DNA from: Odiellus spinosus
Lineage: Eukaryota; Arthropoda; Arachnida; Opiliones; Phalangiidae
Assembly: GCA_963920705.1 (NCBI GenBank)
Contig: OY987228.1
Location: 18,670,565 to 18,734,564, forward strand
Length of the DNA stretch: 64,000 bases
Direction of reading: 5' to 3'
The notes under the pieces were generated by a model. The model was not told the DNA's origin and did not search any database. It worked only from the letters and a program-made list of their open reading frames with translations. A program made the position numbers and the translations under genes. Of this stretch, positions 1-64,000 are shown piece after piece; within the stretch, counting starts at the first letter, position 1, and every line of letters starts with the position of its first letter.

Positions 1-1483
1 TACCCCCTTTGAAGAGGAGTTTGACTTCAGTTAGGTTCCACGCGTGGGGAACGGTGTTATGGGATAAGACTTTATTGAAAATACCACATATCTCCTCACA
101 CGCCGCGGTGCTCAGGCCCTTGAGCAATTCATTTGTCACTGTGTCTTCCCCTGCCGCTTTACCTGAGGGAAGGGCCCGCAACACTTGTTCGAATTCCGCC
201 ATAGAAATTTCCGACATGAGCTCACTGCGCAGTTCCGGAATAGGCGGAGGTGGGAGGGTCAACGGGACATCCTGGTGTCTGGAGGTAAAGTGCGACTCCG
301 TGTCTGACACAAAGCGGGTGATCAGTCCACGGATTTGCTGTGGGTCAGTGTGGCACTGACCATCCTGGGTCTGTAACTCCGGCGGCGGTGAGGGTTTCTG
401 TGGATCCCGGAAAAGGGACCAAAACTGTTTGCTGGAGTTTTTTCCGGCGCTTTTTATTTTTTTCTCTGTTTCTCGATTTACAGTATTAATCTTTGCCGAC
501 ACCAAGGTGGCCACCTTCCTTTTGGCCAATAAGAATTTCTCCCATGCATTCTTCAAATTGGGGTCATCGGTCTTGGCTCCTTTTGCCATGCGCCTGTACG
601 TTTTATTTGCCATTTTACGGTCGCGTATCGCCAGCTTCACCTCCGGGTCAAACCAGCGTTTCAACTTTCTGACCCTGCCCCTGGTGTCGGGAAGCCGTAG
701 AGTAGCCTCCGCCGCTGTTTGTACAGCGTATTGGAATGTGTCGTATGTTATATCCTCCAGGGGTCGGAGTTGTTCATCCACCGCTAGCTTATACGCGTTC
801 AGTTTATCCTCATCATCAGTGCACCAACGGGATCTGGAGCGGACAGGGTCCGGGGACCGTGAATGGCGAGGAGCATTTACTAGGAAGCGGGATAGAATAG
901 CATTGTGGTCGCTGCCTATACTATAAAGCCCATCCTCGTCAACCACCATATCCAACAAGAGGCGGGAAAATTGTCCGTTCAGCAAAACGTAGTCTATTGT
1001 TGATGATTGCCCACGGGCCGACCAAGTGATTTTGCCGGAACACTTCTCAGATAGGTTGCCAATTTGGAGGCCATGGTCGTTAGTGAATGTTTTGAGGATC
1101 CGCCCATTTCGATCCTCCCGGTTGTCCCTTTCCACGATATGGGCGTTAAGATCCCCAAAGATACCGACGGGTGTTTTACCATTTGGGTTTAGCGCATGGA
1201 GGTCTTTGGAGAGGCAGTGGACAATCGCCTGGTTCCACTCAGGGTTTTCTGGTTCGGTAGCGAGATATACCACAGCTATTAGGAATTTCTTTCGCCCCAC
1301 CGTTAGTTGCATCCAGCAGTGTTCAAAACAGTCAAGCAAAGGAAGGCAAGATACTTCCGGCGTCGAGATGACGCCGATGCCACCACCTTTCTTATCTGAC
1401 AGACGTCTATTCAGGCCGTGCCATTTGTAGCCATCCGATAAGTCCGGATATTGCAGGTCTGAAGCTACACAGATCCAACATTT
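1..1483 (-). mobile_element. Non-LTR retrotransposon ORF2-like fragment (endonuclease to start of reverse transcriptase)
   Basis: Reading the minus strand from 1483 to 1 gives 494 codons with no stop; a TAA at 1486-1484 closes the frame upstream. The translation has the hallmarks of an AP-type endonuclease. There is a GGGIGVIS strand near 1390, the metal/DNA-binding GDLNAH at about 1150, STIDYVLL near 990 and the catalytic SDHNAIL near 890. A basic linker with many Lys/Arg residues follows (about 690-430). Then comes the start of the reverse-transcriptase domain (PSGKAAGEDTVTNELL near 120, WNLTEVKLLFKGG at the edge). The rest of the RT lies beyond base 1. The N-terminal endonuclease part with the catalytic Glu is missing, and AT-rich DNA begins at about 1484, so the copy looks 5'-truncated, as usual for target-primed insertion. 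The fully open frame suggests a fairly young copy. Clade is not assigned; a CR1, Jockey or RTE-like relative is possible. Confidence 0.93.
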
Positions 1484-1656
1484 TTACAGGGGCCCATTGA
1501 ATTTACATTATGATGGTTCACCCTTAAAGGTGGCTTAGCCCAAAATTTTCGTTTCAGTGTATAATTGTTTAAAATTATGAAATTTACTGTGGGAAATTTT
1601 AATTTTAAAAATTTGATTTTAAAATATTATTTTTTATTGTCGCTTAAATTTCTTCT
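1484..1656. other. AT-rich spacer between retrotransposon and first MITE
   Basis: AT-rich sequence with no reading frame or motif I can support. It holds the 5' truncation junction of the retrotransposon at its left side. Confidence 0.6.
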
Positions 1657-1663
1657 ATGATAT

Positions 1664-2002
1664 TAGAAGCCGATGAAACCCTCATTTGAAGTCTATTACT
1701 CCCGGGTCTTGTCTACCCCTCTCTGTATGGGTTATTCTCAAAAGGCGCGATTCGTACGCCTCCTAACGGTAGATGTTTTCGGAGCGGGAGCTCGTCGAGC
1801 GAATATCTCTAGCAGCCTTGGAGTTCGTCCAAAAAACGTCGTCGTTTGTGGAGAGAGAGAATTTCCAATTTTCCGTAGACAGGGGGCATGAAGTAGGACC
1901 CCTCCGATCTCGTAAAATTGGGAATTTTACCCATACAGAGAGGAGCGCTATATGGAACATTGGAGTATAGTAGACTTCAAAGGAGGGTTTCATCGGCTTC
2001 TG
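1664..2002 (+). mobile_element. 337-bp inverted-repeat MITE family A, copy 1
   Basis: A short non-autonomous element bounded by inverted repeats of about 38 bp beginning (C)AGAAGCCGATGAAACCCTC. Here the first C is a T. It is flanked by a perfect 7-bp target duplication, ATGATAT, at 1657-1663 and 2003-2009. Inside lies a conserved stretch with GTCGTCGTTTGTGGAGAGAG. Short open frames inside it recur in every copy and in both strands, as expected for repeated DNA rather than genes. Six further copies occur in this window. A DNA transposon origin is inferred from the inverted ends and the duplication. Confidence 0.93.
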
Positions 2003-2009
2003 ATGATAT

Positions 2010-4400
2010 GTATATCTTTTGAATCGATTTTTTAATGAAAATGCTACTCAATTTCCATTTCAAGTTCATGAAAATAATGAACATAATAAATGTTATTCTA
2101 AATACGATTAAAATTAAATATTCCATAAATTAGTATAGGTGTTTAAAATATCTTATTTGTTTCAACTATCTGCATTGATACTTAGATATTTTAAAAATTC
2201 AGTTTTGCACGGTTATATATTAAGCTTATTTTACTCTAATAAAAAGCCAATATGCCTAAAGTGTCAATGCAGTGACACGAACAGCTGACGCTTTCGCACC
2301 CCGAAAAAGCCATTTAAAAACAGAAAACTCGCTGGGACTAAAATATACAAACATCGGGTGGAAATAATACGACAAAATACATAAAAACGACTATTTTATC
2401 TAAAATATTCATTGGTGGTGAATAGACTGTCAATTTTTGAGGGAAACTTGTTATTCAACCTTAATTGATGTATACCGTGAGCAATGATACTAAAAAATCT
2501 AAAACCCCTTCAGAATATTCCCCCATACCTTTAAAGTCTCTCTTTTTTTAAATAAATCACAAAAATTTCTCCACGAAAATGTAATGGGGGAGGTTTTTTG
2601 AATCAATGATTCAAACAAAGCGTCCGCGCGCACACGCTTACAAATGAGATCATTATAAAGTTGTGTGGTCTGTTTTTTTTTTTTTACAAAATTTTATTTT
2701 ATTCTTATTTTGAAAATATTTAAATATTATTGTTCATAATATTTAGAATAAATATCATAATTTAAAGAGTTAACCGCTTATTAACCAATACAAAAGTTGT
2801 TGTCGCGAAATTTAAAGCGATTTTTAAATTAAGGGTTCATTTCATTGTAAAATTAAAATAAAAATAAAAATTTATCAGTTATAGTCTTTACCAGGTACGA
2901 AGCTAGGTTCCCAATATTTTAGAAGTATCTTTAAAGGGACAGTAACACTATTTTGAACAGATAAGTATTCTAAAGACACGCTCTTAGGGAAAGAATGAAA
3001 TTTGCACGAATTCTTTCAATTATTCGTTATTTTCCCTATAATCTCGAGAAATTTTCAACAATTCTATGACGACACCAGTTTGTAAATGAAAGCCAGAGCT
3101 TGGTTCTTTCAAATTACGCACTGGATATTGATTTGGCAAGAAGCAAATGATATATTACGTCCTCAATTAGACAAAATTTGTATATTAAAAAGTTGATTTT
3201 TTGCGAAACATCTGGTAATTTTATGGGTTGGTCGAAAAAATAAAAAACTTTATAAAAAAATGAGTGATTACCCCTTTAATGATTTAGAAAACAATCTATA
3301 TAATTGCTCCGCTAAAAACTTAAAATGATCTTGAATACCGATATTTAAATAATAATGGGGGAAGGGGTACGAAATTCGGGGGTTTATCGCCAGAGCTTCA
3401 AATATCAAAACTATAATTTTCGTCTCGGTGGGTGATCCCGGAGCTGCCACCACCCCTAAAAATGATTTATGCAAATTTAATAATTGCGCGCAAAGATGAA
3501 GGCGTGGTTTTTGAATTATCGACGATTTCCCGCGAACAACCCACAAAAATTTACCTAATTTAACATTAATTAGGTACGAGTTAGTATTTACGCAAATGAG
3601 ACGCGTATTTGAGTATACGGTTAACCCATATATACTGTAAAGTAGCCCCTAATCAGGATAAAGCAATTATTAAAAAGGGATAATTAACAAAGGGGGATTT
3701 TATTTTAGCCCCGCATCGATATAAACGAAAGAAATTGTCTTTTGACGAGTTGCCTACAGTAGCGCAGCGTTCCTAATTAACGCTAAACTAATTATTACAA
3801 GTTGTTCGGATAGTAATTATCGTGAACGCGGTTCCCGTCCCACTATATCCCCTTCTCCACCCCCCCTCGTCTTTAAATCATCGATCGAATCATTACCGAA
3901 CGATCGAAGCGTACCACGGTAGCCGAAGGGATCTACAGCGCAGCGCCAAGCTTAAGTAGAAAAACAAACTCGGGAACAAAATAGTTATTATTACCGGAGA
4001 TAAATGCTAATCGAAAACTAGACGGAGGTAAGGGGGGATGGATGGGTGTAAGGGTTTTTAACGATTCCCAGAACCAATCAGCGGTACGTTATCCGGTTAA
4101 TCGAGGTTACCAATTTCGGGCCACCAACGTATTTCCTTTTCTTGTCAGTGAAGAGAGCAATTTTGAAAATAACCGAAGACCGATTATCGGGAGGTTTGAA
4201 TGGCAGGGGATCTACGAAATTACTATTTTCCACTCGGAAGAAGATTTCCAGAAGCGACACAATGGGTGAAATCCGCCTCGACACAATCTCCTTCGAGTCT
4301 CAAAGAGTTCGCGAGTTTTTCAGTCTGGTAGATGGCGCCAGCGATCGGAAGCCTATTTTTTCATCAGACTTCCCCCCACCCCGTTTATCCTAAAGTCTCC
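2010..4400. other. AT-rich non-coding DNA upstream of bi
   Basis: No coding region recognised. The sequence is AT-rich with homopolymer runs (for example T12 near 2671) and becomes more GC-rich after about 3700. Small ORFs here lack any recognisable protein feature. It may contain distal regulatory elements of bi, but nothing specific can be identified. Confidence 0.55.
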
Positions 4401-4544
4401 CCTCCTTACTCGAGGGAAAACGGTACTATAGCGTGGGCTCAGAGACCCAGGAGACCCGCGATCGACCGGGTACGATCGAATGGTATTCCGAAAGAGAAGC
4501 TGAACGAAACGTCTAGAACAGTGAAGAGGAAAATATTCGGAAGA

Positions 4545-4635
4545 GAAGAGGAGAGAGAAAGAAAGAGGAAAAAATTGCAAAAAACTGAGAAGAAAAGGAC
4601 TCGAGAGAGGGAGAGAAAGAGAGAGAGTTTTGGGG
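4545..4635. repeat. GA-rich low-complexity tract
   Basis: Purine-only stretches rich in GAGAG/GAAAGA units on the plus strand. In arthropods such tracts are typical binding platforms for GAGA-factor-like proteins near developmental promoters; that function is inference here. Confidence 0.7.
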
Positions 4636-5232
4636 CGAAATTCAACGGCAAGAGGCGTCGAACGGGAAGCGGCGAGCTCGGGCTTCGGGTTGGCTGCGGC
4701 GCGCCAAGCACTTCCGCTACGGTGCTAGATTGGCAGCCAAGGCGCCGATGCCAGGCGCCCAGTGAGGCGGGACTTGTTAATCCCACCCCTGCGGTGCCAT
4801 TACTGGCAGCTCTTGCGTCAGAAGCGCCACTATACGGCTGAAAAAGGAAGAAAAGAGAGAAAGAGATGGCTGAGAATAGAGAACTAAGAGGAGTGAAATG
4901 GAGGGGGGAGAGAGGAGATCTCGCCCCCTTTCTTTTCCCCCTCTCCCGATCTCCTCGAATTCTTTTTCTCCAGCATCTTCCATCACCACCATTCTTCTCC
5001 AAAGTCCTCCACCCAAACCCCTACAAACAACACAATTTTTTTTGGAATTAAATCTTTTCTCCCGTAATTTTTTTCCGCTTTTTCTCTTTTCTTCTCGCGA
5101 ACATAAAACCCTCAAAAATATGGATTTTGGGGGTATCCCGCGATACCGAGAGCGAAATAAAGAATGGTTTTCCGTCGCTCCTCAGCGTCTGTTCCGCGGG
5201 AGGAGGAGGGGGAGTCCGGGGTCTGGCGATTA

Positions 5233-5248
5233 AAAGGTGTACACCTTT
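5233..5248. promoter_or_regulatory. Perfect 16-bp palindrome with two T-box-like half-sites
   Basis: AAAGGTGTACACCTTT is fully self-complementary and contains AGGTGT abutting ACACCT. AGGTGT is the core of the T-box half-site (AGGTGTGA). The half-sites point tail-to-tail relative to the classical Brachyury palindrome. Lying 1.5 kb upstream of a T-box gene, it could be an autoregulatory site; ZEB-type factors could also bind AGGTG cores. Confidence 0.4.
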
Positions 5249-5645
5249 GCCGAAAAAATATAGGCGGCGCTTCGAGGTGTCAAAATTATCGAGTGTTAGT
5301 ACTATGGAAGGCCAGGCCGCGAGCGACGGGTTTTAAGCCCGGTCTCTTAATTCTTCCCCTCCCGGGTTTTTCGCCCCCTCTCCTACTCTCCCCGGACCCG
5401 CTTCTCCGTTTAGACCCGCGGTTTCTCCACTTTTCTCTTTGGCGCGTCGCTCTTCGCACCTCCCATTTTTCGGGGGGAATTCTCATCTGATTATGGCGAG
5501 GCGCATCTAGAGCGATCAGCTAGCGAAGCAATCTGCCAGAGAGCTTTTCCTCGCGAAAGACGTTCGTGAAAGAAAAAAAAATCCCAAAGTACACCTTCAC
5601 CCCTTCAGAGCCAGTCAGTTTTTTTTTCTTTTTTATTATTACTTT

Positions 5646-5655
5646 TTGGCGCCAA
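5646..5655. promoter_or_regulatory. E2F-like palindrome TTGGCGCCAA
   Basis: TTGGCGCCAA, embedded in TTTTTGGCGCCAAGAAA, is a palindromic match to the E2F core. Similar sites follow at 5438-5446 (TTTGGCGCG) and 5973-5983. Binding is inferred from the motif only. Confidence 0.4.
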
Positions 5656-5721
5656 GAAAGTCGAATAGGCGATCCCGCCATTTTGTAACGTCACGCGGTG
5701 AACTTGGAAGCGCCATTAACG

Positions 5722-5729
5722 TGACGTCA
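5722..5729. promoter_or_regulatory. CRE-type site TGACGTCA
   Basis: Perfect 8-bp cAMP-response/ATF consensus. A half-site AACGTCAC lies 35 bp upstream (5687-5694), and GCCATT elements flank both. These clustered sites support a promoter role for this stretch. Confidence 0.45.
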
Positions 5730-5972
5730 TAGTCGCGCCCGGGTGTTTCTGGGATTTTAACCCGACTTTAATCACCCCCGAAATTTTTTTAACGAGAAGA
5801 ACTGTCATTTTCACGCGCCCAGTCCCGCCTTCGCGACGGGGAAAAGAAAACTTTCTCGCCGACACCCAACCAAAAGCGAGACGTTATTGCGGGGAAAAGG
5901 ACGCGAACCCGAGCGAAAGTCACGTTTCGCCACTAGGGGGACAATTACGTTCCGGTTCCGAACCCGGATCGG

Positions 5973-5983
5973 TTTTGGCGGGA
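5973..5983 (+). promoter_or_regulatory. E2F-like site TTTTGGCGGGA
   Basis: Close match to the asymmetric E2F consensus TTTSSCGC within the CpG-rich block upstream of bi. Motif evidence only. Confidence 0.35.
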
Positions 5984-6749
5984 GACCCGGCTATTTTGAC
6001 GGCTCTAAATCACGGTCAAAAAACGAGCGAGTTAAAATTTTAGGGGGAAAAAAATAAAAGCGCGTAATGAATCGACAGAAACGAGAAATAAACGAAGAGA
6101 AGGCGCTGGAGAGGTTAGGGAACCGGAGATGATCTTTTACGATCTCTAAAAATAAAAACTAAAGAAGACTACTAAAGTTCGTGATCTCGAATATCGCGTT
6201 CGAAAACGCGATAAAAATCGACAAGCGTCTTTTCGAAAAAGTCCCGGGACGAGAGAAAATATATTTAGGAACTTTCCGACAGAGTGATAAAAACCTTCGA
6301 ACAATCGGAACATTTACTATCATTACTCTCCTCCTCCTCCGTCTCCCTCCCCTTCGAGCGGCGCTTACTGCCTGGAACTCTTTTGTTTATAGCGAAATCG
6401 TCCCTCGAGAGCGTTTGGGGAAAAAAGGCGACAGTTTTCTCCGAACGTTACCGAAGAGGAAAAAAAAACGGGAAAAATAATTCGTTAACGTCGTTCTTGC
6501 TTTTCGGAAAGGCGCGCGAGAAAACTCGGAGCCTAGCGTACAGTCTGGAAGCTAAGAGTAGCCGGAGGTAGCGGCGACTCCGAAAGCCGACGACGGCCTT
6601 CGCGAGTCGTCGTTGACGATCCGTCGACTCGGACGCCGATCGCGGCGCCGACACTTGACGCGTTTTCGCAGTTTCGCGCGTTTTGATCACCCGCCGCTCC
6701 CGCCTCACTCCCCCTCCCACTCGCGCGTTGACGGAGCTCCGACACCTCC

Positions 6750-7162
6750 ATGCGTTTCGACCACTCCGAGCTCGGACATCCGGGGATGGCCTATAACCCA
6801 TTCCTGCTACCGACGGCCGCGCGCCAAACCGACTTTAGTATGAACTCTATCCTGACGCAACCTCAACATTATCTATCGGCGGCTTTATCATTCAACCCGG
6901 CGGCTGCCGCCGCCGCGCGAGCGTACGGCCCGGCTACTCCCTTCCCCAAGTTACCTCCCGGGCCGCCGCTACCCGGACCTCCGCACATTACGGCCGAAGA
7001 CGTCTTAGCGCATCAGTCGCGTCTCCGGCCTCTCGGAGGATTCGAACTCATGGCCGAAGATGACGGTGTCCAAGACGACCCCAAAGTGACGCTCGAAGCC
7101 AAAGACTTGTGGGAGAAATTCCACGTTTTCGGAACCGAGATGGTCATTACCAAATCCGGAAG
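6750..7162 (+). CDS. bi: bi/omb coding exon 1: N-terminus and start of T-box
   Basis: Encodes residues 1-137 plus two bases of codon 138. The start at 6750 is the first in-frame ATG after a TGA at 6729-6731. The reading MRFDHSELGHPGMAYNPF resembles the fly Omb start (MR-x-D... then MAYHPF). A second ATG at 6786, opening MAYNPF, has the stronger Kozak context (G at -3, G at +4) and also matches vertebrate Tbx2 MAYHPF, so it may be used too. An alanine run (about 50-57) and a proline-rich stretch (64-77) follow. The T-box begins at about residue 110 (DPKVTLEAKDLWEKF, then GTEMVITKSGR). The exon ends at AG|GTTAGT. Downstream in-frame sequence to 7265 is intron read-through. Confidence 0.95.
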
Positions 7163-9094
7163 GTTAGTACCATTTTTTAATTACCTTAACCCGTCTCGGA
7201 AAACCCTTAGAGAATCGATTAAATACGCTATACTCGCGTTCGTCATACCGGCGCTCGTAAACTAACGATCTAAATAACATTATTACGCGACTATAGTCTC
7301 ATCGCGAAAGGTATCAAACAAGCAACTAAGCGGACAACATACTCCGCGTACCGTTTACCCGAAAGTAATTAGCTATATTAATCATACACAATCGCGCCAG
7401 CTTTAATATTGTCGCTACGAAAGTGACACGCTATGAAAACAACTTGGCAAAACTGAAAACGCAAATTTTTAAACGAGATTGTTTGGAAACTTAGCCCTAT
7501 CAATGACTGTGACGTGTTGTTAGTCAGCGGGAGATTGTAAAAGAGTAAAATGGGAAAACTTTTTAGGAAGATCAGTATTCGGAGAACCGAGACGCCCGAG
7601 AGGAGCTTCTCCCCTTTTGAGCATAAATTAATCTGAACGGAGGAAAGGGCCCTTTTCCCTTCTTTCTTTCCCTCATAAAGATTGCAAGAGTTTTCGGAAA
7701 TCGAAGAGAGAATACGCGTTCGCGTGTATTAGATCAGTTTTACGGGGGCTAACCCCTCTCTTCTAAGTTCTCTCTCCTCGAACGATCCCAGCATCCCTAG
7801 CCTCGGGGTTCGGCTACCCCGCGGTACGTAGCCGTACGAGAAACGTACGTATACGTTTCATCCTTGAAATCTTATAAATCTTTAAGCGACTCTGAAACGC
7901 GGGAACGGAATCCTCGAGTCGGCATTAAAATTCGGGTCTGATAAAAATTCGGAAGTAAGGATAAGAAGCGTTTCGCCGCATTCCGCCTTTTTAAAATATC
8001 CCCTTCTCTCAATTTTTTTAATAATTGATTAGTTCCTTAAAATATTCACGTTTGAAGCGCTAAATATTCCTTTAACGCCGGGCGCCGTTTCCAATTAAAA
8101 CGCGAATTGGAAATAAGCAGCGGGAATCTATAACGTCTCGTAATAAGAATCGATCGGTCGCTCCGGGCCATTCTAAATTCTTATTTAATATTAACGAAAT
8201 ACAACTTTCGTCCTCTTTTAAAGATGGGATGAGATAAAAAGTAGAAAAAAAAAAGCGCTTTTCCTACGCGGAATATCAAGTCACCCATGCTCTCGCGCCA
8301 TCTAGAGACGCCCGTTTAAAACATTACGCTCTTTATCTTCAATTACGCGAGATTAGTATTCCGTAATTGATAATTAAAAGGAATTTGATAAGTTACTTAA
8401 ATAACTCGAGGACATATAGTTAATCCCGAATAATGTATTTGGATTTTTTTTTTTAATTAAATTGCAAAAATCAGAACTAGCTAAATAGTTACTCGAAGAA
8501 GTTCAAAGCGTACTAATTTGAATAAAAATCAGAATGTTCTATTGACAAGTCCATAAAGACACATCGCGGAACGTAAACTCATCATAAATTTAAAATATTA
8601 GAATATTCTATGTATTAAGATAAGTGAAAACGAGTATTTGAATTTCGGAAATGAGATTAGCTTCATTATTAAAAGTGTTGTATTATCTAAAATTATTAAG
8701 ATGACTTGATAACGTTTAATTGTTTAAATTAAAGGTTTATGGAGACCTAAAAAATACGTTCTCCGCGGGCTCGAGTGCTTGACAACTGAAAAGTTCTAAA
8801 CACACGCGTATTTTATATCAACACAGAGTAGAAATTTTCTTACAGTCAAGCATCAAACCAATGTTCACGGGGAAGACGACCTTAAGGGTCTCAATTCCAA
8901 TATATTTATTACGGGGCGCCTGTAAAACTGTTCTAACTATCGCGCGTCGGTGTACAGAGAAAAGCGGCATTTAAAGGGGTAAACTTTCAATTTAGTTAAA
9001 GGTCAACTGATCGTAGTTTCCTAAATTAAACTTTCGGAAATTTTGGATATATCTACGAATAGTTAAACTAAACAAAACCAAATTCCATTTACAG
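7163..9094 (+). other. bi intron 1 (1,932 bp)
   Basis: Begins GTTAGT and ends CATTTACAG. Phase 2: the split codon AG|G gives Arg138. Its first half is CpG-rich like the promoter; the second half is AT-rich. No repeat family or coding region recognised inside. Confidence 0.9.
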
Positions 9095-9362
9095 GCGAAT
9101 GTTTCCGGCGTATAAAGTGCGAGTGACTGGTCTGGACAAAAAGTCCAAGTACATTCTTTTGATGGACATAGTGGCGGCTGACGATTGTCGGTACAAGTTT
9201 CACAATAGTCGGTGGGTGGTGGCTGGCAAGGCCGACCCGGAAATGCCCAAGCGAATGTACATCCATCCCGACAGCCCCAGTACGGGCGAACAATGGATGC
9301 AGAAAGTTGTATCTTTTCACAAATTAAAACTCACCAACAACATCTCGGACAAACACGGATTC
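9095..9362 (+). CDS. bi: bi/omb coding exon 2: core of T-box
   Basis: A 268-nt exon completing Arg138 and encoding residues 139-227. It starts [19 protein letters not shown] and contains the highly conserved [34 protein letters not shown] and [14 protein letters not shown] blocks. These form DNA-contact and dimer-side segments of the T-box. The acceptor is TTTACAG and the donor is TTC|GTAAGT at phase 0. Residues match the Tbx2/3 subfamily ([27 protein letters not shown]) rather than Brachyury or Tbx20. A short inverted-repeat element begins only about 30 bp after the donor. Confidence 0.97.
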
Positions 9363-9392
9363 GTAAGTTTAAATATTTTTTACGTAAGCTAC

Positions 9393-9592
9393 GTTCACAC
9401 TTAAAACCTTTGAAATCGTTTTCAAAAACGTTTAGAATCTTCAAATACACTTTTCAAGCAATTAATTAAATATTTAGATAAAGAATCTCTAATTTTAGGT
9501 AAATTTTATTATTTTAAAATGGAAAATATACAATTGAACCAAAATTTTCCATCTTGACGGTTAAAAAAGGTTTCAAGGTTTCTAGTGTGAAC
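9393..9592. mobile_element. GTTCACAC-ended foldback element, copy 1
   Basis: Left end GTTCACACTTAAAACCTTTG and the complement of the right end GTTCACACTAGAAACCTTGA form imperfect terminal inverted repeats of about 25-30 bp around an AT-rich core. Similar ends occur at 14380, 16690 and 23541, so this is a family. No certain target duplication seen. The element sits next to the exon 2 splice donor. Confidence 0.6.
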
Positions 9593-10002
9593 AAATTTCA
9601 AACGCGATACGGGGGTTAAAACTTAATTTCATGTACAAAACTGTACTGTTTACTATAAGGAGAATAATACCATAATAAAACGTAGCTCATATCTCACGAT
9701 TTCGCGCGAATACAACCATTAAAATATTAATCTTATGATTGCAAGGCCAGTGGTAGTATATCAAGCATTCCTTATAAGTAGTTAAATAATCTAAAAATAC
9801 TTAATACAATCTTAATGCACATTTTTTTTGGGTCAAAAAAGTATTTTTTCGTCATAACTAAGATAAATTTCTATAGTTACAACGAAAAAGTTGATTTTTT
9901 GAACCAAAACATCTTGATTTAAAGCGTCGATCTTACGCGATTTAATTAAATTAGGAAATATATATATTAAAAAAAAAAAAACGCTTTTTAAATCCATGAT
10001 CG

Positions 10003-10125
10003 GCGCCATTTCAAAGAACAACTCTCATTGGATTTCAGCAATTCAGTCTTTTTGAAATAAATTAGAAGTTTCTTCAAGCCTAATAACAGCGAAAACTTTG
10101 GCGGGTTTTGATAATATTTTAACAG
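10003..10125 (+). repeat. Dispersed repeat, partner of 12023-12172
   Basis: The block GCCATTTCAA...AACTCTC...TTTTGAAAT...TTCTTCAAGCCTAAT...GTTTTGATAAT is shared in the same order with 12023-12172, at roughly three-quarters identity by eye with small gaps. The type of element is unknown. Confidence 0.45.
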
Positions 10126-11193
10126 TATACAAATCGATTAAAAATAACTTGATATCAGAGCGTGGAATCTCCAAAAGACAATTTTAGACCCAAAATATTA
10201 TATAGCTAATTAGTTTTATTGGTGACTTTAGACTTATTTTAGCTTACGCCTATCAAATAAAAGCAAACACGTTTCAAACTTTACATTCCCTTTAAGAACT
10301 GACTCAACAAAAACTCTATACGGTGTGAAAAAGCGCCAAGTTATAAAATTGATTCCGGCTTGTTCAGCGAAAGTTTGCGCTGTTTCAAATTTCAAAGTTA
10401 AAATCCCCCCGGAGAAAACCGAATTAGCATTCAGCATGAAGAGTTTAAACGAATCAAAGGCGAAAAATGCCGCCTCTATATCGGGAAGCAATGGCAAACC
10501 TCAGCCCTTTGTAATACAAGTTCCAACGTAAAGATAACAGGCCTGCGCGCTGTGGTTCTTTCGTGGCTTTTCGAAAAAAAAGGAACAAACACTACATCCG
10601 AATTCCTTTTTTGGTTCCCTTAAATACTGTATAGGTCAAACACGCTGCCGCTTTTAGCCTAATCAGCTAGCTAGAGCATGCATGGGGCTATAAAGTTGCC
10701 GTTCGGTATAAAAGCTATGCTGTATTGACATTAGCCACCTTCGGAGGTGCCGAATTACTCGCGGTGAATTTGGAACAAGATCGCCTCGGTTTTTCCCAAA
10801 TGAAATTTGCAATAACAACTACACAGTTTCACATTTTAAATTTATACGCTCTTAGTTTTCGTTACTACGCAAACCCGCTATTTTTTTTCGAAAGGAACCT
10901 AACGTTACTGGTATAACACTGTGTAAATATACAAAGGTTCCTATATGCAGGAACGTTTATTCAATAAAACAGAATACACATCCGACTTACTATTTCAACC
11001 ATCGAGTTTACCCCTTAAGCTTCACCCCTCTCGTATCCCCTTGTTTCGCAAGGCGCCGCGTTTGGAATTTGAAATAAGATTAAATGCATGCTGGCTCGTT
11101 TTTGCCTTCAAAGTGGTGGTAACACAGTTTTTTATAGAATGGTTAGAACCGAATTCAATGGAATTCTAAGATAGAAACAAAAACACTTATTGC

Positions 11194-11640
11194 GATTTCT
11201 ATCAGTGACGGAATAACCTTTAACGAGTGGCTCATGTAAATTGTATTATTTTAAATTAGTCTAGGGAATGCCTTCTTTCTAATGGTGCTATCGGTTTATG
11301 TCTAGGTAATAGTAGAGAAAAGTTACGGTCATTTTAAGATAGGGGTAATTTTTGGATTTTTGCTTGATTTCTATCAGTGGCGGAATAATCTTTAACGAGT
11401 GGCTCATGTCAATTTTATTATTTTAAATTAATCTAGGGAATGTCTTCTTTCTAACGGGGCTATCGGTTTATGTCTAGGTAATAGTAGAGAAAAGTTACGG
11501 TCATTTTAAGATAGGGGTAATTTTTGGATTTTTGCTTGATTTCTATATCAGTGGCGGAATAATCTTTTAACGAGTGGCTCATGTTAATTTTATTATTTTA
11601 AATTAATCTAGGGAAAGTCTTCTTTCTAATGGTGAAATTG
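11194..11640 (+). repeat. Tandem repeat, ~173-bp unit, about 2.6 copies
   Basis: GATTTCTATCAGTG starts at 11194 and 11366 and recurs at 11539 (with a 2-bp insertion), giving periods of 172 and 173 bp. Each unit continues with GGCTCATGT, TTATTTTAAATTA and CTAGGGAA. The third unit decays after GTTTATG. Copies are about 95% alike by eye. Confidence 0.85.
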
Positions 11641-12022
11641 GTTTATGCCCAAAAGATAAAGTCGCGAATCAGACTAGCTAAGCCTAATAATTTTCGTAAA
11701 AATTTGCATGTTTTTTCTTGAGAAAAGTTAGTTGCTATTACTAAAAGAAAATATCGTTTAAAATTTAACTCTAAAGTCGCCTACCTGCTGTCCGAAACTG
11801 CACCCCCAACCCGGCCTGAAACCTTCGCTCTTGACCAAGGTCTTATCCCAACATTTATTGATATTTATTTTTAATAAGCACGTCCTGATTAATTTTATTT
11901 TTTACCAACATGAGTAGCATTCATGCCCAAAATTATTTTAAAATCCTGTCTACTCACTAACTATAAATACAAGTACTGTTTTAAAAATAAATTTCTAACA
12001 AAACATCTCTTTCGGTTCTCGC

Positions 12023-12172
12023 AATGCCATTTCAATAAAGACTAACTCTCGGATTGGCATCAGCTTTCGAGTCCCTTTTGAAATGAATCTGAAACTTTCT
12101 TCGAGCCTAATTTCGCAACTTTAATAATTAGCCGCGAATAATATACGAAATCCTTGGCTAGTTTTGATAATT
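12023..12172 (+). repeat. Dispersed repeat, partner of 10003-10125
   Basis: Shares ordered blocks with the region around 10003-10125, including TTCTTCGAGCCTAAT and GTTTTGATAAT. It carries an extra insertion between them. Origin unknown. Confidence 0.4.
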
Positions 12173-13103
12173 TTTTTATAAAGAATATTTCCAGAGTTTT
12201 GTACACACAAAATATTAACAACGGGCGTCATAGCTTAAGATAATATATATAATAAGAATATTTCCCACGAAATTTCCTTACAGATGGAAATATTTTTAGT
12301 ATCCCCTGTACAGGGTCTGTCGTTTTATAATCCCATAATTCCCATATACATCGTCTCTTTTTTTTCTAATATTAGGTTTAACTTCCTTAAATTCAAAGAA
12401 TACAAAGTTGAATTCAATTATGTCAGACGTTTCGGGGAAGATGCAGTGTCCTTATTTGTAAAATAAACTCCGAAACAGTTCGTGTCACCTTCAATTTATC
12501 GAAAAATGCCGGTAAACTTATTTAAAATTATTTGAATACGATGAGGGTGAATGGAATTGAAAAGTCCCTCATGCATATTAGGAAAACAGAAATTAAAATA
12601 AATAAGTATAATATGTAAAACATGCCGGTTGTCAAATTTTCCTCGATCTTGTCTAAAATCGCAACCGTAATGAAATTTTAAGGGCGTTTAAAAACCATTA
12701 CCGGTATTAAAATTGGAATTGAAAAATAATAATTTCAATATTTACATATTTTCTTCGTCTCTTAACAAAGAAACAGACGATAAAAATCAAGGTTTGTTAC
12801 AAAAAGTAACCATTTGGGCCGCGTTCCACTGTGACTTATGATAGAATTATTCATAATTAGCCGAAAGAAAGCGAACATTAAGATCAAAACGAAGTAAAAA
12901 TGACAGACGGAATAAATATGATCCAATTACGATGTCTCAAATTCGGTAAAATTAAATACTCAATTTTACCGCGGACATAAATAAAAAAAAACAACAATTT
13001 CAAAATTTGTCCATTGATCTAGAGCTAATAATGAGAAAGGCAGTTAGACGGGTTCGTTCAAATCGAGATATTACTAACGTAACCGTGGACAGCCTTCGGG
13101 TTT

Positions 13104-13132
13104 ATTGCCTATTTGAAATTTAAATAGGCAAT
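13104..13132. repeat. Short perfect hairpin
   Basis: ATTGCCTATTT and AAATAGGCAAT are perfectly complementary 11-bp arms around a 7-base loop. No function assigned. Confidence 0.5.
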
Positions 13133-13489
13133 ATGAAATTTAAATTCGAGGAAAAGTTTAATTCGCACGTACGATTTGAGGACTATTCCCTTATACCATA
13201 TGACACGTATTTTCAAGATTCACTTGAGCGCTAATGACGAAGTAATGTTCAAAACTCATCCGAAATTATGGTTTTTATCTATACACGTGATTTTACGAGA
13301 AAAAAACATTGATAAATGTGTTTCCCCATAAATTTTAGAAAAATAAAATAAAACTCAGAAAAATTCCCATTGTAAAAAAAGAATTGAAATAAAGTGGGGG
13401 GTTAATTTCCGTCAAAATAAAGGGAGAGAGATAGACAAAATAATGATTTGATTGCAAAAGTACTTAAAATATCCGAATACCTAATTAAA

Positions 13490-13784
13490 ATTACAAACAA
13501 TTAAAACTTACCCGGAAAATAGGCTTAGCTGTATTCATGGAGATCTTGAATTTTTTTCAAATTGATGGGTCAGCGAACAATAATCAAAGGCCTGTCGTAA
13601 AGGCGAGATCTATACGAACCATCCTAGCCAATCAATGCGAAGAAATTCAAGATCTCCATAAATTTACAGCTAAGCCTATTTTCATGGTTTTAAATTTATT
13701 TCTAGTTTAATATTCGTTTGTAATTTTTTTAATGGTGGATTAGGCCTAGTTAAACGATAATAGTTGTTCGGTTGCATTCTCCCT
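13490..13784 (-). mobile_element. TTAA-flanked MITE family B, truncated copy
   Basis: The right end reads GGTTGCATTCTCCCT followed by TTAA (13785-13788), matching the ends of the copies at 25630, 42550 and 59712. The interior palindrome (TAGGCTTAGCTG...CAGCTAAGCCTA around GGAGATCTTGAAT) is present. The opposite terminus is missing, so the copy is truncated near 13490. Confidence 0.7.
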
Positions 13785-14379
13785 TTAAAAAGAAAAATAT
13801 CCGTTGGGAGTTAAGTAATGGTTGATAAATAATTATCGCACAATTGAAACTTTGCGGGAACAATCGCGTCGAAAAAAAACGTAGCATGGCGCGATTATTA
13901 AACGCTTCCTCGAAAGTGTTATAACAATTGACCCATCGTTTACGTGAAAGTTTTTGAAATTGAAAGTGTGAGGAATTGGCAGATTTTGAGACTCGATAGC
14001 GATATATATCGTGTCTATAGAGAAGTCGAGAAAAATTTCACCATTTTTCCCTTATTTTCTCAGTCACCTATCCGGAAAAAAAGTAACTTAGAATCCCCGA
14101 TTAATTTCCGATAAGGGAATAGTGAGAGAATTTGGGGGTTACGTATGATGTAACATTTAAATTATTCATTGCGTCATTACTACGCCGGCTTCGTTCAGCA
14201 GTAGATATAAATGGAGACTTGTTAAATTCCAACGAAGTGAGTCAAGTAACCAAATTATATTTTAACTCCACATTTAAAGGGTAAATGAAAAAAATCAACT
14301 CTTATTTTTACGCATCTCCTAAATATGGTATAGAAAACGTTTTGAAGATCGGACTTAAGCCATGTTCATAATTATCCGC

Positions 14380-14887
14380 GTTCATACTAGGCCTTGAAAT
14401 CGATTTAAAACGTTTCAAAATGTTTCGCTATGTTGCGTGAACGAGAAACTGTCTTTTCTCGAATCGATTTGATTCGATTTCTCGAAACTGCTTCGGGAAC
14501 CAGTTTCATACCGATTCGGTTTCAACAACCGATAGATGAAGCAACAATAAATCGATTTATAAAGATGATGCGTGAACACAAGCGGCACGAAACGATTCCT
14601 GGTGATTTGAATACGGTCACTAGCATTTCTTAATCGATTTGAAACGGTGAAATCAAACCGATATTAAAATCGCCAGGAATCGTGTTAAGCGTTACGTGTT
14701 CACACACTATCTTTATAAATCGATTTGTTGTAGCTTCATCTATCGGTTGTTGAATCCGAATCAGTATAAAACTGGTTCCCGAAGCAATTTCGAGAAATCG
14801 AATCAAATCGATTCGAGAAAAGACGGTTTCCCGTTCACGCGACTCTAGTGAAAAGGTTTAAATCGACCCCAAGGCCTAGTATAAATG
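14380..14887. mobile_element. GTTCACAC-family element arranged as an inverted dimer
   Basis: A roughly 508-bp palindrome. Its right half (from about 14621) is collinear with the single unit at 16690-16960. Its left half is the same unit inverted, lacking the first ~60 bp. Both outer ends carry CTAGGCCTTG-type sequence, and AAATCGATT motifs recur in both arms. The ORF in the left arm is a by-product of the repeat. Confidence 0.75.
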
Positions 14888-16689
14888 ATCTTTTGTAACC
14901 ATTTTTAAACGATTCAAACAAGGAATTTCTTTACTTCTCTACTTTAAGGTACAGATTTATTATATAAAATCTCCGTATTAAGTGATATGAGATGCGTAAT
15001 TAACTTTAGTATTTAAAAAAAATATTAAATGTATATAATATTAGTGCAATCTATATTAAAAATTGAAGATTTTGGCTACAAAAATTGAGACACTATATCC
15101 TCTATATCCAAATTCAAACAGAAAACAACTCAAATCTCAAATATTTGAAAAGAAATTTAGTCAAGCGATTAGTGAACTCCTAAAGGGGTAATAATTATAC
15201 CCCTTAAGATACAGATAATAATGGGTGGTGCGTATTACTTTTTCTTCCTTCTCTAGTATTCTTTTCACCTTTTGTTTAGGTTTAAGTATAAGTTAAGAGA
15301 GCCTATAAGCCTTAGAGACAATAATCATAAATGGGTGGTGTTAGTTTATATCGGTGATTATAGCGGATTAAGAATTAAACAAACATTGGGTATACGAGAT
15401 ACGATGGGTACGCGAGTTTTTATCCAATCTAGCTATCTCGTTTTGCTTTTCCTCTACCGCGACGTCCCAAGCTTAAAAGGTTTGTTGCGTGATAATTTAA
15501 TAATATAAATTCAGAAACTAAAGGGGACGAAAATCAGTTGTTATTCGAATTTTCAAAGGTATAATTAATTACTTTTCCCAATTTATTTTTAAAAATAGGA
15601 GTGTTTATAACGAAATTTATATATAATTCATAATAGATGTAGAAGGAATATTTAAAAGGCTTAAGTGAGTGTCATCATATGAGAGGGAATAGGAAAGAAG
15701 AGGCGGAGTCTTATTTTTCTTAGGCGAAACCGGATCGTAACTAAGGCAGTCAAAAATTTATATTTCGTTTTGCAACTCCCGGATCCAATTTATTTGATCA
15801 AGGAATAAATATACTTTCAAAACCTAAGAGGATCCTATTATAGGGAGAATAAAGTCAGGGAAATTATTTGTATCGACGATTGCTTTTCCTAAAAATTGGC
15901 TAAATTCATTAGAAAATAAAATTAAATGAATACTTAACTATAAAACATTATTTTTAACTAGCTATGTTATTAAAACCGAAATTGAAATCATCGCTGTGAA
16001 ATAATTAACGTGGCCAACAGCGTCCTTACCGATTTGATAGCCGGGTAAAAATTTTAATGAGTTATTAAATTTCACAATAATCTATTTTTAGGAATATTTA
16101 CAAAAAACACTTCATCCCCCCTTTAAAATGATTGTTAGAATTAAATAAGAGGCGCAACAAAGCCTTTAAGTATATTAAAAGAAGAGACGGGGTAAAACTG
16201 AAACATCGTATCCACGCACCAATCATTTTTTTTTATCCTGGTACGAGTCCGCGCCAACTACTCGTAACCTAAACTTTTATATTTCCCCGCAACAATGTTC
16301 CTACAATTCTTTCTCTTTATATTTCTCCCATAGAAAGTACATCTTAACTTCTTAAGCCACCCCCAGCTAGGCCAATTTATTATTGCTTTTGTGTAAGCAA
16401 AGGGTGCGACATAATGGAGGATTTCAACGACCAACGCACGCAAACCCAATGAGTACCGAACCGATAAACACTATCTCTCTTTTTTTTTCAAAGTTTCTTT
16501 CAAGAAGTCGTTCCGGTGAACGCCATCCTCGTATTGCAAGAGTTGTATTTACACCAAATGTTCCCATTTAAATTCACGTGTTTGGCTTTAAAAATGGATA
16601 GTTTTCACCTTGGTGCGTTGTAGGCAACGATCCATTCCGAAACCGAAAGATTAAATATTCTTATCAATATTCACTTATCTGTAGCTACG

Positions 16690-16960
16690 GTCACACTAGC
16701 ATTTCTTAATCGATTTGAAACGGTAAAATCAAACCGCCAGGAATCATTTTAAGCGTCACGTGTTCACGAATAATCTTTATAAATCGATTTATTGTAGCTT
16801 GATCTATCGATTGTTCAAACCGAATCGGTATGAAACTGGTTCCCGAAGCAGTTTCGAGAAATCGAATCAAATCGATTCGATAAAAGACGGTTTCCAGTTT
16901 ACACGACTCCAGGGAAACGTTTTGAAACGGTTTAAATCGATTCCAAGGCCTAGTATGAAC
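16690..16960 (+). mobile_element. GTTCACAC-family element, single 271-bp unit
   Basis: Begins GTCACACTAGCATTTCTTAA and ends CCAAGGCCTAGTATGAAC, with imperfect inverted ends (CTACGGTCACACTAG versus CTGCGTTCATACTAG on the other strand). The interior shares GGTTCCCGAAGCAGTTTCGA and AATCGAATCAAATCGATTCG with the element at 14380-14887. Confidence 0.7.
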
Positions 16961-18680
16961 GCAGCTAATGAAATTACAGATCGATATGATTAAGTAAAAA
17001 AATTGGTTACTAAATGACTGCGTGCGTGTAAAGCGAATCAGTGAAATTGATGGAAATCGGAATGATATATACTGCGAAATCGAAATAACATTTTGGGAAA
17101 TCTTTATTAACTTATATAGAGTTTCCTAAAAGTATAGAGATGAAGTATGCAAATGATAGTTTTATACAAGTCCTTGATGAATTTCACCATGATTCTCATC
17201 TTTCCGAGATAACCAAGTTACAATATCTCTCGTTTACCAAAGTTTGAATAAGAGAGTTTTGACGTGTTCGGAAAATTACCTTTTAAGGAACTTGTCAAAA
17301 TGAAACTCAAGAGTCTAATATTTGGGTAAATAACTTAGATAATCTCAGAGCGAAATCAAGATCTGTATTCCTGTTATATCGAAGCTTTATAGCTGCTTAT
17401 ACAGATCCCTTATATTATGTCTCTAATAATCCCTCGTCTAGCGATTCGGCCAAGCAATGAGGGAATTCAAAATCTCTGGCACGCGGCTCGTATACGAAAT
17501 TGATTAATAATCAATTAAAGTATAGATTTGTACCGAATTTGGGTAGAACGAACGGCTAGATTTTAAACAAAACGGGATATAGGTTGCGGAATTAAGCACG
17601 CAGTCATCATTATTCTCCCACTCGTTCGAAAAGTAAAAGCGCGCACTCCAAACACTCGAGTCGACTGTCTAATTGCGTTTCGAATAAGATGCCGCGCTGC
17701 TTAAGGTCGCGGGGGCTCGGAATTTGTCGTATAAGCGAGAGGCGATGGCGCGAACGCGTTAATACACCGTATAGCTACGGTGAGAGGAAAGCTAGGCCCG
17801 GTTCCGAGTTCGAAATTGGACTAAATTGGCCGTGTATAATTAGCGGAGAGTGTTAAGTGGTTCACACTTGGTCGCGGCGGTGGACGGCGCTACGAAGAGC
17901 GCGGAATATACTCGGAGCGTATAGCTCTCGAAGTTCTCGGTTCGCGCTAGAGCAAATTAGTGCCCCTTCGTCGCCACCGCGTCTCCGGATAATAGAAAAG
18001 ATGGTGGAAGGGGTATAAAGACACAAATGAGGCTTTAATCTCGACTCGACTCTCTCTTCGCGCACCGGGGAATTAATCTTCCTACGTATTCCGACGACTA
18101 TCTCTTCCCCCTCCCACCATTATGCCTTATAAAACAAAGCGATATACGGTAATCATTATAGAACCAATCCCTTCGGATGAGGGTACAAAACAATTCATAA
18201 CAAACATTATAACCCATCACTTCATTGGTCATTCTTTACGATTAGTACGATTTAGGAAATCCGTACAGAAATATAGTGTATAGAATGTCGGCTTCAAAAA
18301 TCATAAATTTGATTTAGAATTAGGCTCTAAAATATTGAAGATATCATTAGTCTTATATCTAAGCAATATTATAATTTTAAAATTTAATTATTTGAGAATT
18401 AAGCCTGACAATTTAACGATTAATTTTGCATAAACCGAATTAGGATTAATGTAATGTTATTATATAACTTTTTGGATGCTTCATTATCCCTTTAAAAAAT
18501 TGTATCGATACCGTGAAGTTATTTGTTTAGATATAAAATTTTAACGTCCACAAATCTTACCAGTAAATTAAAGAAATATTCCGAGCTAATAATTAATCAG
18601 CTTTTGAATTTATTTTTAGAATCTACACCCCAAACTATAATTTTTAGAGTTTGATTTAATTTATTAAAATTGGTTACATT

Positions 18681-18804
18681 TGAATTTCAGTGTAGGGGAA
18701 AAACGGACCAATTATATCATTCCATCTTTCGATAGTATTATATTAGCGATGTGGTTCGAAACTTCGAACATAATTGGTCGCATTTTCACCTCATTGAAAT
18801 TCAA
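18681..18804. repeat. Imperfect foldback around GGACCAATTATA
   Basis: TGAATTTCAGTGTAGGGGAA...CGGACCAATTATA pairs with ATAATTGGTCGCATTTTCACC...TTGAAATTCAA across a loop of about 45 bp. AGCTTTTGAATTTATTTTTA just upstream (18600) resembles the end of the element at 55610. Likely an old mobile-element remnant. Confidence 0.5.
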
Positions 18805-19313
18805 CATGACGTCTTTAAACCAATTACAAGTCTTTAGAAATTAGAACTCTATAAACTTGTCCAATAATTTAAAGTTATTTAAAAAAACTGGTCCTTCTTT
18901 TTCAATCATTAAATCTCGCGTGTATATATATTTTTAAAATCCTTAATTGGATTCAACATTGGGTAAAAATTAGTTTGATAATATTTAAAGTTAAATTTTC
19001 TATAATTAGAGCAAACTGGATTAATTCGCTTTAGCATGATAAAAAAATAAGTTCAATATTCGAGTTTAAAATTAAGGTTATACGAGAATAACACGGAGTA
19101 ACTAATCTAGGAAACTTTAGATCAAAAAAATATCAAGTTGAATTTTCACGGAGTCTTCATTCTGGAAAATTTAACCTTAATTACCTAATTAAATATAACC
19201 GAGCCCAATCCTAGCCGAAACGATTACTCTCGGATCACCTGTACACTGATTACGGATTACGCCGTTAAAGTTCCAGCATGTACACCGATTACGCTGAGTA
19301 ACTGTCCACCTCG

Positions 19314-19400
19314 CCTAACCCAACCTTAATCCAACCTAGCGTTAATCCAACCTAACCTAATGGAACTTAATCTAACCTAGCCACAACTCAATCTAATCTA
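19314..19400 (-). repeat. Degenerate telomere-like CCTAA repeats
   Basis: CCTAACC, CCAACCTT, CCTAACCTAAT and TCTAACCTAG repeat in degenerate form. This is the complement of the arthropod TTAGG telomeric motif. Interstitial tracts of this kind are common in arthropod genomes. Confidence 0.55.
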
Positions 19401-19522
19401 TTTTTCACGAGGTATTTGTGGCACGAAATAATGTATACGCAGTGTGTGTCTAATGTATAAGCTTGAATTTTATTTTAGGGGTCCTAAATAACCAAATAGT
19501 AGTTTCTCTATATCGTTGGCAC

Positions 19523-19859
19523 CAGAAGCCGATGAAAGCCTCCTTTGAAGTCTATTACTCCCGGGTCTTGTCTACCCCTCTCTGTATGGGTTATTCTCAA
19601 AAGGCGCGATCCGTACGCCTCCTAACGGTAGATGTTTTCGGAGCGGGAGCTCGTCGAGCGAATATCTCTAGCAGCCTCGGAGTTCGTCCAAAAAACGTCG
19701 TCGTTTGTGGAGAGAGAGAATTTCCAATTTTCCGTAGACAGGGGGGATGAAGTAGGACCCCTTCTAACTCGTAAAATTGGGAATTTTACCCATGCAGAGA
19801 GGAGCTCTATATGGAACATTAGAGTAGTAGACTTCAAAGGAGGGTTTCATCGGCTTCTG
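19523..19859 (+). mobile_element. 337-bp MITE family A, copy 2 (within bi intron 2)
   Basis: Terminal inverted repeats CAGAAGCCGATGAAAGCCTC and complement, same orientation as copy 1. Flanks share GTTGGCAC (19515-19522 and 19860-19867), an 8-bp match, whereas the other copies show 7 bp. An extra C at the left edge may explain the difference. Confidence 0.93.
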
Positions 19860-20924
19860 GTTGGCACTCAGAGGTAGTACCGTGATACGCGTTTTATAAC
19901 TAGAAAAGGATGTTCGTTCGAAAGTTACGAGACTCGTAATTTTCTTAGCGAATAGAGGAAACTAATCCTAAAACGCGTCAAAATCTGTAAAAAAAAATGA
20001 GTTGTTTTGAAAATATGACTCGGCGACTACGTTTATTCTTGCTCAGTGATGCCTACCGCTAAAATAACGTAAATAAGCGTACATCATCCAAGAACGTGAA
20101 TAGATTTGACAAGTAATAATCTTTTTAGTGGCAAAAAATGCGCCAATCTTTTTGTTTCTCAACTTCTTAAACCCGTATTACCCTTCTTTCTAATAATTTG
20201 TGTTGGTACTATTCGCGCTTGAATTGACGCCTTTATAACGCCGACGAATTACTCAAATCAGTTCTAATAGCGGAGATTTTAAGAATAAAATCTTCCGCGT
20301 TGAGTTTAACAACGCGGATAACGAAAGTTTCAATTAGTTCATCTACTTTTCTCATAAAAGATATAGGACTCTTAGGTATAGATTATGGACCATATGGTTT
20401 CGTGCGCGCGTCGGGCCATTGCGTCAGTCGTATTCTCGCGTGAAGAGGGGGAGGACGCGAAATCTTAAAAAGATTTGATAATTTTCACCCAGGGTGATTT
20501 TTTTTTGGGGTCAAATACGCGAGGACGCCTCTTTATATCGGAATTGTCACGCCATCGTGTCACGGCTGGTTGATCCGGCGTGAAAATTTCACTAGAATTA
20601 AGGGTTATTATTATAGATTCTGAGGAAAAAGATGCCCATTTTCTATTCTTATTTAAGAGAAAAGACGAAAAAAAAACACAAATTAATAAAATTATTAGGA
20701 ACTTATTGAATTTAAAACGTAGTTTTTTAACAATAATTGATTACGGGGGTAATTGTTTTATATTTGGTTTTTCTTTTTGGGTTAAATATTGCGTAACTAA
20801 AATATATTTTATGATTTGAGCGTGTGCATTGCGCATTTCATCGCTAGCTAAACATGATCTCGATTAGACGAGAGTTCGAAGATGGCTTTATCAAAATGTG
20901 TTCACAGAAAAAATTTAAACTCGC

Positions 20925-21149
20925 AAACAAACTGGACAATTTATAACTTTAAATGGAAACTTCGGGCCAATCATATTATTTTAGCCTTCAACAGCGCTTG
21001 TCCTAACATTAAAATAATAGGCCAGCTCTTGATGGTTAAGGTCTTATGCATCAAACGAAAGCCTATTCTTTGCGAAATAAAATGCAATTGCGAAAAAATT
21101 CTTGAATACGTTTTTTGGCGTGGTGATTCCGAAGATAAATTCTAAAGCT
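20925..21149 (+). mobile_element. Truncated relative of the foldback element at 55610
   Basis: Shares CTTCGGGCCAATCATATTATT-like sequence, CAACAGCGCTTG, the TAACATTAAAATAATAGGCC core and the terminal TGGTGATTC..AAATTC..AAGCT with 55610-56011. The left terminal part is absent. Confidence 0.5.
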
Positions 21150-21159
21150 GCCCCATTTA

Positions 21160-21500
21160 TAGCTACAACCAAGAATCCATTCAGGTTCCATAAGAATATG
21201 GGAGCATATCTTTAGCCTCTGGTACCATCCTCCCAAACTTTGTAACAAAAGTTCGTCCGCAATTTTTCGCAACATTCGTACGCTTAGATCTTTTTTCGGT
21301 CGGCTTCATTTTTATTACCCAGAATATTATGTCAAGGTCGTTAGTGGCGCTGGTTAATAATATAATGTCAGGAGTGATTTACTTGAAAAATCGATTCGAA
21401 GCGGACGAACTTTTGCTATAAAGTTTGGGAGGATGGTTATTGAATCGCGGCCCTCCCATATTCTTATGGAACCTGAATGGATTCTTGCTACAACTTGGAA
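21160..21500. mobile_element. Single foldback element with ~100-bp arms
   Basis: Left arm (AAGAATCCATTCAGGTTCCA, then CATCCTCCCAAACTTTGTAA and AAAAGTTCGTCCGC) is mirrored at the right (GCGGACGAACTTTTG, AAAGTTTGGGAGGATGG, TGGAACCTGAATGGATTCTT). The spacer is about 130 bp. Target duplication not determined. Confidence 0.65.
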
Positions 21501-23540
21501 TCAGAGATCATATAACTTGAAATTAGTGGGGTTTTAGAATTTTGAAAAAAAATTTAAAAATAAATAGGAGAAGTATATCAGGGATGGTAAAACAATGGTA
21601 AAACTTTACAGGGAATAATTGTACTTTTATCAATTGAAAAATGCTCATGAATTATTAAAAAAATGTCTTTCGTCAAATTTCTTTATAAGCATATAGGGAA
21701 AAACAATTGGCGAGTCTTTCCGTCCATGGCAAATAAGGAATCCAACACGCGAACACGTCAATTTCGCGTGTATAAACTATTATTATAATGATTCTCAATT
21801 ATATCATGGCGGTTATTCATTTACCCAGGTGTCTACGATAATCATCGGCTAAGAACATTATGGCCTCATCGCTTTTGAGTACGCTTTCTTCTTCCCCATT
21901 AAATTTACACATTTTAATCAAAGAACACTATCACGGTATTTAATATTTATAGGCAAGCGAGTGATAAAATAATTTTTTGGCGAAGGGTGATAAAAATTAT
22001 TTGGAAAAGTTTCCCAAAAATTATTATTAAACCTACAATAAGGTAATTAAAACCATTTAATAAACCTCTTGCGTTTATTTTTACCCCCTCCAAAGAGGGT
22101 AGGCAACCACAGAATCAGAGAGGCAAAGGGGGATGAAACATCGCAATCACTGCGCATGATCTCATCATATAATTCAGTGGGTTGGCTACCCCCATTTGAG
22201 GGGGTCAAAATAAAGAGGTCTATTCTGATAGGTCAATATTTAAGGGCTTCATACGAAAATAAAACTTTCTGGATTAAGTACTTTTATGAAAAAGACCGCG
22301 CGAAACCAACCTTATCACCTGCAAGAACGCGCTGGTTTCAAATATAGGATCTACAATACCCAGGCCACAATAACGATGACGTTGAAGTTCGGGGAATTTC
22401 TAGTTTAAAAAATTTCGAAAATGGCTATTATAATATACGTATTTTTACATATTTGTTTACGATCTTTCCAATCGTTCATTTGGAGTTCAAGAGATTTTTA
22501 AAAGGTATAAATTTTAGAAAGCCCTTTTACAATTAAAATATATAGTTATTAATGGAAGAAGTTAGGCCTACGTGTAATGTCTTTAAAATAATTGACTTCT
22601 AGATCATTCTAAAAAAACTCGTACGATTAAATTAACACTTGTTATACAGGTGTTCTGATAACCCGCGTTGTATCCTCACACTATACTATACTCATTTCTA
22701 TTGTTTCGATGAAAATATGTTCGCCACTCTATTTGTATTTTGACATTATCACTCACTCGATCTTAACAGCGCGTAAGTTGTCCAAGTAAAAACCTTGAAA
22801 ACAATGGCCACGAAAATCATAATAAAATATAGGCATAGTGAACAATAGTTATCCAATTCGTATCACGTAAATTTTCAATTCAAGAGGAGGCGGATCAACC
22901 ATGCAAAACTTTTAAATATCAGATAAAACTAAATTTTTACCGTCATATTTACTCTTCTTCAATATAATTTAAGCAGTAGCGCGTTTGTACATAATGCGCA
23001 GGTGAGCTCGCCTAAGATCTGATATAGAAAATGATGACGTCTAAATATATGGACGTACAGGAATTCTAATTATACAAGTATAGCAATGGTATATGATTTT
23101 TCCAGGATATACCCAATGAACTAGTCATCATACAAGAATATATAATTACAAGAAAAGTAAATGGTATAGATTGAATGATTTAGTAACAATGGTTGAAAGT
23201 AATATGTAGTAACTTATTACTAAAAGAAAGATAAGCTTACACGTGGTATTGATGGAAAATAGAATTGAGTTGTAGTGGCGAGAAGTATGTCATTTACTAT
23301 CTTTCATTCTGAAGAGGAAAATTGTTTTTATCCGATTCTACCATTATTAATCCAATTGGTTCTAAATTGTGCACAAAAAATTGGGAAAATATTTAGAATT
23401 TGGCATTCAATTGAAAGGAGAACCTCAGACTAATCAAAAGGCTCCCCTGTAACTTTGACTTCGTAAAATATCCGCGACACGCGACGTTGTACGCGTGAAA
23501 ATAATCAAGAACGAGATTTAGCGCGATTCAAATAAGCCGC

Positions 23541-23713
23541 GTTCACACTAGAGACTGTGAAACAATTTTAAACCGTTTTGAAAAGGTGAAATTTAAAAAA
23601 ATTGGGGTCACCCGATCTTTGACCTCTGATCAAGAAACAAAATGAATATCTTAAAAAGTCGATTTGAACATTCGAAACGATTTGAAAACGGTTCCGAAGT
23701 GTCAAGTGTGAAC
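23541..23713. mobile_element. GTTCACAC-ended foldback element
   Basis: Left end CGTTCACACTAGA and right end CAAGTGTGAACG are inverted. Next to them, AAACCGTTTTGAAAA pairs with the CGATTTGAAAACGGTT side. A 173-bp member of the family at 9393, 14380 and 16690. Confidence 0.6.
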
Positions 23714-24220
23714 GTAGCTATAGTGTGCCGCAACACGTGTCGCGGGGATTGTATTAAACCAAGAGTTTGGTGGAGGCGTCTTTTGATTAGTCGAAGGTTC
23801 TCCTTGCATTTAATGCTAAAATCAAAAGGTTTCATATTTTTTGTATAATTAATTCAATGAATAAAAAATATCTCAGTCGAAATGTTAAATTTAACGAAAT
23901 CCAGTTAAGCACGTGTAACCTATACAGTTGAACCATAAGATTATAATAGAAGTTCCATAAGTTTGACACTAAAATCATTTTCATGGTTAAATTCTAAAAA
24001 TATAGCTTCTTTTAAATACACATTATAGGCTGAATCCAGCGCCGGATTACAACCTTGGGGGCCTATATGTAGTAGAAGCAACGTGGTCATATAACCCCAT
24101 TAAAAAAATTCTCTCGGGACCCAGGGACCCAAAACTGCAGCCTACTTTGCTTAAATGATAATCTGACCAAGGCTTAATTGTTTCAGTCGTCTGATATTGT
24201 ACGTTTCCAGAAACGAAGAT

Positions 24221-24370
24221 CAGATAGAGGTTGGACACTTGCCGAAATTCCAAAATCTCTAAAAGTTTTCTATTGGAATTTTACATGATTGAAATCGAAC
24301 AATCTCAAAAATCTCTCTAAAATCATAAAATTCCGTACACAAAAAGGACAAGTGTCCAATCCCTCTGGTC
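24221..24370. repeat. Foldback with ~22-bp arms
   Basis: CAGATAGAGGTTGGACACTT pairs with AAGTGTCCAATCCCTCTGGT across about 105 bp. Likely a mobile-element remnant; nothing coding. Confidence 0.5.
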
Positions 24371-25101
24371 AGACTTATGTAATAAAAGTTTTAAACTTTT
24401 CAAACTATACCGATTTGACGAAATTATTATAATTTGGTTAAATTCGAAGCAAGGGCGAATGTGCATGTAAAACGCGAAAGCCAGGATTTCAGTAAACGCC
24501 CATCCGTATGATCGCGTGACTACTATTTTCGAATCGTATATGCAAACGTATACGGGGATATAAATCGTGAAATCCATTCTTTACCACAGAAACGGATGTA
24601 TATTTTGTGTCAGTCTGTCTATAAAAAGACAAACATTAACCGAAAAATACTCAAGTTTTTTTTATCGCCCAGTTAATCTCACGAACTTGACTTCACGGGG
24701 AAAAATACTTATTGTTCAACAATTTCGCGTAATTTCTCTCAATTTGGTTAAAGGGCAAGCCTTTTAAAAACTCAAAATACATTTTGCCCCATTATACTGT
24801 CCTCCCTACGAGATTTAGCATCATGTATCACACACAATAAGACCATTAGGACAACTCCCCTTTGAATATCAAATATTCGCCAAAAATCTTTTTTTTCTGT
24901 ATTCCCATATTTTCAAATTAATATAAAAGGGAAGAGACCACGCGTAAAATAATTCTAGATTATAATAATGTCAAATATATTTGATGAAAAATAAAAAACA
25001 CTTGGTTTTTTTTAATTTACATGGATTATTTTAAACGTAATTAACATTAAACTGATTGACAATGGCAGACGATACATTCCCTAGGCCCTACCGCGTGACG
25101 A

Positions 25102-25117
25102 GTTCGGTATACCGAAC
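25102..25117. repeat. Perfect 16-bp palindrome
   Basis: GTTCGGTATACCGAAC is fully self-complementary. It could be a dimeric factor site, but no factor is assigned. Confidence 0.45.
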
Positions 25118-25629
25118 GAAATGATTGGCCAGTAGGCCAATGGGAAATTCATCTCAGAGTGACGTTCGATTTCGCACGACTATAACTTAATTAAAAGTAT
25201 ATTGAAAAGATGAAATATGGTCTTTCCTTCTTAGCATAAACATATAATAACATGATCACGAGTATATCTCCCTTCACTGTTCATATAATTCAGTTTTTAA
25301 GAATTAATAATGATCGAACCTGACGGAAATTCGGAAAATATTTTAAATTTAATTATTTTTCTTAGACGTGGCCAAAACTAGTTCACATCAGAGTTTTCAA
25401 ATTAAATATATTTGCTATATTGAAAGAGAGCTAATTTTGAAAATTCATAAAATGAATATATATCATTATTCATATTCTCTATAATTCAATGGCGCGATTT
25501 AAGAAAAAACTGTAAAGTTTTTCCATTCGTTAATCCCTATAGTTTCAAAGCCGCTTTTGAACAAGATTACGCTGTAGAAGATTGTTTTTTGACGCGTTTA
25601 TCTTAATTCTCCTTTGAAATTCTCATTAA

Positions 25630-26052
25630 AGGGAGAATGCAACCTAATAACAAATGATTTTTTATCGATTCCTTATCGTTTAAATAGGCCTAATCCACCA
25701 GTAAAAAGTTTACAAAACAAATACTAAACTAGAAATAAATGTAAAACTTACCCGGAAAATAGGCTTAGTGGGATTCATGGAGATCCTGAATTGCCTTCGT
25801 GTAAGGTCTAGCAACCAATGAGCCAAGGCCCGTCTTTCGCGCGAGACCTACAATCGCGTTCGATTGGTCGCTAGACCTTACACGCGAGGAAATCAGAATC
25901 TCCGTGAATTCCGCTATGCCTATTTTCCGGGTAAGTTTAAAATTTATTTCTAGTTTAATATTCGTTTGTAAATTTTTTAAATAGTGGTTTAGGCCTATTT
26001 AAACAATAAGGAATCGATAAAAAATCACTTGCTGTTAGTTTGCATTCTCCCT
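25630..26052. mobile_element. TTAA-flanked MITE family B, full copy
   Basis: A 423-bp element with inverted ends AGGGAGAATGCAACCTAA and complement, flanked by TTAA on both sides (25626-25629 and 26053-26056). Arms continue with ATCGATTCCTTATCGTTTAA and AGGCCTAATCCACC. A second palindrome nests inside (AAAATAGGCTTAG...GGAGATCC / GAATCTCC...TATGCCTATTTT). TTAA targets are typical of piggyBac and Kolobok transposons; no transposase is present. Confidence 0.85.
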
Positions 26053-26829
26053 TTAAGATACGTATATGGGAATCTATTGTTACCTCAAAACTAGATTTTT
26101 TTCCTTTAAAACCGCTTATCCTATCAAATGTTGTGTATGTGTTGATGGGTTTATTGCAACCTAAATTCTTCGAGTTTATCACGAGTTCATTTTCGTAACA
26201 AATATTGAATCATTCGCCTGCCGGATTTATACGTCACTCATTGACTATAATACTGGTTAAAGGTTGTTTAGTTTCTTTAATAATATATATAAAAGCTACC
26301 ACGTTTCGTGATACGAGTTAATTTGGGAATTCTTGGCGGTAGCGCAGCTGTTCGAATATAGAATTCCATTCGCGAACGCGAGCGCGCGGTTAATTGGAAA
26401 TTCCAAAGGAAAAATACAATACACTCATTTCGCGATATTTCGCCCTCTTTTTGACTCGAGGCCTTCCTTATAATGATCACAATTCGTTAAACGAAGATTT
26501 ATGCACCAGGTATTGCGTGGTGAACTTTTCTTCTCATATAACACGGTTAAGAATGCTCAAATTCGACGCGAGAGGTTTTATTTGGAGCGATCTAGTAATA
26601 GCATTTCAACTAATTAGTATTTATATTTAGCATATTTATTTCGTGGCATACTTATAGAGCTGAACGTCTTAAAAAAGAGTATCACGAAGTATTTAAAGTA
26701 TTCTCATCAACAAAAGAATTGGCAAAATAATTACAATCTTCAAATATTTTTGTGGCCCTATTCCACTCTGCAGAATTGTTTTTTCTATTTAAAACCAGGG
26801 TATCTAAATATTTGTTATATCTATAATAA

Positions 26830-27489
26830 AACCGAATAACTCATTGTTTGTTCTATCAAAAAAACCAGTAACCCAATGTTTGTTCTATCAAAAACCAAGT
26901 AACCCAATGTTTGTTCTATCAAAAACCAAGTAACCCAATGTTTGCTATATCAAAAACCAAGTAGCCCAATGTTTGCTCTATCAAAAACCAAGTAACCCAA
27001 TGTTTATTCTATCAAAAACCAAGTAACCCAATGTTTATTCTATTAAAAACCAAGTAACCCAATGTTTATTCTATCAAAAACCAAGTAACCCAATGTTTAT
27101 TCTATCAAAAACCAAGTAACCCAATGTTTATTCTATCAAAAACCAAGTAACCCAATGTTTATTCTATCAAAAACCAAGTAACCCAATGTTTATTATATCA
27201 AAAACCAAGTAACCCAATGTTTGTTCTATCAAAAACCAAGTAACACGATATTTATTCTATCAAAAACCAAGTAATCCTACGTTTATGCTATCAAAAACCA
27301 AGTAATCCAATCCTATCAAAAACCAAGTAATCCAATCCTATCAAAAACCAAGTAGCCCAAGGTTTATGCTAAGTAACCCAATGTTTATTCTATCAAAAAC
27401 CAAGTAACACAATGTTTATTCTATCAAAAACCAAGTAACACAATGTTTATTCTATCAAAAACCAAGTAACCCAATGTTTAGTCTATCAA
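26830..27489 (+). repeat. 31-bp minisatellite, ~20 units
   Basis: The unit AACCAAGTAACCCAATGTTT followed by rTTCTATCAAA repeats with a 31-bp period. Middle units are nearly identical. Around 27300-27350 two units are shortened to about 22 bp, and the edges are degenerate. No coding potential. Confidence 0.93.
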
Positions 27490-27506
27490 ATCCGATTTAA
27501 AACTAA

Positions 27507-27618
27507 TGGTGTGTTTCTTTGGGCTGCTCCGACTACTCCAGTAGCAATCCAAAACACATTATCGATGGATTTTGGAGTGCTCCGGGAGCAGTCAAGAACA
27601 GCTCAAAGAAATACACCA
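27507..27618. mobile_element. 112-bp foldback MITE with TAA duplication
   Basis: TGGTGTGTTTCTTTGGGCTG and the complement of CAGCTCAAAGAAATACACCA form inverted ends, flanked by TAA (27504-27506 and 27619-27621). A three-base TAA/TTA duplication is typical of PIF/Harbinger elements. It adjoins the minisatellite. Confidence 0.65.
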
Positions 27619-27999
27619 TAACTTATATATCTCCAAGTTTTTAGATCCAATTAAACCTTAATCTATAAATCTATGACCCAGATGAGCAAGGTTTATTCCG
27701 TCTACAATTACATCTAAATTTTAAAAACCTAAATTACAACTTTATTTCAAAGAAAACAGACCGGATCTCTCATACCAAAAGAATAGAGTAGATTTATATG
27801 ATAAAGAAAAAAGAAATTCAATACAAAACGGTACTCCCATGCAGAGTAGCCATCTCTTAAAAGTAACTTGATATTTTCGAAACAGCGTGGCGATCAAGAT
27901 AAAAATGAAGAGTATAAAACTTCGGAGTTTCCTATTCCTAAAATTGGTAGAGTTTCATCAGTATATCCTTACACCTGATAACTATTTAAGTTCTTGTAA

Positions 28000-29350
28000 A
28001 AACAACCCCTTTAACCACCGCGAGTTTCCGCGCGTTCGTGGCAACGAGCGCCGATAATGAACTTTAAATGCCGGTTGCAAATCACAATTTCTTTTGTTCC
28101 ACCTCCGCCAGACACGTAATCATCAACCCTATCCCGCGCGCTTTTTAAAAACACCCAATCTAAAGTATAAATGTAAAACCGCGCTCGTATAATAGAAATC
28201 ATATATCCAAGCCGGACAATCGCGGTTTGCCCACGAAGATTAAGCGAATAAAGGAAGATAAAAGGAAGGAGTGAAAACTCCGGTAATCGAATTCTTACGA
28301 ATCTAGCACCCATTAACCTTCCTAGTGTTCAACGGCGCGCCGCGAATAGATTATAATCCTCGCGTGGTCACGAAAAACAGGGAAAAAGGAACTGGTAAAA
28401 AGTGTCAAAAGGCGTCCCTCGATTTAACACGCGCGAGTCATGCATGCACTCCGAAACTCCCCCGCTAGAAGCTCGATATACTTGGACCATACTTAAAGCC
28501 AAGGTGAAAGAATAGATTTTTATATCAAAACCACCCAACAACCACCCCCTTGAAGGTAAAAAACCAGTATATAATTCTAATCGTGTTTAACAATGCTTAG
28601 AGGACAATATTGGCGACTGCCTCGTGGTATACGAAAAAGCGTTGTACAAAGATGATCTAAATTTCCGGAGAAGAGGTTACGTCTAGCATCCGGTGCACGC
28701 TAGCTCGCGGTATCCTCGTTTCAAATAAAAAACCCATATAAGCTTTTAAAAAGGTTTTTCGACGCGGGGGGAGTATGATTTTAAAATCCCAGTAGTAACC
28801 GGAAACACGTCACTAAATTACGTCGAGATATATGGTTAGTAGCACGCGATCTTTTTACGCGTTTCGAAGCGCGTTTTCGCCGACACCTATCTATCCCCCC
28901 TTTGCCTAGTGGCGCTACATCGACACCCATTACGTATTATTATAGATATACACCTTGGCCACGTACGATGTTTGAAGAAGGTCTAGACTGCGAAGGCGTT
29001 CTTGTCTTTTGTCTCACGCATGCAACGACAATAATTGGTCTTTTAAAATATAGCGCCGGTTCCCGAAATTACTTTTTCCGACCGACTTGCGTGGAGAAGG
29101 AAAGATCGTACGAAGATAGCGGTTTTAATTTAACCTTCCTCCCACAGTTTTTATTCTTTAACTCTTAATCCGCTTCGCTTAAGGCCTTAAGCCAACCGCG
29201 ATAAAAGAGAGAAGGCTTATTCCCTCGGATGTCTTCCGAATTTAGCGATGTTAGATTATGTCCCCGCAGCGTCGACTAACAAAGATTATTGCCTAATGCG
29301 AGCGCTTAGCTAGAGCCAAGATATACAGGCGAATTTCATGATAGGATTGT
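28000..29350. promoter_or_regulatory. CpG-richer, repeat-poor block in bi intron 2
   Basis: This stretch differs from the AT-rich intron around it: it has many CG dinucleotides and none of the repeat families listed here. Its ORFs show no recognisable protein. A candidate regulatory block by composition only. Confidence 0.3.
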
Positions 29351-30173
29351 GGCGGTCGTTAATGAATTAATCATATATATATATATAGCGGGGAATTGTA
29401 CTACACTGTTTTGTTTCTCAATTGTCTACTTAGAATAACCTGAAACGTTTCCAAACAACGCATTCGTTCAATAATTATCCTAATCTTATCTAAACAAGAA
29501 TGCCTCTATTGTAAGTGGTGAAAAAAAAACTAACTCTCGGGTATAATAAATAATTAATTTCTGCATTAATTACTTTCACAAAGTGGATTGAAAGCTTATC
29601 ACGGGAATTTATAGCCCCATCATTCGTTGTTTCCAAAATTATTCTAGTTAGTAGCGACGTCACATCACGTAACTATCTTTCCCACTCGCTCTATACCCAT
29701 TCTCAACATCCGGATAAATCCGCGAAAGCAAACCTCTTAACGATTTTAATACTTCAACTCAACGCTTAAACCTGGGTAAGGACAACCGGGTCGAAAGCTC
29801 CTCACCACCGTGATTTGCTAGGATTCAATTTCTAAAACTCAACAAAAGAAAATTCAGGAAAGTTGACCTCTTGAAATGAATGGAATATCTCTGGGCGTGT
29901 ATCTGGGCCCAATCCCTTTCAAAAGGTTCGGGTTACCTTTACAATCGTGTCCTCCCAGTGAAACGAAAAACGAAGCGTATATACACACTCGAAATTTCTA
30001 TTCTTAAAATTTTCATAACAGGGGACTTTAGAAGATATTTCCTCTGGTTCCATACATACAGAGTTTCACTCCAGGTGGATTTAGTAATCGTTGTATTAAA
30101 ACGGACGAATTGTTCGTACAAATGCTTGTCGAACGAAGAAAATGCCCGAAATGTCTAGTTCCCCTCATTATAA

Positions 30174-30395
<222 letters not shown>

Positions 30396-31688
30396 TAATA
30401 TTGCCATTCAATTAATATTCTATAATTAGCAATGCTAACTAATTAAGAGTGTTGTAACTATATGAGAAATGATCATTGTCAAGAAAAAATTTCGGATTTT
30501 GAAAAGACAAAGAGTTATTAAGAATAATCGCAGGCCCAGATTATGAGGGGGCAATGGTGGCAGGTACCCCTGGCCTCACAATTTGAAATTTAAAATTAAA
30601 ATAAGGTCTTAAACTATCGTTTGTATTTTTATTTTTGATTCGTTCTTAATGTAGCTTGTTAAGCAAATGTAATTAAGTTTAATCAGCCAAAATTTACGAG
30701 ATTTGAAAATACTGGATGCAGAGACAATGTAGACCGAGTGTTAGCTGGTTTGAAAAGAAGAGTGTGTGATTGAAAGCCTCTATTTTTCGCCTACTTACAT
30801 TTCGCGACTAGTAATAAATAACTTATAATGACACGACGCCGTTTTTATCATCGACTAATGACAATCTCATTAAAAATCTATAATATCCCTTCGTTTAAAA
30901 ATTGGTATTTTTAGGCTTCGTGCGGTTAATGCTTTTATTTTTTTTTTTTTTTTTTTTTTGGTGACAAAAACATTTTTTAAACGAGCTAGAGAACGACACA
31001 CCTGCAATCGCGTTAAAAAAACCTATAGCTTATTTAGTTTGGGTTATTAAGCGTTTTTAACGAGGACTACGTGGTGATACTCTCATATTTAACCCCATAC
31101 AGAATTTTCTATTGGTCATATAAGAATATATTAACGTATATCGAAGCGTATATAACATTGAACGAGTGTGATAATAAAGCAAATTCGGAATGGCGTCGTA
31201 AAGAAGAAAAAAATAAGTGTTAATGATTCAATAAACCATGCGTAAATTTTATGGGAATAGAAAATAACATTCAATTTAGCACCTTTTCACTTATTAAAAT
31301 TTTTATAATGAATATGATGTACACCTGCGTATGAAAACAGACGAGAGTTTATGATTAATACCAGGAGTTTTTAGCGGTGGCATAAAAAGTTAGCCTTTCC
31401 AAGAGTGGATTCTAGTAAACGATTTCTACATAATTTCAATTTTCGATAAACCGAATAGTTTTTTAATTTTTTTTAGTATTGATTTCTATAAGAAAAACCT
31501 TATAATTTCTTGGTCTGTGGCTTTCATACTTATTTGACCAATAATTTTAATTTCTGTTCCTTCTCGGGTCGGAATTTCTTGCCTATAAATTCACTTTTTT
31601 GAAGCTCGAAGCAAAACAAGTTTTTGTATAATTATTTCATCCTTCAACACTAACATCGCGATAAAGTTTCTTAAGAATATATTGGGCA

Positions 31689-31740
31689 ATCCAGGAATCG
31701 TTTTAAGCGTCACGTGTTCACGCATTATCTTTATAAATTC
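31689..31740 (+). mobile_element. Fragment of the 16690-type element
   Basis: About 50 bp (CCAGGAATCGTTTTAAGCGT then CACGTGTTCACGCATTATCT) closely match 16738-16780. Neither terminus is present, so it is a relic. Confidence 0.6.
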
Positions 31741-31770
31741 CTATAAATTGCGAAATATAGGAAAATATAG

Positions 31771-31849
31771 GATAAAATAGGAAGAAATAAGTGTAAAATA
31801 TATGATAAAATAGGAAGAAATAAGTGTAAAATATATGATAAAATAGGAA
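31771..31849 (+). repeat. 33-bp tandem repeat, ~2.4 units
   Basis: GATAAAATAGGAAGAAATAA plus GTGTAAAATATAT repeats from 31771 and 31804, with a partial third unit at 31837. AT-rich; no function assigned. Confidence 0.8.
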
Positions 31850-34699
31850 AATAATTAATTAAAAGTAGGAACCATGTTTATTATTACATCACAACTCTCG
31901 CCACCGGTTTAAACACAATATTAATATGATCCAATTGCTTAAATAGTGTGGAATTTTAGACTATTTTAACTGTAAAATGTACAGTTAAGCTAAAATAATC
32001 TTATACAGCAACAGCTGTCAGTACGATTTATAACTTTACCCTTAACTAGAGATTTTGAGTAGAAATTTAGGAGATTATGGGAATTGCCATTAAATTATAG
32101 GAGAAAATAGGAAGGGGAAAATAGGAAATATAGGAAAAGTGGTCACCCTGCATAGATCATAATGATTTGGGTCGAAATGATCAACTTTCAAATGATGCAT
32201 TGTATTAAAAAAACTAACGCAATCTTAATTTTAATTGAAAAAAAAATCTGTTATATAGCGATCAGGAACGCCTCAAATTTTCCTATTTTATGAAGTCATC
32301 ATTTTGAAATGGAATCATGTATTATTCAAATATTTTTAACAATTTTTTTCGTCTATATATGAACACAAAATGTTTGAAAAACCATGCAGCGGTGAATAAA
32401 TGGTCTCGTTATTTTGGAAAATTACAGGTAAAGGCTTTTAAATGAAAAACAGTAAAACACGGAAACGCTAGCGAAAGGGGGAGGAGATCTTGTATATTAT
32501 CAGTTACTAGAAAACTCCTAAAAACCCCCCATTCTTTTGTCTATCATACGTTTTGGTTCGGTTTAATGCGTTATTTGGAAGACGAATCTCGGGTTATCTT
32601 CAATAGCCTTCTTCTTTTCTATCTCTCGCTCCAATGTTTGTATATTTTTCATATTAAGCCGTTTCACGGAGAACATATTTTCCAAAAACCGAATTTATTA
32701 TAATGAAAGATTAAGCTGTTTTTTTTTTATTTTTTGTTCTACCGAATATGGGAAGATGGTTTCTTGTAAAACGTTAAAAACAAAAACCCATTACGTCTTA
32801 TATACTTTCTTTATTCAACCCCATTTTAAAGGGATGGTGAAACGCAATATGAAATTTAAAGATAACCGTTTTAGTATTTTAAAATGAAATCCTACAGGTT
32901 TTCGTCGTTTGTAACTTTATCCAAGATAAATTAATTTATTTTATCTGGTAGATAAATAATAAAACGGTGGCTACAGTTATTCAAAAACTAAGGTTCCAAC
33001 GAGAGAAAAAAAGGATAGATTATTTTAGAAATTTAGGAAAATTATTAGGGCATTGTTTTTTTGATGTAAAAATCAGATTCAAGTTTAAGAGCATATATCT
33101 CCCTGGTTCAAATGTAATCTTCAAGAGAAAGCCTCTAATATTTTTACAAGAGAACTGAACTGACTTTTAAGTACGCAATATTGTATAGCACATTTGATTT
33201 AGCGCCAAGCTCGCGAATTTAATCTTTAGAAATTGAAAATATTCGAGGCGCCATAGAAAAACGAACGAAATTGGCTTTCCCAATTAGGAAAAAAATCTTC
33301 GAATTTGGTCAAAAATGGTCCAAAACGAAAAATTATTTCTGAATTCGACTAAATAGATCAATTAAATTCGCGATTCAATTTGACAAGACTCGAATTGAGT
33401 CTACTTTAATATTATGTATTCATCCGCGTACAATTCTGTCATTGGCTTATTCTTCTAAACATGAATCGTGTTTAATAATTTAAAAAATATTTATTTTATC
33501 TTAAATAATAACTCCGCGTAGTCAGTGACAAGGCGGTAGTTTTGATATAGTGATTACGGAATTATGTATTTGTTATTACCAAAGTCTGTAATCAGATACG
33601 TAATTGTTAACCCCTTGTTACAAGTCATTTTTTGATCATACAAAGTTAACTGCGAAATAGATCGAGTGAAATGTTGTCTTTGTTGTTACATTATCCCTTT
33701 ATAGTTTAACGAAAGTAAAGACCGGATTTTTTTTGTTTTTTTTTTTATATAAAATAGAATTGTTGAATATCCGAATGATATTCCACTTTGAAAGGTAATG
33801 GCCCAAGTATAACTTAAGCTTCGGGAGAGGAGGATAGTAATTCATAAATGCCGACCACCGTGGCTTAATAGCTGGCTCCGAAAACCATTATGATAATTTT
33901 TTTGCGCTTCCCTAACCCTAGTAGGTAATAGAATGGTTCGTTTTATTACATTTTCATTCTTTTCTATGTTTCAATTAGGTAACTTATTGAATCGTTTAAA
34001 TATAAAGTTTATTCAGTTTTATTCCTTATTTCCCCCTTTAACGTCGTTTTATTATTTTCTTCAACTCAGTTCGTTATTGCCCGAATTAATGAGATTGGCC
34101 AGTACAGCCGCGCTAGAATACAGAAATATCAGAGGCTCTTATCGAACCGTTAATTCTATAAGCGGTGGCGCCGTCTAGAGTTATTTTATTCAACCGAGAA
34201 AGGAAATATTGACGCGTACCCTTAAAGGAAAACTTCGTAATGTCGCGAATGATATACGGAATATTTTTTATTCGCATTTATTAATATTTTAATTTTAAAT
34301 TAAAATGGCAACATATTTTTATAAATTTAAATTTTTCCCGTATTAATTAATTACTGATAAAGTTTTTTATTTTTAGTTTTGCTCCAGATTAATGAAAAGC
34401 TAGCTCTCGTAACCTTACAACGAAAAGTTTTGTTTAAATTAAAATAATTTTGAATTCATATAGACTAGACAAATTTTGAATTATTAGATACGTGATTCGG
34501 AATATTTTGGGAGCGATTTATTGATATCACGTTAATATTTGGTTTTTGCGCTTCGTATTTCTATTAAATTATATAGTTTTTATAAAGGGTTGAACTATTT
34601 AAAGTCAATTTCTTATTCTTTAAAGAATGTTTACTTGTAGAAAATCACAAATGCGTGAAAATTTAAGATCTTTCATTTAAGATTTGCGAAAACGCAAAT

Positions 34700-37500
34700 A
34701 TTCAATGGATATTTCACGGAGCTTTAGAATTATACTGATACGAATTGACGAAAAATTTAAATGGACAATTTTCGTCGACGGTGGCCCCTTCAAATACCAC
34801 CATTATCCCCTATTCGAGAGTAAGAATGGGCTGAATAGTAATTTTCGGCTCGAATGGTCACGGATAGTTCCAGCAGGGCCTAAATCGGAGTTCGTAGGGG
34901 GTATAGCTACAACAAATTCGTATCATTGGAGTAAACAAGAGGCCGATCTCGGTCTACGGGACTTTAATTCTATTCGGAATGTTTCGGCTCGTTTGACGAG
35001 GACAGCGAAACCGGGCCGAAGAAACCAAGACTTTTGGCGCCTAAATCTCGGGTCCACGCAGCTCGCGCCAAAAAAGCGTTATATAGGCACGTGATTCTAA
35101 GAGATTTTAGCCTCGTATAGTCGGACCAACGGCTCTCGGCGACAGAACCCAGCCACCGAGTGAACTAAGATTTTTTCGAGAACCAGCGGAACCCCTCGGT
35201 GGCGCCCCTCTCCTTTCCGCCGTTTCGACGACGAAGAAATACGCCATTTGTTTCCGATAGACTCGTGGGGAGGAGGGTAGGGGAAATTTCTGGGAGACAG
35301 TTCTATAATATCCTTCCCGCGTGGTTATATTCGGGGTGGGTGGTTAGCGAGGAGGGTCTGCCTGGCGCCGGTCTAGCGCTGACTCGAGGCGACCCTTGAC
35401 CCGTCATCAGCGTTGACCCCTATACACCGGGACTGGCTGGAGGGGCAGGGGGGGGGGGAAGAGATGGAATTACCCCCGACTTTTCTCCGATCCCGCGGCT
35501 CCCACCGACCGACGTTTAGTCCGGGAGATTTTGGAGAATAGAGGGGGCATCGTAAGAAGCCTTTTAAACCCCATCCCGTAATTTAGTAGAAACATTATAC
35601 CGAGACTCATTCGCATTCGTAAAATACCTATAATTAAAAGAAGCCATCTTCCGTCTCTCTTTACAAGTTGTCCGGAAGCTACTCGCTACAATTCGAAAAC
35701 GGAAACGCATCTTCACTCTTTATTCGCGTTAAAAAGCAGGATGTTTACAATTATAACGTTTTAACCGCGTGTACATATCGTCCGTGGGAATATAACGCTC
35801 GTGTGGGACGTAAGAGTTTCCTATCTTTTTAATGAAATTAAAGCTATAATCTAGTTTCGTGGGAGGTTTAAATATATAGTTTTTAAACAAACTCCGTCGT
35901 ATAAGGGTAGGTTAGAAATTTAGGGAAGCAATCATCCGTTATGTTGAGAGAAAAAAATCAGTCGCGAGGCCTAATTTGTCGTTTGTTGCGGGGACATTGC
36001 GTATTTTACACATTTCAATACGCAACGCGCGCGAAGTTACTACACGCTTTGGTTAATCTTTACTTACGACGATTTTAAACTAACAAAACCTTCTACGGTG
36101 TTGTAAACTCTCCATGGAGGTAAACGGAGAGTACGTTGAAACCCTGTACTTTTTTTCTGGTGGACGCGACAGTTACTGCGCAAGGCGCAGAGACAGAGAC
36201 ATCGAGAGAGGATGACGACGAGTCCCCTTGGTCGGTCGGTGTATGTATAAAGACGGGTCGCCATTCAACCGTCATCCCAACCTTTAAAAAGACTCTACCA
36301 AGCGGAAGGGGATCGCCCATACAGCCCGGCTATTTTTAACGTCCTTGTTGTAAGGCCCACGATTTTTAGGAGGGTGAAAGATCTACTCTCATTCTCTCTC
36401 TATCCCCGTGTCTCTGTCAAAGTACAGTAATTTCGCGGATAAAAGCACGAGTTTTCTATACTCCCGTCTACAAACAGACCCCAAAATGGTCACCCCTGTC
36501 CTCCTATTCTCCGAGGTCCCTAATATATAAGTAAGGAAAAAAAAAACACGCCTTCTTTTTAAAACAGGCTTGTCAACAGAAATTAGCGGTTGTTTCGCGA
36601 TGAAATGAATATTGTCAAACAACGGAAGCTCGAATTATAGGTTAAACTATACAGTTAAAAATGATATTTTCATTCGTGAAGACTTTAAGGAACAAAGAGG
36701 GTTGATCTTTCCTCATTACTATCAATAATGACCAAGGAGTGACTGCGAAAGGACGGTTCGACTTTAGCTTATACTTAACAACGTTGGTGTCCTAAAAATG
36801 GTTTTTCTTCAACTATATTTCGCTTCAACAACAAAAAAAAAAAAAAAAAAAAAACTAAATAAAGGGGGGAGGGGGTAGGATATCATCATCCCAATTTTAT
36901 CTCTCTTATTCCCGGCTCTTTTGGGAAGCGCTGACCCGGCGGTTAACAGGCATTTGGGCTCGAGTTCAACTATGGTATCTGGAGATTACTGTAGATCGTT
37001 CCACCTTCAGTGTACGAAGCTAGACGATGAGTTTAAGTTGGGTTACTTCAGGCGCGGGCCCGCGGTACTTCGCGGTGGAACGGTATATGTTGCGGGGAGA
37101 TAAACGTGACCGAATATAACGAGGAAAGGTTATTCTCTTTTTGCGCTTATTAAAACCATATTATATCGAGAGAATCGGTAGAAAAAGACCGAGTAGCGTC
37201 TATCCAACGATACGAAGGAGAAGCTTTTTTCGTAACCAGGGCTTATATAACTCGGTGGTGGTACAATATATCTAGAGAGAGAAGAGGATTTTTTCTTTTT
37301 CTTCGCGCGATTCCTGTCGACGCCAAAGCTGTGAAAATCCGCTTTGGCAGTTGCTCGGTTGCGGCCGTGATCCAGAAAAGACCCGAGAAAAATCTCGGCT
37401 AGCTCCCGTAGTCATCCCCTCCTTTTCTCTTTCATATAATGTATAAAAAAGTATAACGTATACTGGGATGGGTGAAAAAATAAAAGATATATAGTTAACG
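34700..37500. promoter_or_regulatory. CpG-richer block in bi intron 3
   Basis: Non-repetitive sequence with raised G+C upstream of exon 4. ORFs of 60-136 codons occur but have no domain, signal or splice context and are not called genes. A22 lies near 36832 and a C/G-rich stretch at 35190-35530. Possible enhancer DNA; composition is the only evidence. Confidence 0.3.
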
Positions 37501-37730
37501 ACTATACGAGGTCGCTCCGTGGTGCGACGGAAGAAGCGTGAACGCTCGACGCAGACAAAGCGTGAAATATCTTCGCGAAGCCTATACGGTTTTATATCGC
37601 GGTGGGCGTATTTCGTTCCACCCTATATCTTACATTTTAAGCATTCAAATTCTATAAAAGTTATTTTCACGTGTGACTTATTGGGCGATTTTCGTCTCTC
37701 TTTTTTTTTTTTCTTTCGTTTTCGTGGCAG

Positions 37731-37807
37731 ATCACGCAGTTAAAGATCGACCACAATCCGTTCGCCAAAGGATTCCGGGACACGGGAGCGGGAAAGCGAG
37801 AAAAAAA
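37731..37807 (+). CDS. bi: bi/omb coding exon 4: end of T-box
   Basis: A 77-nt exon coding residues 277-301 plus two bases of codon 302. Reads [17 protein letters not shown], the conserved C-terminal helix of the T-box that inserts into the minor groove, followed by TGAGKREKK. The acceptor follows a long T/C tract and GTGGCAG; the donor is AAAAAAA|GTAAGG. The 77-nt length and phases (0 to 2) match what I recall for the equivalent exon of vertebrate Tbx2/3 genes. Without splicing here the frame would close in the intron. Confidence 0.95.
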
Positions 37808-37924
37808 GTAAGGGGGATCACGCGAGGGAAATCGCTCCCAGATCGATATACCCCGATACGTATTATCGGGGTTATAGCGTTACCTATCGTTTTGATATTC
37901 TGGCTAACTGGGCAATCGTTCTAG
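37808..37924 (+). other. bi intron 4 (117 bp)
   Basis: GTAAGG to ATCGTTCTAG, phase 2. CTAAC at about 37901, 20 nt before the acceptor, is a good branch-point candidate. Joining restores KREKKRQ, as in other Tbx2/3 proteins, which fixes the acceptor. Confidence 0.88.
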
Positions 37925-39179
37925 AAGACAAGCGATGCTACTCGGTCAACCGTCGCAGCCCGTACCAGCCGCTTTGAGAAATCTGGGCGGAAGTTCCAAA
38001 CTGAACCTGCAGGACGACGACAGCAGCGACGACGACGAAAGGGTCGACGTTGGTGGAGCGGCCGATTTGAGACCATCCAGCGTCCTGTGCCCCAGATCTT
38101 CGGGTAAGGAATTAATTTCCAGGGTCCTCCTAGCTCGGACGTCAAATTCATACGGGTTTTACGCGTCCGCAGGGGTAAACGGAGCTTCGGATTCGCCTCG
38201 CCGCGACGACGACCTTCGCGACCCCTTCGACCCGACTGACCCTAAGTTGAGGTTACCGCCGGGCGCCGATTTCGGATTCGACCCGAAGATGTTCGGATCT
38301 AGCTTCCCGTTCCACGCGGCCGCCCTTCACAACCCTCACTTGCTGCCGTACCTGTATCCTTCCGCGGCCGCCGCTTTTTACTCGGGAGCCGGCGCGGCCG
38401 GACATCCCGCGCTACCGGTTCTACCTCAACTCTTCCTACCAGGAACGTCAACGGGTAGCGTAGCGCCTATCACGGGCGCTGGTCACCCGACGGGCTTTCA
38501 CCCCTTCCACTCTTTCTTTTCCGCGGCCGTGACGGAACCCTCGGGGACACCAGCCTTCCCGACACCGACACTGCCCGGTTCTCCATCCACCGGCGTTCCT
38601 CAGGGTCTCAGCTCCAACGCCTTGCTAAACGCTCAGCTTCAAGCTTTCGCGGCCGGTAACCCGTTCCTCAATCCGGGGAATCATCAGAGTTTCCCGCCCG
38701 GGTTCTTGTCCGGAGCGACTTCTCCGGCTTCGCAGTCGGACGCCAATTCGATGATGGTCAATAGGTTAAAGCAACATCGGTTTTCGCCTTACTACCTGCA
38801 GTTGAGCGCCGCGGCGGCCGCTGCCCAAGCCGCGGCCGATTTTGCCAACGCTTCGGCCGCCACCTCCTCCATCCGCACTTCGATCAGTTCGGACATGGCG
38901 TCTTCGCCCGCCGTGTCGCCCTTCGATAGCAGGCAAGACGGTTCCTTGACCGGGAACGTCACTCAGGGTTCGCCTTTGCCAGCCAGGAGAGAGGGCGAAC
39001 GACATTCTCCGGCCACTCCGCCGAGTGCCTCAACGGCTAACGGCGCTACGGCTGATACGCCGTTCAGTTCGGTTCGGGCGAGTCAATCTTCCAGCGATTT
39101 GAAGAACATCGAAAACATGGTGAATGGACTCGAAAAGTTACGAGAAAAACCGAGAAGCCCGGCCGTCGAGAAATCTTAG
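37925..39179 (+). CDS. bi: bi/omb coding exon 5: C-terminal repression region and stop
   Basis: Completes Lys302 and encodes residues 303-719, ending TAG at 39177-39179. Begins RQAMLLGQPSQP, followed by the acidic DDDSSDDDE patch (about 332-340). A long Ala/Pro/Ser-rich region includes LLPYLYPSAAAAFYS. HRFSPYYLQL (586-595) precedes an alanine run. The C-terminal DLKNIENMVNGLEKLREK motif (693-710) resembles Tbx2 ELQSIQRLVSGLE. Codons are GC-rich, unlike surrounding DNA. The segment 38104-38172 has splice sites and lower GC, so a shorter 696-residue product is possible. Antisense ORFs here are shadows. Confidence 0.93.
38104..38172 (+). other. Possible 69-nt in-frame intron within bi exon 5
   Basis: GTAAGG at 38104 follows CTTCGG, and CCGCAG ends at 38172. 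The 69-nt length is a multiple of three and contains no stop, so retention adds 23 residues (from KELISRVLLARTS). The junction would keep Gly (G|GG). Base composition is less GC-rich than the exon on either side. The pyrimidine tract is weak, so usage is uncertain. Confidence 0.5.
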
Positions 39180-39600
39180 AACGAAGGTAGGAGATGGCGT
39201 TTCGTTTCCCGTCTCCTCATCCCCTCAGCCTAATATAACACTCTCTAGTTTCGGAGCGATTTTCTTGTACATTTCGAACTTTAAGTAAACGGAAAACCAA
39301 CGCGCGTGTATATAAAATATACGGTTATCGAGTTTAAATTACGAAAACAAAAACAAAAAAATTATAAATATATATAAAAAATAAAACGCGTAGCGAAAAA
39401 TAAAAAACGGTCTGTGAAAAAGAAAAATTGTTTTTACCGAAAATATATATATATTTAATTTGTGTAAATATAATTAATTATAAAAGCTGGCCATATAAAA
39501 TTGAACTAAAAATTTCCTCGAGACAAATGAATCAAAGTTATATATTCGGACAATAAAAAAGAATTTCGACGTAAGAGAGCCCAACAATGGAATAATAGAA
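39180..39600 (+). terminator. bi 3'UTR with candidate poly(A) signals
   Basis: AT-rich sequence directly after the stop. AATAAA occurs at 39380-39385 and 39552-39557; either could direct cleavage. The true transcript end cannot be fixed from sequence. Confidence 0.5.
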
Positions 39601-41590
39601 ATTCTGAACTATTTACGCGATGTTTAATTAAAATTATACCGCGGTTTTTCAAAAACTCTTAAAAATTTGGGAGATAATTATACAAAACTATAAAATCGCC
39701 AAGAAAAAACCCGATCGTGACGAGCTAGGTAACGTTATTTAGTCGACCCCCCAAAAAAAACCGCGGACATTTTCGGAATGTTTCGTTAAATTTCGTGAAA
39801 AATCCAAAATATCAAGTCGCTCTTTAGATATAGTTCCTATATTTTTTAAAATTAAATCCCTCCTCCAGGGAAAAAAATATCACGTGAAAAGAAAAGACCC
39901 GAAAGACCATCAGCGATTACTCAAGTTTAAATAAAAAAAATATAAGAAATATAAATTTTATTTTCCCCGATATAAGAGAAAAAGTCAACCCAAAATTCAT
40001 CGATCAATAGAAAGATTTTGCCTCGACTTTTTTGTTCTCTGTCATTTCATTTTTATGGAACATTCATCATACGTTCAATTAATCAAAGGGCTTTGATGGA
40101 AAGAAAATAAGAGCCCAAAAATGGATGGATAAGGATCTCCTATCGAATTTAGCGCCGTTATTATTTTTACCCGCTAAAAATAAATTGACACACAATTGTC
40201 TGTGATAAATCTGTCGAATTTTAACGCATTTTGGAAAACGAAAATAACCATTTTGCTTTCGATTTATATTGATTTTTTTTTCTTCTTAAACTCTGAAAAA
40301 AACCTAAATTAACCCCAAAATCCGTCGTGAAAATTGTTTTAAAATAATAAAAATGACATTATCTAAATTATATTGTCCCATATTCGTTCTGCCACCAAAA
40401 GACTATTGGACAAAAAAACGCAAATTAAAATACCTCGTAAATCAGTCACGTACGTCAAAAAGGGAAAATACAATATTTCAAACGCGTTTAAATACAATAA
40501 GGAAAAAAATTGAATATTTTTCCGTTGATATAAAACAATTAGATGTAATAAAGATAAGAAAAAAAAAATCTTCCCCCAAAATGTATTTATTTATGTTTTT
40601 TAGGTTAAAATTGCTTGGAGCGAAAAAAAAAAACCTTTACGACTTCACAATAAAAATTAAAATATGTAAATTATTTGAATTTATTTTTAAAAACTAAATA
40701 CGGGACCGATTCTATGGACAACACCCTCATATGCCTATAAATACAGCAATCTGAAACATTTACAAAATTCAACTTTAAAGATATCTCCACTAAACTAAAT
40801 TTAAACCTAGACTATGAATTTTGGACTAGTTAAAGTTTAGTATCAGAAAGATATAATATGAGAAGGGTGCCACCAAGGTTAATAAAGAGATCTCTGACGT
40901 CAAACAAGAAAGCACGTGACTGTTGGGCCTGAATTTCCAGATGATTATATTTAAAATTTTAATGAAAATCTGGTTGATAGCAATCAGATTCAAAACGACA
41001 TAAACTTTTCCTTGAGCCGTGTATTGTTTACCACTTAGCCTTTGGCCTCGTTCACGCCCGGAATCCAAACAGTCACGTGGGTTTGTATTTGACGTCAGAG
41101 CCTGCTTAATCCGATAACTTTTAGTACAACTAATCTAGGCAATTAAAACTACAATAATTAAATATAAATACAAAAATCAAGCCTATTCCCCATAATTAAT
41201 GAGTTTCAAGAACATTTTGTCTTCAGGCCTATCTGGCTCTGGGAAGACCCGTGCAGTATATAAAACTAATATTTGACTCAAATAAAGAGTTACGGAGATA
41301 CACGTGGAACTCTTCTTCTATAATCTCCGTTTGATAATACGCGCATGTAAAATAAAACAGCATTACTTCTAGAAATTTTCATGCAAATTTTAGACACGTC
41401 TTTCGTTCACGCGTTGCTCTGCTATATCAGTTATTTAATAATCCTCAAAACCCCTAATTGCGCGCTTCGCTTCATTCTTGGTAGCTTCACTATGTAGATG
41501 TTCAATTAATATTAATTCATTGTCGAAAATATGCAATACGGAGACTTTTTTAGGCGTTTTCGTAAGCTAAAACTCAAATTTTTATCGGAC
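39601..41590. other. AT-rich intergenic DNA
   Basis: Long A/T runs and short ORFs without recognisable features (for example the lysine-rich frame at 40353-40697, typical of A-rich DNA). Nothing supported as a gene. Confidence 0.6.
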
Positions 41591-41596
41591 TGCTAT

Positions 41597-41893
41597 GCCA
41601 AGAAGGATCAGACAAGGAGAGGAAAAGTAGGGCTTCGTTGAGTTAGGGAGAGAAGAGCCAACCTCCCACTCGGGTGGAAAGGGGGATAGGAAATTCTCAA
41701 GGTAAACTGTTGTCAGTGGTCACTAGCGTCGGTGGCTGCTACGAAGCTGATAAAGGATCCGTTTTACCCACGTGACAACATTTTACCACGAAACATCTCT
41801 ACCCCCGTTCTCCCAGAGTGGGAGTTTAGGCCGACGCAGTAGGAACTGCGCCGTCCCCACTTTTCCTCTCCTTGTCTGATGATCCTTCTTGGC
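41597..41893. mobile_element. 297-bp MITE with ~32-bp inverted ends
   Basis: GCCAAGAAGGATCAGACAAG (continuing GAGAGGAAAAGT) at the left and its complement at the right (ACTTTTCCTCTCCTTGTCTG...ATCCTTCTTGGC). TAT flanks both sides (41594-41596 and 41894-41896), suggesting a 3-bp duplication. The interior has no coding frame. Single copy in the window. Confidence 0.8.
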
Positions 41894-41982
41894 TATGCTA
41901 TATGCGCAAAGTTGCAAACTACGAGATCTAGGATAGGACATTTTCCTCGTCAGAAATCTGATACATTTCGGTGTTGACCTGA

Positions 41983-42003
41983 TTAAAGTGAGGCTCTCAC
42001 GGA
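41983..42003. repeat. 21-bp dispersed motif, partner at 56727
   Basis: TTAAAGTGAGGCTCTCACGG recurs at 56727-56747 with one difference. Both are preceded by T-rich DNA and open with TTAA, so they may be ends of a further element. Confidence 0.4.
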
Positions 42004-42549
42004 TTTTTCAAGATATATATACAAATGTCATAGAAAAATTCCACAACAGTAAAAATACATATTTTATAAAAGTCATTTTCGACATTTTCCAAATAAAAAC
42101 TTTAAAACTTTGGTTCGAGACTGGAAAACAAATATTAATAGTAATAGATTTTTGAGCGATTTCTCTCCCGCGTGTAAGTATCCCATACATCCACGTTTTT
42201 TTTTGCGAACTGAAAAATCGAATTTATTTTAACTATGAAAGTATCTACCTGTATATTCAAGATCTGTCAGGGAGTTGAAATTTACGATTTTCCGTTTAAA
42301 TTTTAGGAAAGCTTGTCGCTATGAAACTCATAGTCGTAAAAACTCTAGCTATATACGAACTCTTTACTAGGATTAAGTCGCAAAAATTCAATAAATAAAA
42401 CCGTAAGATCGAGATGGCTTAAAGGGTACTTTTTATTTTCTAAAATTTATATATCTGTATATCTTGGAGCGAGAGAAGGAGAGAAGGTGGCCTACACGTT
42501 CGGAGTTGAAGATTTATGAGCTAGTCATTCTAGACGCTAAAAGATTTAA

Positions 42550-42895
42550 AGAGAGAATGCAAACTAACAAGCATTTTTTTACCAATTCCTTATGGTTTAA
42601 TTAGGCCGAGAATTAGGCCTAATCGACCAATAAAATAGGCTTAGCCAGATTCATGTAGGTGGGTCAATGAGCAAAGGCCCGTCGTTAAGGCGAGATCTCC
42701 ACGAGACTTCCAATAACATTCGATTTCATTGGGAAGAAATTCAGGATCCCCATGAACCCAGCTGAACCTATTTTCCGTTTTAGATTTATTTTTGGTTTAA
42801 TATTTGTTTTGTAAATTGTTTTTCTGGTGGATTAGTCCTATTTTCAACGATAAGGAATCGATAAAAATCACTTGCTGTTAGGTTGCATTCTCCCT
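42550..42895. mobile_element. TTAA-flanked MITE family B, 346-bp copy
   Basis: Ends AGAGAGAATGCAAACTAAC and GTTAGGTTGCATTCTCCCT are flanked by TTAA on both sides (42546-42549, 42896-42899). The interior has AATAGGCTTAGCC, GGCGAGATCTCC and the reverse-orientation CAGGATCCCCATGAA. It is shorter and more diverged than the 25630 copy. Confidence 0.8.
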
Positions 42896-43973
42896 TTAAA
42901 TATCGGTCCGGGCGTAAGGTCTTCTTGGCTCGGGAATAAAATACTGAGACGTCAAAAATTTTGGCATCCGCAGAAAATAAAAGTGTATCTTCCCACAGAA
43001 ATCGTAACCAGACCGAATCTAATTTTTAACTCGAACACTTTTGCGCGACGAGCTCTAATCTAAGCCCTCGTCTTAGCTGATATCATATACGTATAATCCA
43101 CAGTGGAATGGATTTTATTCCAGGTTCGTTTCCTCAAATAACTCAATAATTACGCGTAATTTTCAGTAGATTAAAACTTGAATAAAACGTATGATAAACA
43201 TTCTTAATTAATTTAAAATTAATTAACAAAGTATAATTACGTTTAAATACGTCAAAAACGTGAGTAAAAATTTAAGATAATCCGCAGCTAATTAAAGAGA
43301 ATCTTTGAAAAGATTATTCCTATACAGATCGATTTTCAAATGATAGAAAGTGTTAGTGGTGTGTAAGGTTAGGTTAGTTTTTTAACACATTTCATTTCCG
43401 TTTCAAGCCTTTTAAACGCCCTTTGATTAGCTGTTGTTTTTAAAAGTTTTATGTGGATATTAAACTCTAACAATTAGTTATATTTAATAAATTAGGAATA
43501 ATAAACTAATCGCAAAAATATTATTAAAGTTTCAAAGGCTTATAACTCCATTTCGAGAAATTTCACATGGAAAAATTCCAAAAAGGTGCTACTTTTTAAA
43601 AATAAAAAATTCAAAAAAAAAAAAAAATTGTTGATTGGTTTCCATGCGCTGGGTTCCAAAACATCATCTGGTTGGCTCTACCAAAAACAGTTTTTTGGTA
43701 TTTTTGGTATTTTTCCACGTGAAATTAAGCCTAATTTTAATTATAGCAGTAGTCCTAATTTATTAAAAATAACTTATTATCAGTCTTGTATCCATTTAAC
43801 AGTTTTTTATCAGTTGAAAATGAAAAATTGAGTTAGGCTTAGCAATATCAAATAACGACTAAGTGACTAACTGTAAATTAACAGTTTTAAGAATGTTTTC
43901 AACATTTTTTTACGCTGCATAATTAGTTAAAGAAACATTATATTTCTAGTCTTCACCATCCCTTTAATAATAA

Positions 43974-44310
43974 CAGAAGCCGATGAAACCCTCCTTAGAA
44001 GTCTATTACTCCCTGGTCTTGTCTACCCTTCTCTGTATGGGTTAGTTTCAAAAAGCGCGATTCGTACGCCTCCTAACGGTAGATATTTTCGGAGCGGGAG
44101 TTCGTCGAGCGAATATCTCTAGCAGCCTTGGAGTTCCTCAAAAAAACGTCGTCGTTTGTGGAGAGAGAGAATTTCCAATTTTCCGTAGACAGGGGGTATG
44201 AAGTAGGACCCCTCCGATCTCGTAAAATTGGGAATTTTACCCATACAGAGAGGAGCGCTATATCGAACACTAGAGTAGTAGACTTCAAAGGAGGGTTTCA
44301 TCGGCTTCTG
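43974..44310 (+). mobile_element. 337-bp MITE family A, copy 3
   Basis: Same ends and orientation as copy 1, with a perfect 7-bp duplication ATAATAA (43967-43973 and 44311-44317). A few substitutions relative to other copies. Confidence 0.93.
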
Positions 44311-45508
44311 ATAATAAGATAGTCTTTACCATCTTTAAAAATAAGATGTTTCTCAATTTCTCTGCGAACGGAAAGTTAAATAAATGTATGCAAAACTGTT
44401 ATTAGTATCTGTAGTAGACTTTGTCGCTAAACGCGCGTGCTTGCTATCACGCAGTGACACGTGGCAAACTTCCCACGTTTTCTCTCTTTTCAACAGCGTA
44501 GAAATTATTCCTAGCAACGGGCCAAGAATTCCTCCCATCCACATCCCTACTTCCTATACCTTTCCTCCTCTAAACTATATATTTTAACGGGGGGTCCCCA
44601 TTGTTTTCTTACCAATTGTTATAGTATATATAATATACAAACCAGAACTAATAGACGTTTAGGCTTAGATCATCCCGCTTCGACTTCCGAGTCGCGTTCT
44701 CACAAGACACACGAATATATTAGAACTAGGCCTTGATTTCAGCAGAAAATATTCCGCGTTCAATTATCAATGACAGATCTAAGTTTTTCCTGATGACCAT
44801 GTCGTATAGATATGTACCAAGACCCAAACAATATTCCTGAATTTAATGTATTTCCATGGCGAATGAGGAAACAAAACCTTACATCAGATAACCCCTTACA
44901 GGGTGAGCGTTTGAAAGAGCGTTTACACGAAGAGAGAGATTGAAGCCTCTAACGTTTCAAAGAGCCTACATCTTTCCTCTTAATTCGTATCTAAGTTTTC
45001 TGATCTAACAAATGTTACTATAACTTTAAACGCAACTGTTTGTTCGTAAATTTTGTGGGTTTAATATATTCAATAAAATCTGATTAGCCCAGTTTCCCCA
45101 TCGAATTAGCCTAGACTTTCAAATCATTGCCTTTTATAGATTCGGAATCGCGTGCAAGTTTTCACTGGACGGCAAAATGTTTTTTTAAGCCTTGGCTTTA
45201 ACGATTGCCTAAACAAGCTACTTATGGTCGCGAATGTTGAGCATAAAGGCGGATGTATACAGACCTGCGCTCGAGAGTGAAAATAGGTCTGTGTGAATTC
45301 GGCTTTACAGTTAATTCTCGGGCTTTCGGTCACATGATAAGGTCGCTTTCACGCGGAAAGTCCTATACCTTTCGTATGAAAATTATCGTTAATTCCAGAA
45401 TATTATATCGGGAAAAAAAAGGTTTCTTAAGAACGAGTCAACCCAGAGGTATACAATTTTGAATATGCCATTTTAATAGTATGATAGAACTAAAAATATA
45501 CTCAATAG

Positions 45509-45845
45509 CAGAAGCCGATGAAACCCTCCTTCGAAGTCTACTACTCTAATGTTCGATATAGCGCGCCTCTCTGTATGGGTAAAATTCACGATTTTACGAG
45601 ATCGGAGGGGTCCTACTTCATGCTCCCTGTCTACGGAAAATTGGAAATTCTCTCTCTCCACAAAAAAAGACGTTTTTTTGACGAACTCCAAGGCTGCGAG
45701 AGATATTCGCTCGACGAACTCCCGCTCCGAAAATATCTAACGTTAGGAGGCGTACGAATCGCGCTTTTTGAAACTAACCCATACAGAGAGAGGTAGACAA
45801 GACCCGGGAGTAATAGACTTCAAAGGAGGGTTTCATCGGCTTCTG
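45509..45845 (-). mobile_element. 337-bp MITE family A, copy 4 (inverted)
   Basis: Opposite orientation to copy 3, 1.2 kb away. Perfect 7-bp duplication TCAATAG (45502-45508 and 45846-45852). Confidence 0.93.
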
Positions 45846-46599
45846 TCAATAGGCATTAAAATAAAATTGTGACCCTGATTGTGAAAAACGCAATTCTACA
45901 CCAAAACGTGAAAGTATTTTTTCCTTTCCCGCTAAAATATGCAAAAAACGCTTAAAATTCACCCGGTGGGAATCGAGTATGTAGACTTCGGTTCATGGTT
46001 AGGAACTCGTTTAGTAACGAAGAAACTCAATTTCCGAGAGGTTCGAAAAACGCAAGAAAAAAAATACGAAGAAATCTATTAATAGAATTCGGCTTTTCGA
46101 GTTATAGGGTGCAGTATTCAGGGTGTTCGAGTCTCGCGAGCGCGGTGCAAAAAGTACATTATTTTTAAATAGGAAAAACCTTCTCTTCACGCTTCAGTTA
46201 GTAAGAGGGATAAAACTAAACTCTACTTAAGCCTAAGTAGAAGATACCCCGAGCGAAAGAGAGAGAGAGAAAATCATTTACCAGCGGATGAGTATTTTTA
46301 AAGACGAAAAACATAAGAGAATTCATTATTCGCGATTCTGTCCTGTTAGGAAATACTTAACAAGTACGTGGCTGGTACGAGAAAAACGTCCGGGTTTATG
46401 TGCTCCAAAATATATCGAAAAATATTTTCTATCCGGCTGTCTTAAAAAATTCATATTCATCAAGACGGCATTGAAAATAAGAAAACTAACCTATAACGAA
46501 GAGTGTGTTTTTTTTTGATAATTTTATTAAAGCTTCCTTTAAAATAGATAAGGGGTTTTATAGTCGAAAACAGTAGCTAGAAACGTTTCGGTATGTACC

Positions 46600-47296
46600 C
46601 ATTTCGCCCAAAACATTTCGCCCAAAATTATCTATTCCCATTTCGCCCAAGACATTTTTGGACCAAAATTATCTATTTCCATTTCGCCCAATCCTACTTT
46701 GCCCAATCGCTTTATCATTTGGCCCTAAATTATCTCTTCCCATTTTGCCCAAACTAAAAATTCCTTTTCTCAATTCGCCCAATCCCAATTTGCCCAATCG
46801 TTTTATCAGCTAGCCTAGAATTATCTATTCCCATTTCGCCCAACCCAAAAATTTCTCTTCCCTTTTCGCCTAAAACGATTAAAGCTTAAACCTTTTAAAA
46901 TTTAAAGTCTTAGTAGGCCAAAAAAGTGACTTTTATTTAATTTAGGTTAGGTTAGGTTAGGTTGGGGGGAAAAAAGTGGAAAAATGTGACTTGGGCAAAA
47001 TGAGATTGGTCCAAATCAAAATTGGGCGAAACGAGATTGGGCGAGAAGACATTAGGCCAAATGGGAATTGGGCCAACGGGAATTGGGCGAAAAGAAATTG
47101 GGCCAAATGGGGTTGGGCCAAATGGGGTTGGGCCAAATGGGGTTGGGCGAAATGGGATTTGGGCGAAAAGAAATTGGGCGAAATGGGATTTGGGCGAAAA
47201 GAAATTGGGCGAAATGGAAATTGCGCGAAATGAAATTGTGCGAAAAGAAAACTGGGCGAAATGGGAATTGGGCGAAATGAAATTGGGCGAAATGGG
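46600..47296. repeat. Inverted degenerate array of ATTTCGCCCAA / TTGGGCGAAAT units
   Basis: From 46600 to about 46870 the plus strand repeats ATTTCGCCCAA-type units every 10-60 bp. From about 46988 to 47296 it repeats the complement, TTGGGCGAAATGGGA, every 15-18 bp. The two halves face each other around a short spacer with telomere-like repeats. Long ORFs here (such as the Phe/Pro/Ile-rich minus frame) are repeat artefacts. Confidence 0.88.
46943..46962 (+). repeat. Four TTAGG telomere-type units
   Basis: Four perfect TTAGG units followed by TTGGGG, located in the spacer of the inverted array. TTAGG is the ancestral arthropod telomere repeat; this is an interstitial copy. Confidence 0.85.
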
Positions 47297-48978
47297 GGTA
47301 GACCAAGGTTTCGACCTAGTAATTTCTTCTTTATTCTGATCAGGGCGTGTGATTTGGGAACGAAATTAAGAATGAATAGAAAATCTGCGAGGTTCACGGT
47401 CATACTTAATTATAATTTACGCCGATAGCGATTTAAAACACCATGCATAAAATAAACATAAGTATGAAATATATACCTATAATTATAGGTTGATCAAAAT
47501 ATAATTTTCAAAAAAGGTTGATATAATTTCTGGGGCCTCCGTTTCTCATTAATTAAAAAAAATGAACCATTTTATGGAAAAAAAGAGGCCCATATATATT
47601 AAATTACTTCCACCCCAAAAAAAAGTCGTTTGACTTTCGAAATGGTACGTATATAAATAGGGTAATCTAAGACTACCCAATTCGAGTAATAGAGCATTTG
47701 TACGGGCTATTCCCAAATAAGTCGAGGAGGATCGGTACTTGAGAAGAGTACGGTAGATATCGAGTTCCGTCTGTTAGAAGTACTTCTCGAACGATTATGA
47801 TAGCCAGGATGGTGAAGGCCTTCATCAATCATGATAGGACTACGATCCGCGAAATCTTTTATTTTCTTTCTTTTTTCAGTCCTCGGACAAAAAAGAAGTG
47901 TGGGATTCGAAGTGGAATGGCTTCTTCGATATAATGCGAACGGCTTTCTCTTCTCTTTCATTCTCTATTTCTACTTTTTTCTTCTTGTTCTTCTTCGTCT
48001 TAATTGGCGCTGTTATCTCGGAGTCCGATCTCGGCCTCGTGTGCGCTAGGGTAGAACTCTCCGCTCTCTCACTCCACGCGCTTTTTCTACTCCAGGGTCT
48101 AGAGCTAGCGCCATTTCATCCAAGATTCGGGAGGGCGGGCAGCGGAGAGAAAAATAAAAAAAGAAGAGCAAAGACTGGCTGTCGCCCGGGTCTCTGCGCT
48201 CAATCTATCATGCTGAATGCGTTTCTTTGTTTCTACGTAGCGCCAAATGGGATTCTCGTCGAAAGGAAAAAAAGCGAGTCTTAAGAAGAGGAGAGACTAC
48301 TTCGTTCAACCCCCGAACTTGGTCCACGACCCGACGTATCTTTTTCTCGGTACATATAGACTTCAAAATCCGGTCAGAAGTAACTCGGGTACTTGGGTAC
48401 ATTTTTTTTTTTCTCCGAAATCTTCGTTACCCCGCCGCCGTCGAGGGATTGCACGGTTATCAAGACGAATTCATAATGTTAGTTTAGTAGAGTAATTAAC
48501 CATTTTTTATATAAATACGCGTATATAACATCTTTGGCCTTAACTGCCAAAGCTAGTCCGCCCTCTTTCATCCACCCCGAAAAGCCAAGTTTTTTGGGAT
48601 AAGACGACACCGCCACGACGTCGTTTTATCTAAATTTAAACCAACGAATACACACGCGGTCTTACGTTGTATAAACACTAAAAAAGTGAGCTGACAGATC
48701 GCGACGGTTCGTTCCCGAGTTAAAAACTAATAAGAACCGTATTTTGAGCTATATATCTTCTGGGAAAAGACCCTCGTTCGCTTCTAGTTAAAAATTAATC
48801 AAAGCTATAATGTATACTCGTGTACGGAATTAATACCAAGAGACAAAATTGAAACGTTGTTTGAGGTTTTAGACGAGTAAACATGCTATTTAGAGGATAG
48901 TAATGATTGGTGTCTGCTTTCTATTCATATTTAGTGGCATAAATTAACATTGATAAGTCATATTGGTTTTTTCATTAT

Positions 48979-49173
48979 TTGATCTACTGGATACTGTTCA
49001 TTTTTTTCTCTCCAATACACACTTTACAGGAAAACCCATTCATTGAACTGCAAAAGTATCATACGCAGGTGCAGCTTTTCGGCTTCGACTGCGGAGCTTT
49101 TACCATCTTTCTATCCCTAATGGTCGTGCGCATTTTGACGAGAAAAACAGTGTCGAACAGCGTAAATGTTTGA
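48979..49173 (+). pseudogene. Weak Ulp1/C48-peptidase-like fragment
   Basis: The frame reads QVQLFGFDCGAFTIFLSLMV. Q-x5-DCG-x-F resembles the catalytic Gln/Cys strand of Ulp1-type cysteine proteases, which also occur in DNA transposons. CTTTACAG directly before GAAAACCC (49030) looks like a splice acceptor. The frame stops after about 48 codons and no catalytic His/Asp part is seen. It may be a relic exon or chance similarity. Confidence 0.25.
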
Positions 49174-50421
49174 TAAGGTTTTGGCCCGACTGGGTACCGC
49201 TTTCGTCACAACGGTCCAGCAATTAAACTTACACAAAACTTTTACACCAACCATAGAACGATGAACACCGTAGATAAGGTTAGCACATCATTAAAGATGA
49301 TAATTGTTATTAAACCTTGACATTTGGATACTATTACTCCATGGTAGCAAAAATATTTTCTCAATTTAAAAGCTTCATTCGTTTTAAACGTGATTTTTAA
49401 TAGATTTATCACGAGATTGGTTATGAATGTAAATATGAAGTTGGAGTTTAGAGATTTCTGGCATTAATTAGGAATTCTTCGTAGCTGAGAAATGGGTCTC
49501 GGTAACTCGACGCAACCCTCGGAAATTAGGCGTCTTCCGATGGGAGAGAATTTCGTTTACGCGTCATTCGTTCCTATAACGTCATCGTTCTCGAAATATC
49601 CGTGGACGAGTTTCTCTTTCGGGGATAGCGAGAAAAACACGGTGTATACCAGCGGCTTCCTCCGATAAGAACAAGGATTTTTCCTGTTTTACGAAATCGC
49701 GGACGAGTCCGGGGAATGACGCGGCAGCGAGAAAAACTGGAGAAACGAAGCTAGGGCGAGACGTCTCGTTTTACGTTCCGCGTTACGTATGTTTTAAAAC
49801 GAACCAAAGTAGACAAACAACGGTGACCCGGCACCCCGAGAATACAGGCGATGGTCTTGTTTTTTAGGACCCTAGAAGTTATTTCTTGGCTAATAGATCC
49901 GACGGAGGCCTCCGGATCGAGCAATCTGAGGACCTTCTTGTCCGCGCGAGTTTATAAAACCACGCTATACGCGCGAGGAATTACAAGAACGGCGCGTGAT
50001 TAGCTAAATTTCACACTTCGCCCGCGGGCCCTACTTCTCCATAACGTACATAAGGGACGAGGGTGGTGCCAGATAGCGACGACGATTCTCGCGATCTAAA
50101 AGATAACATTTCTCGACGCTTGACTTTTTTCCCTCCTCCCCCGTGTACGTGTATAAAACTATAAAATAGGATAAGAACGTCGCGCACACCACAACGTCTT
50201 CGCGCGAGATTCGCTAAAACCAGTAAGCCAATGGCCATATATATCGTCATTTTACATTAAATCGTGGTCAAGTTACGTTCTTTAAGTCTTTTAATAGGTT
50301 CAACAATCGAGACCGGGCAATATTAGTAAACTTTATAATCAGAGAAGAGCTAGAACGCCAAAATGCGGGTCCTTAAAATCCTAGAGTTATTTATCTTGGT
50401 GGATCTGATTCACGAGCGAAA

Positions 50422-50544
50422 GCCCATCTTGGGTAAGAATAGAATGTCAACATCAGGCAACTCAGGGTGGAGCTGTGTCCTTTAGAGGTTTAGGACACCA
50501 CCAGGAGCTGCCTATTGATATTTTTATTCTTACACAAGATGGGC
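50422..50544. repeat. 123-nt hairpin with ~55-nt arms
   Basis: GCCCATCTTGGGTAAGAATA at the left pairs with TATTCTTACACAAGATGGGC-like sequence at the right. Pairing continues through GGCAACTC/GAGCTGCC and GGTGG..TGTCC/GGACACCACC to a short loop near 50485. Either a very small MITE or a transcribed hairpin; no host exon is visible nearby. Confidence 0.65.
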
Positions 50545-51202
50545 CCCGTTTTCAATCACCTTTTCAAGCTTTATTATGAATCTGTCTACAGGCTATTATC
50601 TAAACTACCTATACTCATTCAATCGTTCGCAAACAGTCGTAAAATTCGGTTTGCGACGGGATTTAGAACCCCCGCCAAGAAAAGGTCCGGATACACGGAT
50701 ACTTTATGAAGTGTCGCTATGCTGGTTTGAAAATGTGTGTGTGTGTTTTTTATATTATATAAAACTCGAGCCGCTTCTCCGAGACGCGAAAATGCTCGCA
50801 CCCTTTTAATAGTTTTATATACTCTTCGTTCCCAACTTTCTCGGGCGCGAGAAAAAAAGGACTCGATTCGAGAGTCTCAAAGAATTTCGTTAGTAGAAAG
50901 ATAAGGGAGAGAATGAAGTCTTAGATGACTCGCTCTCACTCTATCTCTCTTTTTCGCTCTATCTTCTCGCGCGAATTTTTAATTTAAAGGAGTGAGCGTT
51001 TATAAACGGTATTCGGGAAGTTTGGAACGAGAGAAGACGAATTCCTCTTCAACTTCTTTTTTTTTTTCCTTAACTTTTAACTTAATTTTTTATTCTGACA
51101 GAAAAATGGTGGCGGAGGCAGGTGTCGCTCCGTGTCAAATGCTTACCAAGATAAAATAAGAAGCGGAAAACCCTTCTTCACCCGCGAAAGGAGGGAAGAA
51201 GA

Positions 51203-51252
51203 AATTTCAATTCCGAGAGAGAGAGAAAGAGAGAGAGACAGAGAGAGAGGGG
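51203..51252 (+). repeat. GA-rich microsatellite
   Basis: Nearly pure (GA)n with a few interruptions on the plus strand. Low-complexity, no coding role. Confidence 0.8.
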
Positions 51253-51655
51253 ATGGAAACTTCATGGGAGATGAGATGTTTTTGAAACGGAAATTGGGTC
51301 GAAATTCTTTTCCTTTCATTCGAAATAATTAACGGCGTAATTTTAACTATTATATCGCTCGACGTTCCCAAAACGTACCGTTCTTCTAATTATCATAATA
51401 ATATCGTCCCAATTAATCAAATCCCGACTCCCTCCTTTCCAAACAGGAAGTCCCGCATCGTATTTGAATGCCAAAAATTAAAACGAAAAGAGATTTTGGG
51501 GTTTATTGTACTGAGAAAAATTTGATGGTTGGAAGGACGGAACTATCTATTGACAAAAGGGTGTTGAATGGTAACTTAACTTTAGTATCATCAGTTCAGC
51601 TTGGTAATTAAATCAAAACCGCAATTTACCGACTATAATTGAATATACGTTATAA

Positions 51656-51993
51656 CAGAAACCGATGAAACCCTCCTTTGAAGTCTATCACTCCCGAGTC
51701 TTGTCTACCCCTCTCTGTATGGGTTATTCTCAAAAGGCGCGATTCGTACGCCTCCTAACGGTAGATATTTTTGGAGCGGGAGCTCGTCGAGCGAATATCT
51801 CTAGCAGCCTTGGAGTTCGTTCAAAAAACGTCGTCGTTTGTGGAGAGAGAGAATTTCCAATTTTCAGTAGACAGGGGGGTATGAAGTAGGACCCCTCCGA
51901 TCTCGTAAAATTGGGAATTTTACCCATACAGAGATTAGCGCTATATGGAACATTCGAGTAGTAGACTTCAAAGGAGGGTTTCATCGGCTTCTG
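51656..51993 (+). mobile_element. 338-bp MITE family A, copy 5
   Basis: Left end CAGAAACCGATG (one substitution), right end GGCTTCTG, and a perfect 7-bp duplication GTTATAA (51649-51655 and 51994-52000). Confidence 0.93.
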
Positions 51994-52000
51994 GTTATAA

Positions 52001-55000
52001 TAACGTTATGATAAACTTCATAGAAAGAAAACAGTAGGAAAGGGACAACTCACTCAAAAATATCGATCAGAATTGTTAACAAGTCTAGCTCATCTTGTTT
52101 CATTCCCAAATGTATCCACCGCGACTTGTTAAAATTACAATTAAGACGTAACCAATCAAACATTCTAAGAATCGTCTCCCACCTTCAAATACTAGGATCT
52201 CTGTCAGTTTTTTTCTCCAAGAAAATAGGGCAAAGGGTTATTCGGAAAAGGTAAGATATTATAAGGTATTGAAATTTTATTTAAATTTCCAACAGTGACG
52301 TATACTTTACAACTTCCCCTCTCGTCTGAACGGAAAACGAATAGACGAAGGACGAAAGAAAGATCCGAAACCAACTAGATCAGACGAATAAAAAGTTGCG
52401 ATTAAGTTCGGAAAACCACCCTCTGTGTAAATTAATTCAATATATACCCTAATTTGAAAAATATTATTGAACTCTATTCACTTGCCCCTGAATTATGATT
52501 TCATTCTGAACATTTTACAGTTTCCTCTAACAACTTCGTCAGGTTAAACAAATTTTGTTTCAAATTGTTTTTCTTTTTTTGTTTTTTTTTGACAAGAGGA
52601 CATTATTTGTTGGTCACGTGATAAAAAATCACACAGACTTAAAATCTAGACACGTGAGCTAATTAGCATCTAAGTGTATAACACAATGAATAATCAAATT
52701 ATACGTAAGATGGGAGAAGTGGTAAATTAAATACTGAAATCGTGGAATAGTTTTCATTTATAGGATCAGTATTCATAGAATGCAAAAAAGACGATTGGAA
52801 TTGGGGATTCCTAGAAAATCAGGATTTCCAGAATGGCCTTATCCCTTATAAAGAGCAGGTCTCATTTAAAATCTTGTTTTTGGTTAGTAAGGGATTTTAT
52901 AGTATAGACCAGAATGAGATCTCCAAAATAACACCAATTACATCTGCTAATTATCAAAACAATATTACTTTTAAAATTAATGAAATTCTGTCTCTTAATA
53001 AAGGTCACGGTCTACGTACCGAGTCACAGTAACAATTCCGCTAAACTAACAAGTTTCAAAGTGAAAAACTCAATTTATAAATATATATTGTTACTTTGAC
53101 GTCATTTTTAACGAAATATACGCGTATAAAATAGAATTAATATAACCAAAAATTAAATCCTTCAGACAATTTAATGACCATGGAGATTAACTTATAATAT
53201 TCTTAAAAAAGTGACTAGCACGTCCGAAAGCTCTCCGAAAAGGTTTTTCTAAACAGTAGCAGGCTTGTTAATTATTTTAAGAATAATAAAAAAATAAATG
53301 CCTTGCTCTCCCACGGGGTTGACTGTAAGAGAATATTTATATGCACATATAAATGTATTTTAGTTTGCGATAGAATCTAAAAATTATATTTGAGATGAGT
53401 GGGCAACGTTTAGTCTCACAATTAGCTTTATTCTAATATATAGCAAAATCCAAAAACGTGAATTTAAGCGAGACCTCTCCTTTAAAAAGAACCCGGTGGG
53501 TGGCCAACAAAATCGTTAGTCGATCAAAATGAGACTACGTTTCTGGAGTAATAACGCTATTGTTACTACAAGGGAGTTTTTTTCAATCTCGGGAAAAGCG
53601 AGACCCGCGGAGGAGAGATTGCGAAGAGGAGAGAAGACGGAAAAAAGAGCCGGGAGCTAGCTGTAGAACTGGTTGTATGTATGTATGTGGATTTTTAGGC
53701 CTACTCGTTAATGACGGCTTTCAGGCTGCAGCGATCAAAACTGCTATAACGAGTGCCAAAAACTCGGAGAAAAACTCGGGATCGCTAACCACCGCCAGCA
53801 CCCCATTAAGTTTCCTCTCTTCATTCGAGTTCTCTCCTTTAGCATTCTCGCTTTAACAGGGGGGACGAGGGACCAACTAGTTTGGCGACGTTCGCCAAGA
53901 TATACGAAAAAATAACTAAACCAGTCCTTCCGTGTTTTTGAGCTCATTATTTGAGAGTACAATGAAGCTAAAGTCACATCCCTCAAATTCAACACCTTTC
54001 TTAAATAAATATATAAATAAAACAAATACAATTTAGAACACAATTTCGAATTTTATGCACAGTATTTCTTTGAAACTGTTTTATAGCTAATTGGCCATAA
54101 GTTCGATGAACGCAGGTTTTTAAAACAACTAATATCATAGACCATAAACAGAAGGACAGCAAGATATACACCCTTTGTAGTGGAATTATTTCGCGCCAAA
54201 AAACCGGGTAAATTACGGATCCGAGGGCTTATTATTGGGTCCAAAGAGCTTATTATTGGATCCAAAGAGCTTATTATTGGGTCCAAAGAGCGACGACGTC
54301 ATTTGAAACATGTCATTCCTATGACGTCAGAGGTATATAGCCATTCAGGGAGCACCGGAAACCAGACACCGCCAGTGTGATACATGACCAAGATTCCGTG
54401 AGATTACTAGTCCTTGTGTTGTATGATATTTGCTAATGACTAGTTTGCCAATCGAACATTGTAGGCAACACCGATATCTATTGACAACGGTGGTAAAGTT
54501 CGATTGGCGGGGTACTCTGAATGCTAGTTATCTACAGACCGGCCGAGAGCGGTTCTTCATTTTAAACAGAAAGAGTAGAACTCATTATACCGTATTTACA
54601 ATCCTTCATATTTAAGTCAATTGACGTTACCTTTTATGATAGGTTATTTTCGTTTAATAAATTCTAAATATAAATCATAAATTTCAAAGGTATATACGCG
54701 ACTCTATAGTCAAGGTACCATTCCGTGTGAAACGAGTCACTATCGGATCGATTCGAGGGCTCTACAGGAGAGTCGCGTTCTTTGGGTACAGTCCCCGGTT
54801 TGCGACTCTATTGTATTTTTTAGTTCGCCGGCGTCTACTAGCTTAGCCGCTGGTTAGCGACCAAAAAGGGGCGCTCATCAGAGATTGGGAGTTCTAGCTT
54901 CCTTCGTCATTTCCAGCGAAAGTGGCACGTGCCTGACGATATACGAGGAAGAAATACGTATAAGTTCGATCCCGATGGAAGAGGAGAGAGAGAGAGAAAC

Positions 55001-55600
55001 GTGGGGACACATCAAAAACCAGCAGAGCGCCCGTTCCCTGTATAGCAAGGATACAGTTTACATTCGTTTTTCGAGGGATTTCAACGCGTTATACGGAATC
55101 GACTATTAGAATCTAAACCCCCTTTTTTTCGCTCCGACATAAATCGAGGAGTAACGGGACGCGACAGAAGCTTGATGGTGCTAATTCCGAAACGTATATA
55201 TATCTAACCCCCCTTACGCGTTAGCCCCATTCGCGAAATTGAACGATTTTGGACGTACGCACGTCCTCAACTAGTAATAACGCTTCTTGGGTGACTGAGT
55301 TTTCGCGTCCCTTTCGGGAATTGATACGAGTTGGCAAAACGACTACCGTTGATATCCCAACACCCCAACGCGACACTCGTTTTCGTCTAGATCAAATTTG
55401 ATCATTTTTGGGCCTCGTCCAAAAAGAGCGGGGAAAATAGTTTCATCTTTTACTTAAAACTATATCTTTAACGCTGAGTTTGATGCTATCATTCTTAGAG
55501 GAAACATCAGATACCAATATTTCGTTTCAAGATTCATTTATCGTACCTTTTTTCATATTGTTTTAAAACCTTTATTTCAATTTAGCTTCCCATAACTACC
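52001..55600. other. AT-rich intergenic DNA
   Basis: No gene recognised. It holds a 21-bp triplicate at 54227, a TGACGTCA site near 54321 and scattered short ORFs without features. A CpG-richer patch lies at 54.7-55.4 kb. Confidence 0.55.
54227..54289 (+). repeat. Three tandem 21-bp units
   Basis: GCTTATTATTGGGTCCAAAG+A is repeated three times with one substitution (GGATCC in the middle unit). Confidence 0.9.
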
Positions 55601-55609
55601 TTAATGAAA

Positions 55610-56011
55610 AGCTTTTGAATTTATTTTCGGAATCACCATACCAAAAAAAATATTCCAGAATTTTTTCGTAATTTTTACACACGTTTTTGGGTTTAAATTA
55701 AACTCTGAAATTTGGTAAAATTTGAAAAAATTCGGGCCAATCAACAGCGTTTGTAATGTGCTAACATTAAAAGAGTAGGCCGGAGTTTCATGCCTAAGAT
55801 CTTGGCCATAAACGCCAGCCTATTATTTTAATGTTTGGACATTACAAGCGCTGTTGAAGGCTAAATATGATTGGCCCGAATTTATATTTATTTTTTCAAA
55901 TTTTACCAAACTTTACAAATTAATTTAAACAGCAAAAAAGTGTCTAAAAATTCCTAAAAAATTCTGGAATTCGTTTTGTGGCATGGTGATTCAGAAAATA
56001 AATTCAAAAGC
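55610..56011. mobile_element. ~400-bp foldback element
   Basis: AGCTTTTGAATTTATTTTC and its near-complement at the right, then TTCCAGAATTTTTT / AAAAAATTCTGGAA, TTCGGGCCAATCA / TGATTGGCCCGAA and AACAGCGTTTGTAATG / CATTACAAGCGCTGTT make an almost complete palindrome with its centre near 55800. Truncated relatives lie at 20925-21149 and about 18600. Confidence 0.75.
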
Positions 56012-58254
56012 TCTTCCATGTTTAGCTCCAAGTGTGCAAAGGTGCCGATTTTATTTTCAACATTAAAGGGTAATATACTGGATGAATCCCATCTCACTAA
56101 TGTTTTTCTGATTTTCACGTAATCCCGAACTCTTAGCCTCATTTTTCCTAATCACGCGTACTTAAACGTCGGGGATACCGCGAGTAAAGAGGGTTGGTTT
56201 ATATCCCTCCTCTACCTCCCGCCTTTGACTAATGAAAGGTCATCAATAGGACCCCATGTATATACACCGTCCTTATCACGCGATCCTTGCATTTGCGATA
56301 ATCCTCGAAAAACTTGGCCCATATGTCGAGGTTTTTCGGAGAGATTTAACTATATAGCGGATGTATAGAAGTTTTTGGTACAAAAAGATGTCACTTAGGT
56401 TACGTTATTATATTTAATATATATAAAGAGGCGATACCATCTCCAGACACAATGCAGAAAATATTCGGAAATATTCATATCTTTCCCGCCCAATATGGCT
56501 CTTTTACGAAATAGTTTGGCGTTTTTATTCGATTCAAGATTATGAAACCATATTCGTCACTCAAAATTTATGACAATGGTGATTAACTTAAATTATTATT
56601 AAAATTAATTAACGAGACTCCTACGTCATGGTTTAGTAAAAGAGATTAAATTAATTATTATAAATGGATTTAAAAGGACGTCCGAAAGTTCTCCTTAAAC
56701 GTTAATTTAATAAACAGTTTTTTTTCTTAAAGTGAGGCTGTCACGGAAGTTTTTAATAAACAACTCTTGAATAATATAAGTATTAATTTAACAAATATAC
56801 ATTTTTTTTTACTAATTATGGATCATAATATACATCATATGGGTACTGTATTAATAAGTTTCACGTGAAATTTTTAATCACGAATATCAGTTTCTTTTTC
56901 TTAAATTTTTAGAGAAATAAAATTTTGTCCGACAAAAAAAAAATATGAAAATCCGAAAATATTGTTGAAATCTCAAAATTCTTCCCCAAAATAGATTTAA
57001 AATCTCAAAATATATCTGAAACTTCAAAATTTCTCCCGAAAACAGTTAGTAAATCTTAAAATATCACTGATATCGAAATCCTTCCTAAAAATATTTTAAA
57101 ATTTCGAAGTCCCTCCCAAGAATTGTTGTAAAATTTATAAATATAGCTGAAACCTCATCTAGAACAAATTAAATTATAAATTATCAACGTCTCTACAAAA
57201 AAAACGTTAAATCAACGCCCCCAATGGGCACGAGGTAAATTGGGCGATGTTGGGCTGAATTTGATAGAAAATGGCGGGAAATCTTTTCCCACAAGGTAAC
57301 TCTACTTATAAATTGAAGTAGCCATAATGTCGGGGAGAAAATATTCTTACTATAACATCGGCAAGCATTATACGGTACGACAGGGTACCACCCTATAGGG
57401 TCGCGTGGGGAGATAGTTCAGAGAAGAAGAGAGGGAGGGAGAGATAGAGACAGACTTCAATTATCGGGAAAATGTCGTTGAGAAATATATATCAACCCAA
57501 AATGTTTTCCATTTATTTGATCGACGAACTAATAGGAGACGTCTCTCGAAGTCGCGGGCCCGCGCCATTTACCCCCGCGACCCTAATTGAATTTTGGACA
57601 AATTTATATATTTATTGATTCCCTCGAAAATTTACATAAGCGGATTTAATGAAGATATAAAAGAGAAAAATCCCCCTTTCACCTCTCTATCAACTCGCAA
57701 ATATTCAAAATGAATATTTATGAAACCAATTACGCTTCGGAAAACTTACGCGATAAAATAATTTTTGGGCAAATATTCTAACCGAAATTATATTTAAATT
57801 ATTTCGGGAAAAGTTATAACCGCTTATTGCTAAAAGTTTCAGTTTATTATCTACAAATAATCACGAATTTTAGTTTTCAGAATTGCGGCTTACCAAGTTA
57901 AATTCGTATTTATAAGATTAAAGGGAGGTTGAAAGAGCGAAATGGAAAATTAGTCATTTTTAGCAATTATATAAGGTAATTTTGCGTATAGAAAACATTC
58001 TGAAAGTTTCTATAAACTGTTACAAGTTCTGTTTATGTCATTCAGTTAAAAGGAGGTACTCTGACCTGACCAATCACAAAATTACACGCACTATTGTGCA
58101 GGTAAAAATTATCAAACGCAAATTTTATTGATAGAACTTGTCTTTCTGTGATTTTATAATAGGCACTCCAGATAAAAAAATGATTAAATATTTTAGGGTC
58201 GAAGAAATCTAAAAATTACACTCCATTTCCTTCAGACTGAGCTCCCAGTAAAGG
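56012..58254. other. AT-rich intergenic DNA
   Basis: No gene recognised. AAAATCTCAAAATAT-like A/T-rich phrases recur loosely at 56940-57170. The motif shared with 41983 lies at 56727. A short GA tract occurs at 57420-57460. Confidence 0.55.
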
Positions 58255-58261
58255 GTATCAT

Positions 58262-58598
58262 CAGAAGCCGATGAAACCCTCCTTTGAAGTCTACTACTCC
58301 AATGTTCCATATAGCGCTCCTCTCTGTATGGGTAAAATTCCCAATTTTACGAGTTAGAAGGGCTCCTACTTCATCCCCCCTGTCTACGGAAAATTGGAAA
58401 TTCTCTCTCCCCACAAACGACGACGTTTTTTGGACGAACTTCAAGGCTGCTAGAGATATTCGCTCGACGAGTTCCCGCTCCGAAAACATCTACCGTTAGG
58501 AGGCGTACGAATCGCGCCTTTTGAGAATAACCCATACAGAGAGGGGTAGACAAGACCCGGGAGTAATAGACTTCAAAGGAGGGTTTCATCGGCTTCTG
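58262..58598 (-). mobile_element. 337-bp MITE family A, copy 6 (inverted)
   Basis: Opposite orientation to copy 1, with a perfect 7-bp duplication GTATCAT (58255-58261 and 58599-58605). Confidence 0.93.
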
Positions 58599-58605
58599 GT
58601 ATCAT

Positions 58606-59711
58606 CTAAAAAGGGTTGCGCTTTAAGCCTTTTTTTTTTTTTTTTAAAAAAGTGAAAAATGTATAATATATTTCTCGTGTAAATTTTTGGGTTAATATTT
58701 ATATTACGATCACAAAAAATTAATTGTTGGCACACGTCAATCTCCCTTTAATTCGATTCAAACGCGGAGTAATCGTGGAAAGAAGTTGAACGGACTGTAT
58801 AGGGTAGGATAAAAAAATATATTTTGTTTCTACTTGAGTTATTATATTCACTATTTTTAGTTACGCAAAGATAGTTTTGGGTTACTATAGCGTTCATGCT
58901 AATATCCTCTACCACTGCAAAGGCCCACTTACGCGAATTTTCTTCTTAGACAGAAGAGCTAGTTCTATCACAACGGGCCCAGCGTCTCAGCTAACTGAAT
59001 TTTTGGATAAAAATACACCGCGGCATTAATTAAGCTTACCATCTACTTAAAGCGAAACCCATTTAACTCCAAAAACTTTACGCAACAAGTAACTAAGTTG
59101 AAAATTTAAAAAAATTCGGCCACTATTTTAATTAAGAACTTAATTAACTTCGCCACGTGGGGTAATTGGCGTGGAAGAACGGACCATCTTGTTTTTGAAA
59201 TGATAATTTATAAGCGTACCCTAGTAAACAACAGCGGTAAACAATATAATCTATAATAATAACGTAAGAAGAGGTGCGTGCAAATATAACAGAATCGCCC
59301 CATTTCCCCCTAAAATATGCAACCAAAAAAACAACCCTTTCCGCGAATTTATTAAAATGAAATGATAATTTCGACCTTTCCAGGAAAAAAATTCGGAAAC
59401 CCAAACGTAATTATTTCATTTTGGGTACAAATCGCGCTAAAGAGATGATGGAACGTTAAAAATTTCGGTATAATGTGTTTATCTATAATCTGCAGTTGAT
59501 CATTGAGATCTTTCCAATAATCAGAAAAGAATTTTGGTTTTAAAAGTAAATAAGTTAGACTGGAAATTTTTGGTATAAAATATGTTTCGTTACCTATGCC
59601 TATATTTCCTAAAACTGTTTTTAAATTATTTAAAATCATTAATCTGAGGATCTCACTATTATTTTCAAAGGCCTATTGATTATATTTTTAGTTTTTAGTA
59701 TCTATTAGGAT
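58606..59711. other. AT-rich intergenic DNA
   Basis: No gene, RNA or repeat family recognised apart from homopolymer runs such as T15 near 58630. Confidence 0.55.
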
Positions 59712-60126
59712 AGGGAGAATGCAACCTAACAATACAAGTGATTTTTTTATCGGTACCTATCGTTTAAATAGGCATTATCCACCAGTAAAAAATGACAAAC
59801 TAAAATTAAACAGGAAAATAGGCTTAGCTGGATTCGTGGAGATCCTGAATTTCTTCGCATTTAAGGGTCATCGACCAATAAGAAAAGGCCTATCGATATA
59901 AGGCGAGATCTCCGTGAGACTTCCAATAACATTCGATTGGTCGCAGACCCATCAATGCGAAAAAAATTCAGGATCTCCATGAAAATAGCTAAGCCTATTT
60001 TTCCGGGTAAGTTTTAAATTTATTTCTAGTTCAATATGTGTTTGTAATCTTTCTACTACAGTTGATTAGGCGTTTTTAAACGATAAGCAATCGATAAAAA
60101 AAATCATGTTAGGTTGCATTCTCCCT
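59712..60126. mobile_element. TTAA-flanked MITE family B, 415-bp copy
   Basis: Ends AGGGAGAATGCAACCTAAC and GTTAGGTTGCATTCTCCCT. TTAA is intact on the right (60127-60130); the left flank reads GGAT, so that side is mutated. The nested palindrome (AGGCTTAGCTGGATTC...GAAAATAGCTAAGCCT) is present. Confidence 0.8.
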
Positions 60127-60130
60127 TTAA

Positions 60131-61069
60131 GGGAATTTTAAAAGTGTGATAATACGTTTTACCACCCCTTTGGAAATAACCCGATACCTAGACAAGCGCG
60201 AAAAACTGACAGGCGTCTGAAACAATGATTTTCTTTTCGGGTTGACGACAGAATCGGTGGTATAGCGCCGATGTAACAGCGACAACAAGTACGGTAATTG
60301 GCGTCGACGGGAGAAAATTTTCTTATTCTGACAGATTAGCGGAACATTTGGGACGAAACTGATGATGAAGAAAGCGGCAGAGCGGCACTAAATATATCCT
60401 TGACAATAAGTTGGTATTCCGATGTACAAAGAATACAATATCTCCTCTACCACCCATTTTTTTCATAGTTTGTTTAATTCGGAAACGGAAAATTACTAAA
60501 TCGAAATACGAGTAAGTAGAAAACAATTACCTTAAATAAAGATAACTAAATGTACATCGCGATTGTCAACCATCAATAAAAGAAATGACAGTTTAATAAC
60601 GTCGATTTTTAGTTTAATTTGGACGTTTCCTGTTTTTCCAAAAATAAGAATTCTTCGTCAGAACGTGGTCAGACAGTTGTCTACGAGAACGCGACGTAAT
60701 TTCGCCTCACCACGAATAAGTTACGCATGAAAAATGGTTAAGAACATTACGTGTACGTAACTTTATGTATGTATAAGAAATGTTTATCAAAACCATCAAA
60801 AATTAGCAATAAAATACAATTCATTCGGAATTCTCTTATTATTTGGGGAAAGGGGAGAGGAACGTATAGAAAAACACAATATAATATATAATTCTTAGGT
60901 TTGAAGGTAATAAAGTGAACTAGTTTTGCGTAACTAAAAACAGGGTTGTCAAGAAGAAATAATATAAGCTCGCAATGAGGTTGGTACCCGCCTTCCTCTT
61001 TCTTGCCTCTATAAACAGACCACAGTAACACTGCATTTTAAATTAATCTCTTGAAAGAGATTACATTAC
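60131..61069. other. AT-rich intergenic DNA
   Basis: No gene or repeat family recognised. Confidence 0.55.
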
Positions 61070-61076
61070 ATTCTAA

Positions 61077-61413
61077 CAGAAGCCGATGAAACCCTCCTTT
61101 GAAGTCTACTACTCCAATGTTCCATATAGCGCTCCTCTCTGTATGGGTAAAATTCCCAATTTTACGAGTTAGAAGGGGTCCTACTTCATCCCCCCTGTCT
61201 ACGGAAAATTGGAAATTCTCTCTCTCCACAAACGACGACGTTTTTTGGACGAACTCCAAGGCTGCTAGAGATATTCGCTCGACGAGCTCCCGCTCCGAAA
61301 ACATCTACCGTTAGGAGGCGTACGAATCGCGCCTTTTGAGAATAACCCATACAGAGATGGGTAGACAAGACCCGGGAGTAATAGACTTCAAAGGAGGGTT
61401 TCATCGGCTTCTG
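61077..61413 (-). mobile_element. 337-bp MITE family A, copy 7 (inverted)
   Basis: Nearly identical to copy 6. Perfect 7-bp duplication ATTCTAA (61070-61076 and 61414-61420). Confidence 0.93.
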
Positions 61414-61687
61414 ATTCTAAGTGTATTTGATGAAATAAATATTTTCAGAGGTACCCCTGTAGATATGTTTTACATGTATAGCATCTATGCTCAGGTTAAA
61501 GTCAACAAAAGGGTGAAAAAAGTTAATAACATGTATTAAACGAGGTATTCGAGTTAATTTAAAATGAATAATATCAAATCAAATGTGAAATTAAAAAGAA
61601 AATATCTCGCAATTCTTTGCGAAACCTCAAAAGCCTCCAAAATCGCAGATTATTCAATAATTTACCAAAATTTATTTTTTTGAAAAT

Positions 61688-61897
61688 CAAATCTGCCAAC
61701 TTTGCCCAACTTACCATCCACCAAGTTTGTCTGGTTGGAAAAAACTCTTGCGGTTTAGTGAGTGAAGGTTGGACAAGGTTGCAGATTTGTTTCGGAAAAA
61801 ATATTTGGGCATACTAGAAGGATTTTTGAAAGTTGAGCTAGGTTTGCTCGGGCAAACTAGTAGGATAGGTGAAAGTTGGGTAAGGTTTGCAGATTTG
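61688..61897. repeat. Imperfect foldback, ~35-bp arms
   Basis: CAAATCTGCCAACTTTGCCC pairs with GGGTAAGGTTTGCAGATTTG, and flanking ACTTACCATCC / GGATAGGTGAAAGT extends the match. AAGTTGGGCAAGG-like phrases recur inside. Likely a mobile-element remnant. Confidence 0.55.
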
Positions 61898-61899
61898 GC

Positions 61900-64000
61900 T
61901 TGCACAAATAATTGGAGTATACCATCTTTAAAAATTGGCATATTTCTGTAAATTGTGGCTTTAAGCCCCGCGAACTTTTTCTCTGAAAATTTGTCTTTGC
62001 ATAAAAGCTTTCACACGCGAAAATAAAGTCCCCAGAAAACATACGTGGGTTAAGAGTCTAATATCAAAAGTGCTTATATAGGAAAACTCGTCCCTTTTAA
62101 AATTCTTCCGAAATTTTTGGGCAAAAGCAATCAGAGAACCGAGAGAAAATGAGGAAGAGCGTGGAGGCGTTTTAAAATTTCACCCATCAAATCCCAGGAC
62201 ATCGGAAAAGGGCGAAACTTAAAACAGAGCTCCGAGTCCGTGCGGTGAGGATGGGGAGGCCTAAAACTTTTCTCATTCTCGCGTTCACTCTCTTTTATTT
62301 CCTACGCCTTTCGTTTTAATCCTTTCGGATTTCCCCCTATAGCGAACTCTCATTAGCGGCAGTGCGTATTAAAAAGATCTCAGGCTGCAGGGGTGGGGAG
62401 AATCCGAGATGATTTTCAAAGAGTTTCGCCGACAACCGAGCGCGTGGTGCGTGGTAGATACCGAACGAAAACGAAAATTTTAAAAGGTTTCGTCGAACCT
62501 CGACGGTCCCCAAACTCATTAATTCTAAGTTGCAAGCGGAGTTACCATAGTAGTAGTATATCCCGAGAAAATAACTAAGTTTAGGACAAGATCTGACTTC
62601 CTGCATCTACCGGTATAAAAAAAAACGTTCTTAAAGACACCAATAAAAGTATATTTCGATGAGGTAAAGCTTTCTCCGGGAATATCTCGAGAATGAAGGC
62701 ATAGGCAGAGCGAGGAAAAACTATCTCTCTTCTCTCCACGCCATCAAAACGAAGTATTTTGCAGTGATTCTGGATAATACTAGCTACGTTTCTATTCCGA
62801 TGAATGGAACGAATTTTCACCACACAAAGGCCGATCCCTCAAATATTTTAATTTATTTTTGATATAACCCCAAAATTTCATAAATCGTGAATAAAGATCG
62901 AATTAATTCTAATATGGAAACGCGGCTTTTCATTGATGTCTCTACCCTTCCCTTCATACGTATATAATTTGACCTAATAAATGTCCCATGTTCCCAACCC
63001 TAATAACTACGCATGCAGAGCAGCTAGTGCTACGTGCAAATGAGTCGTTCTTGCTATTTCACTTCGATTAACTATTCCACCAAAAACTAAGGAAAAAAAA
63101 TCGCGTTATAAAGTTTCAAAATTAGAGTTTGTCGCCTGGAATAATTTGCAAAGAGACATTGGGATGAAATTGGATCACGCGTAGGGTGAACAAGGCGTAA
63201 AAAGGGTTAAAAAGAACTTAATATAAACGAAATCTCTTGAGACTGTACAGTATATATTTTTTTCTACAGTTTAAGGAATAAATTAAGGCATGGAAACTAA
63301 TCTGGATTATCACGACGACTGTTTCATAATATTAAAAAGTTTTTAAACTAGTTTCACAAGTCTATAACTATTCCATACTAATAAACAAAGCCCCGTAGCT
63401 CTTGGAAATTTCAAAATTAAATTGTCAAAAATATCGGTCATTTTTTACGATATAATGACGTAATTTATTTTAAAAAATTAACAAAAATTCAAATATAAAA
63501 TATGTTTTTTTACTGTCGCGGTAATATTTATAGCTCATGAAAAATCCCACACATTCCATTATCCCTTTTATCAACATAGGTTACAGTCAAAGGGGGGGGG
63601 GGGTAGTCAATCGAATAATAAGATGGATTTCCTCCTATCGAATTTATTTTGGGTAATTACTCGCTAGTCGCTTCTCATAATTGGCTTCTTAATGAAGTTT
63701 TTTTTCCCCTCATCACTTCTCTTTTTCACGAAGAACGTGGTATGTTATTTTTGGAATCAGTTCCATGGGGGATACGCGGAGATGATAGGGTGAAAAAGAA
63801 AGATTTCCTCATTTTTTTTTCCTTAAAAATTTGGAAGAATCTCATCAGTGCAAAAAAAGGCGGACTTCTCTTTTTCCCGCGCCCACGTTCTTACACGCCT
63901 GTTGACAGAGTCAGTCTGAATCCTCAACGTGTACGGACTAAAATCTACCTTAGAAATAAGAAGGGCTATAGCTTTGTACTTAATGAAACCTTACATTGAA
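61900..64000. other. Intergenic DNA to the right edge
   Basis: No convincing gene. 62.1-62.8 kb is CpG-richer; G13 occurs near 63590. The 116-codon frame at 63649-63999 near the edge lacks any domain and is not called. Confidence 0.5.

Follow-up and report, generated by a model that had tools for sequence, protein, structure and literature searches.

A 337-bp MITE family of Odiellus spinosus with 7-bp target duplications and a proposed link to P-type transposases

The window, by which we mean the whole 64-kb stretch of DNA analysed, carries seven copies of a short repeat of 337–339 bp, all of which we located where a preliminary description had placed them (Table 1). Four copies lie one way and three (45509, 58262 and 61077) are reversed, and their pairwise identity, computed with gaps left out, is 92.0–98.5%, in agreement with the figure of roughly 90% or more first given. 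The six perfect 7-bp flanking duplications, and the 8-bp one at the seventh copy, were found exactly as originally written. Since random pairs of 7-mers drawn from the window were equal in only 32 of 200,000 draws, six perfect pairs are not explained by chance.

Table 1. Positions of the seven MITE copies in the window and of their target-site duplications (TSDs).
Feature	Position	Strand	TSD	TSD positions
MITE copy 1, 339 bp	1664..2002	+	ATGATAT (7 bp)	1657-1663 and 2003-2009
MITE copy 2, 337 bp	19523..19859	+	GTTGGCAC (8 bp)	19515-19522 and 19860-19867
MITE copy 3, 337 bp	43974..44310	+	ATAATAA (7 bp)	43967-43973 and 44311-44317
MITE copy 4, 337 bp, opposite orientation	45509..45845	-	TCAATAG (7 bp)	45502-45508 and 45846-45852
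MITE copy 5, 338 bp	51656..51993	+	GTTATAA (7 bp)	51649-51655 and 51994-52000
MITE copy 6, 337 bp, opposite orientation	58262..58598	-	GTATCAT (7 bp)	58255-58261 and 58599-58605
MITE copy 7, 337 bp, opposite orientation	61077..61413	-	ATTCTAA (7 bp)	61070-61076 and 61414-61420

The consensus of the seven copies is 337 bp long, and its inverted ends, previously put at about 38 bp, measure 39 bp with a single mismatch at position 33. A 12-mer, CAGAAGCCGATG, is present at five of the seven left ends, and every right end carries its reverse complement; the 12-mer is missing from two left ends because copies 1664 and 51656 carry variant left termini (TAGAAG and CAGAAACC, respectively). Within the element lies a 15-bp subterminal inverted repeat, CCTCTCTGTATGGGT, which begins 55 bp in from one end and 58 bp in from the other. 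None of the 25 open reading frames of at least 110 aa listed for the window falls inside a copy. The window copies are therefore what a MITE is by definition, namely short elements with inverted ends and no transposase gene. A 529-bp variant, found in stretch L058, is a MITE copy interrupted by another small inserted element.

Across the 443-Mb genome, the exact 21-bp terminus of the MITE occurs 18,782 times, from which we estimate a family on the order of ten thousand copies, or about 1% of the genome. Among the 72 copies compared there are several subfamilies. Of the two closest pairs, one consists of window copy 1664 and L010, which are 0.3% apart, lie about 5 kb from one another and have different duplications; the other, just as close, sits on C4 and C16. 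We rejected local hopping, as neighbours were no more alike than chance (p = 0.16, 0.22 and 0.29 at 5, 10 and 20 kb; 30 copies). The family had been called recently active, for which we find moderate support only: 25 copies of the C1 sample lie 1.5–6.8% (median 4.4%) from the window consensus, so that present activity is not established.

The terminus occurred in no stretch of the viral_contigs set and in one of the genome_contigs set, a bacterial contig of 68% GC; we read this match as chance because the adjoining bases, judged by eye, are unlike the MITE. A literature text search with CAGAAGCCGATG returned matches that, by title, were on unrelated subjects only, and no paper came up when MITE terms were combined with "7-bp target site", although neither result shows the family to be unpublished.

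Among 75 two-ended copies, the duplication was exactly 7 bp in 59, 7 bp with one mismatch in nine and 8 bp in one, while one further copy had a 12-bp AT-rich match and five had none. The C1 sample gave a similar picture (exact 7 bp in 19/27, one mismatch in 5/27, none in 3/27 and 8 bp in 0/27). The preference for 7 bp described from the window thus extends beyond it, and many copies have target duplications of their own, as is characteristic of MITEs. We conclude that the family is almost certainly a non-autonomous cut-and-paste DNA transposon, an element of a commonplace type. That the copies arose by segmental or tandem duplication, or are artefacts of assembly, is extremely improbable, given both orientations, separate duplications in most sampled copies and thousands of termini, even though stretch L013 does contain a tandem duplication of one copy plus its flank.

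A set of 59 empty sites showed that the MITE targets AT-rich, palindromic sequence. Inside the duplication, T was found at position 2 in 76% and A at position 6 in 80%, the two being jointly present in 34 of the 59; outside it, T stood 3 bp before in 46 and A 3 bp after in 45. Strong preference was confined to four target positions (information content 0.65–0.78, against at most 0.23 at all others), which tells somewhat against the P reading discussed below; the weaker positions yield the consensus RTANTAY.

We compared these features with those of two P-superfamily elements of Drosophila, Galileo and 1360, the latter also known as Hoppel or ProtoP. For 1360, 274 of 279 insertions carry a 7-bp duplication, and the target, GTTNAAC, is palindromic (PMC3276498); the comparison covered duplication and target, in both of which 1360 resembles the MITE, although its target centre is TTNAA and that of the MITE TANTA. 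Galileo makes 7-bp duplications, with three copies at 8 bp, and its palindrome extends past the duplication (PMC4168063). Its target, GTANTAC, fits into the weak MITE consensus, whereas its inverted ends are long and its flank motif, AANGT...ACNTT, lacks the T that stands 3 bp ahead of the MITE duplication and differs from the T/A arrangement 3 bp outside it; here, too, the comparison covered duplication and target. A predominance of 7 bp with an occasional 8 bp is thus shared by the MITE and this lineage of the P superfamily. The preliminary description had stated that P elements usually leave 8 bp, which holds for the P-MITEs of Anopheles gambiae (PMC1562414) and for the one checked copy of a P family of this genome, family Y, but not for 1360 and Galileo; as these show the same 7/8 mixture, 7 bp does not set the MITE apart from P elements. 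The A. gambiae MITEs were assigned to P subfamilies via shared ends, and related P elements were found there (PMC1562414) but none here.

By analogy with 1360 and Galileo, we lean towards mobilisation of the MITE by a P-superfamily transposase of a 7-bp-stagger lineage. Such a transposase, produced elsewhere and acting in trans, would bind the 39-bp inverted ends and perhaps also the subterminal repeat, excise the MITE and join it to an AT-rich palindromic target, where a stagger of 7 bp, rarely 8, would leave the observed duplication. P-type transposase domains are numerous in the genome, with 144 matches to PF21788 (the GTP-binding insertion domain found in such proteins), among them several sets in which scores are identical and open frames long. 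Should the P link be proven, this large and well-preserved family, with its clean 7-bp footprints, would extend the 7-bp mode known from 1360 and Galileo to another animal and provide many insertions for target-site study; without it, the family is a matter of ordinary repeat annotation.

The autonomous partner, not evident at the outset, is still not evident. MITE ends flanked P transposases at 0 of 30 loci (28 distinct places, 1.5-kb flanks) drawn from 62 P-transposase matches. Over the first 11 bases, P families A, X, Y and F5 agreed with the MITE at 4, 3, 5 and 5 positions, respectively. Repbase groups non-autonomous elements by equal TSD length and positions 1–11 with one mismatch (PMC4455052), a rule meant for pairs of non-autonomous elements and used here on autonomous ones; with 3–5 of 11 matching bases, none of these four families qualifies. 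Family Y (C17:3505890-3510112) has CAGA...TCTG tips like those of the MITE, but the single copy checked is flanked by an 8-bp duplication; its 5′ end was seen in C17 alone and did not show up in the C168 stretch. Four further P families (L122–L125) had no MITE-like end beyond the domain, in windows that may stop short of the element end. It is quite unlikely that the MITE is driven by a transposase lineage not yet described, whether a P clade that staggers 7 bp and lies outside Drosophila or a separate superfamily, with a palindromic target of its own, TNNRTANTAYNNA.

We also weighed the possibility, which we hold to be somewhat unlikely, that this is a MITE of a hAT family staggering 7 bp rather than 8. 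The MITE tip is CAG, as in hAT elements and their MITEs, and its duplication, with T in second and A in second-last place, matches the preference NTNNNNAN of hobo; hobo, however, makes 8-bp duplications in 1,196 of 1,198 insertions (PMC3276498), a length seen in only one of our 75 copies. An example command in the Repbase paper extracts hAT families annotated "7-bp TSD" (PMC4455052), which suggests that Repbase does contain entries of this sort. The hAT dimerisation domain has at least 150 matches in the genome (150/150 scored, of 220 candidates), at least as many as P, yet no MITE terminus was present in the 400 bp beyond the transposase end at five hAT loci, the best candidates having 15–17 of 32 bases mismatched. 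Putative hAT tips in three of these windows, each known from one copy, were CAGTGGCGCC (L131), CAGTAGCGCC (L132) and CAGTGCCGGA (L130), and agreed with the MITE at 5, 6 and 7 of the first 11 bases; the last value is above that of any P tip.

Another superfamily making 7-bp duplications (MULE, Dada, KDZ or an undescribed one) is very unlikely to have given rise to the MITE. Dada elements make duplications of 6–7 bp, which would fit, and insert into small-RNA genes; in the window, however, nothing matched Rfam at the gathering score, and ARAGORN (bacterial code) found no tRNA. A search that covered P and hAT found no transposase between MITE ends, a result compatible with a source in some other superfamily, whereas the CA..TG tip, the 7/8-bp mixture and the palindromic target have documented precedent among P elements (PMC4168063, PMC3276498).

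Returning to the P-type transposase that we favour, several candidates were rejected. In L081 a P transposase lies some 7 kb from a MITE terminus, but L082 showed no MITE end at up to 12/32 mismatches, and the best pair of inverted ends flanked by a duplication of 7 or 8 bp (12/14 bases) was not convincing. A P match at C1:510314-510661 lies about 1.9 kb left of the L081 terminus (C1:512561), which faces away from it and is part of a truncated copy. The idea, taken from L051 and L055, that the MITE arose by internal deletion, the junction lying at consensus 126/127, was dropped because the 10-kb stretches show one 169-bp shortened copy and one truncated copy. Separately, at L100 an ordinary MITE copy adjoins a P-transposase match.

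The seven copies of the MITE, a short element without a transposase gene of its own, were found in the window at the positions and with the flanking duplications previously described. They are 337–339 bp long, occur in both orientations and share 92.0–98.5% pairwise identity, and their consensus has 39-bp inverted ends with one mismatch and a further 15-bp inverted repeat that begins 55 bp inside one end and 58 bp inside the other. Of the 25 ORFs of at least 110 aa listed in the window, none is contained in a copy. Copy 2 lies between two T-box exons, which mark the genome as that of an animal, and an ORF that, judged by eye, seems to be a later exon of the T-box gene, and for which a Pfam search returned no match.

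Coordinates of features in the window and in other stretches of the genome (L-numbers; C1, C4 and C17 are contigs)
Feature	Location	Remarks
MITE copies (starts)	window 1664, 19523, 43974, 45509, 51656, 58262, 61077	
T-box exons	window 6732-7265 and 9072-9404	PF00907
ORF	window 37908-39179	
Tandem units	window 11194-11647	three, ~172-175 bp each
199-bp repeat	window 14667-14865 and 16731-16929	
Tandem array	window 26766-27580	31-bp units
Tandem array	window 46952-47330	15-16 bp units, TTGGGCGAAATGGGA-like
Related array	L079 4803-5131 (C1)	87% identical
P-type transposase	L082 (C1:517161-527160), 2733-5572	three overlapping frames
515-aa ORF after it	L082 6259-7803	YqaJ and viral alkaline exonuclease domain matches
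P family Y	C17:3505890-3510112	
MITE copy	L100 1827-2164	directly adjoins a P transposase match with internal stop
MITE pair in tandem	L013 (C4:21005764-21006656)	right flank identical
Second small element	L058 1553-1750; L133 201	ends like CATAGTTTTCACTAAAGGGG

We tabulated target duplications (TSDs) in two samples: 40 other full-length copies, scored from a pool of 881 first-look candidates and skewed towards the copy at 1664, and the first 30 forward termini on C1, which favor copies with an intact 21-bp end. The former together with the window (n = 47) gave 38 TSDs of 7 bp, one of 8 bp, one of 12 bp (AT-rich) and seven without an exact match, four of which were 7 bp with one mismatch. Among the 27 two-ended copies of the C1 sample, 19 had exact 7-bp TSDs, five had one mismatch, three had none, and none was of 8 bp. 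When truncated copies and hits falling short of either consensus end were excluded, the pooled non-redundant copies with both flanks (n = 75) comprised 59 exact 7-bp TSDs, nine with one mismatch, one of 12 bp and five with none; a tabulation of this kind, over all copies, was proposed in the preliminary description as a check, and in this sample 7 bp dominates, with 8 bp in 1/75.

At 59 empty sites, T stood 3 bp before the TSD in 46 and A 3 bp after it in 45, while inside it the second base was T in 76% and the sixth was A in 80% (both in 34/59). Since these four positions each carry 0.65–0.78 bits and the remainder at most 0.23, the target palindrome, TNNRTANTAYNNA, is firm at its outer and inner T/A and weak elsewhere.

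The family had been well described overall, except for the premise that 7-bp TSDs are unusual, P elements included. According to excerpts of two reports, the P-superfamily element 1360 makes a 7-bp duplication in 274/279 insertions, the P element itself and hobo making 8 bp (PMC3276498), and Galileo, also of the P superfamily, makes 7 bp plus three 8-bp copies at the target GTANTAC (PMC4168063). The MITE resembles these precedents in its 7/8-bp mixture and RTANTAY center. Our best reading, which we hold to be somewhat better than even, is that the MITE behaves as a 7-bp P element would; this assignment derives from the length of the footprint, the mixture of 7 and 8 bp and the palindromic target rather than from a transposase between the ends.

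A genome search with a P transposase piece gave 62 matches. Thirty of these loci, which amount to 28 distinct places because two pairs overlap, were taken with flanks of 1.5 kb, and in none did MITE ends flank the gene, allowing up to 11/32 mismatches. By comparing copies we located ends of four P families: A (5′, CCAAGGTTACTATAG, three copies), X (5′, TAGAGTATCTATAG, two copies), Y (CAGAGTGAGTAAAG, 3′ end in two copies and both ends in one, with an 8-bp TSD, ATTTGGGT, in one copy) and F5 (3′, read inward from about CCGGTGCCTCCGAG, three copies). Over the first 11 bases, the numbers that match the MITE are 4 (A), 3 (X), 5 (Y) and 5 (F5). All four thus fail a Repbase-type measure, namely equal TSD length and positions 1–11 alike with one mismatch permitted (excerpt of PMC4455052), and we therefore do not file the MITE as a P element. 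No MITE end was seen past the P domain in four more families (L122–L125), in windows possibly too short, or in five windows of 400 bp located past the ends of hAT transposases. Three of the latter held putative hAT tips, CAGTGGCG, CAGTAGCG and CAGTGCCG; because these share 5, 6 and 7 of 11 bases with the MITE, the likeness of the tips gives P no advantage over hAT.

Both superfamilies are well represented, hAT being at least as abundant as P-type transposases: the hAT domain has at least 150 matches (150 scored of 220 candidates). For PF21788, which in P-type transposases is the GTP-binding insertion domain, the number is at least 144 (of 164 candidates, 150 were scored), and several equal-score sets of these carry long open frames. 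The transposase in L082 has THAP, HTH, RNase H and GTP-binding domains and matches P transposase structure 6p5a (E 3.5e-56). One ~800-aa P-transposase type has three copies 99.4–99.7% alike across ~350 bp at the 3′ end.

The MITE is a real, ordinary family of high copy number. Across 443 Mb in 286 contigs, the exact 21-bp terminus had 9,358 forward and 9,424 reverse occurrences, and its reversed-sequence control occurred in neither orientation. We estimate ~9,400 copies if each retains two exact ends, or ~12,000, near 1% of the genome, when scaled by the window's 11 exact ends on seven copies; both estimates take in truncated copies. Exact-end density in the window, C4:18670565-18734564, is ~4x the genome mean (11 vs 2.7 expected).

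Divergence from the window consensus was 1.5–6.8% (median 4.4%) in 25 C1-sample copies. Given an insect rate near 3e-9 per site per generation, most of the C1-sample copies are millions of generations old. An alignment of 72 copies, the biased 40 included, had 13 columns with a second state at ≥20%, and therefore several subfamilies amplified. One copy (L014) had zero substitutions relative to the 72-copy consensus, and the two closest pairs were each 0.3% apart.

The L100 copy was apparently inserted into the P transposase match, and the L013 pair seems to have arisen by tandem duplication of one copy together with ~20 bp, not by two insertions. The L058 copy of the second small element lies within a MITE copy, with TATA on its flanks. 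The TTGGGCGAAATGGGA-like array is dispersed, given its relative in L079, and the 199-bp repeat is another dispersed repeat, since partial copies (86% identical) occur in L003 and L007.
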